DNA from: Streptomyces sp. NBC_01750
GTDB lineage: Bacteria > Actinomycetota > Actinomycetes > Streptomycetales > Streptomycetaceae
Length of the DNA: 64,000 nt
Direction of reading: 5' to 3'
Assembly (NCBI RefSeq): GCF_035918095.1
Contig: NZ_CP109137.1
Coordinates: 744,001-808,000 of the forward strand
Under the pieces are notes generated by a model. The model was given only the letters and a program-made list of their open reading frames with translations, had not been told where the DNA came from and ran no database searches. The translations under genes and the position numbers were made by a program. Below, piece after piece: positions 1-64,000 of the stretch. The first letter of the stretch is position 1, and each line of letters begins with the position of its first letter.

Positions 1-965
1 CGCTGGTGACGGACTGTCTCGTCGACGGCCGTCCCATCGACGGCGAATTCCGCATGGTCCGGGCCGACGGACGGGTCCGTACGGTGCACATGATGGGCGA
101 GCCCGTACTCGACGCCGACGGATCCACCGCCTCCATGTGGGCTGTCCTCCGCGACGTGAGCGAGCTGCGCCGCAGCCAGCGCGCCGTGCGTGAGAGCCGT
201 GACTCGCTGCAGCGCCGACAGCACTTCGCGCAGACCGAGCGCCGGCTCGCGGTCGAACTGCAAGAAGCCGTACTTCCGCCCTGGCGCGGTCCCTTGCAGT
301 TCCCGCTCGACGGACCCACCGCGCTGGACGTCTCCGCGCACTACCTGCCGTCCACGAACAGCGCCCTGATCGGCGGCGACTGGTACGACGCGAGCCAACT
401 TCCGGGCGGCGACTCACTGTTGAGCGTCGGCGATCTCACCGGGCACGGCGTGACCACGACCTCGACGATGGCGATGCTGCTCGGTGCCCTGCGCGGAATG
501 GCCGTGGCCGGGATCCGGCCGGGGCCGCTGATGGCGCATCTCAACCACCTGCTGGAGACCTCGGCCCAGCCCGCCCTGGGTAGTGCGGTGTGCTGTCGCT
601 ACGACCCGGCCGGACGAACCCTCTCCTGGGCACAGGCGGGACACCCCGCCCCGATGCTGTTCCGCAACGGGACGGGGCGTGCGCTTGCGCCGCCCGCCGG
701 GGTGCTGCTCGGAGCGTCGTCCGCCGCCACCTATGAGCAGGCCGAGGTGCAACTGCTCCCCGGCGATCTGCTGGTCCTGCACACCGACGGGCTGACGCGC
801 ACACGAGCATGCGCGGAGGGCGACATGGACCGGCTGCTCGCGCTGGGACCACGGTTCACCGGGACCCGCGACGCGCAGGAGTGCGTACGGACGGTCGTCG
901 AAGAGTTCGGTGAGGACGACCGCGAACACGACGCCTGTGTGATGGTCGCCAGGATCGGCGGGTAG
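1..965 (+). CDS. PAS/SpoIIE-type PP2C protein phosphatase, 5' partial
   Basis: The reading frame is open at the window edge, so the N-terminus is missing; the GTG at 6 is not a credible start. Residues before about 60 look like the end of a PAS fold (RADGRVRTVHMMGEPVLD, then a coiled linker). A SpoIIE/PP2C phosphatase domain follows, with the usual metal-binding landmarks GGDWYDA, GDLTGHG, HTDGL and a terminal DDREHDACVMVAR. By family knowledge such proteins dephosphorylate anti-sigma-factor antagonists in partner-switching stress or development pathways. The partner is not visible here. Its downstream neighbour is convergent. Confidence 0.9.
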   Translation, partial: LVTDCLVDGRPIDGEFRMVRADGRVRTVHMMGEPVLDADGSTASMWAVLRDVSELRRSQRAVRESRDSLQRRQHFAQTERRLAVELQEAVLPPWRGPLQFPLDGPTALDVSAHYLPSTNSALIGGDWYDASQLPGGDSLLSVGDLTGHGVTTTSTMAMLLGALRGMAVAGIRPGPLMAHLNHLLETSAQPALGSAVCCRYDPAGRTLSWAQAGHPAPMLFRNGTGRALAPPAGVLLGASSAATYEQAEVQLLPGDLLVLHTDGLTRTRACAEGDMDRLLALGPRFTGTRDAQECVRTVVEEFGEDDREHDACVMVARIGG

Positions 966-1064
966 GACGCGCCTTCCGGGGCACGGCGGAACCACTCCGG
1001 TGGTAGGACGCGCCTGGACCGATCCAGGCTGCTGGATCTCTGCTGGACCGCTGGAAGAGGTTCT

Positions 1065-2558
1065 CTAGATCTCGACGCTCCTCGACCTCTTGGAGGGGCT
1101 GTTGGGCAGAGCCAGCTGGATTTCCTCGCGCAGGTCCTGGATCTTCGGGTAACCCGCGTAGTGCCCTGTCAGCCGGTACATCTCCCGCAGCCTGTCCCAC
1201 GTGCGGTGCGAGGAGGTCTCCCCCATCGAGACGAGCGCCAGCCTTGCGTAGCGGTCGGCCTGTTCGGGGTCGTCCGCGATGAAGCACGCCGACGCCAGCG
1301 AGATGTAGTCGAAGATCTTGGAGCGCTGGCGGCCGCCCTCGCGCAGCTCCAGCGCCTGTTTGGCGTGGTTCTGTGCGGTGTTCGCCGCGGTCGGATCGTG
1401 CTCGGCGAGGGTGCGGTACGCCAGTGCCTCCATACCGTGCAGATCCGCCTCGTTGAACATCTGCATCCAACTGGGGGGCGGTACATCGCCCTTGTCGGAC
1501 ACGAACAGGTCCTCGGCCTCGCCCAGGGTGCGGCGCATGGCCTGGCCGCGGCCCATGGCGGCCTGTGCCCAGGCTTCGATGGTGTGCAGCATCGCCTGCG
1601 TGCGCGGCAGGATCTGTTCCCCGGAGCCGGACTTGGCGAGCTTCATCAGGTCCAGCGCGTCGTCGGGACGGCCCAGGTGGACCATCTGGCGGGCGGCCCT
1701 CGAGAGCGCTTCGCCGGCGCGCGGGCGGTCGCCCCCCTCGCGTGCCGCGTGGGCGGCGATGACGAAGTACTTCTGGGCGGTGGGTTCGAGGCCGACGTCG
1801 TGGGACATCCAGCCGGCGAGTACCGCAAGGTTGGCGGCGACGCCCCACAGGCGCCGCTGGAGATGGTCGGGGTGCCGGTAGGCGAGCATGCCGCCCACTT
1901 CGTTGAGCTGTCCCACAACGGCCTTGCGCTGGAGCCCGCCGCCACGGGCGGCATCCCAGGCGCGGAACACTTCGACGGAACGCTCCAGTGCCTCGATCTC
2001 CTGCGACCCGATGGGGGCGGCCTCATAGCGGTCGAACCCAGCGGGCTCGGCGTGCAGGGGACTGTCGATACGGGGTGCGTCCTGAGCGAGTGCGGGGTCG
2101 GTGTGCAGCCAGTCGTGCATGGCGCTGCTGAGTGCGGAGCCTGCGGCAAGCGCGGCACCCGCGCCCACCAAGCCGCGTCGGTTGAGCATGAGGTCCATTC
2201 CCGTGAATTCGGTGAGGACCGCCGCCGTCCGTTCCGGCGCCCACGGAAGGCCGTCAGGGTTGTCAGCTCCCTGGACGTCCCGCCGTCTACCCGCTCGCCC
2301 GATGCGCACGAACCCGAGGTCCTCGATGGTCACGACACGACCGAGTCGCTCGGTGAACAGAGCTGCCAGCACTCGTGGCACGGGATCGCGTGGGGACTCC
2401 CCCATGTCGATCCAACGCCGCACCCGCGAGGTGTCCGTCGCCAGCTGGGGGTGGCCCATGGCCGCCGCCTGCCGGTTCACGAGTCTCGCGAGTTCCCCCT
2501 TGGACCAGCCGGCCAGGCCGAACAGATCGTAGAGGCGGGTGTTGGGTTCTCCGGTCAC
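1065..2558 (-). CDS. NsdA-like TPR-containing regulatory protein
   Basis: 497-aa protein. The N-terminus (GWSKGELARLVNRQAAAMG, then SRVRRWIDMGESPRDPVP) reads as a helix-turn-helix of the XRE type. A hydrophobic stretch NRRGLVGAGAALAAGSALS follows, then helical repeats with TPR character through to about residue 480. This matches my recollection of the conserved Streptomyces NsdA family, negative regulators of sporulation and antibiotic production; the assignment is by family resemblance and not by synteny. The GTG start at 2558 follows a purine run (GGGGGCTTGAC). A TGACAG-N7-CTGTCA inverted repeat lies just upstream and could be an operator. Confidence 0.75.
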   Translation of the reverse strand: MTGEPNTRLYDLFGLAGWSKGELARLVNRQAAAMGHPQLATDTSRVRRWIDMGESPRDPVPRVLAALFTERLGRVVTIEDLGFVRIGRAGRRRDVQGADNPDGLPWAPERTAAVLTEFTGMDLMLNRRGLVGAGAALAAGSALSSAMHDWLHTDPALAQDAPRIDSPLHAEPAGFDRYEAAPIGSQEIEALERSVEVFRAWDAARGGGLQRKAVVGQLNEVGGMLAYRHPDHLQRRLWGVAANLAVLAGWMSHDVGLEPTAQKYFVIAAHAAREGGDRPRAGEALSRAARQMVHLGRPDDALDLMKLAKSGSGEQILPRTQAMLHTIEAWAQAAMGRGQAMRRTLGEAEDLFVSDKGDVPPPSWMQMFNEADLHGMEALAYRTLAEHDPTAANTAQNHAKQALELREGGRQRSKIFDYISLASACFIADDPEQADRYARLALVSMGETSSHRTWDRLREMYRLTGHYAGYPKIQDLREEIQLALPNSPSKRSRSVEI

Positions 2559-2585
2559 GTCAAGCCCCCAGGTTCTCGGCTGAGT

Positions 2586-2604
2586 TGACAGTAACCCTCT
2601 GTCA
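2586..2604. promoter_or_regulatory. Inverted repeat TGACAG-N7-CTGTCA upstream of the NsdA-like gene
   Basis: Perfect 6-bp arms separated by 7 nt, 28 nt upstream of the NsdA-like GTG start. The placement fits an operator overlapping that promoter. Tandem 10-bp repeats (TCGCCAGGGT, twice, then a diverged third unit) follow at 2621-2650. No regulator can be named from sequence alone. Confidence 0.35.
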
Positions 2605-2791
2605 GATGGGTGGCGACTATTCGCCAGGGTTCGCCAGGGTGCGCCAGATGGTCTGCCACCCGCGACCGGGTGTCACGTAGGAACGCGCCACCTCGGCCCG
2701 GCAGCCGGACGCATTCCCCAGGGTGCCGATCGGTTGCCGGGGCGGGGCCGCGTACGCAACTTGTCGGCGCACGAAGGGATCTGTCACCCGC

Positions 2792-3916
2792 ATGTACACA
2801 GCATCGTCCTCCGTGTCCGCTCCGCCCCGGCCGCAGCGCTCCTCCGCTGTCCCGGCCGGCACCGGACCGTATCTCGACCCCACTCACGCCGGTCGGGCTC
2901 AACGGCCGGCGGGGGCGGTCGGCCAACCCCTCAGCGGGAGAATCGACTTGTCCGGCCCTCAGGGCGCGCAGTTGCGGATGGCGATCGCGGGGGTGCACCG
3001 GATCTGCCCGGAGTTCAATCCGGTTCAGGTGCTGCGCCGGAGCGGACGTTCCGTACTGCTCGTCGGAACCACAGGACGCACCACGGCAGTTGCCAAGTGC
3101 TTACTGGACCACTCGCCCGTCTGGGCCGAGCGGTTCCGTTCAGAAATAGTTGCTTATCGCGCCTTCGTCCGGCACCGCCCACCGGTGCGGGTCCCGCGGC
3201 TGATCGCCGCGGATCCCGACAACTGCACACTGGTGATCGAGCGGATGCCGGGCCGGGCGGCGGCCCTTGCACGACACCCGGCCGAGGCTCCGCCCCGTGC
3301 CGATGTAAGGGCCGCCCTCGGCGCGATCGCCCGCCTCAACGCCTGGCGGCCGCCGGCCGGGATGTTCGATGCCCCGCTCGAATACGCGCCCCGGATCTCG
3401 CGCTATCACGAGCTGGGCCTGTTCACCGACCGTGACCTCGGAGATCTGCAGAAGCTCCTGCACGGTCTGGCGCACGCGGGTGGACGGCAGGGGGTGGGGC
3501 AGTTCTGTCACGGCGATGCGCTGCTCTCCAACATCCTGCTGTCGCCGGCCGGTCCGGTACTGGTCGACTGGGAGCACGCGGGCTGGTACCTCCCCGGCTA
3601 CGACCTGGCGACGCTGTGGTCGGTGCTGGGTGATGCACCGGTGGCGCGTCGGCAGATCAGTCAGCTGGCGCAGCAGGCGGGAACCGCCGCGCGCGACGCC
3701 TTCCTGGTGAATCTGATGCTGGTGCTGACACGGGAGATCCGTACCTACGAGACGGCTGTGCAGCGGACGATGCGCGAGGCGGCGCCTGCGGGTGCCGGCC
3801 AGGCACCGCCCGGTGGACTGTCGGCCGGTGAGGAACAGCGGCTGCTGCTGCGGCGGCTGCACGATGACTGCGCGCTGGCACGGCGGGCCGTGCGCGCTGC
3901 GGTCGGCACCCGCTGA
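2792..3916 (+). CDS. Aminoglycoside-phosphotransferase-family (APH/choline kinase fold) protein
   Basis: 374 aa from ATG 2792. A GTG at 2723 is also in frame, but it would add an unconserved-looking extension; a GAAGGGA purine stretch precedes 2792. Kinase-fold motifs are clear: an ATP-lobe lysine in TTAVAKCLL, the catalytic loop [12 protein letters not shown] and the metal-binding segment [18 protein letters not shown]. By family it phosphorylates a small molecule, but the substrate cannot be told from sequence and resistance should not be assumed. The gene stands alone and is followed by a strong terminator hairpin. Confidence 0.85.
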
Positions 3917-3936
3917 CCGGCCACAGAGGGGGAAGC

Positions 3937-3976
3937 GCGCTGCTCGCCCAGTGGCGAAACACTGGGCGAGCAGCGC
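3937..3976 (+). terminator. 17-bp perfect stem-loop terminator
   Basis: GCGCTGCTCGCCCAGTG (3937-3953) pairs perfectly with its complement at 3960-3976 across a 6-nt loop (gcgaaa). It begins 20 nt after the phosphotransferase stop. There is no U-tract, which is common for Streptomyces terminators. The stretch from here to 4228 shows no gene. Confidence 0.8.
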
Positions 3977-4228
3977 ACTGTGGTGTTCGGGCTCTCGTGA
4001 CCCGCACACCGGGACCGCGAAACCCTCGTTCCGCATAGAGACAATGGTCCATGCCACTGACGCCCCGCAGGCCCGTGGCCCCTCACCGCGAAACTCCACG
4101 ACACCCGCGCTGAGGTGCGAATTCCTTGCTCCGGAGCATGATTGACGGATCGTCCGGGAGCCGATACCCCTGTAGTCGGGTCCGACCCCCGCAGGCCCGT
4201 CGCGCACCGTCCGTCCCTGGAGGCTGCC

Positions 4229-6199
4229 TTGCAAGGATCCGCCCCCGCACGACCGAGAGGCGCCCGCCGCCGCATGCTGAGGGCAGCGGGTGCGGTGGCC
4301 TCCGCCGCCCTGCTGCTGCCGCTTGTCTCGGCCGGCCCGTCCGCCACCGCGGAGCGTCCCTCGTCCGGCGCGCTGCAGCACGACTTCGCCGCGGCTGCCG
4401 CCCAGTACCGTGTGCCGCAGAGCGTGCTGCTCGGCGTGTCCTATCTGCAGTCCCGCTGGGATGCGCACGGCGGTGCGGCAAGCGTCACCGGCGGCTACGG
4501 GCCGATGCATCTGACCGATGCCAGGACGGCGCTCGCCGAGGCGCCGCATCATTCGCACGGCACCGAGGACGCGCGCGGCGACGATGCGCGTCCGGCCCGG
4601 ACCGTCACCGATACCGCCCTGCCCGAGACGTCCGAACTCCCCGCCCGGCTGAGGACCTTGGACCGTGCGGTCGAGCTCTCCGGGATCTCCGCCGAGGAGC
4701 TGCGGGACAGTCCGGCCGCCAATGTGCGCGGCGGTGCGGCCCTGCTCGCGGACGCGCAGAAGAAGCTGGGCCGACCGCTGAGCGAGAACCCCGCCGACTG
4801 GTACGGCGCGGTGGCGCGGTTCTCCGGCGCGGACGACACGGCGACCGCCACGACGTACGCCAACGATGTCTTCGACGTGATCCGCACGGGCCAGACCCGC
4901 ATCACCGACAGCGGGCAGCGGGTTGCTCTCGCGGCCGACCCTGGCGCCGCCCCCGACGCCGCGCAGGCGGCGCGGCTCGGGCTGCGTACGGCCGACACGA
5001 GGAACACCGAGTGCCCCCGGACGGTGGCCTGCGAGTGGATCCCGGCGCCGTACGAGGAGTTCGGCGACGGCGACTACGGCAACCACGACCTGGCGGACCG
5101 GCCCGCGTCCCAGTCGGTGAAGTACATCGTCATCCATGACACCGAGGGCTCCTGGGACACCACTCTGAAGCTGGTGCAGGACCCGACGTATGTCTCCTGG
5201 CAGTACACCCTGCGCTCCTCGGACGGGCACGTCGCCCAGCACGTGCCGCTCAAGGACGTGGCCTGGCACGCCGGCAACTGGTATGTGAACGCCAAGTCGG
5301 TGGGCCTGGAGCACGAGGGCTTCCTTGTTTCGCCGGACGCCTGGTACACGGAGGCGATGTACCGCTCTTCCGCCCGCCTGGTGAGGTACCTGTCGCAGCG
5401 GTACGACATCCCGCTGGACCGCCAGCACATCCTCGGCCACGACAATGTGCCGGGCACGACCGCCGCGACCATCCGCGGCATGCACACCGATCCGGGCCCG
5501 TACTGGGACTGGTCCCACTACTTCCAGCTGCTCGGCAAGCCGTTCACGCCGACCGCCGGACCGGCGAGTGGTGTGGTGACGATCCGTCCCGGCTACCTGA
5601 GAAACCAGCCGGTGTACACGGGCTGTGTGCAGGCCGGGCAGGCGTGTGTGCCGCACGGTTCGGGGGCGGTCCGGCTGCACACCGCGCCCGCCGAGGACGC
5701 ACCGCTCGTCAAGGACATCGGTCTGCGTCCGGGCGGCCAGGACTCCACGATCGACGTCAACGACACCGGCGCCCGTGCCTCGACCGGCCAGCGGTACGCG
5801 GTCGCCGGGCGTCAGGGAGACTGGACGGCGATCTGGTACCTGGGCCAGCAGGCCTGGTTCCACAACCCGCGCAAGCAGCCGACGGCGGTCGGCGCCCGGG
5901 GCCCGGTGCTCACGCCGAAGGAGGGTGTGGCGGAGGTTCCGGTGTACGGGCGGGCCTATCCGGAGCCGGCGGCGTACCCCGCAGATGTGCCGGTGCAGGC
6001 GATCTCGCCGCTGCCGTACAAGCTTCTCGCCGGCCAGCGGTACGTGGTCGGCGACCTGACTGCCGGCGAGTACCTGTACGCGACGACGTTCGACACCGCC
6101 GGGCACCGGGTGGTACGCGGCGAGGAGGCGTACTACGAGATCCAATTCGGGCACCGGGTCGCCTTTGTGAAGGCGTCCGACGTGCGCCTGCTGAAGTAG
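4229..6199 (+). CDS. Secreted N-acetylmuramoyl-L-alanine amidase (Amidase_2)
   Basis: 656 aa from TTG 4229, chosen because GGAGG sits 5 nt upstream; the TTG at 4142 has no ribosome site. Residues about 5-45 form a signal peptide: an arginine-rich start, then LRAAGAVASAALLLPLVSAG. The next section (YRVPQSVLLGVSYLQSRWD) resembles a lytic-transglycosylase-like helical region. A type-2 amidase domain follows (YIVIHDTEGS, then VGLEHEGF and HILGHDNVPG), carrying the zinc histidines and catalytic glutamate expected of the family. The C-terminal third looks like SH3-type wall-binding repeats. It should cleave the MurNAc-L-Ala bond outside the cell. Confidence 0.9.
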   Translation: MQGSAPARPRGARRRMLRAAGAVASAALLLPLVSAGPSATAERPSSGALQHDFAAAAAQYRVPQSVLLGVSYLQSRWDAHGGAASVTGGYGPMHLTDARTALAEAPHHSHGTEDARGDDARPARTVTDTALPETSELPARLRTLDRAVELSGISAEELRDSPAANVRGGAALLADAQKKLGRPLSENPADWYGAVARFSGADDTATATTYANDVFDVIRTGQTRITDSGQRVALAADPGAAPDAAQAARLGLRTADTRNTECPRTVACEWIPAPYEEFGDGDYGNHDLADRPASQSVKYIVIHDTEGSWDTTLKLVQDPTYVSWQYTLRSSDGHVAQHVPLKDVAWHAGNWYVNAKSVGLEHEGFLVSPDAWYTEAMYRSSARLVRYLSQRYDIPLDRQHILGHDNVPGTTAATIRGMHTDPGPYWDWSHYFQLLGKPFTPTAGPASGVVTIRPGYLRNQPVYTGCVQAGQACVPHGSGAVRLHTAPAEDAPLVKDIGLRPGGQDSTIDVNDTGARASTGQRYAVAGRQGDWTAIWYLGQQAWFHNPRKQPTAVGARGPVLTPKEGVAEVPVYGRAYPEPAAYPADVPVQAISPLPYKLLAGQRYVVGDLTAGEYLYATTFDTAGHRVVRGEEAYYEIQFGHRVAFVKASDVRLLK

Positions 6200-6204
6200 C
6201 CGCG

Positions 6205-6237
6205 GTGTGCCACCGTCCGCGGGGTGCGGTGGCGCAC
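6205..6237 (+). terminator. Candidate hairpin terminator after the amidase
   Basis: GCCACCG at 6209-6215 pairs with CGGTGGC at 6227-6233 just downstream of the amidase stop, with partial pairing outside the stem. It lies before the left end of the IS630 element. Confidence 0.4.
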
Positions 6238-6267
6238 CGTCCGCATTTCCCTGCGCTTGTGTGACTA

Positions 6268-6291
6268 CTGACCTCTTCGAGGTGTTGTCGG
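6268..6291 (+). repeat. Left terminal inverted repeat of the IS630 element
   Basis: Begins CTGACCTCTTCG and matches the complement of 7399-7422 at 23 of 24 positions. Target TA is at 6266-6267. Confidence 0.9.
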
Positions 6292-6331
6292 AGGGGGTGA
6301 CGGGTGGTGATCCCTGCGGTAGGCCGGTGAT

Positions 6332-6810
6332 ATGCGGTATGCGCAGGGTGGCGGGTTGACCGCCGAGGGGCAGCAGGCTCGGGAGCGGGTCCGTTTCGAG
6401 GCTGGTGAGCGGTTCGTGCGGGGCGAGAAGAACGCGGTGATCGCGAAGGATCTGCGGGTCAGTGCGCGGTCGGTGGAGCGGTGGCGGCGCGTCTGGCGGG
6501 CGGGCGGTATGGAGGCTCTGGCGACGTCGGGGCCTGCGAAGGTGCCGAAGGTATCTGATGAGCGGTTCGCCGAACTGGAGCGGGAGTTGGCGCGGGGGCC
6601 GGCCGTGCATGGCTGGGAGGACCAGCATTGGACGCTGGGACGGATCCGGGCCTTGATCTGGTGGAAGTTCGGGGTGGACTGCTCGTCAGCGGCGGTGTGG
6701 CGGCTGCTGCACCGTCACGGCTGGTCCTGGCAGTCGCCTGCCCGGCGGGCTGTGGAACGGGACGACGACGCGGTGGGGTTGTGGAAGAAGGACGTGTGGC
6801 CGCACGTGGA

Positions 6811-6814
<4 letters not shown>
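6332..6814 (+). CDS. IS630-family transposase, OrfA (helix-turn-helix half)
   Basis: 160 aa. The N-terminus carries a helix-turn-helix (NAVIAKDLRVSARSVERWRRVW), which should bind the IS ends. A second winged-helix segment, CSSAAVWRLLHRHGWSWQ, follows, as in other IS630 proteins. The frame stops at TGA 6812-6814, which overlaps the possible start of the DDE half as ATGA. The full enzyme therefore needs either a -1 frameshift near 6800 or re-initiation at 6811. Confidence 0.85.
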
Positions 6815-9749
<2,935 letters not shown>

Positions 9750-9769
9750 CACGCAGAGCGGAGCGAACC

Positions 9770-9815
9770 GGAACACAGCACCGTCGGAACACAGCACCGT
9801 CGGAACACAGCACCG
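9770..9815 (+). repeat. Tandem 16-bp repeat, 2.9 copies
   Basis: Units GGAACACAGCACCGTC at 9770-9785 and 9786-9801 are identical, and a third partial copy runs from 9802. It lies just after the geosmin synthase stop, in the space between convergent genes. The function is unknown. Confidence 0.85.
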
Positions 9816-9883
9816 GCCGTTGCGGCCCACCGTGCGGGCGATCGCGGCGGGCCGTACCGTCGGACCAGAGGCTGTCGAGGCTC

Positions 9884-10384
9884 TCAACCCTGCTGGAACA
9901 GCTCCGCGGGCAGCGGCTTCAGCAGTGCGTACAGATCGTCCGTGATCGGCCGGTCCCAGCTGGCGATGGTGACCAGGACATTGTCACTGCGGTCGAACTG
10001 GACGCAGGAGATACGGCTTTCGGAGAGCTTGAGGCGGCGCACGATCAGCAGGTTGTCGCCCTGCATCACCGGCATGTCCTCGATGTCCACCACATCGACG
10101 GGCTCCTCGTTCTCCAGCGCGAGCAGCAGCTGCGCCACCTCGAAGGGGATCTGGCCCTCTTCGATCTCGCGGGCCGGCGAGCCCTCCGGCAGATTGCCGA
10201 TGATCATCGCGGGGCCGCGGCCGCCGAACAGGTCGTACCGCAGGAAGACGCCCTGGCAGGTGCCGTCGGGAGCGGGAAGGATCCCGGCGCCGAGATTGCC
10301 GGGCCAGTCCCCCGGGTCCATGGCCAGGACATCGAAGTCCGGGCCCGCGGGGGTGGCGGCGCTGCGGCGGCGGAGGAAGGACAT
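9884..10384 (-). CDS. Conserved hypothetical protein
   Basis: 166 aa from ATG 10384; a longer open frame to 10522 overlaps the upstream gene and has no credible start. The N-terminus is MSFLRRRSA, followed by an acidic alpha/beta-looking body (FDVLAMDPGDWPGN, then QFDRSDNVLVTIASWD). There is no signal peptide, membrane segment or recognisable catalytic motif. It lies 67 nt downstream of the LAL regulator on the same strand and may be co-transcribed. I do not recognise a function. Confidence 0.7.
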   Translation of the reverse strand: MSFLRRRSAATPAGPDFDVLAMDPGDWPGNLGAGILPAPDGTCQGVFLRYDLFGGRGPAMIIGNLPEGSPAREIEEGQIPFEVAQLLLALENEEPVDVVDIEDMPVMQGDNLLIVRRLKLSESRISCVQFDRSDNVLVTIASWDRPITDDLYALLKPLPAELFQQG

Positions 10385-10451
10385 ACCGCCATGGTACGTG
10401 TCCGGGCGGGCCCGGCCGAGCCGGGGCCCGGTGCCTCCTGGACGCCGTCTG

Positions 10452-13367
10452 TCACCGTCCATGAGGGCCGTCCGGAGTGTCGGCGAGACCCTCTCCGATG
10501 GCTTCCGCCAAGCCCCCCGCATCGGTGCCCACCTTGCGGTAGACGGCGGAGAGCAACCTGGTCACGGCCTGTTCGCCGACGTGAAGTGCGGCCGCCACGT
10601 CGGCCGTGTCGCGTCCCTGGACCGTCAGCACGGCCGCGGTCCGTTCACGGGCGGTGAGAGCGTCGGTCTCGATGACGCGCAGCTGCCGCGGCCGCAACCC
10701 GGCGGCGGCGAGTTCGTCACGCGCCGTATCCGCGAGCCCGTCCGCGCCGCACTGCCCGGCAGCCTCGAGACCGCGGTAGAGGTGCTCGGCGGCTTCCCGC
10801 GGGTGACCGGTGCGGCGCAGGTGCGTGCCGAGGTCGACGAGGGCGTGGGCGAGTTCGTACGCGGCGGGTGAGCGCTCGAGCCGGAACACGGCCTCTTCGA
10901 GGAAGGCGGTGCGCTCGGTGCCGCCGGAGACCTCGGCGGCGACGCGCAGCGCCTGGCCGATCGCCGATGCGGTGGCGAACCGGCGGGCGCGGGCCACGGC
11001 TTCGAGTGCGGTCTCCCGGGCGCGTTCCGGAGCGTCGTGCGCCTCGGCGCGGGCGAGGTGGAGCTGCCAGGGGCACCAGGCGGGGTTGCGCATTCCGCGC
11101 GGGTCGAGCCGTCGGCCGGCCGCGGCCAGTTCCACGGCCGCCTCCTTCGGGCGGCCGCAGGCGAGCAGAAGTTCGCCGTACACGGTCTGGGAGTCGGGGA
11201 AGGTCACGGCCGCGGGGAACGGTTCGCCGAAGCCGTGGTCCTCTGCGACCCGTTCGGCCTCGTCCGTACGTCCCCGGGCGAGCAGGACCTCGACGAGGGT
11301 GCCGAGCGCGTACCACTCGACGGGCGTACGGGGACCGACCCTTTCGGCGAGCCGCAGCCCGGCCCGTACGAAGTCCTCCGCCTCCGCCAGACGTCCGCGC
11401 CGGAAGCGGATGTAGGCCAGGAGGGTGTACGCGAACGAGAGGTGCGCACCGCGCCAGCCCTGGCGTTCGAACTCCGCGGTGCCGGCCGCGAACAGCTCCT
11501 CGGCGCGGCCCGGGCGATCGGCGTAGAGGAACGTGAGGGCGACCAGGACGGGGACTTCGAACCCACGGTCCTCGGCGGCCCAGCCCAGTCCGCCGTCGAG
11601 GGCGCGTTCGGCATGACGCAGGGCGACGGAGGCGGGTTCGGCGCGCAGCATGGCGTCCCAGCCGCGCAGGCCGATGATGTAGCGCTCGGTGAGGTCGCGT
11701 CCGGTGAGCCGGTCAGCGAGGCGGGCCAGCCGCCGGGAGCGGGCGGGCGAGTCGGACTCGTCGGCGCGGAAGGCGTCCCACATGAATTTCTCGGCCCGCA
11801 TACGCAGCCGGGTGCGCGGGTCGGTGGTGAGGCGGGCTTCGCGGGCCAGGGTGTCGCAGGCCTCGCCGAGGCGGTCGCTGTGGGCGAGGACCTGGGAGAG
11901 GCGGTAGACGATGCCCTGGCGCAGGGCGGGGTCGGCGATGGGCTCCTCGAGGGCCGCGCGCAGATGGTTGACGGTGGTGGCGGGTTCGGTGAGCAGGGAG
12001 GCGCAGCCGAGTTCGTACAGGACGGCGGCCCGGTCCTCGAAGGGCGGGGGTTCGCGCAGGGCGCGGGCCAGATGCCGGCACGCGGCATCGGGGGCGCCGG
12101 CGCGCAGGGTCTCGCGGGCGGCCTCGCGCAGATGGTGGACGACCCAGGGGTCACCTTCGGGGTGGGTCTCCATGAGGTGGCGGGCTGCCGCGGTGGAGCC
12201 GAGTCCGGCGTCGACGACGGACCAGGCGGCCTGGCCGTGCAGGGCGACGCGCACGGCATCAGGGATGGCGCGGTAGACGGCGGTGGCGATCAGTGGGTGG
12301 ACGAATTCGAGCGTGTCGGAGCCGGTGAGGATGCGGGCGTCGCGGAGCCGGTCGGCGCCATCGGCGGCCGCTTCGCTGCCGAGGCCCGCGACGGCGGCGG
12401 CGAGTGCGGGCGGGATTTCGGTGCCGAGTACGGCGCCGGCCCAGGCGAGGCGCACGGTGGAGGTACCGAGGCGCTCCAGGCGGGTGACGAGTCCGCTGCC
12501 CTTGACGGCGGCGGCGAGGTCGCGCAGGAGATGGGCGCCGGCCTCGTTGGGTTCGAGTCCCCGGTCGTGGACCTTGGCCGTGAGTTCGACGGCTTCGAAG
12601 GGATTGCCCGCGGTGACGGCCCAGCATTCGCGGCAGAACGCGTCATCGGCGTGAGCGCCGAGCCCCTCGCGCACGAGCCGGCCGACGGCCGGTGCCGTGA
12701 GGGGTTCGAGATCGATGGGACGTTGTCCGGCCCGCCCGGGAAGTCCGCGGAACTGCTGGGCGTGGGCGGGGAGTTCCTCGGGCCGGTAGGCGACGACAAG
12801 CAGCATCGGCAGCTCTTCGGCGCGCGGCGCGAAGGCGGCGAGCCAGCTCAGCGACTCCGGGTCGGCCCAGTGGGCGTCGTCGAGGACGAGTACGAGCGGG
12901 GCGCGCTGGACGGCGAGATGTGTGAGGACCCAGTCGAGGCCGTCGCGCAGACCCTGCGGGTCGGGCGGGGCGCCCGCCTCCGCGGTGCACAGGCCGAGCG
13001 CGGGGCCGACGATGGCGTACCAACTCCCCAGCTGCAGACGGAGTGCTGCCTCGGAGGAGCCGGCGAGCTGCGGCTGGATGAGCTGGCGGGCGACGTGGAA
13101 GGCGACGCGCTGTTCCTGGTCGCCGCCACGCGCGGAGAGCAGGGTGCAGCCCTTCGCGGCGGCGCGGCGGCGGACCTCGGTCAGGAGGGTCGTCTTCCCG
13201 AGGCCCGCGTGGCCCGCGAAGGAGAGAAGTGCGCCGCGCGGGCGCTCGGGAGGTTCCGCGTCGTCCGGGCGGAGGCCGACCAGCTCGCTCAACGCTTCGT
13301 CGACAGCGGACAGTTCGGCTTCGCGCTCGAACAGCCGACGCCTGGTTCTGCCGGCGCGTCGCGTCAT
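10452..13367 (-). CDS. LAL-type transcriptional regulator (AAA ATPase plus LuxR HTH)
   Basis: 971 aa, the usual size for large ATP-binding LuxR regulators. The N-terminal ATPase has a Walker A (GHAGLGKTTLL, about residues 52-62) and a Walker B (LVLVLDDAHWAD). A long helical TPR-like middle follows. The C-terminus, LTARERTAAVLTVQGRDTAD, is a diverged LuxR helix-turn-helix, less canonical than most. Such proteins usually activate sugar-uptake or secondary-metabolite clusters in response to ATP and a ligand. No adjacent cluster names the target here. Confidence 0.88.
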   Translation of the reverse strand: MTRRAGRTRRRLFEREAELSAVDEALSELVGLRPDDAEPPERPRGALLSFAGHAGLGKTTLLTEVRRRAAAKGCTLLSARGGDQEQRVAFHVARQLIQPQLAGSSEAALRLQLGSWYAIVGPALGLCTAEAGAPPDPQGLRDGLDWVLTHLAVQRAPLVLVLDDAHWADPESLSWLAAFAPRAEELPMLLVVAYRPEELPAHAQQFRGLPGRAGQRPIDLEPLTAPAVGRLVREGLGAHADDAFCRECWAVTAGNPFEAVELTAKVHDRGLEPNEAGAHLLRDLAAAVKGSGLVTRLERLGTSTVRLAWAGAVLGTEIPPALAAAVAGLGSEAAADGADRLRDARILTGSDTLEFVHPLIATAVYRAIPDAVRVALHGQAAWSVVDAGLGSTAAARHLMETHPEGDPWVVHHLREAARETLRAGAPDAACRHLARALREPPPFEDRAAVLYELGCASLLTEPATTVNHLRAALEEPIADPALRQGIVYRLSQVLAHSDRLGEACDTLAREARLTTDPRTRLRMRAEKFMWDAFRADESDSPARSRRLARLADRLTGRDLTERYIIGLRGWDAMLRAEPASVALRHAERALDGGLGWAAEDRGFEVPVLVALTFLYADRPGRAEELFAAGTAEFERQGWRGAHLSFAYTLLAYIRFRRGRLAEAEDFVRAGLRLAERVGPRTPVEWYALGTLVEVLLARGRTDEAERVAEDHGFGEPFPAAVTFPDSQTVYGELLLACGRPKEAAVELAAAGRRLDPRGMRNPAWCPWQLHLARAEAHDAPERARETALEAVARARRFATASAIGQALRVAAEVSGGTERTAFLEEAVFRLERSPAAYELAHALVDLGTHLRRTGHPREAAEHLYRGLEAAGQCGADGLADTARDELAAAGLRPRQLRVIETDALTARERTAAVLTVQGRDTADVAAALHVGEQAVTRLLSAVYRKVGTDAGGLAEAIGEGLADTPDGPHGR

Positions 13368-13507
13368 GGTGCACCCCCACGGCCGGGGCGTGCGCCCGGC
13401 ACGGCAAGAGGGCTGCCGGACGTACGTCCTCGAGGCACCTCAGAGTACGCCCGTGAGGGCGTACGCGGACCCGCCTTGCCAAACGCGGTCGGGCGGCCGC
13501 CGGCCCG

Positions 13508-13855
13508 TCAGGCCGAGGTCTGGGTGGGGCCGAGCCCGGGGCCGACAGTACCGTTGATCTTCTCTATGGCCTGCCGGGCATGCTCACCGGGGGTTCGGGA
13601 CGTGAGCGACGAAACCGAGGAGGGCACGCCCTGCTGAGTCCGCTCCGGTGCGGGCCGCGCGTGGGAGGCGGATCGCGTACGCAGCCGATGGCTTGCGGCC
13701 TCGTCGAGAGTCACCGGACGCTGCATCTGCGCGGCCAGCCGGCCGGCCTCCTGTCCCAGTGCCGCAACGTCCTCCCACTGCAGACGGAGCACCAGGCGGA
13801 GTTCGGCCTCACCGTCCGGGAGAGCTTGGAGAGGAGGATTGACGGACTCATTCAT
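13508..13855 (-). CDS. Small conserved hypothetical protein
   Basis: 115 aa from ATG 13855, with GAGGGA 6 to 8 nt upstream. The N-terminal half (ALPDGEAELRLVLRLQWEDVAALGQEAGRLAAQ) is predicted helical; the C-terminus is Ser/Thr-rich and probably disordered. It is oriented like the LAL gene below it and divergent from the membrane-protein gene at 14069. I do not recognise a function. Confidence 0.6.
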   Translation of the reverse strand: MNESVNPPLQALPDGEAELRLVLRLQWEDVAALGQEAGRLAAQMQRPVTLDEAASHRLRTRSASHARPAPERTQQGVPSSVSSLTSRTPGEHARQAIEKINGTVGPGLGPTQTSA

Positions 13856-14068
13856 GGGCTGATCCCTCACAGTCTCGGAACGAATTCCTCGCGGGAAACC
13901 TGCGCACCCCGGGTTCCGGTGTGCGCAGAGAGATACGCGAAACTCCCCTTCCCTGTTCAAAGCCTGGAGGGCATGCGGCGAGCTGCTGCCGCGAAGACAG
14001 CAGCGCCGCTCACGTACGGACAGGTATCTTCGGCTCGCTGGACACCGGACCACGGGGGGAATCGCGGA

Positions 14069-14653
14069 ATGACGAACGATGATGTGCTGGCGGTGTGCCG
14101 CAGCAACTGGGAGTACCGGGGCCTCGACGAGGCCTCCGTACGGGAGTTGCTGGAGGAGCTCTCCAAGGATCTCGCGGACGCCGAAGCGACCGGGCGCACC
14201 CCACAGGACGTCGTCGGCCAGGACATCACGGCGTTCGCCACGTCCTGGGCGCGGGCCCGCCGCCCGCTGCCGTACCGGCTGCTGCGGATGGCCGCGACCG
14301 TGTCCTACGTTCTCGGCGTGGCGCTGCTGTTCGGCCACCTGCTCCGGTGGAGCACGGTGCTGCCCGTACTCCCGAGCCGGATCGGCTTCTACGCCGCCGT
14401 CGCGGCCGTCACCGTCGCCTGGGAACTGCGCCGCGGCAGACTCGGCATACGCAAGGGGTGGGTGCTCGCCTTCGTGGTCGGCCTGCCGGTCCTGGTGATC
14501 ACCAACCGGCTGGCCGGCGACGAGCCCCTGTTCGACCTGCCTCTGTGGGGCACACTTGTGCTGTTACTGCCCGGTCTGCCGTACGCCGTCGTCGACGCCC
14601 GGGCGAAACAGGCGCAGAAAGCGGCCCGGAAGACGGCTCGGACGGTCACATGA
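14069..14653 (+). CDS. Hypothetical membrane protein
   Basis: 194 aa from ATG 14069, preceded by a G-rich ribosome site. The N-terminal about 75 residues are soluble and helical (LDEASVRELLEELSKDLADA). Four hydrophobic segments follow, roughly at residues 75-92, 100-118, 130-146 and 160-178. The end is short and basic (KQAQKAARKTARTVT). No catalytic motif is visible. It is convergent with the DUF397 gene. Confidence 0.7.
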   Translation: MTNDDVLAVCRSNWEYRGLDEASVRELLEELSKDLADAEATGRTPQDVVGQDITAFATSWARARRPLPYRLLRMAATVSYVLGVALLFGHLLRWSTVLPVLPSRIGFYAAVAAVTVAWELRRGRLGIRKGWVLAFVVGLPVLVITNRLAGDEPLFDLPLWGTLVLLLPGLPYAVVDARAKQAQKAARKTARTVT

Positions 14654-14656
14654 CCG

Positions 14657-14899
14657 TCATGTGAGGTCGAACTCCCCCTCGCGGGCGTTGATGACGAAGG
14701 CGCGCCACTCTGCCGGGCTGAAGATCAGGGACGGGCTCTCCGGCCGCCCGCCGTTGCGCATGGCGATGAATCCCTCCACGAAGGCGATCTGGACGTCTCC
14801 CGTTCCCTGGCTGCCCGACTGCCAGTCGGCGTTGCTGAGGTCGAGTTCCGGCTTGTCCCAACCCGAAAAAATCTGCGTGGTGGTCATACTCTCGGCCAC
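14657..14899 (-). CDS. DUF397-family protein
   Basis: 80 aa from GTG 14899, with GGAGGAG 7 nt upstream. It contains the DUF397 signature WQSGSQGTGDVQIAFVEGF, then SPAEWRAFVINAREGEFDL. In Streptomyces these small proteins usually pair with an XRE-type regulator as a possible toxin-antitoxin-like or signalling unit. No XRE partner lies next to this one. Confidence 0.85.
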   Translation of the reverse strand: MAESMTTTQIFSGWDKPELDLSNADWQSGSQGTGDVQIAFVEGFIAMRNGGRPESPSLIFSPAEWRAFVINAREGEFDLT

Positions 14900-15019
14900 G
14901 TCCGTGCTCCTCCCGGTTCGTCGTCCGGGGCTCAGACTAGCGACCGACTCCGGTCACGGACAGGCCACGGAAGAAGGACCGCGGCCTGTCCGATGTGACG
15001 CGCCGCCGCGGGCGGCGGA

Positions 15020-16201
15020 TCATGTCGTGGGCGGTTCGGCCCCGACCAGCCACATGGAGAAGAACTGGGCTCCGCCGCCGTAGGCGTGTCCCAGTGCTTT
15101 GCGGGCTCCCTCGACCTGGTGCTCACCCGCCAGGCCGCGCACCTGGAGGGCGGCTTCGGCGAAACGGATCATGCCGGAGGCCCCGATGGGGTTGGTGGAC
15201 AGCACCCCACCCGACGGATTGACGGGCAGATCGCCGTCGAGTTCGGTGACGCCGGACTCGGTGAGTTTCCAGCCCTCTCCTTCGGCGGCGAAGCCCAGGT
15301 TCTCCAGCCACATCGGCTCGTACCAGGAGAACGGGACGTACATCTCAACGGCGTCGATCTCGCGGCGCGGGTCGGCGATCCCCGCCTGCCGGTAGACATC
15401 GGCCGCGCAGTCCTTGCCGGCCTGCGGCGATACGAAGTCCTTGCCGGCGAACATCGTGGGCTCGCTGCGCATCGCGCCGCCGTGCATCCACGCGGGCGGC
15501 CGCGGTGAACGGGCCGCACCCGCACGGTCGGTGAGGATCATCGCGCACGCGCCGTCGGAGGACGGGCAGGTCTCGGAGTAGCGAATCGGGTCCCAGAGCA
15601 TCGGGGACGCCTGGACCTTCTCCAGGGTGATGTCGTGCTCATGGAGATGGGCGTACGGATTCTTCAAGGCGTTGCGGCGGTCCTTGTACGCGACGAGGGA
15701 GCCGACCGTGTCGGGGGCACCGGTACGGCGCATGTACGCACGTACGTGCGGGGCGAAGAAGCCTCCCGCACCCGCCAGCAGCGGCTGCTGGAACGGGATC
15801 GGCAGGGACAGACCCCACATGGCGTTGGACTCGGACTGCTTCTCGAAGGCGAGGGTGAGCACGGTGCCGTGCACACGGGAGGCCACCAGGTTGGAGGCGA
15901 CGAGCGCGGTGGAGCCGCCGACCGAGCCCGCGGTGTGGACGCGCAGCATCGGCTTGCCGACCGCGCCGAGCGCGTCGGCGAGGTAGAGCTCCGGCATCAT
16001 CAGGCCCTCGAAGAAGTCGGGGGCCTTGCCGATGACGACGGCGTCGATGTCCGCCCAGGTCAGGTGGGCATCGTCCAGGGCCCGCCGGGCCGCTTCGCGT
16101 ACGAGACCGGCGATGGAGACGTCCCGGCGGGCGGCGACGTGCTTGGTCTGGCCGATACCGACGACGGCCACGCACTCTTTGGATGTCGCAGCCTTGCTCA
16201 T
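15020..16201 (-). CDS. Thiolase-fold lipid-transfer protein (Ltp-type), operon gene 4
   Basis: 393 aa. It has a thiolase-like fold with the N-terminal VAVVGIGQTKH and glycine-rich stretches AGSVGGSTALVASN and PSGGVLSTNPIGASG, the latter a thiolase-family substrate loop. Family members with a DUF35 partner act as aldolases or retro-aldolases on acyl-CoA side chains, for example in steroid side-chain degradation. The start overlaps the stop of the upstream thiolase gene as ATGA (16198-16201), so translation is coupled. It is the last gene of a four-gene operon. Confidence 0.88.
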   Translation of the reverse strand: MSKAATSKECVAVVGIGQTKHVAARRDVSIAGLVREAARRALDDAHLTWADIDAVVIGKAPDFFEGLMMPELYLADALGAVGKPMLRVHTAGSVGGSTALVASNLVASRVHGTVLTLAFEKQSESNAMWGLSLPIPFQQPLLAGAGGFFAPHVRAYMRRTGAPDTVGSLVAYKDRRNALKNPYAHLHEHDITLEKVQASPMLWDPIRYSETCPSSDGACAMILTDRAGAARSPRPPAWMHGGAMRSEPTMFAGKDFVSPQAGKDCAADVYRQAGIADPRREIDAVEMYVPFSWYEPMWLENLGFAAEGEGWKLTESGVTELDGDLPVNPSGGVLSTNPIGASGMIRFAEAALQVRGLAGEHQVEGARKALGHAYGGGAQFFSMWLVGAEPPTT

Positions 16202-17250
16202 GACTCTCCCTCGAGTACGGCGACCAGGTTCTGCTGGAGGCAGGGGCCGGAGGTGGCGTGGGCGAGCGCCCGGTCGGACTCGCCGCGGTGGATGCGGGCG
16301 GCGGCCTCGCCGAGGCGGATGAGGCCCGCGGCCATGACCGGGTTGGCGGCGAGCGCTCCGCCGGACGGGTTTACCCTCACGCTGTCGTTGAGCTTGAGGG
16401 TGCGCCGCAGGACGACTTCCTGAGAGCTGAAGGGAGCGTGCAGTTCGGCGGTGTCCACCGGCCGTTCGAAGGCTCCGGCGTGTTCGGCGGCGAGGCGGGT
16501 GGAGGGCGAGTCGGTGAGGTCGCGTACACCGAGACTGTGCGCTTCGATGCGGTGGTCCATCCCGCGGATCCACGCGGGGCGCTCGCACAGCTCGCGGGCC
16601 CGGTCCCCGGACGCGAGGATCACCGCGGCCGCGCCGTCACCGATGGGCGGGCAGTCCCCGGTCCGCAACGGTCGGACGATGTAATCGCCCGACGGAACGG
16701 AACCCTTCAGCTGAGCGTGCGGGTTGTCCGAGGCGTCGGTGCGACTGCGGTCCGCCACGGCGGCCAGCGCCGGCTCGTCGGCCGCGCCCGCGTCGATCAG
16801 CGCCTGTGCCTGGAGTGCCGCGAGCGCGACCGAGTCGGGCCAGAGCGGGGCGACGTAGTACGGGTCGAGCTGGCGGGTCAGTACGTCGCGCACCTCGCCG
16901 GGCGAGGACTTGCCGTACGCGTAGACGAGGGCGGTGTCCGCCTCACCGGTGAGGATCTTCACCCAGGCCTCGTAGAGCGCCCAGGCACCGTCCATCTCCA
17001 CATGGGACTCGGGGATGGGCGGCCAGGCGCCCACGCCGTCGAGGGCCATCGTGAAGGAGAAGGCGCGGCCGGCGAGATAGTCGCTGGAGCCGGAGCAGGT
17101 GAAGCCGATATCGCTGGTCCGCAGTCCGGTCTGCCGCAGCACGTCGTGCAGCACCGGCATCACCATCTCGACCTCGGAGAGCTCGTCGGTGCGCCGCAGG
17201 GTGTCCGTCTGCGCGAAGGCGACGATGGCCACGTCCCTGGCGTATCGCAT
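16198..17250 (-). CDS. Thiolase-fold lipid-transfer protein, operon gene 3
   Basis: 350 aa from ATG 17250. It is a second thiolase-fold protein of the same broad family (start DVAIVAFAQTD; VNPSGGALAANPVMAAG near the C-terminus). It differs from gene 4 in length and sequence, so the pair may form a heteromer. It overlaps the DUF35 gene by one base and the next thiolase gene by ATGA. This tight coupling with the OB-fold gene is typical of Ltp/DUF35 complexes. The substrate is unknown. Confidence 0.86.
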   Translation of the reverse strand: MRYARDVAIVAFAQTDTLRRTDELSEVEMVMPVLHDVLRQTGLRTSDIGFTCSGSSDYLAGRAFSFTMALDGVGAWPPIPESHVEMDGAWALYEAWVKILTGEADTALVYAYGKSSPGEVRDVLTRQLDPYYVAPLWPDSVALAALQAQALIDAGAADEPALAAVADRSRTDASDNPHAQLKGSVPSGDYIVRPLRTGDCPPIGDGAAAVILASGDRARELCERPAWIRGMDHRIEAHSLGVRDLTDSPSTRLAAEHAGAFERPVDTAELHAPFSSQEVVLRRTLKLNDSVRVNPSGGALAANPVMAAGLIRLGEAAARIHRGESDRALAHATSGPCLQQNLVAVLEGES

Positions 17251-18218
17251 CAGAGCAGCTCCTTGTACTGGTCGTAGTCGGCGTCCGGCTCGCCGGTGGG
17301 CCGGTAATGGTCGGGGTGGCGGCTGCTGGACGTCCACACCGGTTCGACGCGCAGGCCCATGCGCACCTGGTCGTACGGGATGCCGCCGATGCGTCCGTGC
17401 AGGGCCAGGTCGGCGCCGTCGAGGGCGATGTGCGCGTAGACGTACGGCACTTCGATGCCGAGATTCGCCGTATGCGCGGCCTTGATGTTGACGATGCAGT
17501 AGGTGGTGACGGTGCCGCGCGGCCCCACCTCGACCTGCTCGCTGGTGGCGACGCCACAGGTGGGGCAGGCGCCGCGGGGCGGGACGTACACCTTCCGGCA
17601 GGACGGGCAGCGCTCGCCGACGGTCTTGCGTCCCGCGAGGGCGTTGATGTAGCCGGACTGCGCGCGGCCCGGCGAGTAGGTGTAGTCCAGCCTGGCGGGA
17701 GTCACGATGCCGGTGACCGCGTCGTCGAACACGCCGCTGTGCCCGGTGACATGAGCGGCCGGCTCGGTGTCGTCCGGCTCGGTGTCGTCCGGCTCGAAGC
17801 AGGCGATGTCGGTGATGGCTCCGGTGCGCTCCTCGGCCCAGCGGATCCGGACGCGCAGTCCGCTGCGTACGTCGTCGGGGCCGGGCGCGTCCAGGACATG
17901 GAGGAGCGCGGTGTCGGCGCCGTCGAGCTTCACCAGCACCCAGGCGAAGGGCGTCGGCAGCGGCTGGCCGCGGCGCGGGCCGGGGTTCCAGGCCCACGTG
18001 GTGACGGTTCCGGTGGCACCGACCTCGACCAGATCGCGGATCTCCTCGGCGGTGGCGGGGTCGTACTCGACGGGTGGTACGAGAACCTTGCCGTCACTGG
18101 TCCGCACGCCCAGTACGGTGCGCTCGCGCAGTCCGGTGAGGAAGGCGCTCTGTACGGGGCCGAGGGAGCGGGTGAACGGGAACTCGACGACCAGCGGTGC
18201 GCTGAGGAGTTCGGGCAT
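17250..18218 (-). CDS. Double DUF35 / OB-fold acyl-CoA-associated protein
   Basis: 322 aa. Two DUF35-like modules appear to be fused. The first (about 1-150) has an OB-fold (GTVTTWAWNPGP) but no zinc-ribbon cysteines. The second (about 160-310) has a rubredoxin-like ribbon CPSCRKVYVPPRGACPTCG and an OB-fold (GTVTTYCIVNIKAAHT). DUF35 proteins are obligate partners of thiolase-fold Ltp enzymes. A short acidic repeat (EPDDTEPDDTEP) links the modules. It lies 16 nt after the enoyl-CoA hydratase gene in the same operon. Confidence 0.87.
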   Translation of the reverse strand: MPELLSAPLVVEFPFTRSLGPVQSAFLTGLRERTVLGVRTSDGKVLVPPVEYDPATAEEIRDLVEVGATGTVTTWAWNPGPRRGQPLPTPFAWVLVKLDGADTALLHVLDAPGPDDVRSGLRVRIRWAEERTGAITDIACFEPDDTEPDDTEPAAHVTGHSGVFDDAVTGIVTPARLDYTYSPGRAQSGYINALAGRKTVGERCPSCRKVYVPPRGACPTCGVATSEQVEVGPRGTVTTYCIVNIKAAHTANLGIEVPYVYAHIALDGADLALHGRIGGIPYDQVRMGLRVEPVWTSSSRHPDHYRPTGEPDADYDQYKELL

Positions 18219-18234
18219 CTGGCATCTCCCTCGG

Positions 18235-19044
18235 TCAGGCGCGCCGGAAGACCGGCGGGCGCTTCTCGGCGAAGGCGCGGGAGCCTTCCTTGGCGTCGGC
18301 GGTGTCGAAAATCGGCCAGCCGCGTTTCAGCTCGGCGGCCAGGCCCTCGGTCTCGGTCAGCTCGGCGGTCTCGTAGACCGATGCCTTCACCGCCTCGACG
18401 GCGAGGGGCCCGCAGGCGTTGATCTGCTCGGCGATGGCGAGGGCCTTCTCCAGTGCGGTGCTGTCGGGGACGACATGGCCGATGAGCCCGATCCCCCGCG
18501 CCTCTTCCGCGCTGTACGGACGGCCGGTGAGCAGCATTTCCAGGGCATGTGTCCGCGGGATCTGACGCTGAAGGCGTACGGTCGAACCGCCGATCGGGAA
18601 GAGGCCCCGCTTGACCTCGAAGAGGCCGAAGGTGGCGCTCTCGCCCGCGACCCGGATGTCGGTGCCCTGGAGGATCTCGGTGCCGCCGGCGACGCAATAC
18701 CCCTCGACGGCGGCGATCACCGGTTTCCGGGGACGGTGGTGGCGCAGCATGGCCTTCCAGTGCAGGTCCGGGTCGGCTTTCATCCGGTCCCGGTAGTGCT
18801 CTCCTTCCATCCCCTTGCCCGCGAGGGCCTTCAGATCCATGCCGGCGCAGAAGGAGCCGCCCGCCCCGGTCAGCACGATGGAGCGGATCGCGTCGTCCTC
18901 GTCCGCCTCCAGCCAGCCGTCGTGCAGTCCGACCAGCATCGGCATCGAGAGCGCGTTCTTCGCCTCGGGCCTGTTCAAGGTGAGCACCAGCGTGGCGCCT
19001 TCGCGCTGCACGGTGAGGTGCTCGGTACCACCACGTTGTCCCAT
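18235..19044 (-). CDS. Enoyl-CoA hydratase/isomerase (crotonase family), operon gene 1
   Basis: 269 aa from ATG 19044, with GGGAGGT upstream. Crotonase motifs are visible: the oxyanion-hole segments GAGGSFCAGMDLKAL and VEGYCVAGGTEIL, and LLTGRPYSAEEARGIGLI. It should hydrate or isomerise an enoyl-CoA in a catabolic pathway. It leads the operon with the DUF35 and two thiolase-fold genes, and is divergent from an acyl-CoA ligase gene. The TCTGAC-N5-GTCAGA operator sits in the shared promoter region. Confidence 0.9.
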   Translation of the reverse strand: MGQRGGTEHLTVQREGATLVLTLNRPEAKNALSMPMLVGLHDGWLEADEDDAIRSIVLTGAGGSFCAGMDLKALAGKGMEGEHYRDRMKADPDLHWKAMLRHHRPRKPVIAAVEGYCVAGGTEILQGTDIRVAGESATFGLFEVKRGLFPIGGSTVRLQRQIPRTHALEMLLTGRPYSAEEARGIGLIGHVVPDSTALEKALAIAEQINACGPLAVEAVKASVYETAELTETEGLAAELKRGWPIFDTADAKEGSRAFAEKRPPVFRRA

Positions 19045-19109
19045 GTGCGGACCTCCCGTCTTGAGACCTAGAACAGGTTGCAGTAGGCCGCGGTCCAGTT
19101 CAATAGTTT

Positions 19110-19126
19110 TCTGACATGCAGTCAGA
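19110..19126. promoter_or_regulatory. Perfect 17-bp operator TCTGAC-N5-GTCAGA (copy 1)
   Basis: TCTGACATGCAGTCAGA, with extended similarity TTT on the left and TTT on the right. It lies between the divergent enoyl-CoA hydratase operon and the acyl-CoA ligase gene at 19222. A near-identical site is at 30076-30092 before the nitronate-monooxygenase gene, which implies one regulator, probably of the TetR type. No regulator gene is present in this district. Confidence 0.75.
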
Positions 19127-19221
19127 TTTCTTCCGCGGCACCCCTTCCCTGTTGTGCGCACCGGCGCTCTAATGACCGCCGGGCCGAAGTTCGCCGGGTT
19201 TCGCCGGGGTCAGGAGGAACG

Positions 19222-20844
19222 GTGGAGTACAACCTTGCCGACCTGTTCGAATCGGTCGTCGATGTGGTGCCGGACCGCGAGGCGCTGGTGTACATCGACC
19301 ATCCCGGTTCGGGCGCCGAGCGCAGGCTCAGCTATGCGGAACTCGACGCGGCGGCCAATCGCGTCGCGCACCATCTGATCGACGCGGGCATCGAGCCCGG
19401 CGAGCATCTCGGCCTGCACCTCTACAACGGCATCGAGTATCTGCAGACCGTGCTCGGCTGCCTCAAGGCACGCATCGTGCCGGTGAACGTCAACTACCGG
19501 TACGTGGAGGAGGAGCTGGTCTACCTCTACCGCGACGCCGATCTCGCCGCGCTCGTCTTCGACGCGGAGTTCACCGAGCGGGTCGCGGCCGCGTTGCCGC
19601 AGACGCGGAAGCTGCGGCATGTGGTGCGCGTGGGTACGCCGCCGGACGACGCGCCACGGCTGTCCGCCGTCGCCTTCACGGAGGCCGAGGCGGCCGCTTC
19701 GCCCGGGCGGGGCTTCGGGGCACGCTCCGCCGACGACCAGTTCATCATCTACACCGGCGGCACCACCGGTATGCCCAAGGGCGTGATGTGGCGCCAGGAG
19801 GACCTGTTCTTCGCCGGGCTCGGCGGCGGCGCGCCGACGGGCGAGCCGGTCGCCGCACCCGAGGAGCTCGCCGAGCGGGTGGCCGCGGGCGCTGACGGCA
19901 TCACCTTCTTCCCCACTCCGCCGCTGATGCACGGCACCTCCACCCTCACCGCGTTCATCGCCTTCAACTTCGGCCAACGCATCGTCCTCCACCGCAAGTT
20001 CGTGCCGGAAGAAGTGCTCCGCACGATCGAGAAGGAGAAGGTCACCAGCGTGTCGCTGGTCGGCGACGCGATGCTGCGGCCGTTGATCGACGCGCTTTCG
20101 GGACCGCTCAAGGGCACCGACTGCTCCTCGGTGTTCAGCGTCTCGAGCTCCGGCGCGATCATGTCGGAAACGGTGCGCGCGCAGTTCACGGCGCTGGTGC
20201 CGCATGTGATGCTGCTGAACAACTTCGGCTCGTCGGAGTCCGGCTTCAACGGCACCGCGACCGACGACTCAGGACCGGAGAAGGGCTTCAGACTCCGGGT
20301 CAACGCCCTTACGGCGGTGGTCGACCCGGCCACGTACGAACCGGTGAGGCCGGGCGAGCCGGGGCGCATCGCCCAGCGCGGACACGTCCCGCTCGGCTAT
20401 TACAACGACCCGAAGAAGACCGCCGAGACGTTCTTCCGGCGCGGCGACGAGCGGTGGGTACTGCTCGGCGACATGGCGACGGTCGACGAGGAAGGCATCG
20501 TCACCGTTCTCGGCCGCGGCTCGCAGTGCATCAACACCGGTGGCGAGAAGGTGTATCCGGAGGAGGTCGAGCAGGCGCTCAAGTCCCATCCGGACGTGTA
20601 CGACGCGCTGGTCGCCGGGGTGCCGGACACCAGGTGGGGCAACCATGTGGCGGCCGTGGTGCAGGTCCGCGAGGGCGCGCTCACGCCGACGCTGGACGAC
20701 ATCCAGTCGCACTGCCGCACCCGGCTCGCCGGCTACAAGATCCCGCGGCAGCTGGTGATCGCGCAGCAGATACAGCGCTCGCCGAGCGGTAAGGCGGACT
20801 ACCGCTGGGCGCGGACGGTCGCGGTGGAGTCGGCCGCGCGGTGA
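19222..20844 (+). CDS. Acyl-CoA synthetase (AMP-forming, FadD-like)
   Basis: 540 aa from GTG 19222, with AGGAGGAA upstream. It has the adenylate-forming signature YTGGTTGMPKGVMW (about 175-188), the motif NNFGSSESG, and the C-terminal GRGSQCINTGGEKVYPEEVE and the catalytic lysine region QRSPSGKADY. It activates a carboxylic acid to its CoA thioester. Being divergent from the enoyl-CoA hydratase operon across a shared operator, it probably feeds that pathway. Acid specificity is not readable. Confidence 0.92.
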   Translation: MEYNLADLFESVVDVVPDREALVYIDHPGSGAERRLSYAELDAAANRVAHHLIDAGIEPGEHLGLHLYNGIEYLQTVLGCLKARIVPVNVNYRYVEEELVYLYRDADLAALVFDAEFTERVAAALPQTRKLRHVVRVGTPPDDAPRLSAVAFTEAEAAASPGRGFGARSADDQFIIYTGGTTGMPKGVMWRQEDLFFAGLGGGAPTGEPVAAPEELAERVAAGADGITFFPTPPLMHGTSTLTAFIAFNFGQRIVLHRKFVPEEVLRTIEKEKVTSVSLVGDAMLRPLIDALSGPLKGTDCSSVFSVSSSGAIMSETVRAQFTALVPHVMLLNNFGSSESGFNGTATDDSGPEKGFRLRVNALTAVVDPATYEPVRPGEPGRIAQRGHVPLGYYNDPKKTAETFFRRGDERWVLLGDMATVDEEGIVTVLGRGSQCINTGGEKVYPEEVEQALKSHPDVYDALVAGVPDTRWGNHVAAVVQVREGALTPTLDDIQSHCRTRLAGYKIPRQLVIAQQIQRSPSGKADYRWARTVAVESAAR

Positions 20845-21114
20845 CCCTTCCGGCCCTGCCGTCGACGACCGGCTTCTGCCGGGCCGGATCGCCGATGGGA
20901 CTGCCTGTGCCGCACTCGGCCGCGGCGACCAGGTGGCGGTGGCCGGCCGCTGCGCGGAGAGACCGGCCACGGCGTGGGGGCGGGAGTACGGCCGCTCCGC
21001 ACCCCGGCCGCGGTACGGCCGGGCGGGGGCCCGGCGGTCGAGGCATTCCACGCCGGTGCGGGGCCGGCCCGGCCTCGCCTCCGAGGGATCCCATCCGGGC
21101 CTCAGGCATAGACC

Positions 21115-21651
21115 TCAGCCCTCGCCGCCGGTCCGGCTGAGGATACGCTCGCCGTTGAAAATGCCCAGCTGCTCCCGGTACAGCTCCAGCGGCACACCGT
21201 TGGGGTCACGGATGTAGAGGCTGTCCTCGACCCCGCGTTCCGGGCCCAGATAGTCGATGCCCGCCTCGTCCATCGCCTCGCGGGCCGCGTCGAACTGCGC
21301 GACGCCCACCGAGAGAGCGAGATGCTGCACCCCGCCGATCGTCTCCTCGATGGGAGGGTGTTCATGGCCGGGGAAGTCGAAGAAGCCCAGCAGATTGCCG
21401 TGGCCGATGTCGAAGAAGAAGTGCGTGGAGCCGCGGTAGTCGCGGTTCTCCACGATCTCGACCAGCGGGAAGCCCAGGAACTCCTGGTAGAAGCGGATGG
21501 TCTCCTCCACATCGCGGCAGATGAAGGCCACGTGGTGGATGCCGCCGGCGGTGGTCGGGGGCCGGTCGACGACCGGGCGCAGATAGCGCTGCCGCAGCTG
21601 CTCCCTGCGGGCGAGTACGGCGTCGAGCTCTGCTCCCTCGGGCTGAGGCAT
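21115..21651 (-). CDS. VOC (glyoxalase/extradiol-dioxygenase) superfamily protein
   Basis: 178 aa from ATG 21651, with GGAGA upstream; an extension to 21687 has no ribosome site. It has two beta-alpha-beta-beta-beta modules: GGIHHVAFICRDVEETIRFY at the start, and GGVQHLALSV then LYIRDPNGVPLELY near the end. H and E residues fit a metal site. Function cannot be fixed beyond the fold; position among CoA ligases suggests a role in the same catabolism. The interval 20845-21114 shows no gene. Confidence 0.82.
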   Translation of the reverse strand: MPQPEGAELDAVLARREQLRQRYLRPVVDRPPTTAGGIHHVAFICRDVEETIRFYQEFLGFPLVEIVENRDYRGSTHFFFDIGHGNLLGFFDFPGHEHPPIEETIGGVQHLALSVGVAQFDAAREAMDEAGIDYLGPERGVEDSLYIRDPNGVPLELYREQLGIFNGERILSRTGGEG

Positions 21652-21865
21652 GACGGTCTCCTTCTCTGCGATTATTTGCCGGTTCAACTATTATCCCGCA
21701 TACTCCCCCGCTCACCAGCGGCTCACCGCGACAGGGCCCGATATCCGTCCGTACGCAGCAGTCGACCGTCGAGCCGCCGCGCATCGTGAACGGCTGAGAG
21801 CGATTTCTGGGAATCAACCCCTTGCCAGAAGACGGGGCGGGCTGGATTACTGATCCCGGAACAGC

Positions 21866-21885
21866 ACGACCGAATGATCGGTCGT
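21866..21885. promoter_or_regulatory. PaaR-like operator upstream of paaK
   Basis: ACGACCGAATGATCGGTCGT has perfect 8-bp arms and a 4-nt spacer, and ends 24 nt before the paaK ATG. Its core ACCGAATGATCGGT fits the actinobacterial PaaR pattern ACCGnnCGnnCGGT (as I recall it) with one central mismatch. By placement it would block paaK until phenylacetyl-CoA accumulates. Confidence 0.55.
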
Positions 21886-21909
21886 CCGGTTTGGAACGGG
21901 AGTATCCGA

Positions 21910-23196
21910 ATGACGGACCTGCTGGACGCGGCGGAGCTGCTCAGCCGCGAGGAGCTCGAGGCGCTGCAGCTCGAGCGGCTTCGGGCGACCTTGCGCCATG
22001 CGTACGAGAACGTCGGCTTCTACCGGTCGGCCTTCGACAAGGCGGGGCTGCATCCCGAAGACTGCCGCACTCTCGCCGATCTGTCCCGCTTCCCGTTCAC
22101 GGCCAAGACCGATCTGCGGGACAACTATCCGTTCGGGATGTTCGCGGTGAAGCAGTCCGAGGTGCGGCGGATCCATGCCTCCAGCGGGACCACGGGCCGT
22201 CCCACCGTCGTCGGGTACACCGGGCGCGATCTGGACACCTGGGCGGACGTGGTGGCCCGTTCGATCCGCGCCGCAGGTGGCCGACCCGGCCACAAGGTCC
22301 ATGTGGCCTACGGATACGGGCTGTTCACCGGGGGCCTCGGCGCGCACTACGGCGCAGAGCGCCTCGGCTGCACCGTCATCCCGGCCTCCGGCGGCATGAC
22401 CGCCCGCCAGGTGCAGCTGATCCAGGACTTCCGGCCCGAGATCATCATGGTCACCCCTTCGTACATGCTCACGATCCTCGACGAGTTCGAGCGGCAGGGC
22501 ATCGACCCGCGCACCACCTCCCTCAAGGTCGGGATCTTCGGCGCGGAGCCGTGGACGGAGGAGATGCGGCGTGAGATCGAGGAGCGGTTCGCGATCGACG
22601 CCGTCGACATCTACGGGCTGTCGGAGGTGATGGGCCCGGGCGTGGCACAGGAATGTGTGGAGACCAAGGACGGGCTGCACGTCTGGGAGGACCACTTCTA
22701 CCCGGAGGTCGTCGATCCGTTCACCGGCGAGGTACTGCCGGATGGCGTCTCCGGTGAGCTGGTCTTCACCTCGCTCACCAAGGAGGCCATGCCGGTGATC
22801 CGGTACCGGACACGGGACCTGACGCGTCTGCTTCCGGGTACGGCACGGGTCTTCCGGCGGATGGAGAAGGTCACCAGGCGCAGCGACGACATGGTGATCC
22901 TGCGCGGAGTGAACCTCTTCCCGACCCAGATCGAGGAGATCGTGCTGCGTACGCCGCATATCGCCCCGCACTTCCAGCTGCGGCTGACCCGCGAGGGTCG
23001 TCTCGACGCGCTGACCGTACGGGCCGAGGCGCGGGCGGAGGCGACGTCCGAGCAGCGTGCGGCCGCCACGACGGCGATCGCGGCGGCCGTGAAGGACGGC
23101 ATCGGCGTGTCGGTCGGGGTCGAGGTGGTCGATCCCGGGACGCTGGAGCGGTCGGTGGGCAAGATCAAGCGGATCGTGGACCTCAGGACGAGGTGA
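21910..23196 (+). CDS. paaK: Phenylacetate--CoA ligase family protein
   Basis: 428 aa from ATG 21910, with a GGAACGGGAG purine run upstream; the ATG at 21874 falls inside the operator palindrome and is rejected. PaaK-type features include LRHAYENVGFYRSAFDKAG near the N-terminus, the P-loop IHASSGTTGRPTVVGYT, DIYGLSEVMGPG, and RRSDDMVILRGVNLFPTQIE. It activates phenylacetate or a related aryl acid to CoA. No paaABCDE oxygenase genes lie nearby. It converges with the next ligase gene, overlapping by 14 bp. Confidence 0.9.
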   Translation: MTDLLDAAELLSREELEALQLERLRATLRHAYENVGFYRSAFDKAGLHPEDCRTLADLSRFPFTAKTDLRDNYPFGMFAVKQSEVRRIHASSGTTGRPTVVGYTGRDLDTWADVVARSIRAAGGRPGHKVHVAYGYGLFTGGLGAHYGAERLGCTVIPASGGMTARQVQLIQDFRPEIIMVTPSYMLTILDEFERQGIDPRTTSLKVGIFGAEPWTEEMRREIEERFAIDAVDIYGLSEVMGPGVAQECVETKDGLHVWEDHFYPEVVDPFTGEVLPDGVSGELVFTSLTKEAMPVIRYRTRDLTRLLPGTARVFRRMEKVTRRSDDMVILRGVNLFPTQIEEIVLRTPHIAPHFQLRLTREGRLDALTVRAEARAEATSEQRAAATTAIAAAVKDGIGVSVGVEVVDPGTLERSVGKIKRIVDLRTR

Positions 23197-24685
23197 AGCG
23201 GTCCCTGAGCTCTCGCTTGAGGATCTTTCCGCTGGCATTGCGCGGCAGCTCGTCCACGAACAGGACCTTCTTCGGGGCCTTGAAGTGGGCGAGTTCCTCC
23301 CGTGTGTGGTCGATGAGTTCGGCTTCCGTCACCTCACCGCGGGTGACGACAACGGCGGTGACGGCCTCGATCCAGCGTTCGTCGGGCAGGCCGATGACCG
23401 CGGCCTCCGCGACTGCGGGATGGGTGTAGAGGGCGTCCTCGACTTGTCGCGAAGCGACCAGTACTCCCCCGGAGTTGATGACGTCCTTCACCCGGTCGAC
23501 GACCGTGAAGTATCCCTCGGCGTCGCGGACTGCGAGGTCGCCGGAGCGGAACCAGCCGTCGCGGAAGGCCTCTTCGGTCTCCTCAGGTTTGTCCCAGTAG
23601 CCCTCACAGAGCTGCGGAGAGCGGTAGACGATCTCGCCGGCCGTGCCGTCGGCGACCTCCTCGCCGCTCTCGTCGACAACCTTCGCCTCGACGAAGAGGA
23701 CGGTCCGTCCGCAGGAGTCCATCCGGCCCTCGTGCTCGTCCGGGCCGAGGACCGTGGCGAGCGGGCCGATCTCACTCTGCCCGAAGCAGTTGTAGAAGCC
23801 GAGACCCGGCAGCCGCTCCCGGAGCCTCTCGAGCACGGGTACGGGCATGATCGAGGCGCCGTAGTACGCCTTGCGCAGGGCGCCGAGATCGCGGGTGGCG
23901 AACTCCGGGTGGTTCGACAGGCCGATCCATACGGTCGGCGGCGCGAAGAGACTGTCGGCACGGCCTGCTTCGACGAGATCGAAGATCTGTGTCGCGTCGG
24001 GCGCGTCCAGGATGGTGTTCTCCGCGCCGACCGCGAGGTACGGCAGCAGAAACACATGCATCTGGGCGGAGTGGTAGAGCGGCAGCGAGTGGACGGGCCG
24101 GTCGGTCTCGCGCAGATCGAGGGCGGCGACCGCGCTGACGTACTCGTGGACGAGCGCCCGGTGGGTCATCATCGCGCCCTTGGGCAGGGCGGTGGTGCCG
24201 GAGGTGTAGAGCAGCTGGACCAGGTCCTCGGTCCCCGGCTCGCGCTCGGGTGTGAAGTCGCGCGGCGTACGCAGCTCGGTCAGCAGTGAGTCGTCCGCGT
24301 CCCGCAGCGGCATGACAGGCAGTCCCCCGGGCAGTCGCGGCGCGAGGTCGGGGTCGGCGAGGACGAGAGCGCTGCCCGACTGCTCGATGATGTACGCGAG
24401 GTCGTCGCCGGTGAGGTTCTGGTTGACCGGGACATGGACAAGCCCTGCCCGGGCGCAGCCGAGGAAGCCGATGAGATACGCGTCGGAGTTATGGCCGTAG
24501 GAGGCGACCCGCTCCCCCTGGCGCAGGCCACGGCCGGTCAGGACGGCCGCCGCCGTGGTGACGGCGGTGTCGAGTTCGGCATAGCTCCATGTCCGGTCCG
24601 CATAGCGCACGGCGGTGCGGTCGGGGGTGCGCCGTGCGCCGCTGCGCACACCGGCGTCGACTGTGTTGCTTCGTACAGCTGTCAT
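23183..24685 (-). CDS. Acyl-CoA synthetase (AMP-forming)
   Basis: 500 aa from ATG 24685; the frame extends further to 25612 only as antisense to the acylase gene. Motifs: LLYTSGTTALPKGAMMTH, FYNCFGQSEIGPLA, WFRSGDLAVRD, and the C-terminal PRNASGKILKREL. It resembles long-chain or aryl acyl-CoA ligases. It is divergent from the acylase gene at 24812, so acid released by that enzyme could be its substrate; this is inference from layout only. Confidence 0.9.
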   Translation of the reverse strand: MTAVRSNTVDAGVRSGARRTPDRTAVRYADRTWSYAELDTAVTTAAAVLTGRGLRQGERVASYGHNSDAYLIGFLGCARAGLVHVPVNQNLTGDDLAYIIEQSGSALVLADPDLAPRLPGGLPVMPLRDADDSLLTELRTPRDFTPEREPGTEDLVQLLYTSGTTALPKGAMMTHRALVHEYVSAVAALDLRETDRPVHSLPLYHSAQMHVFLLPYLAVGAENTILDAPDATQIFDLVEAGRADSLFAPPTVWIGLSNHPEFATRDLGALRKAYYGASIMPVPVLERLRERLPGLGFYNCFGQSEIGPLATVLGPDEHEGRMDSCGRTVLFVEAKVVDESGEEVADGTAGEIVYRSPQLCEGYWDKPEETEEAFRDGWFRSGDLAVRDAEGYFTVVDRVKDVINSGGVLVASRQVEDALYTHPAVAEAAVIGLPDERWIEAVTAVVVTRGEVTEAELIDHTREELAHFKAPKKVLFVDELPRNASGKILKRELRDRFTSS

Positions 24686-24742
24686 GGCGCGATCTTGGGT
24701 GGCTGCGACCGGCCGGTCAAGAGCTGGATACCGAACGGGATG

Positions 24743-24777
24743 TTGACACGGCCCGCCCCGGCTGACTGCATGGACCA
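24743..24777 (+). promoter_or_regulatory. Candidate promoter and operator half-site before the acylase gene
   Basis: A TTGACA -35 lies at 24743-24748. From 24761, CTGACTGCATG matches the complement of the copy-1 operator for 11 bases, but the second arm is absent. Transcription starting near 24775 would leave out the ATG at 24770 and support the TTG start at 24812. Confidence 0.3.
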
Positions 24778-24811
24778 ACCAGCTTTCACCGCAGTCCCGT
24801 TGGGAGGCACG

Positions 24812-27208
24812 TTGCTCTTCCGCACCCGCCTGAGACGGCTCGCACTCACCTGCACAGCCCTGGTGACCGCAGCCGCCGCGCTGCCGCAGGCCGCGGCCGC
24901 CGATTCCCGTGACCGCCTGGACCGGCATCCTTCCGGCGGCGGTCTGTCCGCCGTCATCCGCTACACCGAGCACGGTATTCCGCACATTGTCGCCGGGGAC
25001 TACGCGAGTCTCGGCTTCGGCAACGGCTGGGCACAGGCAGCCGACCAGGTGTGCGTACTCGCCGACGGCTTCCTCACCGTGCGAGGCGAGCGTTCGCGCT
25101 ACTTCGGCCCGGACGCGGCCCCGGACGGCTCGCTCTCCTCCGCGACGAAGAACCTCTCCAGCGACCTCTACTTCCGCGGTGTACGGAACGCGGGCACCGT
25201 CGAGAAGCTGCTCGCCACTCCCGCTCCGGCCGGTGCCGGCCGACAGGTCAAGGAACTGATGCGGGGCTGGGCGGCCGGCTACAACGCCTGGCTGAAGCAG
25301 AACCGCATCACCGATCCGGCCTGCAGGAACGCCGACTGGGTGGGGCCGGTGACCACGCTCGACGTGGCCCGGCGCGGCTTCGCCGTCTCGGTACTCGGCG
25401 GTCAGGGGCGCGGCATCGACGGCATCACCGCGGCGCAACCGCCCGGTACAAGCCCGGTCGGCGCACCCGACGCCGCCAGGACGGCCGAGGCCGCACGGGA
25501 GCTGTTCGCCACCGAGAACGCCGACATGGGCTCCAACGCCGTCGCGTTCAGCGGCGGTACGACGGCCAACGGCCGGGGGCTGCTGATCGGCAATCCCCAC
25601 TACCCGTGGCACGGCGGCCGCCGCTTCTGGCAGTCGCAGCAGACCATCCCCGGTGAGCTGAATGTCTCCGGCAGCTCACTGCTCGGCACCGCCGTGGTCA
25701 ACATAGGCTTCAACGACAAAGTCGCCTGGAGCCATACCGTCGCGACCGGTGTCACCCTGAATCTGCACCAGCTGACGCTGAATCCGGCCGACCCGACCGC
25801 GTATCTGGTGGACGGCAAGCCGGAGCCGATGACCAAGCGGACCGTGAGCGTCCCGGTCAAGGACGGCGCACCCGTGAGCCGTACGCAGTGGTGGACGCGG
25901 TACGGACCCGTCGTGACCTCGCTCGGTCCGACGCTGCCGCTGCCGTGGTCCGCCACGACCGCGTATGCGCTCAACGACCCCAACGCCACCAATCTGCGCG
26001 GCTCCGACACCGCGCTGGCCTTCGGCAAAGCACGCTCCACGGGCGACATGGTGAAGGCGCTGGGGCGCACCCAGGGTCTTCCGTGGGTCAACACGATCGC
26101 CGCCGACTCGAAGGGACACACGCTCTTCTCGCAGTCGCAGGTGCTGCCGCGGATCACCGACGAGCTGGCGCAGCGCTGCTCCACGCCGCTCGGGAAGGTG
26201 ACCTACCCGGCGTCGGGGGTTGCCGTACTGGACGGCTCGCGCGGCGACTGCGCGCTCGGCTCGGACAAGGACGCCGTGCAGCCGGGGATCTTCGGTCCGT
26301 CGAAAATGCCGACGCTGAAGGACGCGCCGTATGCGGAGAACTCCAACGACAGCGCCTGGCTGGCAAATGCCGATCATCCGCTGACCGGCTACGAGCGGGT
26401 CTTCGGCACCATCGGCACGCCCCGTTCGCTGCGCACCCGCGGCGGCATCGAGGATGTGGCGGCGATGGCGGACAAGGGCCGGCTGACCGTCTGGGACCTG
26501 CAGAAGCAGCAGTTCGCGAACCGTGCGCCCGCCGGGGATCTGGCCGCGGCCGACACGGCGAAGGCGTGCGCGGCGCTGCCCGGCAAGAGCGCCGATCTCG
26601 CGCAGGCCTGCGATGTGCTGGCGGTGTGGGACCGGACCATGAACACGGGCAGCCGGGGCGCGCTGCTCTTCGACCGGTTCTGGCGGGGACTCACGGCGAG
26701 GGTGCCGACGGCGCAGTTGTGGACGGTGCCGTTCTCGGCGGCAGATCCGGTGCGTACGCCGAACACGCTCAACACCGCATCGCCCGGCTTCGCGCAGGCC
26801 CTGACGGCGGCGGTCGCCGAGCTGCGCGCGGCCGGAATTCCGCTGGACGCGCCGCTGGGTGAGCACCAGTTCGTCGTACGGAACGGGAAGCGGATCCCGG
26901 TGCCGGGCGGTACGGAAGGTCTCGGCGTATGGAACAAGGTCGAGCCGGTGTGGAATCCGGCGGGCGGCGGCTACACCGAGGTGGTCACCGGTTCGAGCCA
27001 TATCCAGACGGTCGGCTGGGACCGCGGGCCCTGTCCGGTGGCCCGCACCCTGCTCACGTACTCCCAGTCGTCGAATCCCGCCTCCCCGTACTACAGCGAC
27101 CAGACCGAGCTGTTCTCGGCCGAGCGGTGGGTGACGTCGAGGTTCTGCGAGCGCGACATCCTGCGCTCGCCGGAGCTGCGGGTGGTGTGGGCGCGCGAGC
27201 GCAGATGA
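24812..27208 (+). CDS. Secreted penicillin-acylase-family amidohydrolase (Ntn hydrolase)
   Basis: 798 aa from TTG 24812, behind GGGAGG; ATG 24770 is the alternative but has no ribosome site. The signal peptide is FRTRLRRLALTCTALVTAAA. The precursor would self-cleave before the nucleophile serine in NADMGSNAVAFSG, giving alpha and beta chains. Other family marks are GNPHYPWHG and FNDKVAWSHTVATG. The overall architecture resembles aculeacin/acyl-homoserine-lactone acylases, which remove fatty acyl chains from lipopeptides or signals. It is exported while neighbouring ligases are cytoplasmic. Confidence 0.88.
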   Translation: MLFRTRLRRLALTCTALVTAAAALPQAAAADSRDRLDRHPSGGGLSAVIRYTEHGIPHIVAGDYASLGFGNGWAQAADQVCVLADGFLTVRGERSRYFGPDAAPDGSLSSATKNLSSDLYFRGVRNAGTVEKLLATPAPAGAGRQVKELMRGWAAGYNAWLKQNRITDPACRNADWVGPVTTLDVARRGFAVSVLGGQGRGIDGITAAQPPGTSPVGAPDAARTAEAARELFATENADMGSNAVAFSGGTTANGRGLLIGNPHYPWHGGRRFWQSQQTIPGELNVSGSSLLGTAVVNIGFNDKVAWSHTVATGVTLNLHQLTLNPADPTAYLVDGKPEPMTKRTVSVPVKDGAPVSRTQWWTRYGPVVTSLGPTLPLPWSATTAYALNDPNATNLRGSDTALAFGKARSTGDMVKALGRTQGLPWVNTIAADSKGHTLFSQSQVLPRITDELAQRCSTPLGKVTYPASGVAVLDGSRGDCALGSDKDAVQPGIFGPSKMPTLKDAPYAENSNDSAWLANADHPLTGYERVFGTIGTPRSLRTRGGIEDVAAMADKGRLTVWDLQKQQFANRAPAGDLAAADTAKACAALPGKSADLAQACDVLAVWDRTMNTGSRGALLFDRFWRGLTARVPTAQLWTVPFSAADPVRTPNTLNTASPGFAQALTAAVAELRAAGIPLDAPLGEHQFVVRNGKRIPVPGGTEGLGVWNKVEPVWNPAGGGYTEVVTGSSHIQTVGWDRGPCPVARTLLTYSQSSNPASPYYSDQTELFSAERWVTSRFCERDILRSPELRVVWARERR

Positions 27209-27339
27209 CGGACTGATGCGTCGGGCCGGGTCACGGGCTCACGGGCTCACGGCGAGGATCACGAAGGCGGAGCGCAGCGCCGGATGTATCCCGCCTGGAG
27301 CGCCGTGGCCCGGCCCGCGGATAATGTCCTCCCTCCGCC

Positions 27340-28926
27340 TCACACGGCCCGTTCATGGCCCTCCCAGTACGGGGCGCGCAGGCGTCGTTTGTAGAGCTTG
27401 CCGTTCGGGTCGCGCGGAATGGCCTCGATGAAGTCCACTGTCCTGGGGCGTTTGTAGGCGGCCAGTCGCCGCTCGCAGTGGGCGAGGATGTCGGCCGCCA
27501 GTGCGTCGCCGGGCTCCTGGCCGTCGGCGGCCTCGACGACCGCCTTGACCTCCTCGCCCCAGTCGGCGTGCGGGATACCGAAGGCGGCCGCGTCGGCGAC
27601 GGCGGGATGGGTGAGCAGGGCGGACTCGATCTCGGCGGGATAGACATTGACACCGCCCGAGATGATCATGTCGATCTTGCGGTCGCGGAGAAAGAGATAG
27701 CCCTCCTCGTCGAGGATGCCGAGGTCGCCGACGGTGAAGAAGTCGCCGATACGGTTCTTCCGCGTCTTGGCCTCATCCTTGTGGTAGCTGAAGCCGCCGG
27801 TGCTCATCTTCATGTAGACGGTGCCCAGTTCGCCGGGCGGGAGCCTGTTGCCGTCGTCGTCGAAGACGGCGAGTTCACTGATGGGCCAGGCCTTGCCGAC
27901 CGTGCCGGGCTTCTTCAGCCAGTCCTCGGCGGTGGCGAACGCGCCGCCTCCCTCGCTGGCCGCGTAGTACTCCTCGACGCAGTTGCCCCACCAGTCGATC
28001 ATCGCCCGCTTGACGTGATCGGGGCAGGGGGCAGCGCCATGGATGGCGTGCCGCATGGAGCTCACGTCGTAGCGCTCCTTCACCGCGTCGGGCAGCGCGA
28101 GCAGCCGGTGGAACTGCGTCGGGACCATATGGGTGTGGGTGCACCGGTGGGCGTCGATGAGACGCAGCATCTCCTCGGGCGTCCACTTGTCCATCAGGAT
28201 GAGCTGATGGCCGATGTGCAGGGCTGCGCCCGCGAACTGGAGTACCGCGGTGTGGTAGAGCGGCGAACAGACGAGGTGCACATTGTCGTCGAACGGCCTG
28301 ATGCCGAAGATCCCGAGGAAGCCGCCGAGATGCGTCTCCTCGGGGAGCTTTCCCGGCAGTGGCCTGCGGATACCGCGCGGCCTGCCGGTGGTGCCCGAGG
28401 TGTAGTTCATGACCCAGCCGAGCGCACGGTCATCGGGCACGGACCCGGGCTGTCCGTCGAGGAGTTCGGTGTACGGGCGGAAGCCATCGACACCGACGGT
28501 GCCGCCCACGGCGTAGCGCCGGCTCGCGGGCAGCTTCGCCTCGTCGGCGGCGGCCGTCGCGGCGGGCGCGAACCGCTCGTGCGCGATGAGCACCTTGGCG
28601 CCGGAGTCGGAGACGATCCAGGCGATCTCGGGTCCGACGAGATGGTGGTTCACGGGAACCAGATACAGACCGGCCTCGGATGCGGCGAGATACGCGGTGA
28701 GGAGCTCCACGCCGTTGGGCAGGACCACGGCGAAGGCGTCGCCCTGCTCCAGTCCGGCCGCGCGCAGCCCGTGGACGAGCTGGTTGACGGCGGCGTGCAG
28801 CCGGCCGGCGGTCCATGCCTCGCCGTCCGCTGCGATCAGAACCGTACGCTCCGGGTCGGCGGTCGCCTGGGCCCAGAAGCCTCTTCCGGACTCCGTCCGG
28901 GGGGACTCCCACGGCCGTTCGGTCAT
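27340..28926 (-). CDS. Acyl-CoA synthetase (AMP-forming)
   Basis: 528 aa. Motifs: MNYTSGTTGRPRGIRRPLPG (P-loop), EEYYAASEGGGAF, FTVGDLGILDEEGYLFLRDR and a C-terminal PRDPNGKLYKRRLR. The EGGGAF variant of the A5 motif resembles actinobacterial aryl/steroid-acid CoA ligases. Its start overlaps the stop of the flavoprotein gene as ATGA (28923-28926), so the two are translated together under the copy-2 operator. Confidence 0.9.
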   Translation of the reverse strand: MTERPWESPRTESGRGFWAQATADPERTVLIAADGEAWTAGRLHAAVNQLVHGLRAAGLEQGDAFAVVLPNGVELLTAYLAASEAGLYLVPVNHHLVGPEIAWIVSDSGAKVLIAHERFAPAATAAADEAKLPASRRYAVGGTVGVDGFRPYTELLDGQPGSVPDDRALGWVMNYTSGTTGRPRGIRRPLPGKLPEETHLGGFLGIFGIRPFDDNVHLVCSPLYHTAVLQFAGAALHIGHQLILMDKWTPEEMLRLIDAHRCTHTHMVPTQFHRLLALPDAVKERYDVSSMRHAIHGAAPCPDHVKRAMIDWWGNCVEEYYAASEGGGAFATAEDWLKKPGTVGKAWPISELAVFDDDGNRLPPGELGTVYMKMSTGGFSYHKDEAKTRKNRIGDFFTVGDLGILDEEGYLFLRDRKIDMIISGGVNVYPAEIESALLTHPAVADAAAFGIPHADWGEEVKAVVEAADGQEPGDALAADILAHCERRLAAYKRPRTVDFIEAIPRDPNGKLYKRRLRAPYWEGHERAV

Positions 28927-30032
28927 GACTGGCTCCTTCCGGCGATGCGGTTGATACGGTCCACGGCGCGCTCGAAGCCTCCGGTGAGCTCGTCGAATTC
29001 CTGCTGGACCGTTCGCTCGGAGTTCATCCGGCCGACGATCTGGCCCACGGGTGTGCCGAGCAGCGGGCCCACTTCGTACTTCTGGATACGGGAGACGGCA
29101 TCGGCGACGAGCAGCCCCTGCAACGGCATGGGGAGCGTGCCGGGACCGCTCGGGTCGTCCCAGGCATCGGTCCACTCGGTGCGCAGCTGGCGGGCGGGTT
29201 TGCCGGTCAGTGCGCGGGAGCGGACGGTGTCGCCGGAGCCCGCCGCGAGGAGTTTGGCGGTCAGCGCCCGGGAGTGGAGGTCCGCCTCCGTAGTGGTGAG
29301 CCAGAGGGAACCGAGCCAGGCGCCCTGCGCGCCGAGTGCGAGTCCGGCGGCGATCTGTTCGCCGCTGCCGATGCCTCCCGCGGCCAGTACGGGAAGGGGG
29401 TTCACGGCCTCGACGACCTCGGGGACGAGCACCATGGAGGCGATCTCGCCGGTGTGTCCGCCTGCTTCGTAACCTTGCGCGACGACGATGTCGATCCCCG
29501 CATCGGCGTGGTGCCTGGCGTGCCTGGCGCTCCCGGCGAGGGCCGCGACCAGGACGCCGTGGTCATGGGCGCGCTGTACGACATCGGCGGGCGGTGAGCC
29601 GAGCGCGTTGGCGAGCAGCTTGATCGGATAGTCGAAGGCGACGTCGAGCTGATTGCGGGCGACCTGCTCCATCCAGCCGGTGATGCGCCAGCCCGAGGCC
29701 TCGCCCTCGGGGAGTTCGGGGACGCCGTGCTTGGCGAGGGTGTCTCTGACGAACTGCCGGTGCACTTCGGGGATCATCGCCTCGACGTCGGCCTCGCTCA
29801 CGCCCTCGACCTTTTTGGCGGGCATGACGACATCGAGGCCGTAAGGCTTGCCGTCGGTGTGCTCGTGCAGCCAGTCGAGGTCGCGTTTGAGATCGTCGGC
29901 CGCGGTGTAGCGGACCGCGCCGAGCACGCCGAAGCCGCCCGCCCTGGTGATGGCGGCGGCCACCGCGGGGAACGGCGTGAAGCCGAAGATGGCGTGCTCG
30001 ATCCCCAGTCTCTTGCTCAGCTCCGTCTCCAT
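28923..30032 (-). CDS. Nitronate-monooxygenase-like FMN protein
   Basis: 369 aa from ATG 30032. It is a TIM-barrel flavoprotein of the NMO/2-nitropropane dioxygenase family: FGFTPFPAVAAAITRAGGFGVLGAVRY at the start, then VAQGYEAGGHTGEIASMVLVPEVV and VLAAGGIGSGEQIAAGLALGAQGAWLGS, the phosphate-binding part. Similar proteins occur in actinobacterial acyl-CoA clusters, where an enoyl reductase role is possible. It is the first gene of a two-gene operon with the CoA ligase. Confidence 0.87.
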   Translation of the reverse strand: METELSKRLGIEHAIFGFTPFPAVAAAITRAGGFGVLGAVRYTAADDLKRDLDWLHEHTDGKPYGLDVVMPAKKVEGVSEADVEAMIPEVHRQFVRDTLAKHGVPELPEGEASGWRITGWMEQVARNQLDVAFDYPIKLLANALGSPPADVVQRAHDHGVLVAALAGSARHARHHADAGIDIVVAQGYEAGGHTGEIASMVLVPEVVEAVNPLPVLAAGGIGSGEQIAAGLALGAQGAWLGSLWLTTTEADLHSRALTAKLLAAGSGDTVRSRALTGKPARQLRTEWTDAWDDPSGPGTLPMPLQGLLVADAVSRIQKYEVGPLLGTPVGQIVGRMNSERTVQQEFDELTGGFERAVDRINRIAGRSQS

Positions 30033-30075
30033 GGGCGGCAGGATGCCGCAGCCCGGCGGACGAGGGAAGAGATTT

Positions 30076-30092
30076 TCTGATGCTGTGTCAGA
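30076..30092. promoter_or_regulatory. 17-bp operator TCTGAT-N5-GTCAGA (copy 2)
   Basis: TCTGATGCTGTGTCAGA, flanked like copy 1 by TTT on the left and TT on the right. It is 43 nt upstream of the flavoprotein start and differs from copy 1 only in one arm base and the spacer. Confidence 0.7.
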
Positions 30093-30128
30093 TTCTTTGA
30101 GGTGGTTGACAGCACCAGAGCCTCGCAA

Positions 30129-30168
30129 GAAAGTTTCACTGCCGATCGAGATCCCGAAAGATACTTTC
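30129..30168 (+). promoter_or_regulatory. Two GAAAG/CTTTC palindromes before the beta-lactamase-fold gene
   Basis: GAAAGTTTC (30129-30137) and GAAAGATACTTTC (30156-30168) lie just upstream of the ribosome site (AGGAGA). A TTGACA -35 is at 30106-30111, so the first box would overlap the -10 region. Such paired boxes suggest a dimeric repressor; an RpiR/MurR-type regulator is one possibility, by inference only. Confidence 0.45.
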
Positions 30169-30183
30169 AGGAGAGGGTTCCGT

Positions 30184-32013
30184 ATGACAGAGGACGCAGC
30201 GGGCGGAGGGATCAGCCGGCGGAGGCTGGGCAGCGGGGTTCTGGCGCTGGGCGGGGCGCTCGCATTGGCGCCCATTCCTTTCGCGGAGGCGGCGGGGGCG
30301 TCGGGCCCCGGAGGCGGGTCGAGCCCCGGCTTCCGCTCGGGTCACGGTCACGGTTCCGCGCGGCCGACACTGCGACGCGCTTCCGCCGAGCGCGCCGGAC
30401 TGCTCCCCGGCCGGCTGGACCAACTCGTCACCGACGCGAGGAAGTTCCTCGGTCCCTCCCCCAAGTACCCCTGGTACGCGGGTGCCGTACTGCTCGCGGG
30501 GCGCGGCGGCACGGTGGCGCTGCACGAGCCGATCGGCAAAGCGGTGCGCTACTCGGCGTACGACGAGAAGACCGACACGGCCGTGGAGTTCCCCGCCGAG
30601 CGGCAGATCCCGATGGCCGAGGACACTGTCTTCGATCTGGCTTCCGTCTCGAAGCTGTTCACCTCCGTCCTCGCCGTGCAGCAGATCGAGCGGGGCACGC
30701 TCGGGCTGGAGGCCAAGGTCGCCTCGTACCTCCCGGATTTCGCGGGCGCGGGCAAGCAGGACATCACCGTGCGCCAGCTGCTGACGCACACCTCCGGATT
30801 CCGCGCCTGGATTCCGCTGTACAAGGAGCCGACCCGGGAAGGCAAGCTCCGGCTGCTGTGGAACGAGGCCCCGGCCAGTCCGCCCGGCACCAAGTACCTC
30901 TACTCCGACCTCAATCTGATCTCGCTGCAGCTGATCCTCGAGAAGATCACCGGTCGGACACTGGATGTACTGCTCCAGAACGAGATCACCGCTCCGCTCG
31001 GCATGCGGCGCACCCGATACAATCCGCCCGCCTCCTGGAAGCCGAGAATCGCCGCCACCGAGGACGCCCGGCGGCCCTGGTCGGGGCTCGACCGCGGTCT
31101 GGTCTGGGGCGAGGTGCACGACGAGAACGCGTACAGCTTCGGCGGCGTCGCGGGCCATGCCGGCGTCTTCTCGTGCGCCTGGGACCTCGCGATCCTCGCC
31201 CGCACCTTCCTCAACGGCGGTGTCTACGGACGCTCCCGCATTCTGCGCGCATCGTCCGTGGAACTGATGTTCACCGACTTCAACACCGCCTTCCCCGGCG
31301 ACGAGCACGGCCTCGGCTTCGAGCTCTACCAGCACTGGTACATGGGAGCGATGGCCACGCCCCGCACCGCCGGCCACACCGGCTTCACGGGCACCAGTCT
31401 GGTCCTCGACCCGAGCACCGACTCGTTCCTGATCGTGCTGGGCAACTCCGTACACCCGGTGCGCGGCTGGCGCTCGGGCAGTGCCCCGCGGGTCGCCGCC
31501 GCCAACAACATGGCCCGCGCGGTCGCCGTCCGGCCGGAGCGCGGCCACACCGCCTGGTTCTCCGGCATGGCGGGCTCCACCGCCGCCACGCTGACGCTGC
31601 CAGCGCTCACCCTCGCCTCGGAGCGGGCGTGCCTCCGGTGTTGGCTGTGGTGGGACACCGAGCCGGGTTCGGACGCCCTGTTCCTGGAGGCGTCGGGGGA
31701 CGAGGGGGCGACCTGGCGGCCGGTGCCGTTCACGACCGTGCGCAACGGGGCCGAGCCGCAGCCGCACCCGACAGGCTCGGTGACCGGCTGGTCCGGTCGC
31801 CTCTGGCACCGGCTTAGCGCGGACCTGTCGGCGTGGCGTGGTTCCAGGGTGCGGCTGCGCTGGCGGTACACGACCGACCAGCTCTACGTCGGCCGCGGCG
31901 CCTATGTGGACTCGATCCGCGTCGAGGACCGCGGACGTCCGGTCTTCGACGAAGGCAGACCCGCGGACGCCGCCCTCATCGAGGCGAACGGCTGGACGGC
32001 GTCCGGGGACTGA
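30184..32013 (+). CDS. Secreted beta-lactamase-fold serine hydrolase with C-terminal domain
   Basis: 609 aa from ATG 30184, with GGAGAGG upstream. The N-terminus is a probable Tat signal (SRRRLGSGVLALGGALALA). The class C/PBP-type hydrolase spans about 70-440: nucleophile SVSK, YSDLN as the second motif, and GHTG as the third. A further domain of about 150 residues (LRCWLWWDTEPGSDALFLEAS) looks like a beta-sandwich binding module. It resembles peptidoglycan or muropeptide esterases more than true beta-lactamases. Resistance should not be assumed. Confidence 0.85.
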   Translation: MTEDAAGGGISRRRLGSGVLALGGALALAPIPFAEAAGASGPGGGSSPGFRSGHGHGSARPTLRRASAERAGLLPGRLDQLVTDARKFLGPSPKYPWYAGAVLLAGRGGTVALHEPIGKAVRYSAYDEKTDTAVEFPAERQIPMAEDTVFDLASVSKLFTSVLAVQQIERGTLGLEAKVASYLPDFAGAGKQDITVRQLLTHTSGFRAWIPLYKEPTREGKLRLLWNEAPASPPGTKYLYSDLNLISLQLILEKITGRTLDVLLQNEITAPLGMRRTRYNPPASWKPRIAATEDARRPWSGLDRGLVWGEVHDENAYSFGGVAGHAGVFSCAWDLAILARTFLNGGVYGRSRILRASSVELMFTDFNTAFPGDEHGLGFELYQHWYMGAMATPRTAGHTGFTGTSLVLDPSTDSFLIVLGNSVHPVRGWRSGSAPRVAAANNMARAVAVRPERGHTAWFSGMAGSTAATLTLPALTLASERACLRCWLWWDTEPGSDALFLEASGDEGATWRPVPFTTVRNGAEPQPHPTGSVTGWSGRLWHRLSADLSAWRGSRVRLRWRYTTDQLYVGRGAYVDSIRVEDRGRPVFDEGRPADAALIEANGWTASGD

Positions 32014-32031
32014 CGACCTCTCAGCGCTGTG

Positions 32032-33564
32032 TCACCGGCCCAGCGCCGCCATGGCGGCGTTGTGTCCGGGCACACCGCTGACCCCGCCGCCGCGGACGGC
32101 GCCCGCCCCGCACAGCAGCACATTGGCGTGTGCCGTCTCGACGCCCCAGCGTCCGGTGGACTCGGTGGCGTACGGGAAGGCGAGGTCGCGGTGGAAGATA
32201 TGGCCGCCGGGCAGCCGCAGTTCCTGTTCGAGGTCGAGCGGGGTCTTCGCCTCGATACAGGGCTCGCCGTTCTCGTCGAGCGCGAGGCAGTCGGCGATCG
32301 GCTCCTCCAGATGGGCGTCGAGCTCGGCAAGGGTGGCCGCCAGCAGCCGCTCCCGTGTCCCGTCGTTGTCCGCGGCGAAGAGCCGGGCCGGCGTGTGCAG
32401 ACCGAAGAGAGTCAGGGTCTGGTAGCCCTGGGCCACCAGCTCAGGACCGAGGATCGACGGATCCGTCAGTGAGTGGCAGTAGATCTCCGACGGCGGGGCT
32501 CCCGGCAGCCGGCCGTTCGCCGCCTCCCTGTACGCGGTCGCCAACTGGCCGTATCCCTCGGAGACATGGAAGGTTCCGGAGAACGCGTCGCGCGGGTCGA
32601 CGGAGCGGTCGCGCAGCCGCGGCAGCCGGCGCAGCAGCATATTGACCTTGAGCTGGGCCCCCTCGGCGGCGGCGGGCGGCTCGTCACCGAGCAGCGAGGC
32701 CAGCTCCTGCGGCGAGGCGTTCACCAGGACCTGCCGGGCCGCGACGGTGCCCTCGGCGTCCTGCGAGCGGAAGGTGATCTCGGCCCGTTCGCCGTCGGTC
32801 TCGATACGGGACACCTCGTGCAAGGTCGCGATCTCCGCGCCCGCCGCCGTGGCCGCGCCCGCCAGCGCGTCGGTCAGCGCGCCCATACCGCCCACCGGCA
32901 CATCCCAGTCCCCCGTCCCGCCGCCGATCACGTGGTAGAGGAAGCAGCGATTCTGGAGCAACGAGGGGTCATGGGCGTCGGCGAAGGTGCCGATCAGGGC
33001 ATCGGTCAGCACCACACCCCGGACGAGATCGTTGGCGAACCGCTGCTCGATCGCGACGCCGATGGGCTCCTCGAACAGCGTCCGCCAGGCCGTCTCGTCG
33101 TCGATGCGCGCTCGCAGCGCCTCGCGGCTGGGCAGCGGCTCGGTGAGGGTCGGGAAGACCCGCTCGGCGACCCTGCCGTTCATCCCGTAGAACTCCTGCC
33201 AGGACGCGTACTCGCTGTCGCCTCCCGTGAGCGCGGCGAACGACTCCCGCGTACGGTCCCCGCCCACGAGCAGGCCGCCGCCGCCCCTCGGCGTGTACGA
33301 GGAGACGGTGCGTTTGCGTACGGCGAAGTTCAGGCCCAGCTCGCGCACGATCTTGTCCGGCAGCAGCGAGACCAGGTAGGAGTATCGGGAGAGCCGGGCG
33401 TCGACCCCGGCGAAGGGCCGGGTGGAGACGGCCGCTCCCCCGGTGTTTCCGCGGCGCTCCAGGACGAGGACGGAGCGTCCGGCACGGGCGAGGTAGGCGG
33501 CGGCGACCAGGCCGTTGTGGCCGCCGCCGACGATCACTGCGTCGTACGAGGTGTGTGCGGGCAT
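32032..33564 (-). CDS. Phytoene-desaturase-family FAD oxidoreductase
   Basis: 510 aa. The dinucleotide-binding motif VIVGGGHNGLVAAAYLARAG is at residues 10-29, followed by ERRGNTGGAA. The C-terminal FAD signature is NVLLCGAGAVRGGGVSGVPGHNAA. It belongs to the COG1233/PYROXD2-like branch and not to a carotenoid cluster, since no crtB/crtE genes are near. The substrate is unknown. It is convergent with the beta-lactamase-fold gene, 18 nt apart. Confidence 0.87.
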   Translation of the reverse strand: MPAHTSYDAVIVGGGHNGLVAAAYLARAGRSVLVLERRGNTGGAAVSTRPFAGVDARLSRYSYLVSLLPDKIVRELGLNFAVRKRTVSSYTPRGGGGLLVGGDRTRESFAALTGGDSEYASWQEFYGMNGRVAERVFPTLTEPLPSREALRARIDDETAWRTLFEEPIGVAIEQRFANDLVRGVVLTDALIGTFADAHDPSLLQNRCFLYHVIGGGTGDWDVPVGGMGALTDALAGAATAAGAEIATLHEVSRIETDGERAEITFRSQDAEGTVAARQVLVNASPQELASLLGDEPPAAAEGAQLKVNMLLRRLPRLRDRSVDPRDAFSGTFHVSEGYGQLATAYREAANGRLPGAPPSEIYCHSLTDPSILGPELVAQGYQTLTLFGLHTPARLFAADNDGTRERLLAATLAELDAHLEEPIADCLALDENGEPCIEAKTPLDLEQELRLPGGHIFHRDLAFPYATESTGRWGVETAHANVLLCGAGAVRGGGVSGVPGHNAAMAALGR

Positions 33565-33598
33565 GGCCGGACCCTAACCGCTGACGACCCCGCAGCGG

Positions 33599-35851
33599 TC
33601 AGCGGCCCTGCGCACCGCGCTGCTGCCGCAGGGCCGCCACCCGCCGGTACAGGTCGACGGCCTCGGCGTGGCGGCCGAGCTGCTCCAGGCAGTGGGCCTC
33701 GTCGTTGCGGCTGGCCAGCGCGTCGGGATGATCCATTCCCAGCACCCGCTCCCGGGACTCCGCCACCTGTCCGTACACGGCCAGCGCGTCCGCCCAGCGT
33801 CCCAGCCAGCCGAGCCCCACGGCGACTTCGCGGCGGCTGATAAGGGTGTCGGGGTGGTCGGGGCCGAGGATCCGCTCCCGTAGCGCGCACACGTCGCGCG
33901 ACTCGACGAGGGCCTCTTCCCAGCGGGCGAGCCGGCCGAGGTTGACGCCCAGACCGTGGCGGGCGCGCAGGGTCTCTGGATCGGCGGGACCGTGGACGCG
34001 GGTACGGTCGTCGACGAGCTCGCGGTAGAGCTCCAGAGCCTCCGCGCTGCGGCCGAGCCGCCCGAGGCTGATGCCGACCTCGTAGCGGGCGGCGAGAGTG
34101 TCGGGGTGGGCGGCCCCCAGCGCCTGGGCACGCGCGACGGCCACCTCGCGGTAGGTCTGCAGGGCCTCCGCCCAGCGGCCCAACTGGCCGAGCGCATAGG
34201 CGACCTCGTATCTCGTCACCAAAGTGTCGGGGTGAGCCGCGCCGAGTACGCGGCCGCGTGCGGCGGCGACGTCGTACGCCATCCGGTACGAGTCCTCCAG
34301 CCGTCCCAGCCTGCTGAGGTTGAAGGCGAGGTTGTGCCGGCAGCGCAGTGTGTCGGGATGCTCGTGGCCGATGGTGCGCTCGCGGGATTCGAGGACCGCA
34401 GCGTAGACCTGATGGGCCTCGAAGTGCCGTCCGAGCTGGCCGAGGACGTACGCCATCTCCTGGCGGGCGGCGAGGGTCTCGGGATGGTCGGCGCCCATGG
34501 TCCGCTCGCGTCCGTCCACGACCCGGCCGAACTCCCGCAGGGCGTCCGCTGCCCGGCCGGTCCTACTGAGCGTGAAGCCGACCTCGTACCGGCTGGCGAG
34601 GGTGTCCGGGTGGTCGGGGCCCAGCGCGTGCTCGCGCTCGGCGGCGACCGACCGGTGCACCTCGCCCGCCTCCTCCCAGCGGCCCAGCCGGCCGAGGCTG
34701 AGGCCCGCGTTGTGCCGGCTCGCGAGGACGGCGAGCACCTCGGGCGGCGGGGTGGGCCGCTCGGGTCCGGACCGGGCCGGCAGCGCGGGGCCGCCGCGCG
34801 GATCGGTGTAGGTGGTCCACTCGCCGGTCAGGCCGGCGGTGTGGTCGGGCAGCTCGGACCGCGCGAGCACGGTGCCGGACGCCTTGTGGCCGGTGGTCAT
34901 GCCGCGGGTCCAGGACGGGAGCCGCGGCTCGCGGGCAGGCGGCTGCTCGGGGCGCTGCGCGGGACCTTCCGGATGCGCGTGCCCCTGGTGCGGGCCCGGG
35001 TGCTGCGGGGAGGCGACGATGCGGCGGCGGAGGTCCTTGGCGTCGGTGGGCCGTTCCTCGGGTGTCTTGGCGAGCAGGTCGAGGACGATCCGCTGGAAGA
35101 ACTCGGGTATCTCGGCGCGGTGGGTGCGCAGCGGTTCCGGTGGGGTGTCGCGGTGGCCGACGAGCACCGCCCAGGCGTCGTCGTGGTCGAAGGGCGGGAC
35201 GCCGGTGGCGATCTCGTAGAGCACACAGCCCAGCGAGTAGAGGTCGCTGCGGTGGTCGACATGGTCGCCGCTGATCTGCTCGGGCGACATGTAGTGCGGG
35301 GTACCCATGGCGATGCCGGTGCCGGTGAGCCGGGAGGTGAAGCCGATGTCAGCGCCGAGGCGGGCGATGCCGAAGTCGCAGATCTTCACCGTGCCGTCGG
35401 TGAGCCGCATGATGTTGGCGGGCTTCAGGTCGCGGTGGACGATGCCCTGTTCATGGGTGTAGGCGAGGGCGTCGGCGACCTGCCCGGCTATGTCGACGAC
35501 GTCGGGCACCGGCAGCGGATGCTGTTTGTTCTCCTCGAGCAGCTGGCTGAGGTTACTGCCTTCCAGCAGCTCCATGACCAGGTACAGCACACCCTCGTAC
35601 TCGCCGAAGTCATGGACGACGGTCACCCCGCGGTGCTGGAGCGCTGCGGCCACCCGCGCCTCGCGGCGGAAGCGCTCCCGCAGTACCCGGGTGAAGGACT
35701 GGTCGTGCTGGGGTCCCATCGGCTTGAGGCACTTGACCGCGACGCGCCGCCCGAGCGATTCGTCGCGGGCCCGCCACACCTCGCCCATGCCACCGCGCCC
35801 GATGACATCGAGCAGCCGGTACCGGCCTTGGATCAGCCTGGATTCCGCCAT
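33599..35851 (-). CDS. Serine/threonine protein kinase with C-terminal TPR array
   Basis: 750 aa. Kinase domain at residues 10-275: GRGGMGEVW loop, VAVK lysine at 40, catalytic HRDLKPANIM, then DFG and a SPEQ activation end. A Pro/Gly-rich linker follows. From about 385 on there are some nine near-identical about 42-residue TPRs of the HPDTLASRYEVG type, probably a protein-binding scaffold. No transmembrane segment is visible, so it should be cytoplasmic. The start overlaps the MpaB-like stop by 19 bp, so the two are likely co-transcribed. Confidence 0.92.
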   Translation of the reverse strand: MAESRLIQGRYRLLDVIGRGGMGEVWRARDESLGRRVAVKCLKPMGPQHDQSFTRVLRERFRREARVAAALQHRGVTVVHDFGEYEGVLYLVMELLEGSNLSQLLEENKQHPLPVPDVVDIAGQVADALAYTHEQGIVHRDLKPANIMRLTDGTVKICDFGIARLGADIGFTSRLTGTGIAMGTPHYMSPEQISGDHVDHRSDLYSLGCVLYEIATGVPPFDHDDAWAVLVGHRDTPPEPLRTHRAEIPEFFQRIVLDLLAKTPEERPTDAKDLRRRIVASPQHPGPHQGHAHPEGPAQRPEQPPAREPRLPSWTRGMTTGHKASGTVLARSELPDHTAGLTGEWTTYTDPRGGPALPARSGPERPTPPPEVLAVLASRHNAGLSLGRLGRWEEAGEVHRSVAAEREHALGPDHPDTLASRYEVGFTLSRTGRAADALREFGRVVDGRERTMGADHPETLAARQEMAYVLGQLGRHFEAHQVYAAVLESRERTIGHEHPDTLRCRHNLAFNLSRLGRLEDSYRMAYDVAAARGRVLGAAHPDTLVTRYEVAYALGQLGRWAEALQTYREVAVARAQALGAAHPDTLAARYEVGISLGRLGRSAEALELYRELVDDRTRVHGPADPETLRARHGLGVNLGRLARWEEALVESRDVCALRERILGPDHPDTLISRREVAVGLGWLGRWADALAVYGQVAESRERVLGMDHPDALASRNDEAHCLEQLGRHAEAVDLYRRVAALRQQRGAQGR

Positions 35852-36777
35852 CGCGTGCTATCGCCCCCGTCGGTTCGCTGCGCCCTCCCCGGCCCGTCCA
35901 GTATGGCCTCCTGTCTGCGGAGTTTGTACGGGGCGGGGCGCGCGCCGGGGCCGAGTCGCGCCATCGCTTTCAAGATGTGACCTGGCGGAAGTTGCCAGCG
36001 GAGACGGGAGGGAATGCAGCGCAGCACGTTGCCTGTGGCGATGAGCTGATGCGTGACGCGCTCGGGGGCGGGGGCGGGTCTGCCGTAGAGCTCGTGGGCG
36101 TAAGGGGGCAGTGCGTTGTACGCGAGTGCCGCCACACGCCGCCACAGCAGTTCACGCGCCGGGACGAGCAGGGGGTTGATGGGTGGCCGCCGGAGAAAGT
36201 CGTCCACGTCGTGCGCCTCGGGTCCGGCGGCGAGCTCGGGGCGGACCGTGTCGAAGTACCGCGCGAGCTGTGCGGTGGAGGCGGGCACGTCGGCCGGGTC
36301 GAGGCCGACCAGCCGTGCGCCTTCACGTTGTTCGGCAAGGTAACGGTCGGCCTGGGCGTCGCTGACCGGGAGGCCGGAGCGGCGGGCGACGTCGAGGTAG
36401 GAGCCGACCTCGGCGCAGTGCACCCACAACAGCAGCTCCGGCTCGTCGACGCCGTAACGCTCGCCCGTCGCGGGATCGGTGGCCTTGATGCGGGTGTGGA
36501 TGCGGCGGACCCGGGCGCCCGCCTGCTCGGCGGCCGCGGCGGTGCCGTAGGTGATGGTGCCGACGAAGTTGGCCGTACGCATCAGCCGGCCCCAGGCGTC
36601 TTTGCGGAAGTCGGAATTCTGCATGACTCCGCGTACGGCGCGGGGGTGCAGCGCCTGGAGGTACAGCGCGCGTACCCCGGCGACCCACATCATCGGGTCG
36701 CCGTGCATCTGCCAGGTGACGGAATCGGGTCCGAAGAGCCCCGGGTCGGCCTTGCTCAGGTGGTCGGCTTCGCTCAT
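35833..36777 (-). CDS. MpaB/Lcp-like oxygenase (DUF2236)
   Basis: 314 aa. The DUF2236 core is clear: ALHPRAVRGVMQNSDFRKDAWGRL, TYGTAAAAEQAGARVRRIHTRI, and LWVHCAEVGSYLDVARRSGL. Conserved histidines would hold a heme b, as in the rubber oxygenase Lcp and MpaB. The substrate is not known and there is no signal peptide. It is the first gene of a two-gene unit with the TPR kinase; the region 36778-37046 upstream shows no gene. Confidence 0.85.
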   Translation of the reverse strand: MSEADHLSKADPGLFGPDSVTWQMHGDPMMWVAGVRALYLQALHPRAVRGVMQNSDFRKDAWGRLMRTANFVGTITYGTAAAAEQAGARVRRIHTRIKATDPATGERYGVDEPELLLWVHCAEVGSYLDVARRSGLPVSDAQADRYLAEQREGARLVGLDPADVPASTAQLARYFDTVRPELAAGPEAHDVDDFLRRPPINPLLVPARELLWRRVAALAYNALPPYAHELYGRPAPAPERVTHQLIATGNVLRCIPSRLRWQLPPGHILKAMARLGPGARPAPYKLRRQEAILDGPGRAQRTDGGDSTRWRNPG

Positions 36778-37046
36778 ATGTGACCAAGATTCTTAGTTGG
36801 CACCCAAACACGTACCCGAGCTGCAGAGACGCCAACCTGCACAGGGATCGTTCGGGTCGCTTGAAGAACCTTTCTTTGGCACCACCGTACGGTTCCTCGG
36901 ACGCTCCAGAGGCGGCTGATATGTCGCGGAACTCCGCGGTCCGCCTGCTGGCCGAAGTCACCAGAGGCGGATGATGACAGAACGCGCCGAGGCGGCTCCC
37001 TCACCGTGGTCGCACCCGTCGACCGACATGGAGGGGATGGAGCCGA

Positions 37047-37664
37047 GTGTCAAGCGACCGCGACGCGGCCGGAGATAGCCGACTGCGCCCGCCCGACGGT
37101 CTACCTCCGGGGCAGCGCCTGGTCAAAGGCTGGCCCGTCTCGCACTATGGCCCTGTCCCCCGCTTCCGGCCCGACCGCTGGGACCTGAAGGTCTTCGGCA
37201 CCACGGCTGCCGGGGACACTGCTGCGTGGACCCTCGAGGAGCTCACCGCCCTCCCCCCACCACCGTCGTCGCCGACCTGCATTGCGGAACAGAAACAACC
37301 TCGACAGACCACGAATGGTTCGGCATTCAGCACTGCTGGAAGCAGCTCCTCCGGCACCCGGCGTTGCACACGTCATGGCCTGGGCGGAGTCCGGGTCCAG
37401 CGCCAACCTCCGTCTCTCCGACCGCAGCACTGCGGGGACCCTTCTGGCCACCCACCGCAATGGAGAAGTCCTCACCGCCGAGCACGGCTTCCCATACGGC
37501 TCGTTGTGCCGCACCTCTACGGCTGGAAAAGCGTCAAGTGGCTGCGTGGCATCGAGTACATGACAGCCGATCGACGCGGTTTCTGGGAAGAGCGCGGGTA
37601 TCACAACCTCGGCGACCCCTGGAAGCGGCAGCGCTACTCGTATCAGGAGCAGGAGAGCAGGTGA
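37047..37664 (+). pseudogene. Molybdopterin-dependent (sulfite-oxidase-type) oxidoreductase, frameshifted
   Basis: The reading passes through three frames and returns to the first. The start has LPPGQRLVKGWPVSHYGPVPRFRP. The middle (DLHCGTETTSTDHEW, keeping the cofactor-ligand cysteine) is in a second frame from about 37255. PPAPGVAHVMAWAESGSSAN is in a third from about 37330. The end, RLVVPHLYGWKSVKWLRGIEYM, returns to the first from about 37490. Each shift equals a one-base loss. The first is at a run of six C. The expected VTKFS after the cysteine is also altered, so decay is real. Confidence 0.85.
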
Positions 37665-37943
37665 CGCTCTCCCGCCGCCGGGTGGAACAGCGCCCCGGCC
37701 TGCCCTGGGAAGGCTCACTCCTGATGTATCAGGCTGTCTCGACAGTTGCCCCGGCGCCCAGTGCCACGCGGATGCCGCCGGCGAAGCGCAGCGAGAAGCC
37801 GACAAGGGCGATCGTCACACGGGGGTTCCTGTCGCGAGGGGTCGGCCGCGGGAACAAAACTCTACGCGCCCGTGATCAACTACGGCCGGTGGTTCGCATC
37901 CTGGCCACAGTGAACGCAGCCGTGAGGGGAGTAGGGCCCGCCG

Positions 37944-38535
37944 CTGATGCTGACACTCACGGTGGTGACAAGGCCTGGTCGATGCGGTGAGCTATCTGGG
38001 ACTCGGCCACGTTTTCGTCGCCAACATGACCGGCAACGTCGCATTCCTCGGGTTCGCACTGGCCGGTGCCCAGGGGCTCTCGGCGCCCGCCTCCGTCACC
38101 GCCCTCGGCGCCTTCCTCGGTGGTGCGTTCGCCGGAGGCCGGCTGCACGCCCGGCTGGGCACGCATCGCGGTCGGCTGCTCACCCTCGCCCTCGGGGCAT
38201 AAGTGCTGTTGGTGGCCGTGACGGTGGTCGTGGCTGCGGCCACTGACGACAAGGTGACTTCGGGTGTCCAGTACGTGCTCATCGTGCTCCTCGCGATGGG
38301 CATGGGGGTGCAGAACGCTGTCGTCCGGCGCCTCGGCGTCCCCGACCCCACCACGACCGTCCTCACCCTGACTCTCACCGGACTCGCCGCCGACTCCAGC
38401 GCGGCAGGTGGCACAGGACCGCGGCCCGGCCGTCGCAGTGCGGCCCCCACACCAGCGGCCGGAGCCCGCAAAGGGACCCCGGCCGCCGCGCCTACCCCAA
38501 CTCCTACCTCTACGCTTGTGCCCGCCAGGTCGTGA
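37944..38535 (+). pseudogene. YoaK/DUF1275 membrane protein, broken
   Basis: Residues SYLGLGHVFVANMTGNVAFLGFALAGA are the classic DUF1275 start. The preceding LTLTVVT...GLVDAV is only readable after a frameshift near 37970. An in-frame TAA at 38200-38202 then splits the protein, and GVQNAVVRRLGVPDPTTTVLTLTLTG continues in the same frame after it. The C-terminus is replaced by a Pro/Thr-rich tail. At least two lesions. It lies between the frameshifted molybdo-enzyme and an intact kinase. Confidence 0.8.
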
Positions 38536-38567
38536 ATTGACGAACAGTTACGGGAACGGGGACTGCG

Positions 38568-40415
38568 GTGACGGCGGGGGAAGCGAACGGCGGCGAGCTG
38601 ATCGGGAAGGTACTCGGGGGGCGGTACCGGGTGACCGCGATGGTCGGGCGCGGCGGCATGGGAGTGGTCGGCCGGGCGGTGGACGAACTGCTGAACCGAG
38701 AGGTCGCTGTCAAGATCCTGCGGGCCTACACGGACGCCTCCGCATCCGAACTGGCCGATCTGCGGAGCCGGATGCAGCGGGAGGCGCAGGCCGCCGCCCG
38801 AATACGGCACAGCGGCGTGGTCACCGTGCATGACGTGACCGAGGAGCAGGGTCTGCCGGTCATCGTCATGGAACTTGTCGACGGCCCCTCGCTCGACGAC
38901 GTGCTGACGGAGCGCGGAACGCTGGAGCCGCGCGAGGCCGCGGCGATCGGCGCCAAGTTGATGGACGCGCTCGACGCCGCGCACCGGGTCGGCGTACTGC
39001 ATCGGGACGTCAAGCCGGGAAATGTGCTGCTGGAGCGCGGTGGCCGCGTCGTGCTCACCGATTTCGGCATCGCCAGCATGGAAGCCTCCGACGACGACGC
39101 CATGACCAAGCTGACCCAAAGCGGTCAGATCGTCGGCTCCCTCGACTATCTGCCGCCGGAGCGCGCGCAGGGCAGGGAGCCCGGTCCCGCGTCGGACATC
39201 TGGTCGCTCGGCATGACGCTGTACGCGGCCGTGGAGGGCACTTCGCCGTTCCGCCGCACGTCCGCGTGGTCCACGTTGGCGGCGATCGTCACCGAGCCGC
39301 TGCCGGAGCCGCGGCGGGCAGGACCGCTCACGGCGGTGCTGCAGGCACTCATGGCGAAGGAGCCGGAAGGCCGACCGACTGCCGACCAAGCGCGCGAGAT
39401 GCTGGAGCGAGTGGCCGCGGGCAGCGCGGCGAACCTCGCGCCACGGACACCCACACGTACGCCGACGCAGGCCGCCATCCCCACGCCGCCTCCCGGGTTC
39501 GGTCCCGCGCCGTCCCACCAGGCTTCGCCGCAGCCTGGTCACACCGGCTACCCACCGGCCGGCCTGCCGCCCACGCTTCCGCAGTCCGGCGCGCCGACCC
39601 CAGGCCACGCTCCCGGCGCCAGCCACTCCGCGGCAGGCCGTGCGCGGCGCCGCAGCCGTACGGTCATCGCAACGGCCGTCGCGGTCGTGCTCGCCGGGGG
39701 CGGCGTCACGTACGCCTTGGTAGACAAGTACGGCGGTACGAGCAGTATCGAGGCACGGACGGAGCCGCCTGGGGGCAGTTCCCCGGCGGGCAGCGGTCAG
39801 CCGACCGAGGGCGACACCGGCGTGGACACCCCGAGCGCCTCGCCCTCCGGAGGCGCTCGCGGGAAGCCGTCCGACGCGCCCTCTCAGCGGACGGACGAGG
39901 ACGACGACGGCAAGGACAGCGAGGCGGGCTCCGCGACGACGCCGAGCAGCGGTGGTGGCGGTGGGAACCCACATTCGTCGGCCCCTCCGACGACCAACCC
40001 CAGCGCCGTCTACCTCAGCAACGACTACAGCGCCCTCTGCGCCGGTGCGGGCAACAAGGTCACCAACAGTTCGAAGGTCATCCAGTGGGGATGCGCCAAC
40101 GCCCAGGACGAACGGTGGGTGTTCGAGGCCACCACCGACTCCAACGGCAAACGCGCCTACGCCCTGCAGAACGCGTACTCAGGCAAGTGCATGGGCCCCG
40201 CGTCGAGCCTCGCCAACGGGGCAGGCATGGTTCAGTACACGTGCAACGGCGCGGTCGACCAGAAGTGGTGGTACGACTCGGGCACGCATGCACTGCGCAA
40301 CGTCTACTCCGGCAAGTGCCTCGGACTCGGCTCCAACGCGACCAAGGGATCCCAGCTGATCCAGTGGACCTGCAACGGCGCACCGGACGAGAAGTGGTCC
40401 AAGACGGCGCGCTGA
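38568..40415 (+). CDS. Serine/threonine kinase with extracellular ricin-type lectin domain
   Basis: 615 aa from GTG 38568. Kinase: VGRGGMGVVG loop, VAVK lysine at 49, HRDVKPGNVLL, DFG, and YLPPERAQGR. A Pro-rich juxtamembrane stretch precedes one membrane segment (RTVIATAVAVVLAGGGVTYALV, about 362-383). Outside there is an acidic Ser/Thr linker and a C-terminal ricin B-type beta-trefoil with the repeats YSGKCMGP and YSGKCLGL and QW motifs. It should sense carbohydrate or wall material. An intact SpoIIE-type phosphatase converges on its 3' end. Confidence 0.9.
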   Translation: MTAGEANGGELIGKVLGGRYRVTAMVGRGGMGVVGRAVDELLNREVAVKILRAYTDASASELADLRSRMQREAQAAARIRHSGVVTVHDVTEEQGLPVIVMELVDGPSLDDVLTERGTLEPREAAAIGAKLMDALDAAHRVGVLHRDVKPGNVLLERGGRVVLTDFGIASMEASDDDAMTKLTQSGQIVGSLDYLPPERAQGREPGPASDIWSLGMTLYAAVEGTSPFRRTSAWSTLAAIVTEPLPEPRRAGPLTAVLQALMAKEPEGRPTADQAREMLERVAAGSAANLAPRTPTRTPTQAAIPTPPPGFGPAPSHQASPQPGHTGYPPAGLPPTLPQSGAPTPGHAPGASHSAAGRARRRSRTVIATAVAVVLAGGGVTYALVDKYGGTSSIEARTEPPGGSSPAGSGQPTEGDTGVDTPSASPSGGARGKPSDAPSQRTDEDDDGKDSEAGSATTPSSGGGGGNPHSSAPPTTNPSAVYLSNDYSALCAGAGNKVTNSSKVIQWGCANAQDERWVFEATTDSNGKRAYALQNAYSGKCMGPASSLANGAGMVQYTCNGAVDQKWWYDSGTHALRNVYSGKCLGLGSNATKGSQLIQWTCNGAPDEKWSKTAR

Positions 40416-40429
40416 GCCAAGCAAGAGCA

Positions 40430-40457
40430 CTGCTCGTGTCATGCACGCGAAATCGCC
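40430..40457 (+). repeat. Copy A of a 28-bp imperfect direct repeat
   Basis: Starts CTGCTCGTGTCATGCACG. It matches 42893-42920 at 24 of 28 positions. The two copies flank the phosphatase, its neighbouring remnant and the first Hsp20 gene. Confidence 0.5.
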
Positions 40458-40494
40458 TGCCTGCCGGGCTTCCAGGTGCCTTGGCCGCGACGGC

Positions 40495-41691
40495 TCACTG
40501 GCCGGGCGGCCGCCATTCGATCATCAGAATCGTGGCGTCGTCGCTGAGTTCGTTGTGCCGATGACCGAGGATCGCGTGGATGAGCAGGCGGAGCACTTCC
40601 GGCGCGTTCTGCCCGGCGGCGGTCGACCGAATGATGTAGTCGGTGAAACGCTCCAGGCCGAATTGCTCCCCGCCCTCGTCGCGCGACTCCACGACGCCGT
40701 CCGTGTAGAGCAGTATCCGGTCGCCGGGTTCGAGGCTTGTCTCGTGCACCTGCCGGGGTCCGCCGGCCAGGCTGGCGGGCAGGCCCAGCGGAGGTTCGGA
40801 AGCCCGCTCCAGGGCCTTGTCAAGCAGGCGCTGGCCGCGGATGAGCAATGGCGCCGGGTGACCGCAGTTGGACCATTGCAGCACGCCGGTCGGCATGTGC
40901 AGCTGGGCGAAGATGCCGGTGCAGAACTGGTCCGGAAGCCACTTCGCCAGCGCCTGGTCGACGGTGGCGACGAGTTTGGCCAGGTCCGCGCCCGTGCGCC
41001 GGGCGTTGCGGCAGCCCGCCATGGCCACGGAGGTGGCAAGGCCCGACGCCAGGTCGTGGCCCATGGCATCGAGGATCGTGGCGTGCAGAAAGTCCTCGGT
41101 GAATGAATGGTCGAAGGCGTCGCCGCCCAGCTCGTACGCAGGTTCCAGGACCGCGGTCGACACTACCCGGCCGGTACCGATCGAGCGCGGGGGGAGAAAA
41201 GCCCTGAGCATCTCCGTGGGCAGTTGCATCGGTCGGGTCCGCATGCGTTGCGCGAAGGTGTCGCTGTAGGTGCGCTTGGAAGTGATGATCAAGGCGAGGA
41301 GCGACGCTATCGTCCGGCAGCGCCAGAGTTTGACCCCGTCCAGTGTCTCCATGCGGAGTTCCAGGACTCCCAGCCGCTCCGCTCCGTCGACCAGCGGCAG
41401 CCACAGGGTCAGCCCGCCGGACGTGTCTTCCTCCACGCGCAGGGAGTTTGTCCGGTAGGCCCATCCGGCCAGGGAAGCGTCGACCTCCAGGTCCGGCTCG
41501 CCTTCGACCAGCGGCAGCAGCACTCTCTGCTGGAGATCGGCCAGGTAGACGATGGCACGGCCCATACCCATGGCCTCGGCATATCGCTCCAGGACCGTCG
41601 GCAGTTCCGCAGGTGACGCCTGCTGGGCGGTCCTGACCAGCGCCTCCAGCAGCCGTTCACCGGCTCCGGCCGACACGCTCGCGCCTGCCAT
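40495..41691 (-). CDS. GAF-domain SpoIIE-type (PP2C) phosphatase
   Basis: 398 aa from ATG 41691. Residues about 20-165 resemble a GAF sensor (ERYAEAMGMGRAIVYLADLQQRVLLP). The phosphatase follows, with AYELGGDAFDHS and LDAMGHDLASG for metal binding, SNCGHPAPLLIRG, then LYTDGVVESRDEGG and a terminal ELSDDATILMIEW. By family it acts on anti-sigma antagonists. It is convergent with the lectin kinase gene, not in an operon with it. Confidence 0.9.
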   Translation of the reverse strand: MAGASVSAGAGERLLEALVRTAQQASPAELPTVLERYAEAMGMGRAIVYLADLQQRVLLPLVEGEPDLEVDASLAGWAYRTNSLRVEEDTSGGLTLWLPLVDGAERLGVLELRMETLDGVKLWRCRTIASLLALIITSKRTYSDTFAQRMRTRPMQLPTEMLRAFLPPRSIGTGRVVSTAVLEPAYELGGDAFDHSFTEDFLHATILDAMGHDLASGLATSVAMAGCRNARRTGADLAKLVATVDQALAKWLPDQFCTGIFAQLHMPTGVLQWSNCGHPAPLLIRGQRLLDKALERASEPPLGLPASLAGGPRQVHETSLEPGDRILLYTDGVVESRDEGGEQFGLERFTDYIIRSTAAGQNAPEVLRLLIHAILGHRHNELSDDATILMIEWRPPGQ

Positions 41692-41822
41692 ACGATCACC
41701 CCTGCCGCGCCGGGTCACCACCATCAAAACGTCCGCACCTTGAGGTAGTCGGCCTGCTGCCTGATCACCTGGGTGGGGCGGCCGAGCCTGCGGCGGACAC
41801 GGGCCGCGTCGGGGAGCAGCTA

Positions 41823-42208
41823 ATGCGGGCGCACGGCCTGCGCCGTGGTGCCGTCCAGTCCTCCACCAGTCTGCTCCAGATCGTCCGCAAGCTCGACCTG
41901 GCACAGGCCTGGACGGCGACACGATGGCCACCCTGATCGTGGCCACGCTTGAGCAGCACTCGGCGACGTTGTGGCGGCTGCGCTGGACCAGCGCCGGCCA
42001 CCTTCCGCCGCTGCTGGTCAGCGCCACCGGCGGGGACTGCTACCTCGCCCACGGGGAAGAGCACGGCACAATGCTCGGCGTCGATCCCAGCCCGCGCCGA
42101 GTCCACCAGCATCGGCGGGGTGGCCACACCGGGAACACCGGAACGTCCCACGCGATCACCGCATCCACCACACTGCCCGACGACTGGGCCAGCGTTGTCG
42201 TTGTCTAG
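41823..42208 (+). pseudogene. Remnant of another SpoIIE-type phosphatase
   Basis: The first part (MRAHGLRRGAVQSSTSLLQIV) is in one frame up to about 41905. The next part, DGDTMATLIVATLEQ then LRWTSAGHLPPLLVSATGGDCYLAHG and GTMLGVDP, is in another. This matches the second half of a SpoIIE phosphatase, but the TDGL section is missing and the N-terminus is gone. It is unrelated in sequence to the adjacent intact phosphatase. Between 42209 and 42415 I see no gene. Confidence 0.7.
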
Positions 42209-42415
42209 GTCGCCGCTGGTCAGCGGCCCCGTCCAGATGGCGTGGCGGCCGCCACGCATCGCAGTGGCACCGCTACCGGACAGCCGGCCGAGGAGGGGCC
42301 TCCCGCGTCGGCCGGTGAAGCCGCCTTCGCCGGCGAGGCTGGCCCCATGGGCCGAGGAGGGCCCCCAAGCTGTCGCGCCGGGGCCGTGAAGCGACCAGCC
42401 GCCCGGAGAGGCTTG

Positions 42416-42865
42416 TCAGCCGGTGATCTCGACGCGCCGCGGCCTGGACTTCTCGGTCTTGGGCACGCGTACGGTCAGGACCCCGTCGGCGAGTTCGGCG
42501 GTGACGTGGTCGGCGTCGGCGTCGGCGGGCAGGGCCCACCGGAAGTCGAACCGGCCGAAACGGCGGGTCTGCCGGTGCAGCACGCCGGAGCGTTCCTTCT
42601 CCTCCACCTCGCCGTGGACTGCCAGCCGGGAATCGGTGACATCCACCGTGATCTGGTCCTTGCTGACGCCAGGGAGTTCGAGTTCGACCTGGTAGGCGTC
42701 CTCTGTCTCTTCCTCGTCGGCCGACGGCACCCAGGCGTCGGCGAGCCCACCGCCGCCGGGAACAGCTGACCGCCACAGCTGTCCGAGACGGTCAAAGTGG
42801 TCCTCGAACTCGCGGAAGGAATCCCACAGCGCAGGCAGTGCCTCACGACGGACAGTAAGCGACAT
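42416..42865 (-). CDS. Small heat-shock protein, Hsp20 family
   Basis: 149 aa from ATG 42865, with GGAAGGAG upstream. The alpha-crystallin domain spans about 50-145: YQVELELPGVSKDQITVDVTD, then GEVEEKERSG, a FDFRWALPADAD region, and the C-terminal ADGVLTVRVPKTEKSRPRRVEI. A holdase chaperone that keeps unfolding proteins soluble. It diverges from the second Hsp20 gene, with 525 bp between them. Confidence 0.95.
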   Translation of the reverse strand: MSLTVRREALPALWDSFREFEDHFDRLGQLWRSAVPGGGGLADAWVPSADEEETEDAYQVELELPGVSKDQITVDVTDSRLAVHGEVEEKERSGVLHRQTRRFGRFDFRWALPADADADHVTAELADGVLTVRVPKTEKSRPRRVEITG

Positions 42866-42892
42866 ATTCGATCATCTCCTTCCGAAAAGCAT

Positions 42893-42920
42893 CTGCTCGT
42901 GTCACGCACGTGAAGTTGCC
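42893..42920 (+). repeat. Copy B of the 28-bp direct repeat, containing TCACGCACGTGA
   Basis: Partner of 40430-40457. Here the sequence includes the perfect 12-bp inverted repeat TCACGCACGTGA (5-bp arms, CA spacer), about 40 nt upstream of the Hsp20 start on the minus strand. It could be a heat-shock operator; in copy A the palindrome is imperfect. Confidence 0.4.
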
Positions 42921-43390
42921 ACTCGAAAGACCCCTTGATCGAGGCCTTCTGTTATTACATTTCCGCCCTTTTGATCATTTATTCCTCCACTCCTCGATTC
43001 GCACCGAGGCCTTCATCGCCGTCTCCTGCGTGCCCAGGCAGGCGGCCAGCCCCACGAGTGGACAGGTCATCGTGGGAGCCGGTCCCCGGGCATAGAACCA
43101 GCACGGCGGCCACCCGCCCACAACTTTCCTTCGGAATCTTCCGTTGCCGTCAGACATGAGTTCCCGGCACGGTCTGCGACACCTTGCTCAGCAGCCCTCG
43201 ATACGGATGCCGGCGCCGCGCAGCGACCGGTGCCGCCGCCGCGGCATCCACGGCGGCGACACCGTAATCCGCTCCTGAGCTGGGCTTTCGGATACGTATA
43301 GGTCCAGGCTTGTCAAGTTTTCTTCTTTGGGCTACATAAGTGGCTGTACGGGCATCGACCGGATCCGTCGTTCGGAAGGAGTGACCAGTG
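42921..43390. other. Intergenic region between divergent Hsp20 genes
   Basis: No gene is visible. An AT-rich stretch near 42940-42990 may be the minus-strand promoter region. The plus-strand promoter is described separately at 43310. No CIRCE or HAIR element was recognised. Confidence 0.5.
43310..43338 (+). promoter_or_regulatory. Promoter of the plus-strand Hsp20 gene
   Basis: TTGTCA (43310-43315) and TACATA (43333-43338) are separated by 17 bp, close to the housekeeping-sigma consensus. Transcription would start near 43345, giving a 45-nt leader. Confidence 0.6.
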
Positions 43391-43813
43391 ATGCTCATGC
43401 ACACCGACCCGTTCCGTGAACTGGATCGACTCACCCAGCAGGCGTTTGGCACGAGGTCCTGCCCCACCGTCATGCCGATGGAGGCATACCGCGCGGGTGA
43501 CGACTTCGTGGTCCACTTCGACATCCCGGGTGTCGACCCGGAGACCGTCGACGTCGACGTCGACCGGAACGTCCTCACCGTCCGCGCTGAGCGCCGCTCG
43601 CCGGCACCGGATGGTGCGGAGTTGATCGCGGCTGAGCGCCCGACGGGGACATGCAGCCGCCAGTTGTTCCTCGGCGACAGTCTCGACACCGAGCGGATCG
43701 ACGCCGCGTACGACGCCGGGGTCCTTACGCTCCGCATCCCGGTGGCCGAGCAGGCCAAGCCGCGGAAGATCCAGATCTCGGGCGGCGAGTCTCCAAAGCA
43801 GATTGACGCCTGA
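43391..43813 (+). CDS. hsp18: Small heat-shock protein, Hsp18-like
   Basis: 140 aa from ATG 43391; GTG 43388 is equally open, but GGAAGGAG gives better spacing to the ATG. The beginning ([21 protein letters not shown]) is that of Streptomyces Hsp18. Alpha-crystallin motifs: [29 protein letters not shown], and [22 protein letters not shown] holdase chaperone. In other Streptomyces RheA represses hsp18, but no RheA gene is near. A strong terminator follows. Confidence 0.9.
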
Positions 43814-43827
43814 AACGGGCTGAACCC

Positions 43828-43867
43828 GGCTCCCGGCAGGAGCCCCCGCTTCGCACTGCCGGGAGCC
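43828..43867 (+). terminator. 12-bp stem terminator after hsp18
   Basis: GGCTCCCGGCAG (43828-43839) pairs perfectly with CTGCCGGGAGCC (43856-43867) across a 16-nt loop. It lies 14 nt past the Hsp18 stop. Confidence 0.75.
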
Positions 43868-43964
43868 TGCAGCTGCGGCCCATTTCGTACTCGCACCGCC
43901 CGACATCCTGGTCGGCGCTTTTGGCCTGGAGCTCGGCAGGAGACAGAAAGGAAGGAGACCAGAG

Positions 43965-44357
43965 ATGCGGTGGAGTGAACTCGTGGAGGAAGTGCGCGAG
44001 CGCGGGGAGTACCCCACCACCAAGGAGGCCGAGCGGATCACAAGGATCGTGCTCTCCACACTCGGCGGGCACCTGGCCGGTCCCGAGAGGGCTGATCTGG
44101 TCAAGCGGCTGCCTGCCGAGGCCGCCACGGTCGTTGTCGAGCAGATACCCGCCGTCGAACCGCTGACCGGTGCGCAGTTCGTCGACAGTGTGGCGGCCCG
44201 GATCGATGGAGCCACTCCCGCGACTGCCCTCTGGGACGTCAGCTCGGTCCTGAGTGTGGTGGCGGACGCTGCCGGTGACGAGCTCACGGACCGCATCATC
44301 CACCTGCTCCCGCCCGGATACGCCCTGCTGTTCGGCCGGGCCCAGCTTGCGGCCTGA
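43965..44357 (+). CDS. DUF2267 family protein
   Basis: 130 aa from ATG 43965, with GAAGGAGAC upstream. DUF2267 features: ELVEEVRERGEYPTTKEAERITRIVLSTLGGHLAGPERADLVKRLP, then a second helical half. Compact and all-helical; no catalytic residues. The family often sits in stress or Hsp20 neighbourhoods, as here. Function unknown. Confidence 0.88.
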   Translation: MRWSELVEEVRERGEYPTTKEAERITRIVLSTLGGHLAGPERADLVKRLPAEAATVVVEQIPAVEPLTGAQFVDSVAARIDGATPATALWDVSSVLSVVADAAGDELTDRIIHLLPPGYALLFGRAQLAA

Positions 44358-44546
44358 CCGCCTGCCGCCAGTCGCCTCCGAACTGCGGAAACTGTTCGTT
44401 CAGCCCGCACGCCAGGTGTGCTGGTGCCGGGCGACGACCAGTGAGGTGGTGGCCGGCCTACCACCGCCCACGGGGCGGATCAGCCCCATGGGTCTTGCAG
44501 CTGTACATTTCCTCGTCCATGAGATGGACATTCCTCTCCGAGAGGG

Positions 44547-44831
44547 GTGATGGCGATGTTCCTGTCCGTAGTGTCGTCGGCCCTCAAGAGGTGCGGGCAA
44601 GCCCGGTTGAGGTGCGGGCGGATTTTCGAGCAGTGGGGGGACGCCTTCGAGAGGCGGGGGCAGGGCGTGAAGAGGCCCGGAAGGATCCGGACCACATTGG
44701 ATGACCTGATCACGGATGTGATCCTGCGGCCCCTGCGAGGAAGCTCCGCGCCAGTGAGCACAGTTGGCTCCGTGGAGCAGCGCCCGACGCCGACGCCAGA
44801 GCCGCGTGTGTCCGAACCGGATCAGGGTTGA
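44547..44831 (+). CDS. Small hypothetical protein
   Basis: 94 aa, preceded by GAGAGGGG. The body is basic with regularly spaced Cys, Gln and Arg (LKRCGQARLRCGRIFEQWGDAFERRG), likely an amphipathic helix, and the tail is acidic and Pro-rich. It sits 76 nt upstream of the DoxX gene on the same strand. I do not recognise it and it may not be real. Confidence 0.45.
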   Translation: MMAMFLSVVSSALKRCGQARLRCGRIFEQWGDAFERRGQGVKRPGRIRTTLDDLITDVILRPLRGSSAPVSTVGSVEQRPTPTPEPRVSEPDQG

Positions 44832-44907
44832 GGACCTGACAGGCCCGACCTGCGTGACGTGCGCCCCCGCACATCAGGGGATCACCGGACGTGTGAAGGA
44901 GGAGATG

Positions 44908-45465
44908 ATGACTGTCGGACTCTTGCTCATTCGTGTCGTCGTCGGACTGCTGCTCATCGGGCACGCCACCCAGAAGCTCTTCGGGTGGTTCGGCGGGCAC
45001 GGGCTCGCCGGCACGGGCGCCTTCTTCGACAGCATCGGCTACCGGCCGGGACGTCGCTTGGCCTTTTTGGCCGGCCTCGCCGAGCTGACCGGTGGCCTGC
45101 TGCTGACGCTCGGCCTGCTGACCCCGCTCGCCGCCGCCATCATCATCGGCACGATGATCGCTGCGGCCGCCGTGCACCTGCGTAACGGCCTGTGGGTGCA
45201 GAACGGCGGCTACGAGACCCCGCTGCTCTACGCGGTCACGGCGCTCGGAGTGGCGTTCACCGGCCCCGGCGGCGTGTCGCTCGACCGGCTGTTCGCGCTG
45301 AACTGGCCGTGGCCATACGGCCTCTACGCCGCGGCACTCGGCCTGCTCGCCGCTCTGCCGTTCGTCATGATGCGCCGACTTCGGCCGGCGAAGAAGCCGG
45401 ATCAGCCGCAGCGGACCGATACGCGGCATCCGAAGCAGCGGCTGAAGATCCGTATCCCAGTCTGA
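44908..45465 (+). CDS. DoxX family membrane protein
   Basis: 185 aa from ATG 44908, with AAGGAGG 5 nt upstream. Four membrane segments, beginning LLLIRVVVGLLLIGHATQKLFGWFGGHG, the DoxX signature. By family it is an inner-membrane subunit in quinone/thiosulfate redox or membrane oxidoreductase complexes linked to thiol stress. The C-terminal 25 residues are basic and cytoplasmic. Confidence 0.9.
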   Translation: MTVGLLLIRVVVGLLLIGHATQKLFGWFGGHGLAGTGAFFDSIGYRPGRRLAFLAGLAELTGGLLLTLGLLTPLAAAIIIGTMIAAAAVHLRNGLWVQNGGYETPLLYAVTALGVAFTGPGGVSLDRLFALNWPWPYGLYAAALGLLAALPFVMMRRLRPAKKPDQPQRTDTRHPKQRLKIRIPV

Positions 45466-45667
45466 CCACGACCGGGGCTCCGGTGCCGGAGGTAACGCAT
45501 CTGCCCCGGCACCGGAGCCTGACCCTCGCCGGAGTTCACGGTCTGCTGCGTCACGCAGCCCGTGCGACCGCCACCTGATCCGGTTGGCCGCAGGTGACCA
45601 CGAGGTCGCCGTTGCATCCGACGCAATTCCCCGAGGTCCCGCACGGCCTGGAACATCGTCCACTCAA

Positions 45668-45905
45668 ATGCCGAGCGGCGAGGCGACGGTTTGGGCGAGT
45701 AACCTCCGCAGCCGGTGGGAAGACCTGCTCGTGCACGGCCGCGACTTGCCGGATGACCAGCTCAAGGCCCTGGAGCAGAGGCCCGACTGGTCCTGGAACC
45801 CCCTTCCGCGACGGCCACACCGCGAAGGTTCTCGTGACTGCGGGAGGCGCGACTGCGCAGCGTGGCCGGACGCTCAGTCGATGGCGCGGTGCCACCGCCC
45901 CGTCC
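45668..45905 (+). pseudogene. Helicase-associated-domain fragment
   Basis: SNLRSRWEDLLVHGRDLPDDQLKALEQRPDWSWNPL resembles the repeat unit of helicase-associated domains found in large Streptomyces helicases. Continuation (RDGHTAKVLVTAGG) needs a frame change near 45810. Without flanking repeats or a helicase core it must be a remnant, and the match is from memory of the repeat pattern. The rest of 45466-45997 shows nothing clear. Confidence 0.35.
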
Positions 45906-45997
45906 CGCGCAAGCAGGTCATTTGCTGCACTATGTATCAAATGCTCTCTCATGTAGGGGCAGACCTGCGGGTGATCCGTGAGAGGAAGCCACAGTTC

Positions 45998-47029
45998 ATG
46001 GGCGGCGTAATCCACGATCCTGGCGACGCGGCCGGGCCCGTCCATGAGGCGGCTGCTGTCTCCACCGGCAGCCTGCCCAGTGCGGAAGCGGTGGATGACG
46101 CGCTGTCCGCGGCCTACGCACGGTTTCGGGGCGACACCTCGGGACGCGTGGCGGACTACATTCCCGCTCTGGCCGAGGCCGATCCGCGCCTGTTCGGGCT
46201 CAGCGTCGCCGACGTGCATGGAAGCGTTCGCCAGGCCGGTGACGCCGGCCATCCGTTCTCCATCCAGTCCATCTCGAAGGCGTTCGTGTTCGCCCTGGTG
46301 GACCAGGCCCTCGGGCACGACACGGTCCGGCGGCGGGTGGGGGTCAACAACACCGGCCTGCCGTTCAACTCCATCCTGGCCATCGAACTCAATCACGGCA
46401 GCCCGATGAATCCGATGGTCAATGCCGGCGCACTCGCCACCACGAGCCTGGTCCCGGGAGCGGACGCCGCCGAGCGTTGGGACTTCATCCAGCACGGACT
46501 GTCCCGGTTCGCCGGCCGTGAACTCGACCTGGACATGCGGGTGTACGAGTCGGAGGCTGCCTCCAACCAGCGCAACGAGTCGATCGCCCGGCTGCTCGAC
46601 AGTTACGAGCGCCTCGGCTGGGATCCGATCGAGACCACGGACGTCTACACCAAGCAGTGCTCCCTCTCGGTGACCACCCGCGACCTGGCCATCATGGGGG
46701 CCACCCTCGCCGACGGCGGGGTCAATCCCCTCACCGGCGACCAGGTCGTCGACGCCGCGGTATGCCGCGACACTCTGGCCGCGCTGGCCACCTCCGGCTT
46801 GTATGAGCGCAGCGGCGACTGGCTCTACGAGATCGGCATGCCGGGCAAGAGCGGGGTGTCCGGCGGCATCCTGACCGTCGCTCCCGGCAAGGGCGGGCTG
46901 GCCGCGTTCTCCCCCGGTCTGGACCCGGCCGGCAACAGCGTCCGCGGACAACGGGCGACCCACTACCTGTCCGGCGCGCTGGGCCTCAACCTCTTCGCAT
47001 CCGCCCCGTACCTGAGATCCGAAGACTGA
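45998..47029 (+). CDS. glsA: Glutaminase (glutamine amidohydrolase)
   Basis: 343 aa from ATG 45998, with AGAGGAAG 9 nt upstream; the longer open frame back to 45584 is remnant sequence. The serine-lysine catalytic motif is in FSIQSISKAFVFAL. Also PFNSILAIELNHGSPMNPMVNAGA, and KQCSLSVTTRDLAIMGATLADGG. It hydrolyses glutamine to glutamate and ammonia, and in other bacteria supports acid resistance. It is set in a stress-gene neighbourhood. Confidence 0.95.
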   Translation: MGGVIHDPGDAAGPVHEAAAVSTGSLPSAEAVDDALSAAYARFRGDTSGRVADYIPALAEADPRLFGLSVADVHGSVRQAGDAGHPFSIQSISKAFVFALVDQALGHDTVRRRVGVNNTGLPFNSILAIELNHGSPMNPMVNAGALATTSLVPGADAAERWDFIQHGLSRFAGRELDLDMRVYESEAASNQRNESIARLLDSYERLGWDPIETTDVYTKQCSLSVTTRDLAIMGATLADGGVNPLTGDQVVDAAVCRDTLAALATSGLYERSGDWLYEIGMPGKSGVSGGILTVAPGKGGLAAFSPGLDPAGNSVRGQRATHYLSGALGLNLFASAPYLRSED

Positions 47030-47418
47030 GAGGGCGTTTCGTCCCGTCGACCCCGCCCGCCCGCCCCGGAGAACTCACGCCGATGACGGCTCAGCACGCC
47101 GTCCGTCAGGGCAGGACCGCCGCGCACAACGTCGCCGCCTCCTGCGGCCACGGCGACCGCCGCCCCGGAACCATTGCATGATGGACGGGCAGGACCGTCA
47201 GCAGCTCCTGCCCGAATATCAAGCGGAAGTCGGCCGGCCATGAGTCAGCATGTTCACGTCCGCTTCAACCACGGCCTGGCCGTGTCCCAGGACGGCGATC
47301 TGATCGAGCAGTCCGCTGCCGGTGCGGCGCCAACTGGACCAGGACGTTCCAGGCAGCGGAGGGCGATCCCGAGGGTTGACTCTCCGAGGCGGGCATCCGG
47401 ACCCGGGAGGAGGCGGCC
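47030..47418. other. Gap without a recognised gene
   Basis: A short plus-strand frame at 47174-47422 has no ribosome site and an unnatural-looking product. Nothing can be supported here, except the ribosome site of the ligase gene at the end. Confidence 0.4.
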
Positions 47419-48441
47419 ATGAGTGCCGGACTGCTGGACCGGCTGCCCGTGGAACAACGAGACCGCCTGCGCTGCCCGCCACCGGACGGGCACGCGGTGG
47501 ACCGGCCGATGCTGGCCGTGCTCAGCGACCGGCGGACCTTCGACGGTGGCTGGCTCTTCGAACGCAAACTGGACGGCGAACGTGCCCTCGGACTGCGCGG
47601 CCATGACCGCGTTCAGCTCCTCTCCCGCAATGGCCTGCCCCTCAATGCCACCTACCCCGAGCTCGCCGCCGCCCTGGCGGAGCAGGAGTGCTCCGACTTC
47701 ACCGTGGACGGCGAGATCGTCGCACTCCGTGACGGCCGCACCGACTTCTCCCTCCTGCAACGAAGGATGCAGCTCACCGACCCGCGCACGGCCCTGGCCA
47801 GCGGGGTCCCCGTCGTCTACTTCCTGTTCGACCTGCTCCGGCTGGACGGCTGCGACACCACCCGGCTGCCGCTGCGCACCCGGAAGCAGCTGCTGCGCAG
47901 CGCCTTCGAGTTCCGCGGACTGCTGCGCTTCACGCCGCACCGCAACCATGGCGGGCAGGAGCTACTGGACCAGGCGTGCGCCCGCGGCTGGGAGGGGCTG
48001 ATCGCCAAGCGCGCCGACTCGGTCTACGTCGCCAGACGGTCGTCCGACTGGCTCAAGCTCAAGTGCGCCGCCGGGCAGGAGTTCGTCATCGGCGGCTTCA
48101 CCGAGCCAACCGGCAGCCGGGCCGGCTTCGGCGCGCTGCTGCTGGGCTACTACGACGGCGGGCGCCTGCGCTACGCAGGCAAGGTCGGTACCGGCTTCGA
48201 CCGGGCCACCCTGCTCGATCTGCGCCGCCGCCTGGAGGCTCTGCGGCAGTCGCGTTCCCCGTTCGAGGCGGGGCCCGAGATACGGGAACGCGGCGCGCAC
48301 TGGGTGCGTCCGGAGCTGGTCGCCCAGATCGGCTTCACCGAGTGGACCCGAGACGGCAGGCTGCGGCACCCCCGCTTCCTCGGCCTCCGATTCGACAAGA
48401 AGCCCACCGACGTGGTGCGCGAGGTGCCCGCCTCCGGCTGA
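47419..48441 (+). CDS. ATP-dependent DNA ligase (LigC/LigD type)
   Basis: 340 aa from ATG 47419, with GGGAGGAGG upstream. The adenylation domain has the motif I lysine at 50 (ERKLDGER), motif III/IIIa DFTVDGEIVAL and VYFLFDLLRLDG, motif IV WEGLIAKR, and motif V WLKLKC. An OB-fold C-terminus follows (GGFTEPTGSRAGFGALLLGYYDG). This is the stand-alone ligase arm of bacterial NHEJ. No Ku, polymerase or nuclease domain is adjacent, so it may act with Ku encoded elsewhere. Confidence 0.93.
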   Translation: MSAGLLDRLPVEQRDRLRCPPPDGHAVDRPMLAVLSDRRTFDGGWLFERKLDGERALGLRGHDRVQLLSRNGLPLNATYPELAAALAEQECSDFTVDGEIVALRDGRTDFSLLQRRMQLTDPRTALASGVPVVYFLFDLLRLDGCDTTRLPLRTRKQLLRSAFEFRGLLRFTPHRNHGGQELLDQACARGWEGLIAKRADSVYVARRSSDWLKLKCAAGQEFVIGGFTEPTGSRAGFGALLLGYYDGGRLRYAGKVGTGFDRATLLDLRRRLEALRQSRSPFEAGPEIRERGAHWVRPELVAQIGFTEWTRDGRLRHPRFLGLRFDKKPTDVVREVPASG

Positions 48442-48579
48442 CGGCCGAGAGAGACGATCGACGAACACCTCGCCAATCGAAAAGACCTCAGGGCCCGTGT
48501 GCCCTCGTCCATGGCCCCGTTGCTGCCCTAGGGACCGTGGTCCGCGGTTCCTTCGGAGACGTCAGAGGAGCTGGTCGAA

Positions 48580-49029
48580 TCAGAGGAGCTGGTCGAAGAC
48601 GGCCCGGACCTCGTTCCAGTGGCGGGTCTGCGGATTCTTCAGATCCGGGTGGAGAATCTTGAACGTCTGGGCGAGGGCCAGGCTCAGCCCGCCGATGATC
48701 TCCGGGTACGCCGCCTCCGTCTCCTCGTCGGGCGCGCGGTCCAGGAGGGGATGCGTGGCGAGCTGATCGAGGATCGGCTTCAGCTCGATCTCGTGGTCGA
48801 GCTTCCTGAAGCCGTGGATGCTTTCCTGCAATCCCTTGGTGATCGGCAGATCGTGCTTCTGTACGACGTCCCGGCCGTTCGCCTTGGCGGTCGCCTGGGC
48901 GACGAGCAGGAGATCGTAGAGCTTGGCGTCGACGAACTCGCCATAGCGCTTGAGATCGTTCTTGTCGACATCGAGTCCAGCCGCCATGCGGAAGAACCTC
49001 TCGAACCGGGACACGGACATCACAGGCAT
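48580..49029 (-). CDS. DUF1931 protein with predicted tandem histone folds
   Basis: 149 aa from ATG 49029, with GGAGG 8 nt upstream. Helix patterns match two histone-fold halves: SRFERFFRMAAGLDVDKNDLKRYGE with KLYDLLLVAQATAKANGRD, then ELKPILDQLATHPLLDR with ALAQTFKILHP. The one DUF1931 structure I recall, from Aquifex, is a pseudo-dimeric histone fold. Whether this one binds DNA is unknown; it is unusually acidic for that. It is convergent with the DNA ligase gene. Confidence 0.85.
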   Translation of the reverse strand: MPVMSVSRFERFFRMAAGLDVDKNDLKRYGEFVDAKLYDLLLVAQATAKANGRDVVQKHDLPITKGLQESIHGFRKLDHEIELKPILDQLATHPLLDRAPDEETEAAYPEIIGGLSLALAQTFKILHPDLKNPQTRHWNEVRAVFDQLL

Positions 49030-49164
49030 GACTCGAACCTCCACGATCGGAACTGCGCCGGATGCGGCGCTCCCTCTCCACACCAGCCTCGCCGATGGGG
49101 CACGGCGCAATATGCCCATGTGGTGACGAAAGGACCCCGTCGATCTGTGCTGCCGGGGTGAGAC

Positions 49165-49325
49165 TCAGCTCGCGCTTCTCGTCCCGGATTCCGCCCGGCG
49201 CTTGCGCAGCGCTCTCAGCAGCCTCAGCGGGAACAGTCCGATGAGCGGGGCGCGACGGCCCAGGTCCTCGCTGTCCTCGCGGTCGAAGGCGCCGGCGTAG
49301 CGCTTGGCAGCGCGGTACCGCCGTG
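49165..49325 (-). pseudogene. Truncated copy of the zinc-ribbon ORF at 60312
   Basis: Reading the minus strand gives KRYAGAFDREDSEDLGRRAPLIGLFPLRLLRALRKRR, very like the C-terminal half of the protein at 60312-60578. The N-terminal cysteine part is missing and no start codon with a ribosome site is present. Both copies are on the same strand and flank PsiE and the chaperone operon. Confidence 0.75.
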
Positions 49326-49370
49326 TCAAAAGCGCCCCGTGCCGATGTGCCGCAGTGGTGGAGCTATTGT

Positions 49371-49847
49371 TCAGCCGCTGCGATCTTGACCTGTCGGTGC
49401 GGTGCCGCCGGAACGGCGCCAGATGTAAATGGCCAGCGCCATGACGAGAATCAGCCCGATCAGGATCAGAAGCTCAACACCCTGCACATTCCACTGGAAC
49501 GACTTGTCTGCCTCGGCGGTGACAATGAGCACCTTTCGAACCCCCGCGATCATACCGACCACGAGGAACGGCTCGGCGTCCAGCGTGCGGTTTCTGATGG
49601 TGAGCCGCACGGTGTGCAGAAGTTCGGCCACAATGAACAGGATCAAGCTGTTGTCCAACGCGGACAGCACCACCACTTCCTCGCGGTACGGGCCCTGGAT
49701 CGCTTGTACGACATCGCCCACCACCCCGATCGTGAGCAGGATCGAAAGCAGCACGAGAAGCGCCGCGACGATCAGGTGAATGCCGTCCTCAGCGTTCTTC
49801 AGAAGATTTTGGACGCGTTTTTCGAAGGTGCGGGCGAACTCTGACAC
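49371..49847 (-). CDS. psiE: PsiE-family membrane protein
   Basis: 158 aa. Four membrane segments (HLIVAALLVLLSILLTIGVVGDVV, then DNSLILFIVAELLHTVRLTI, EPFLVVGMIAGVRKVLIVTA and GVELLILIGLILVMALAIYIW). PsiE was named as phosphate-starvation inducible in E. coli, and is a component of transmissible heat-resistance loci. The role is unknown. It lies 124 nt below the stop of the chaperone operon, on the same strand. Confidence 0.85.
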   Translation of the reverse strand: MSEFARTFEKRVQNLLKNAEDGIHLIVAALLVLLSILLTIGVVGDVVQAIQGPYREEVVVLSALDNSLILFIVAELLHTVRLTIRNRTLDAEPFLVVGMIAGVRKVLIVTAEADKSFQWNVQGVELLILIGLILVMALAIYIWRRSGGTAPTGQDRSG

Positions 49848-49971
49848 ACACGTAATCTATGCCCCCCGCGTCGATCGCTCCGCATTGCCGGCCCGTCACG
49901 GCGAGCCGTCAATGACCGGACGGACACCGGCCTCACGGGGACGGGCCACCGGCCTCACGGCGGGCCCCGGG

Positions 49972-51687
49972 TCAGCTCGTTCCGGCCGCGCCGCCGGGCC
50001 TCCCGAAGTAATGGTGGGCCAGGTGGATGGCCATCGCTCCCTCGCCGACGGCCGAGGCGACCCGTTTCACCGATCCGCTGCGGACGTCGCCCGCCGCGAA
50101 CACCCCTGGCAGGCTGGTCTCCAGAGGCAGGCAGCCCCGGCCACGGGATTCCCACACCCCCGGGACCGCGCACGCCTCCGCCTCGCGGCCGGTGAGGACG
50201 AAACCCCGGCTGTCCAGGGCCGGCCCGCCCATGAGCCAGGCCGTGCAGGGCTGTGCCCCGATGAAGAGGAAGAGGGCGCGGGCGTCCAGCGAACGGCGTT
50301 CCGCCGTACGGTTGTCCTCCACCACGAGCCCATCGAGCGTCTCCTTGCCGATGACCTCACGGACCTCGGTGTTGCGCAACACCTGGACGCGCGCGTGGCG
50401 TTCGACCTGGTCGACCAGGTATCGCGACATGTTCGCCCCGAGGTCGTCGCCCCGGACGACCAGATACACGCGGGGCGAGTAGTCCGCGAGGAAGAGGACG
50501 GCCTGGCCGGCCGAGTTGCCGCCCCCCACGACGGCAACCGGGTCCATACGGCACTCCAGGGCCTCGTAGACGGTCGCCGCGTAGTAGACGCCGGTTCCTT
50601 CCAGGCGTTCGATCCCCGGGACGGGGAGCCTGCGGTAGCGGGCACCAGTGGCGAGGATGACGCTGTGCCCGGCGGCCTGGCTGCCGTCGGCGAAGGTGAC
50701 CCGGTAGTGGCCGTCGTGGCTCTCCAGCGCGGTCGCGTCCGCCGGGACGGTGATCCGTGCGCCGAACTTGTGCGCCTGGATCACGGCGCGGTCGGCGAGT
50801 TCGGCTCCGGAGATCCCCGAGGGGAACCCCAGGTAGTTCTCGATCCGGGAGGACGTGCCCGCCTGGCCGCCGGTGGCGATCGCGTCGACGACGGTGGTGT
50901 CCAGCCCCTCCGACGCCCCGTAGACGGCGGACGCCAGCCCCGCGGGCCCCGAGCCGATGATGAGCAGGTCTCCGACACTCTCGTCGAACGCGGGGGTGGG
51001 CAGGCCGATGAGCCGGGCGAGTTCGGCGTTGCTGGGATTGCGCAGCATCTGCTCCTCACGCCAGATCACGATCGGCGTTTCCTCCGGGGTGATGCCGAAG
51101 CGACGCAGCAGCGCCTCGGCCTCCCGGTCGGTCTCCAGGTCGACCCAGCGGTGCGGGAGCCGGTTGCGGGCGGCGAACTCCCGGAGCCTGCGGGTGTCGG
51201 GCGAGTAGCGCGATCCGAGGATGCGGAAGCCCGCGCCCTGGCCGACGAGCAGGCTCCGGCGGGCCAGATAGGCGCGGAGAATGACATCGCCGATGACGGG
51301 ATCTTCGGCCACGAGCCGCCGGAGCCGGTCGACCGGGATGGACAGCACCTCTCCGGAGTCACGTACCCGTGCGGTGGAGAAGGCCGCCTGCCCCTGCAGG
51401 AGTCCGAGTTCGCCGAGGAAGCGGCCGGGCCCGTGCACCCTGATGATGTGCTCGTCGGGAGTGCCGTAGGAGTCCAGGATGACGACGGAGCCACTGAGGA
51501 TGACCAGGAACTCCCCGCAAGGCCGGCCCTCTTGGAACAGGACCTCACCGGCCTCGACGGGGCGCCGCTCCCCGTGCCGGGCGAGGAATTCGATCTGTTC
51601 GGGCGTCAGCCGGGGGAAGGCCCCGTGGCGATCGGGGGTCTCGAAGGGTACGGCCTCGGGTTCCGGGGCGGTGTCGTGATCCGTCAT
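49972..51687 (-). CDS. cNMP-binding FAD oxidoreductase (thioredoxin-reductase-like, no redox cysteines)
   Basis: 571 aa. Residues about 25-150 form a cyclic-nucleotide-binding domain (SGSVVILDSYGTPDEH). About 155-230 look like a thioredoxin/glutaredoxin fold whose CxxC position is occupied by RYSPDT. The rest is a thioredoxin-reductase-type module: IIGSGPAGLASAVYGASEG, TGGQAGTSSRIENYLGFP (where the CxxC of true reductases is absent), AVVGGGNSAGQAVLFLAD, and FAAGDVRSGSVKR. Electron transfer would have to go to an external acceptor. It shares one base with the zinc-finger stop. Confidence 0.9.
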   Translation of the reverse strand: MTDHDTAPEPEAVPFETPDRHGAFPRLTPEQIEFLARHGERRPVEAGEVLFQEGRPCGEFLVILSGSVVILDSYGTPDEHIIRVHGPGRFLGELGLLQGQAAFSTARVRDSGEVLSIPVDRLRRLVAEDPVIGDVILRAYLARRSLLVGQGAGFRILGSRYSPDTRRLREFAARNRLPHRWVDLETDREAEALLRRFGITPEETPIVIWREEQMLRNPSNAELARLIGLPTPAFDESVGDLLIIGSGPAGLASAVYGASEGLDTTVVDAIATGGQAGTSSRIENYLGFPSGISGAELADRAVIQAHKFGARITVPADATALESHDGHYRVTFADGSQAAGHSVILATGARYRRLPVPGIERLEGTGVYYAATVYEALECRMDPVAVVGGGNSAGQAVLFLADYSPRVYLVVRGDDLGANMSRYLVDQVERHARVQVLRNTEVREVIGKETLDGLVVEDNRTAERRSLDARALFLFIGAQPCTAWLMGGPALDSRGFVLTGREAEACAVPGVWESRGRGCLPLETSLPGVFAAGDVRSGSVKRVASAVGEGAMAIHLAHHYFGRPGGAAGTS

Positions 51688-51950
51688 CAGACCAGCGCCT
51701 CATGGACGAAGCACCACCGCCAGTCCTCTCCCGGTTCCATGGAGGCCACGATGGGGTGGGCCACAGTTCCGGCGTGGGCGCGGGCGTGCCTGAGGGGCGA
51801 GGAGTCGCAGCAGCCGACATGGCCGCAGGTGAGGCAGACCCGCAGATGCACCCAAGGGGAGCCGATGCGCAGACATTCCTCGCAGCCCTCGGGGGTACGA
51901 GGGGTGACCGGGCGCACCATGGCCAGATGCGGGTCGGCATGGGTTGCCAT
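51687..51950 (-). CDS. UBP-type zinc-finger protein
   Basis: 87 aa from ATG 51950, chosen for its spacing to GGAGG; ATG 51956 overlaps the thioredoxin stop as ATGA and is the alternative. The zinc ligands CEECLRIGSPWVHLRVCLTCGHVGC, then HARAHAGTVAHPIV, match the UBP (ZnF-UBP) pattern. In eukaryotes this fold binds ubiquitin C-termini; bacteria lack that, so its ligand is unknown. It sits between thioredoxin and a reductase-like gene. Confidence 0.88.
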   Translation of the reverse strand: MATHADPHLAMVRPVTPRTPEGCEECLRIGSPWVHLRVCLTCGHVGCCDSSPLRHARAHAGTVAHPIVASMEPGEDWRWCFVHEALV

Positions 51951-51952
51951 GG

Positions 51953-52407
51953 TCATCCTCCATTCGCGATGCTGCGGCCGGCTGTGGCCTCTTCGACCCA
52001 GGAGCGCAGCGTGGGGGCGGGTGCGGCGCCGGTCTTCCGGTCGGCCACAACCCCCTTGTCCATGATCAGCAGGGTGGGGACGGCCTGGATCTGGAACCGC
52101 TGCGAAAGATGGGGGTTCTGATCGATGTCGACCTTGACGAGCTTGATCGTGCCTGCGAGGTCCTTGGCGACCTGTTCGAGTGCCGGGCTGACCATCCGGC
52201 AGGGGGCGCACCAGGTGGCCCAGAAGTCGATGAGTACGTACGGTGTGGCCTTCTCCGCGATCTCGGCGAAGTTGTCGTCGCCCGCGTCCACGATCCAGGG
52301 CAGCGGCGCGCCGCAGTTGCCGCACTTGGGCTGGCCCTCCCCCGCCGCGGGCACACGGTTCTTTCGCCGGCACTTCTCGCAGGCGACGATCCTGCTCTCC
52401 ATCCTTC

Positions 52408-52411
<4 letters not shown>
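51953..52411 (-). CDS. Thioredoxin with N-terminal zinc ribbon (Trx2/TrxC type)
   Basis: 152 aa from GTG 52411, which overlaps the clpB stop as GTGA, so translation is coupled. The N-terminal ribbon is CEKCRRKNR...CGNCG. The thioredoxin fold has the active site [14 protein letters not shown] disulfide reductase, likely keeping client cysteines reduced under stress. Position inside the chaperone operon suggests redox rescue of unfolded proteins. Confidence 0.92.
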
Positions 52412-55040
<2,629 letters not shown>

Positions 55041-55050
<10 letters not shown>

Positions 55051-55400
55051 GGAAGTTGATCACTCCTCGTGCCGCTGCGCCGCAGCGCGGCTTCGAGCAG
55101 GCTGATGCGCTCGAGCAGGTCGAGCACCAGGCCGATGGATGCATAGTTGAGGTTGAGTCCGGTACGGAGCCGCTGGATACGGGCGAGGGTCGCCGGTGCG
55201 GACGGCGGGAACACCAACTGCCCCGCGGCGTCGCGATGGGCGTCGACCAGGCCGAGCGCGACGAACCGGCGGATCAGATCGGGGTGGAGGCGCGAGCGGC
55301 GTGCGACGCCGTCCAGGCCGAGCGCCGGGACGGGCACCATGGCGTAACGGACGACCGTCGTGTTCCGGGCCGCTGCGGAGGTCGGATGATGGGTGCTCAT
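55041..55400 (-). CDS. cbpM: CbpM-like chaperone-modulator (MerR fold)
   Basis: 119 aa. It has a winged-helix-like core ([39 protein letters not shown]) and a C-terminal coiled coil ([23 protein letters not shown]), as in CbpM, which binds and inhibits the J-domain of CbpA. HspR is the related transcription factor in other Streptomyces dnaK operons and is an alternative; the position after a CbpA gene favours CbpM. It overlaps the cbpA stop by 4 bp. Confidence 0.78.
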
Positions 55401-56341
55401 CGTTGCTTCCTCGGGTCGAAGGAGGAGGTGGCGGCGAGCTCCTCGAACAGCTCCCGCTCGCGGTCGGTGAGCTTGGGCGGCACCATGATGCGGAGCTCCG
55501 CGTACAGGTCGCCGTTCGCGCCGCGCGGGTTCGGCATGCCCTCACCGCGCAGCCGGAGGCGGCGGCCGCTGGAGGAGCCCGCGGGGACGGTGACCTTCGC
55601 GGTGCCGCCGGGGGTGGGGACGGGGACCGTGGCGCCGAGCGCGGCCTCCCAAGGGGCGACGGGAAGCTGGACGTTGACGTCCCGGCCCTCGAGCCGGAAC
55701 TGCGGGTGGGGCTGGATCCGTACGCGCAGATACAGGTCGCCGCGCGGGGCGTCGCCGCTGCCATGGCCGCCCTGCCCCGACAGACGGATGCGCTGCCCGT
55801 CGACGACACCGCGGGGGACGTTGACGTCGAAGGTGCGCTGTCCCCCGGGACCGGCGAGGGTGATGCTGCGCTTGCCCCCGCGATAGGCGTCCTCGACGGT
55901 GAGGGGGAGTTCGGCCTCCTGGTCGGCGCCGGGTACGGGGCCGCGGGCACCGCCGGCTCCGAAGAGACCGCCGAACAGGTCCTCGAAGTCGATGCCGCCT
56001 CCGGCGTCGCCGCCCCTGACGTACCGGACGCGGGGTCCGCCTTCTCCGCCGGCCGCACCTCCCCAGCCGCCGAATCCGGCGCCCGCGCCGGCGGCCACCC
56101 GTTCGTCGTAGTCCTCGGGGATCTGCCGGAAGTCCTCGCCGAAGCGGTCGTAGCGGGCACGGGTCTCGGGGTCGGAGAGCACGGAGTACGCCTCGTTGAG
56201 GTCCTTGAAGCGCTCCTCGGCCCCGGGGTCCTTGTTCACATCGGGGTGGTACTTACGGGCCAGTGTGCGGAAGGCCTGCTGGATCTCGTCCTGGCTCGCG
56301 CCCCGCGACACTCCCAACACCTCGTAGTAGTCCCGTGCCAT
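55397..56341 (-). CDS. cbpA: DnaJ-family co-chaperone, CbpA type
   Basis: 314 aa. J-domain at 1-70 ([24 protein letters not shown] at about 32-34). A Gly/Phe-rich linker of about 60 residues follows. The C-terminal substrate domains begin [16 protein letters not shown]; there is no zinc finger, unlike DnaJ proper. It stimulates DnaK ATPase. The gene is separated from grpE by 6 nt. Confidence 0.95.
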
Positions 56342-56347
56342 GGACGT

Positions 56348-56920
56348 TCACTCCCGCCGTTTGCCCACGGTAACCGCGACAGGCCGCAACTGGCGTTCCG
56401 CCTCCCCGTATCCGGGGCGCATGACCTTCGCGACGGTCCCGGGCTCGACGTCCGGGTCGTCCACCACGCCGACCACCTCGTGCCGGGAGGGGTCGAAGGG
56501 CACACCCGTCTCGGCATGCCGCTCGTACCCCAGCCGCCCGAGGATGGCCACGGCCTGGTCGTGGACGGCCTTGACGCCCTCCACGATGGCTCCGGGATCG
56601 GAGTCGGCGTGGGACAGGGCCAGTTCGAGGCCGTCCAGGATGGGCAGCAGTGCGGCGGCGGTACTGGCCCGCTCCGAGGCCCGCTCCCGGTCGAGCTCCT
56701 TGGCGTGGCGCTTGCGCAGATTCTCGATGTCGGCGAGGGCACGCCGCCAGCGGTCCTGGAGCTCGTCCAGGGCCGTCGCGTGGTCGTCCGTGGGCCGGGG
56801 CTCAGGCCTGGTGGACGCCGCCTCCGCCGTAGCCTCCTGCAATTCCTGCAGTTCCTGCTGTTCCTGCTGCGGCGGGGCGTCGGCGCCTTCCGGCTCGGGG
56901 TGCTGGGGGTGGGTGGTCAC
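56348..56920 (-). CDS. grpE: GrpE nucleotide-exchange factor
   Basis: 190 aa. An acidic Gln/Glu-rich N-terminus precedes a long helix (ELQDRWRRALADIENLRKRHAKELDRERASE), the GrpE dimer stalk, and the beta-wing domain (GYERHAETGVPFDPSRHEVVGVVDDPDVEPGTVAKVMRPGYG). It releases ADP from DnaK. It lies 9 nt after dnaK. Confidence 0.95.
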   Translation of the reverse strand: MTTHPQHPEPEGADAPPQQEQQELQELQEATAEAASTRPEPRPTDDHATALDELQDRWRRALADIENLRKRHAKELDRERASERASTAAALLPILDGLELALSHADSDPGAIVEGVKAVHDQAVAILGRLGYERHAETGVPFDPSRHEVVGVVDDPDVEPGTVAKVMRPGYGEAERQLRPVAVTVGKRRE

Positions 56921-56929
56921 GGGACCGCC

Positions 56930-58828
56930 TCAGCTCTTGTCGAACTCGGCGTCGACGACATCCTCGTCGTCGGAGCCGCCCGCGCTCGTGGGCCCGGCCT
57001 CCCCCGCGACGGGTCCGTCGGCCGAGGTTCCGCCCCGCTGGGCCGCGGCCAGCCCGGCGTAAATCTGCTGGAGCTCGGACGTGAGCGGCCGGACCTTGTC
57101 GGGTCCCGCTTCGTCCTTGACCAGCTGGCGGGCTTCGGTGATCAGCATCTCGGCACGGGAGCGCTCGTGCGACGGCGCGGCTTCGCCGAGTTCGTCCAGC
57201 CGACGCTCGACCTGGTACGCGACGGCGTCCAGCTCGTTGCGGGCGTCCACCGCCTCACGCAGTGCCTGGTCCTCACCACGGTTGCGCTCGGCCTCCGCGA
57301 CCATCCGCTCGACCTCGGCGGGGTCGAGGTTCGAGCCCTCGGAGATGGTGATGCCCTGCTCCTTGCCGGTGTCCTTGTCGCGTGCGGTGACATTGAGAAT
57401 GCCGTTGGCGTCGATGTCGAAGATGACCTCGACCTGCGGTTCGCCACGGGGGGCGGGGCGGATGTCGGTCAGCTGGAAGCGACCGAGGACGCGGTTGTCC
57501 GCGGCACGCTCACGCTCGCCCTGGAGGACGACGACATCGACGGCGGGCTGATTGTCCTCTGCGGTGGTGAAGGTCTCGCTGCGGCGGACGGGAATGGTCG
57601 TATTGCGCTCGATGATCTTCGTCATCAGACCGCCCCGGGTCTCCACGCCCAGCGACAGCGGCGTGACGTCGAGCAGCAGGACGTCCTTGACCTCGCCCTT
57701 GAGCACCCCGGCCTGGATCCCGGCGCCCATGGCCACGACCTCGTCGGGGTTGACGCTCATATTGGGGTCCTTGCCGCCGGTGAGCTTGCGGACGAGGTTC
57801 TGCACGGCGGGGATCCGGGTGGAACCGCCGACGAGGATGACCTCGTCGATATCGTTCTCGCTGATCTTGGCGTCGCCCATCGCCTGCTTCACCGGGTCCA
57901 TGGTCCGTTCGACGAGATCGGCGGTGATCTGTTCGAACGTGGACCGCATGACCGACATGGTCAGATGCTTGGGCCCGGAGGCGTCAGCGGTGATGAACGG
58001 CAGACTGACCTGCGTCTGCGTCACCGAGCTCAGTTCGACCTTGGCCTTCTCCGCGGCCTCGAAGAGCCGCTGCAGCGCCTGTGGGTCATTGCGCAGGTCG
58101 ATACTGTTCTCCTGCTTGAAGTTGTCGGCCAGATGGTCGACGAGCCGGCGGTCGAAATCGTCACCGCCGAGGTGGCTGTCGCCCGCGGTGGAGCGCACCT
58201 CGACCACGCCGTCACCGACGTCCAGGATGCTCACGTCGAAGGTGCCGCCGCCGAGGTCGAATACGAGCACGGTCTCGTGCCCCTTCTTGTCCATCCCGTA
58301 GGCCAGCGCCGCCGCGGTGGGCTCGTTGATGATCCTGAGTACTTCGAGCCCGGCGATACGCCCGGCGTCCTTGGTCGCGGTGCGCTGGGCGTCGTTGAAG
58401 TACGCGGGCACGGTGATGACCGCTTCCGTCACGCGCTCGCCGAGCTGCTTGCCCGCGTCGTCGGCGAGCTTGCGCAGGATCTGTGCGCTGATCTCCTCCG
58501 GCGAGTACAGCTTGTCGCCCACCTTGAACCGCGCGACACCGCCCTCGCCCTCGACCACGTCGAACGAGACAGCCTTGGCCTCGTCGGAGATCTCGTCGTA
58601 GTGCCGGCCGATGAACCGCTTGGCCGAGTAGATGGTGCCCTTGGGGTTGAGGATGGCCTGGCGGCGGGCCATTTGCCCCACCAGGCGTTCCCCGCTGTCG
58701 GTGAAGGCGACGACGGAGGGGGTCGTGCGGGTCCCCTCGGCATTCGGTATGACCGTGGGTTCACCGCCCTCCCATGCGGCGATCACCGAGTTGGTGGTGC
58801 CGAGGTCGATTCCGACTGCCTTGCCCAT
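56930..58828 (-). CDS. dnaK: DnaK (Hsp70) chaperone
   Basis: 632 aa. Nucleotide-binding domain: [52 protein letters not shown], and [14 protein letters not shown]. The substrate domain begins about 385 ([14 protein letters not shown]), and an acidic DEDVVDAEF tail ends the protein. It forms the core of the operon with GrpE, CbpA and ClpB. The organism probably has a second, standard dnaK operon elsewhere. Confidence 0.98.
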
Positions 58829-58888
58829 GGAGAACTCCTTGCCCTGGCTGCCGTCGGCATCTGCCGATGCCGGGCGGCAACGGTTCTG

Positions 58889-59380
58889 TCAGGTGATGGC
58901 CCCTTTGTCGGGGGCGCCCGTCACACGCCGCAGGCCGGCGATGAGCTGCTCGGCCTCCTCGGCCACCTCCGTGTCCACCTCGATGTCGTACCGGGTGGGC
59001 TGCATCGTGCTGATCGAAGCGAAATCACGGCGTCCGCCCTGTAGGGCGTACAGCAGCAGCCCCAGCAGGGCGCCCACGATCGCTCCGAAGATCAGCCCGT
59101 AGAGAGCGAGCAGCAACCCGGCGACCACCGGGTCGAGCCAGTTGAGAAGGCCGAAGATCCACCCGATGAGCGCACCCGGGAGCGCGCCGGCGGCGGCGCC
59201 GTGCAGTGCCGCCCTGCCGTAGTCCATCCGGCCGACGACCTGCTCCACCAAGCGCACGTCCTGCCCGACGATCGCCGTCCGCTCCACGGGGAATCCCTGG
59301 TCGGACAGGTGATCGACGGCGCGTTCCGCTTCGGCGTACGTCCCATAGGAAGCAACTGTCCGGCGAGGCTGATCAGCCAT
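58889..59380 (-). CDS. YflT-domain/DUF1269-like general stress membrane protein, first gene of the chaperone operon
   Basis: 163 aa from ATG 59380, with GGAGAGG upstream. The N-terminal YflT-like part is RRTVASYGTYAEAERAVDHLSDQGFPVERTAIVGQDVRLVEQV. Two Gly/Leu-rich membrane segments (GAAAGALPGALIGWIFGLLNW; LLLALYGLIFGAIVGALLGLLL) follow, then a soluble tail. Such proteins are stress-induced with unknown roles. It is 60 nt before dnaK. Confidence 0.82.
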   Translation of the reverse strand: MADQPRRTVASYGTYAEAERAVDHLSDQGFPVERTAIVGQDVRLVEQVVGRMDYGRAALHGAAAGALPGALIGWIFGLLNWLDPVVAGLLLALYGLIFGAIVGALLGLLLYALQGGRRDFASISTMQPTRYDIEVDTEVAEEAEQLIAGLRRVTGAPDKGAIT

Positions 59381-60311
59381 CGGCCTCTCCTTCGGTGTCG
59401 GTGCACGAAAGCGTCGGCGCCTGTGAGGGTTCGCAGGTACTGTTCCGTCCAGCCTGTCTCCTGAGGGGCCCTCGGTGCCTGATCCTGCTGGGTCGAAATT
59501 CCCTCCAGCGGTCCGCCTGCGGGCACGGGGGCTACTGGGTCGCGGCCTTGTGAAGGCCTTCCGAGGGGTCGGCCCGACGGGCGTCCGGCGGTGGCTCCTG
59601 GCGGCGCCGGCCTGCGGACCGCGGGGTCGCTCGACCTCTCCCCGCCTGTACTTCTCGGCCGGGCTCCGGCCACGGCACAGCTCGCCGGCCACCTCACAGC
59701 TCGCGAGCCGGACCGGAAGAGCGGTCGTCGATCACGCAACCGGCCAATGGTCGGCGAGGCTGCCGTGCCACACGCTGCCGGACCGGGGCCGGCCCGCATC
59801 CGCACCCGGGCGCCCACGAAGGCGCGGGGAGCATGGCCGTCAGGATGCCGGCCGCCCCTGTCTCAGGCAGCGCTGTGCACAGCGTCGCAAGCGGGCGACC
59901 CCGGCGCCTGCCCCTGGCAGAGCCAAGATGCGTCCGGCACTCCACCCGCGGGCGCAGGGCACGGCGCCGGAGCGGGCACGTCCGGGACCTCCTGCGCCCA
60001 GCGGGAAGTCCCGGGAACGGCCACAGCGCCCGTACCCGGGACGGTGCGTGGCTCCCTCGGAGAGATCCGCGCGACCGAGAACCCAACTCTCAGCGGGTAC
60101 CGGACTCCTCGAAATGACTAAAGTATGACAAGGCCGTCATCTCACTGCAGCCGCCTCTCGCTGCGGCTCTATGGGGATGTGAGGTGAGGGCGTGCCCCCG
60201 GACCGGCCCGCCCGGGATCGCCGTCGACGCGCCGTTCTCGGTGAAAACCGCCTGGTGGAAAGCCTGAAGGCTGCCGAGGACGCCATCGCGACGCACGACG
60301 AGCACGACGCG
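59381..60311. other. 931-bp region upstream of the chaperone operon, no recognised gene
   Basis: Very GC-rich; long open frames on both strands lack ribosome sites and family features. An AT-rich patch near 60110-60135 (GACTAAAGTATGACAAGGCCGTCA) is the best promoter-like sequence, but it lies some 730 nt from the first gene. No CIRCE (GAGCACT) or HAIR (CTTGAGT) element was seen. Confidence 0.5.
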
Positions 60312-60578
60312 TCAGCGCGTCGGCCCCGAAGCTCGCTTGTGGCGGCGCATGCGCAGAGCCCGGTACAGCCGCAGCGGGAAGAGCCCCACCAGCGGAGCGC
60401 GGCGGCCGAGATCCTCACTGTCCTCATGATCGAAGGCGCGAGCGTAGCGCTGTGCGTCCTCCGCGGACGGATAACTCTTGGTTCCTCCCGCGCCGCAGCC
60501 GCGTACGCACTGCCAGTGCATGGTGTCGCCGTCGCTGGAGAAGCGAAAGCGATGGCCGAGAAGGCGGCAGCGCAGCAT
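60312..60578 (-). CDS. Small conserved zinc-ribbon-like protein
   Basis: 88 aa. The N-terminus has paired cysteines (MLRCRLLGH and WQCVRGCGAGGTKSYPSAEDAQRYA), probably binding a metal. The C-terminus is a conserved block, FDHEDSEDLGRRAPLVGLFPLRLYRALRMRR. A truncated relative is at 49165-49325. Function unknown. Confidence 0.78.
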   Translation of the reverse strand: MLRCRLLGHRFRFSSDGDTMHWQCVRGCGAGGTKSYPSAEDAQRYARAFDHEDSEDLGRRAPLVGLFPLRLYRALRMRRHKRASGPTR

Positions 60579-60659
60579 GGCTCACCAGCCTATTCGGAGC
60601 GAGGCATTCCGGCGTGTCCGGCCGCCCCATGACCGCGACCACACGTGGGGGTTGAGAGC

Positions 60660-61283
60660 ATGACCACCACCTCGGAGCCGCGCACCGTCACCACGCGTCT
60701 CCCGGCCCGTCTCGACCGGCTGCCCTGGTCCCGCTTCCACTGGAGAATCGTGATCGGCCTGGGCACCGTCAGGATCCTCGACGGGCTGGAAGTCACCATT
60801 GTGGGAGCCGTCGCCTCCCGCATGACGGAGCCGGGCAGCGGAATTTCCCTCACCACGGCTGACATCGGATCCGCCGCCGCCATCTACGTGGCGGGGGCAT
60901 GTATCGGCGCTCTGCTCTTCGGTCGCCTCACGGACCGGTTCGGGCGGAAGAAACTCTTCATGGTCACGCTGGGCGTCTACATCCTGGCGACGGTAGCGAC
61001 CGCGTTCGCCCAGGAGCCCTGGTACTTCTTCCTCTTCCGGCTCCTCACCGGCATGGGTATCGGCGGGGAGTACGCAGCGATCAACTCGGCCATCGACGAG
61101 CTGATTCCCGCCCGTAACCGGGGCCAGGTCGACCTGGCCATCAACGGCAGTTACTGGGCCGGCGCGGCGATCGGCAGCCTGGCCGCTCTGGCCTTCCTCG
61201 ACACCAGCCTCTTCGCCGCCGACCTGGGCTGGCGGCTGGCCTTCGGCATCGGCGGCACCCCAGTGATCAACCAGACCGAATAG
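60660..61283 (+). pseudogene. MFS transporter, 3'-truncated
   Basis: 207 aa from ATG 60660, less than half the usual 430-480. It covers five or so membrane segments and the MFS signature [13 protein letters not shown], then [30 protein letters not shown], of the sugar/metabolite porter group. After [10 protein letters not shown] the sequence departs (TPVINQTE, stop), and no continuation was found in other frames. Truncation by rearrangement is likely. Confidence 0.75.
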
Positions 61284-61341
61284 GCGAAGCGGGCCAACCG
61301 CCGAAGAGCACAGAAACAGTGCAAAAGGTACGCTGTGAGTT

Positions 61342-63132
61342 ATGCATGGCGTACAGAACGGCGCCCGCGGGTTGGCTCGCCCGACTCTCCGTAACAGGGG
61401 GACGAGCAGCGTCCGGGCCCAGGCGCCCGTCACCGCTCCGGCCTCATGGAGCCGGGAGCAACTGGCGCATCTGTACAGACTTTTCGTTCTGGCCATGGTG
61501 ATGTTCGATGGGCGTGAAGAGGCCGAGATCCTGCGCCTTGCCATGGCCACGGTGCCCCGGCTCGGACCGTGCCGGCCCGAGGCCTGCTACCTCTTGAAGG
61601 ACGGACGCTTCCAGCTGGCTGCGGTCACCGACCCGAAAGCCGACGGCGGGCACGCCCGGCGGGACATGGCCCGGGCGGATGAGCAGTTCACGGTACTGGG
61701 CGGGGAGGACGGGCCGGTCCGGTTCCGGGAGGAGGACTGGGGGTGGGCGGTCGCGCTGCGCTGCGCCAGCGGGCTGATCGGCTACCTCGTCGTCAGTGCG
61801 GAGAAGCCGCCGTCCGACGACCAACGCTTCCTGGTTTACGCGCTTGCCCAGCCCACCGGAGCCGCCCTTTACAACGCCGACTCCCGCCGCCGCGACCGGG
61901 AATATGCCTGGCAGACGCTCCGGGTGAAGGAGGAGCGCGAAGCCACCAACGAACGGCTCACGGCGCTGGTGGCGGAACTGGAGCAACAACGCACCGTCCA
62001 TGAGGTCCTCGCCCGGACCAGCGTGGCCGACGACGGGGAGGACGGCATCGCCCGTGCGGTTTTCCAGCTGACCGGCCTGCCGGCATGCGTCGAGGACCGC
62101 TTCGGGAACCTGCTGGCCTGGGCAGGGCCCGGCGCCCCCGCCTGCGGCAAGCCCGAACCGCTGCGGCGGGAGCAGTTCCTCCAGGACGCCATGCGCGCGC
62201 TGAGCCCCGTCCGCGACAAGGACCGGCTCGTCGGACTGGCCCGCCACCATGGCGAGATCCTCGGAACGATCGCCCTCATCGACCCCGCCACCGAGGCAGG
62301 GGAAGCCGAGGAGTTCACTCTCGAGCACGCGTGCACCGCTCTGGCCCTCGAACTCGCCCACCGCCGCAGCCTCGCGGAAGTCGAACTGCGGCTGCGGCGC
62401 GAGCTGGTGAACGATCTCATCACCGGCACCGACGACAGCGCTACGTACACCCGGGCGGAAGCGCTCGGCCATGACCTGCACGGCATGCACCATGTGGCCG
62501 TCGTGCAGTGGCAGGACACGCCCGCGAACGAGCGGTTCATGCGGGCGGTCTCCCGTGCCGCCCAGGCGCTGGGCATGCGGTCGCTGCTGGCCAGCCGCTC
62601 GGAGACAGCCGTTCTGATCGTCCAGGGGGAGCCGCGCGGCGCGGCGCTGTACGAGGCCGTGGCCGGCGAGTTGGACTCCCGGCGTGGTGCCGTGGGCATC
62701 GGCGGTCCATGTGAGGTGACGGACGGCCTCCCCCGGTCCTTCGACCAGGCCACCCGGGCGCTGAGTGTCCGCCGGCGCTCCCAGCCACCGTACGGTGCCA
62801 CCGACTTCGACCAGCTGGGCCTCTACCGCATCCTCGCCCGGGGCGACGACGGCCGCGAGGTGGAGCAGTTCGTCCGCGAATGGCTCGGCCATCTCCTGGA
62901 CTACGACGTCGCGCACGGAACCGATCTCGTGCCCACGCTCACCCAGTACTTCGACTGCGGTGGCAACTACGACAAGACGGCCCGCGCGCTCGCCATCCAC
63001 CGCAGTACCCTGCGCTACCGGCTGCAACGCATCCAAGAGGTCAGCGGCCGGAGGCTGAACGACGTCGAGAGCCGTCTCAACCTCCAAGTGGCGACCCGAA
63101 TCTGGAAGGTCAGCGGATCGGCGACCCTGTGA
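61342..63132 (+). CDS. PucR/CdaR-family transcriptional regulator
   Basis: 596 aa from ATG 61342. Residues about 35-185 form a GAF-like sensor, and a coiled region (REATNERLTALVAELEQQR) follows. The C-terminal PucR helix-turn-helix is NYDKTARALAIHRSTLRYRLQRIQEVSGRRL. Family members respond to purines, sugars or acids and activate adjacent genes. The upstream transporter is truncated, so its target may be lost. Confidence 0.88.
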   Translation: MHGVQNGARGLARPTLRNRGTSSVRAQAPVTAPASWSREQLAHLYRLFVLAMVMFDGREEAEILRLAMATVPRLGPCRPEACYLLKDGRFQLAAVTDPKADGGHARRDMARADEQFTVLGGEDGPVRFREEDWGWAVALRCASGLIGYLVVSAEKPPSDDQRFLVYALAQPTGAALYNADSRRRDREYAWQTLRVKEEREATNERLTALVAELEQQRTVHEVLARTSVADDGEDGIARAVFQLTGLPACVEDRFGNLLAWAGPGAPACGKPEPLRREQFLQDAMRALSPVRDKDRLVGLARHHGEILGTIALIDPATEAGEAEEFTLEHACTALALELAHRRSLAEVELRLRRELVNDLITGTDDSATYTRAEALGHDLHGMHHVAVVQWQDTPANERFMRAVSRAAQALGMRSLLASRSETAVLIVQGEPRGAALYEAVAGELDSRRGAVGIGGPCEVTDGLPRSFDQATRALSVRRRSQPPYGATDFDQLGLYRILARGDDGREVEQFVREWLGHLLDYDVAHGTDLVPTLTQYFDCGGNYDKTARALAIHRSTLRYRLQRIQEVSGRRLNDVESRLNLQVATRIWKVSGSATL

Positions 63133-63182
63133 ACCGGGCTTGCGCCGGCGATCGCGGCCGGGCCCACGCCGGTCCGGCGCCA

Positions 63183-63429
63183 TGGCGGTGCGCCATGGCG
63201 TCACCAGCCTGTTCGCCGCCTTCAACATCGCCGACGGCACCGTCATCGGCGAACTCCACCGCCGCCACAGGGCAATCGACTTCAAGAAGTTCCTGGTCAC
63301 GATAGACGAGGCCGTACCCGCTCAGCTGGATGTTCACCTGGTCCGCGACAACTACGCCACCCACAACGCTGCGGACATCAAGAGCTGGGTTGCCAGGCAC
63401 CCGCGCTTCCACGTGCACTTCACCCCGAC
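63183..63429 (+). pseudogene. IS630-family transposase fragment
   Basis: VRHGVTSLFAAFNIADGTVIGELHRRHRAI then LDVHLVRDNYATHN and RHPRFHVHFTPTGS belong to the middle of an IS630-type DDE transposase, of a different subgroup from the intact element at 6268. The N-terminal third and the last catalytic Glu region are missing. At about 63430 the sequence switches abruptly to a different transposase on the other strand. Confidence 0.8.
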
Positions 63430-63790
63430 CGGCTCCGGTGTCGGAGCGGACCTGGAAGTCGGCCCAGCCGAGTTCGTCCTTGACCTGTTTGTAGCTCTGC
63501 TCGATCCAGTGCCGGATGCCGTCGATCCGCACTATTTCGGCCAGGTCGGCTGCCGGGTGCGGGCTGTCCGCCTCCCGTGGTCCGCCGGGCCGGGGCAGGT
63601 CGGTGGCCAGATACCAGGTGGACTGCGCGCTGCAGGGTGGCCGGGTCGGTGGTGGCCACCACCAGGCGCGTGGTGCCATCCGGTCCCCACCAGCCCAGCT
63701 GTGCGTCGGCCGCCCACCAGGTAGCCGTGTGCCCGTCACGGAATCCTCGTGTGACCGCGCTCCAGTCGCCGGGGCGGTCCGGTCCGTGCC
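63430..63790 (-). pseudogene. IS701-like transposase C-terminal fragment, frameshifted
   Basis: Minus strand: TWWAADAQLGWWGPDGTTRLVVATTDPATLQ, then, in another frame, STWYLATDLPRPGGP and DLAEIVRIDGIRHWIEQSYKQVKDELGWADFQVRSD. The last block with the catalytic Glu is typical of IS701-family DDE transposases. A frameshift lies near 63620. It is fused end to end with the IS630 fragment. Confidence 0.72.
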
Positions 63791-63815
63791 AGGCAAGGTT
63801 GCGGGCGGCATCATA

Positions 63816-64000
63816 TCAACGTCGTACCCGCGGCATCCCCAGTCCGATCCAGGAGATGATCTCGCGCTGGATCTCGTTGTTGCCGCCGCCGAAGGTGAAG
63901 ATCACGGCCGATCGGTAGCCGCGCTCCAGCTCGCCGTGCAGGACCGTCCCGGCCGAGCCCTCCTTGAGGGCACCGGCCGCGCCGACGACCTCCATCAGCC
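63816..64000 (-). CDS. Acyl-CoA dehydrogenase, C-terminal part (runs off the window)
   Basis: Reading to the stop at 63816 gives LMEVVGAAGALKEGSAGTVLHGELERGYRSAVIFTFGGGNNEIQREIISWIGLGMPR. This is the end of an acyl-CoA dehydrogenase, with the FGGGNNEIQR motif that closes on the flavin. The 5' part is outside the window. Family enzymes desaturate acyl-CoA; it could belong to the catabolism at 15-30 kb, though 34 kb separates them. Confidence 0.88.
   Translation of the reverse strand, partial: LMEVVGAAGALKEGSAGTVLHGELERGYRSAVIFTFGGGNNEIQREIISWIGLGMPRVRR

Follow-up and report, generated by a model that had tools for sequence, protein, structure and literature searches.

Among the chaperone systems described so far, the set of parts closest to the locus analysed here is the DnaK-DnaJ-DafA-ClpB set of Thermus, and not the tLST. 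The Thermus set is chromosomal and, in a gene order that we take to be DnaK-GrpE-DnaJ-DafA-ClpB in T. thermophilus, has the same parts as our locus. The Thermus locus tags lie close together (DnaK TTHA1491, DnaJ 1489 and DafA 1488, as given in the available part of PMC3125180; ClpB TTHA1487, likewise from a source available in part; DUF1931 1479), and DafA is described in the available parts of two articles as holding the DnaK-DnaJ complex (PMC3727329, PMC3125180). The tLST, according to the available part of PMC8290217, is a mobile general-stress locus, mainly proteobacterial, with dna-hsp20-clpG as its core. The core dnaK-grpE-dnaJ-hspR genes and clpB of Streptomyces follow the same chaperone logic as our locus, in that the gene of the J-protein has a MerR-fold companion (in the dnaJ operon of actinobacteria this is HspR, according to the available part of PMC4063869), and in the E. 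coli CbpA-CbpM pair, too, a type II J-protein is followed by a MerR-fold modulator.

The locus lies in a stretch of 64,000 nucleotides of Streptomyces sp. NBC_01750 (hereafter the window), in which the original prediction had seen an 18 kb actinobacterial counterpart of the tLST. We regard it as likely that the locus is an accessory operon that actinobacteria can pass on horizontally and that is predicted to serve protein disaggregation. This is the best explanation of what was observed directly, namely the conserved gene order, the patchy spread, plasmids in relatives, the conflict with RpoB, the high inter-genus DNA identity within one order, the absence of HAIR and CIRCE boxes in the window, the linked regulator that is divergent from the operon and the motif shared upstream.

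Gene content of the operon and its surroundings

Eight genes on the minus strand (49972-58828) form one unit, dnaK-grpE-cbpA-cbpM-clpB-trx-zf-UBP-flavoprotein. The operon and the elements linked to it are as follows:

61342..63132, plus: PucR/CdaR-type regulator (HTH_30, GGDEF_2-like, by domain matches), divergent from the operon
59905..59918, minus: conserved upstream DNA motif GCCAGGnGCAGGCG, candidate operator/promoter element
58889..59380, minus: YflT-domain general stress protein (PF11181; 47 of 113 distinct loci)
56930..58828, minus: DnaK (Hsp70), 632 aa (PF00012; TIGR02350 above cut-off)
56348..56920, minus: GrpE (PF01025)
55397..56341, minus: CbpA/type II DnaJ, 314 aa (PF00226 and PF01556; DnaJ and DnaJ_C domains only)
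55041..55400, minus: CbpM/DafA-like co-chaperone modulator of MerR type (MerR_2), 119 aa (PF13591)
52408..55050, minus: ClpB disaggregase, 880 aa (TIGR03346, 1360 bits against a cut-off of 1232)
51953..52411, minus: thioredoxin of the thioredoxin 2 type, zinc ribbon and WCAPC (PF00085 above cut-off)
51687..51953, minus: small zf-UBP protein (PF02148; 100 of 113 distinct loci)
49972..51687, minus: cNMP-binding and thioredoxin-reductase-like flavoprotein without CxxC, 571 aa (PF00027, PF07992; 91 of 113 distinct loci)
48580..49119, minus: DUF1931 histone-fold protein, linked accessory (PF09123, 195 bits against a cut-off of 21.8)

The open frame of the YflT protein extends to 59692, its start at 59380 being chosen by inspection. 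All genes named in the original prediction were present, each confirmed by Pfam, and lie inside the 18 kb then marked out, the end of which nevertheless left out the linked PucR-type regulator. The thioredoxin announced there was likewise found; its zinc ribbon scores under the cut-off of PF21352 (21.0 bits), and WCxPC together with a zinc-ribbon pattern occurs in all 106 relatives found. Its supposed redox partner, in contrast, is not a canonical thioredoxin reductase: none of 96 relatives has the CxxC cysteines (they are missing in 95, the remaining row being a gap there), and the same absence is seen when the protein is aligned to solved thioredoxin reductases. The predicted structure of the flavoprotein is weak (mean pLDDT 68, pTM 0.48). 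This cNMP-domain protein would most likely act in sensing, or as an NAD(P)H-linked partner, and not as a genuine thioredoxin reductase.

Further genes lie in the vicinity of the operon:

42416..42865, minus: Hsp20 small heat-shock protein (PF00011)
43388..43813, plus: Hsp20 small heat-shock protein (PF00011)
43965..44357, plus: DUF2267, occasional neighbour (PF10025; 18 of 113 distinct loci)
44764-45465: DoxX (Pfam)
45584-47029: glutaminase (Pfam)
47419-48441: ATP-dependent DNA ligase (Pfam)
49371..49847, minus: PsiE family membrane protein, loose neighbour (PF06146)

Counted over the 113 distinct loci, of which a limited length of flank is covered, an Hsp20 match accompanies the operon in 42, whereas DoxX and glutaminase adjoin it in one each (the window itself), the ligase in two and PsiE in three. 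The proposal that the whole 18 kb is one conserved unit finds no support here; DoxX, glutaminase, the ligase and PsiE belong to the local surroundings of this copy. One could go further and regard the entire assembly as a chance pile-up of unrelated stress genes on the chromosome arm, without a functional unit; the near absence of DoxX, glutaminase and ligase beside the operon elsewhere would fit, as would the separate history of the ligase block, which is 96.4% identical to Actinacidiphila soli, where the operon reaches 79%. Such a pile-up applies to no more than the 44-48 kb stretch and not to the operon, and as an account of the locus we consider it highly improbable, given the operon gene order kept in 113 distinct loci and the fact that 14 of the 15 genomes with DUF1931 also carry the operon. 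The grouping exceeds chance, since two of the three Hsp20 matches of the genome and its single DUF1931 match lie in the window and the operon order holds throughout these loci.

Insertion sequence fragments and pseudogenes had been noted on both sides. Partial genes were indeed found (MFS, 60645-61283; DUF1275, 37987-38202), together with a transposase-type helix-turn-helix HTH_33 (6332-6814) and a DDE_3 match (63140-63724), of IS630 type; the insertion sequence traces amount to fragments.

Comparison with the tLST, Thermus and core chaperone genes

Membership of the tLST would be suggested by Hsp20, a Clp unfoldase, thioredoxin and PsiE sitting together and by the occurrence on both plasmids and chromosomes, which the tLST shares. 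However, the unfoldase scores 794-799 bits against a ClpK/ClpG cut-off of 1900 while exceeding that of the ClpB equivalog, PsiE is beside the operon so rarely that this main point of the analogy is incidental, and the core block dna-hsp20-clpG was not found among the genes scanned. As its unfoldase is ClpB and not ClpG/ClpK, the locus is not a tLST, and we rejected a membership that is very unlikely on this evidence. The original prediction had itself noted ClpB in place of ClpK, and FtsH, YfdX and KefB, together with HdeD, were indeed not seen among 20 proteins scanned. What the two systems have in common is that they are mobile and accessory (relatives of our operon are plasmid-borne), that they combine Hsp20, a Clp disaggregase and thioredoxin, and that they supply extra copies of core chaperone types; PsiE nearby is a likeness limited to the window copy. 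They differ in that our locus has a ClpB of the DnaK-dependent type with a full K/J/E set, whereas the tLST has the stand-alone ClpG/ClpK. The idea of a counterpart therefore survives as far as independence, mobility and accessory nature are concerned, but not in its reliance on PsiE, and the nearest set of parts is that of Thermus.

The likeness to Thermus is also apparent in the PDB matches. The best match of ClpB is 1qvr (ClpB), that of CbpA, a type II DnaJ without zinc finger as in Thermus, is 6psi ('DnaJ 2', 212 bits, with 3lz8 close behind at 206 bits), and that of the DUF1931 protein is 1wwi (TTHA1479); we take 1qvr, 6psi and 9dvi to be T. thermophilus structures. A small DafA/CbpM-like protein follows the J-protein gene, as in Thermus, its profile matching 3ucs (CbpM, 1.2e-6) and, weakly, 9dvi (DafA, 0.0052), and its score against the CbpM equivalog being far under the cut-off (27 against 138). 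Unlike the Thermus set, our operon is accessory and plasmid-borne in relatives, has thioredoxin 2, the zf-UBP protein and the cNMP flavoprotein appended, and stands divergent to a PucR-type regulator. From the E. coli pair, to which the 3ucs match points, it differs in that CbpA and CbpM sit inside a dnaK-clpB operon, and from the core Streptomyces genes in sequence, the DnaK and ClpB proteins being 55-59% identical to their core counterparts.

Distribution, gene order and descent

The operon is accessory: within the genus, 26 of the 150 genomes surveyed carry it (E<1e-30), and 7 of 396 entries of a phylum sample gave a match (E<=1e-12). On plasmids, cbpM was found in 21 of 72,556 records, the hosts of the operon being Streptomyces, Rhodococcus, Nocardia and Gordonia, and the order from dnaK to clpB is identical in six inspected plasmid copies. 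The order of the detected operon genes is consistent in 113 of 113 distinct loci, with all eight genes detected in 87 and the first five on one strand in 109, although many loci and plasmids are kin to one another, so that these counts are not independent. An exception is G435, where cbpA, cbpM and trx alone were detected, with no clpB between them. Phage carriage was rejected: in the 69 phage records with a match, coverage of the dnaK-clpB block never reached 80%, and it peaked at 31% among the five listed, so that we take these matches for conserved chaperone genes with a different source. Among the literature matches listed, no title or abstract opening describes the operon as a unit.

Within the genus, ClpB identity to the window is high for the island copies (83-93%, 25 copies) and for the core copies (87-91%, four genomes) alike. 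Outside the family of the window strain, in and beyond its class, island ClpB still shares 79.5-83.9% identity with the window copy, as against 60-69% between the core ClpB of these five genomes and the strain's own core copy. For 324 pairs within the genus, island distances barely track those of RpoB (r=0.27), and two genomes that are sisters by RpoB (G134 and G071) fall into different starred island clades; these trees are quick searches with SH-aLRT support only. L059 (no ClpB frame found there) was omitted from both distances and trees, and G028 (short contig) was left out as well. The plasmid copies of Gordonia, Nocardia and Rhodococcus PD04 share 94-96% DNA identity, the Gordonia and Nocardia plasmids 96.4% over the operon and 98.8% over the adjacent 2.4 kb; rpoB is 84.6-84.9% identical between two genera of one family in our sample.

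These observations weigh against the alternative that actinobacteria have inherited the locus vertically since long ago, as a second chaperone operon that most lineages then lost. Vertical descent would agree with the placement of the genus's 26 operon copies in one clade (support 99), apart from the copies of another family and of other classes, with a DNA identity of only about 74% between the window operon and those of Rhodococcus, Gordonia and Nocardia, and with the native GC, but it sits poorly with the excess of island over core ClpB identity outside the family, the loose relation to RpoB, the starred conflict and the highly similar plasmid copies, and we judge it unlikely. The single clade and the 74% also mean that the data stop short of recent transfer between orders. 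A gene order universally conserved in Streptomyces as core genome does not hold, given the presence in 26 of 150 genomes, the 21 plasmid records and the tree conflict with RpoB, and the accessory, horizontally moving locus of stress-type genes foreseen originally is upheld on the same grounds. For the window copy itself, we infer mobility from its relatives, as no tRNA was found in the window (tRNA-anchored integration was rejected on this ground), no integrase was found beside it among the frames scanned, a part of all frames, and the operon GC agrees with that of the window.

Regulation and proposed function

Control by HspR or HrcA was rejected, as the window is without HAIR boxes (none with 3 mismatches allowed, whereas the core locus, as positive control, has three HAIR-like boxes) and without a CIRCE box; in all 115 loci, the 900 bp that precede dnaK lack TTGA-N11-TCAA. 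Among the 113 distinct loci, 77 have a PucR-type homologue upstream of dnaK in divergent orientation, and GCCAGGnGCAGGCG occurs upstream of dnaK with up to two mismatches in 81 of 115 loci (background 0.22 per 1.5 kb). As a PucR homologue is missing from the covered stretch in 12 of these 81 rows, the regulator need not bind the motif. The divergent PucR-type regulator, or else a promoter with GCCAGGnGCAGGCG, probably governs expression, which would place the disaggregation machine beside, not under, the core HspR regulon.

The operon is probably a self-contained disaggregase kept in reserve by CbpM and outside HspR control. At rest, CbpM, being of the CbpM/DafA type, would keep the J-protein CbpA, and via CbpA also DnaK, inactive in a complex, for which the K3J3A3 resting complex of the Thermus-type set would be the model. 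When stress sets in, aggregates would be held by the Hsp20 proteins, substrate or heat would release CbpM, and DnaK-CbpA-GrpE would then pass the aggregates on to their cognate ClpB, where threading and refolding would follow; thioredoxin 2 would reduce mis-formed disulfides. An anti-phage or other defence island in place of a general stress locus could be imagined, as relatives of the operon travel on plasmids and the cNMP-binding domain of the flavoprotein could sense a signalling nucleotide; yet PADLOC returned no specific match for the nine proteins scanned (AAA-domain and cNMP-domain similarity in two, nothing for seven), and we rejected this reading as highly improbable.

The DUF1931 protein is probably an accessory of the same disaggregation pathway. 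The gene occurs in 15 of 150 genomes, of which 14 are operon carriers, 13 of these having it within 14 kb of cbpM, and some plasmids of cyanobacteria and proteobacteria also have it close to chaperone genes. As far as the available part of PMC11390915 describes it, the family is without conventional DNA-binding residues. As a tentative proposal, which may well prove wrong, DUF1931 pseudodimeric histones, instead of being chromatin proteins, could serve as accessory factors in disaggregase systems (ClpB with DnaK, or ClpG-like) that plasmids spread through several phyla. The operon of actinobacteria would then be one family among these mobile proteostasis modules, with a regulator of its own. 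The linkage to the operon and the chaperone neighbours on cyanobacterial and proteobacterial plasmids make a role in proteostasis testable.

A full Hsp70-Hsp100 machine with its J-protein modulator and a redox tail appears to pass between actinobacteria of the soil, plasmids of Rhodococcus, Gordonia and Nocardia being among its carriers, and it parallels the tLST with other building parts. The tight linkage of DUF1931 to chaperone genes offers a concrete hypothesis for this bacterial histone-fold family.

Make-up of the operon and its relatives

Every gene in the list of the original prediction was borne out by Pfam. The operon is compact, encodes DnaK, GrpE, CbpA, CbpM, ClpB, thioredoxin, a zf-UBP protein and a cNMP-binding flavoprotein, and has a YflT-domain stress gene standing in front of it. 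The features referred to most often are:

49972-58828, minus strand: the operon from dnaK to the flavoprotein gene
48580-49119: histone-fold protein gene (DUF1931)
61342-63132, plus strand: PucR-type regulator, divergent from the operon

We infer the function of the operon from well-known families. Its unfoldase passes the ClpB equivalog cut-off (1360 bits against 1232), and an identity as ClpK/ClpG was rejected (794 and 799 bits, cut-off 1900); the resemblance in parts to the proteobacterial transmissible locus of stress tolerance (tLST) was therefore not upheld. Among PDB entries, ClpB matched 1qvr best (1053 bits), ahead of 6dju (1012), and CbpA matched 6psi ('DnaJ 2', 212 bits), followed by 3lz8 (206) and 4j80 ('DnaJ 2', 204); the CbpM profile found only CbpM 3ucs (1.2e-6) and, weakly, DafA 9dvi (0.005), and the best match of DUF1931 was 1wwi, TTHA1479. 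The entries 1qvr, 6psi and 9dvi are Thermus thermophilus structures. Tags given for Thermus DnaK (TTHA1491), DnaJ (TTHA1489) and DafA (TTHA1488) in passages of PMC3125180, and for ClpB (TTHA1487) in a passage of PMC7054433, place the counterparts of DnaK, DnaJ, DafA, ClpB and DUF1931 within 13 tags (TTHA1479-TTHA1491). DafA, DnaK and DnaJ form the K3J3A3 complex, from which substrate expels DafA (excerpt of PMC3727329), and DafA inhibits both DnaK and DnaJ (excerpt of PMC3125180). The operon is like the Thermus K/J/E-DafA-ClpB set in parts and like tLST (PMC8290217) in lifestyle.

At the redox end, all thioredoxin relatives found in the loci show WCxPC and a zinc-ribbon pattern (106 of 106 rows, duplicates included). 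The CxxC of thioredoxin reductases occurs in none of 96 flavoprotein relatives (other letters in 95 and a gap in one, duplicates included) and is likewise absent from the window flavoprotein aligned to solved reductases; a single cysteine beyond this place, residue 379, is shared by 95 of the 96. The flavoprotein (49972-51687), a single polypeptide devoid of CxxC, combines a cNMP-binding with a thioredoxin-reductase-like domain and, by inspection, probably also holds a thioredoxin-fold domain; its predicted structure is weak.

The host genome (9.0 Mb) encodes DnaK elsewhere too: the core copy (C1:4.85 Mb) is 55% identical to island DnaK, and another, at C1:562 kb, is 56% identical. The latter, with a GrpE-like gene 31% identical to the island copy (G000:C1:562527-564254, loci L001 and L063), lies on the same chromosome arm as the island, and an Hsp70-like match falls within an 817-aa frame at C1:578030. 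Two of the three Hsp20 matches found genome-wide belong to the window locus.

Gene order, neighbours and upstream motif

Searching 150 genomes of the genus for the marker gene cbpM gave some match in 79, of which 26 counted as carriers (E<1e-30; 64-79% identity, own copy apart) and 53 were weak (24-41% identical). Twenty-six genus loci were fetched from 24 carriers, G028 being omitted because its contig is short, and joined by six plasmid loci, 80 from named genomes (the best 80 of at least 126) and six from the phylum sample, giving 119 with the window and 113 after removal of exact duplicates. The order of detected genes was consistent in all 113; 109 had the full five-gene core on a single strand, and all eight operon genes were detected in 87. 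The core was incomplete on two short contigs (L129, L131), in L059, whose match to clpB is broken, and in L163 (genome G435), where cbpA, cbpM and trx alone were detected, with no clpB between them.

Neighbour counts among the 113 loci are minima because the flanks available are limited: the PucR-type regulator adjoins at least 80 (divergently upstream in 77), YflT 47, any Hsp20 42, DUF1931 33, DUF2267 18, PsiE 3, ligase 2, and DoxX and glutaminase one each. The proposed extent of 42416..60578 therefore holds in part, the true unit being smaller on the left, where PsiE, ligase, DoxX and glutaminase are so rarely shared, and larger on the right, where the edge should take in the regulator. An MFS transporter fragment (60645-61283) lies between operon and regulator in the window. 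Over 1.3 kb, the DNA-ligase block (47157-48472) shares 96.4% identity with that of Actinacidiphila soli (L128), where it also stands beside the operon, whereas identity across the operon is only 79%, pointing to a separate, more recent exchange of the block. Elsewhere in the window, 17250-33564 holds several AMP-binding (acyl-CoA ligase type), enoyl-CoA hydratase, nitronate monooxygenase and ChsH2-type OB-fold genes and resembles a cluster with a catabolic or lipid-related role.

Neither a HAIR nor a CIRCE box was found in the window; three HAIR-like boxes were found in the region of the core dnaK and clpB genes. The motif GCCAGGnGCAGGCG (at most two mismatches) occurs upstream of dnaK in 81 of 115 loci, duplicates included (1.5 kb searched, 2.6 kb in the window, where the site is 59905-59918), against a background from downstream sequence of 0.22 sites per 1.5 kb, or roughly 23 of 115 loci by chance. 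Since conservation in 47 non-redundant sites reaches columns beyond the selected 14 letters, the motif may be part of a promoter. Twelve of the 81 rows bearing it show no PucR homologue in the available stretch.

Plasmid carriage and probable transfer

CbpM was found in 21 of 72,556 plasmid records (Rhodococcus 15, several apparently near-duplicates of equal length; Streptomyces 2, Nocardia 2, Gordonia 1, Arthrobacter 1), and all six plasmids inspected hold dnaK-grpE-cbpA-cbpM-clpB in order. IS3 elements follow clpB in the Gordonia copy, and zf-UBP was neither annotated nor detected in that of Streptomyces sp. NBC_01001. Over dnaK-clpB, the Gordonia and N. farcinica plasmids share 96.4% DNA identity (98.8% over the adjacent 2.4 kb), Rhodococcus PD04 is 94.4-94.6% identical to both, Rhodococcus YL-1 is 89.3-91.9% identical to these three, and the window is about 74% identical to all four; as the nearest yardstick to hand, two genera of one family in the sample are 84.6-84.9% identical in rpoB.

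Island ClpB is 83-93% identical to that of the window in 25 genus copies, and for five genomes outside the family the range is 79.5-83.9%. Core ClpB, compared with the host's own core copy, is 87-91% identical in four genus genomes; the values are 68-69% for the other three class members and 60-65% for the two genomes beyond the class. A slow clock by itself does not yield both patterns. Within the genus (324 pairs) the correlation between island and RpoB distances is r=0.27; over all 464 pairs it is 0.76. The trees conflict at starred branches: the RpoB tree pairs G134 with G071, whereas the island tree pairs G134 with G042 and places G071 elsewhere; both come from a quick search with SH-aLRT support only. 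Some unaligned N-terminal letters were present in the RpoB frames, and tree building was restricted to columns with letters in 30% or more of the rows. The genus copies of the island form one clade, which counts against recent transfer between orders. No tRNA was found in the window and no integrase among its scanned proteins, and the transposase-type sequences are fragments only (6332-6814 and 63140-63724), which counts against mobility of the window's own copy. A mobile stress-type operon is supported by its presence in 26 of 150 genus genomes, the 21 plasmid records and the tree conflict. The original observation was right and its interpretation half right.

Linkage of DUF1931 to chaperone genes

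In the genus, DUF1931 matched in 15 of 150 genomes, 14 of them among the 26 carriers, 12 of which lack it (Fisher p=7e-12, ignoring kinship and counting both carrier G109, with a 40-residue piece only, and the one non-carrier, G078, with a partial gene containing two stop codons). Thirteen of the 14 carriers have it no more than 14 kb from cbpM; in the last it is on another contig. The phylum sample gave eight matches in 396 genomes, five among the seven with cbpM; in six of the eight, the stretch fetched (or the window) includes a gene for Hsp20, a ClpB/ClpG-type protein or DnaK, while G332 shows the flavoprotein only and G205 shows nothing of the kind.

Twenty-two plasmid records carry DUF1931, 16 of them together with cbpM, at most 11 kb away by listed positions in 15; in NZ_CP118330 the two lie near opposite record ends. 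Five of the six records without cbpM were examined. On Trichormus variabilis plasmid C, typed conjugative, DUF1931 belongs to a chaperone cluster (L196 2052-9429) with dnaK, thioredoxin, hsp20 and groESL; on Nostoc p057_B it is near groEL and hsp20, on an Azospirillum plasmid near groES, groEL, dnaK and clpB (grpE by tblastn only), and a partial match on an Aquicella plasmid has two hsp20 genes close by, along with a Tn3 transposase. On R. jostii pRHL1 the island queries found no chaperone match.

In G160 and G189, both outside the class, DUF1931 comes after Hsp20-like and Clp genes. G160 (L206, 4507-10831) has consecutive genes for Hsp20, a ClpG-like unfoldase, DUF1931 and a ClpP-like SDH protease, with a sigma-70 gene nearby; the hsp20-like, Clp and DUF1931 matches of G189 (L207) take corresponding places. 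The G160 Clp protein aligns with ClpG over its full length, N-terminal extension included, at 1000 bits, under the cut-off of 1900 and also under that for ClpB. Passages of PMC11390915 and PMC12701072 describe DUF1931 as being without the usual DNA-binding residues, and neither PMC11390915 nor PMC10627809 contains the stem 'chaperon' in its main text. We regard DUF1931 as the most interesting lead to come from this locus.
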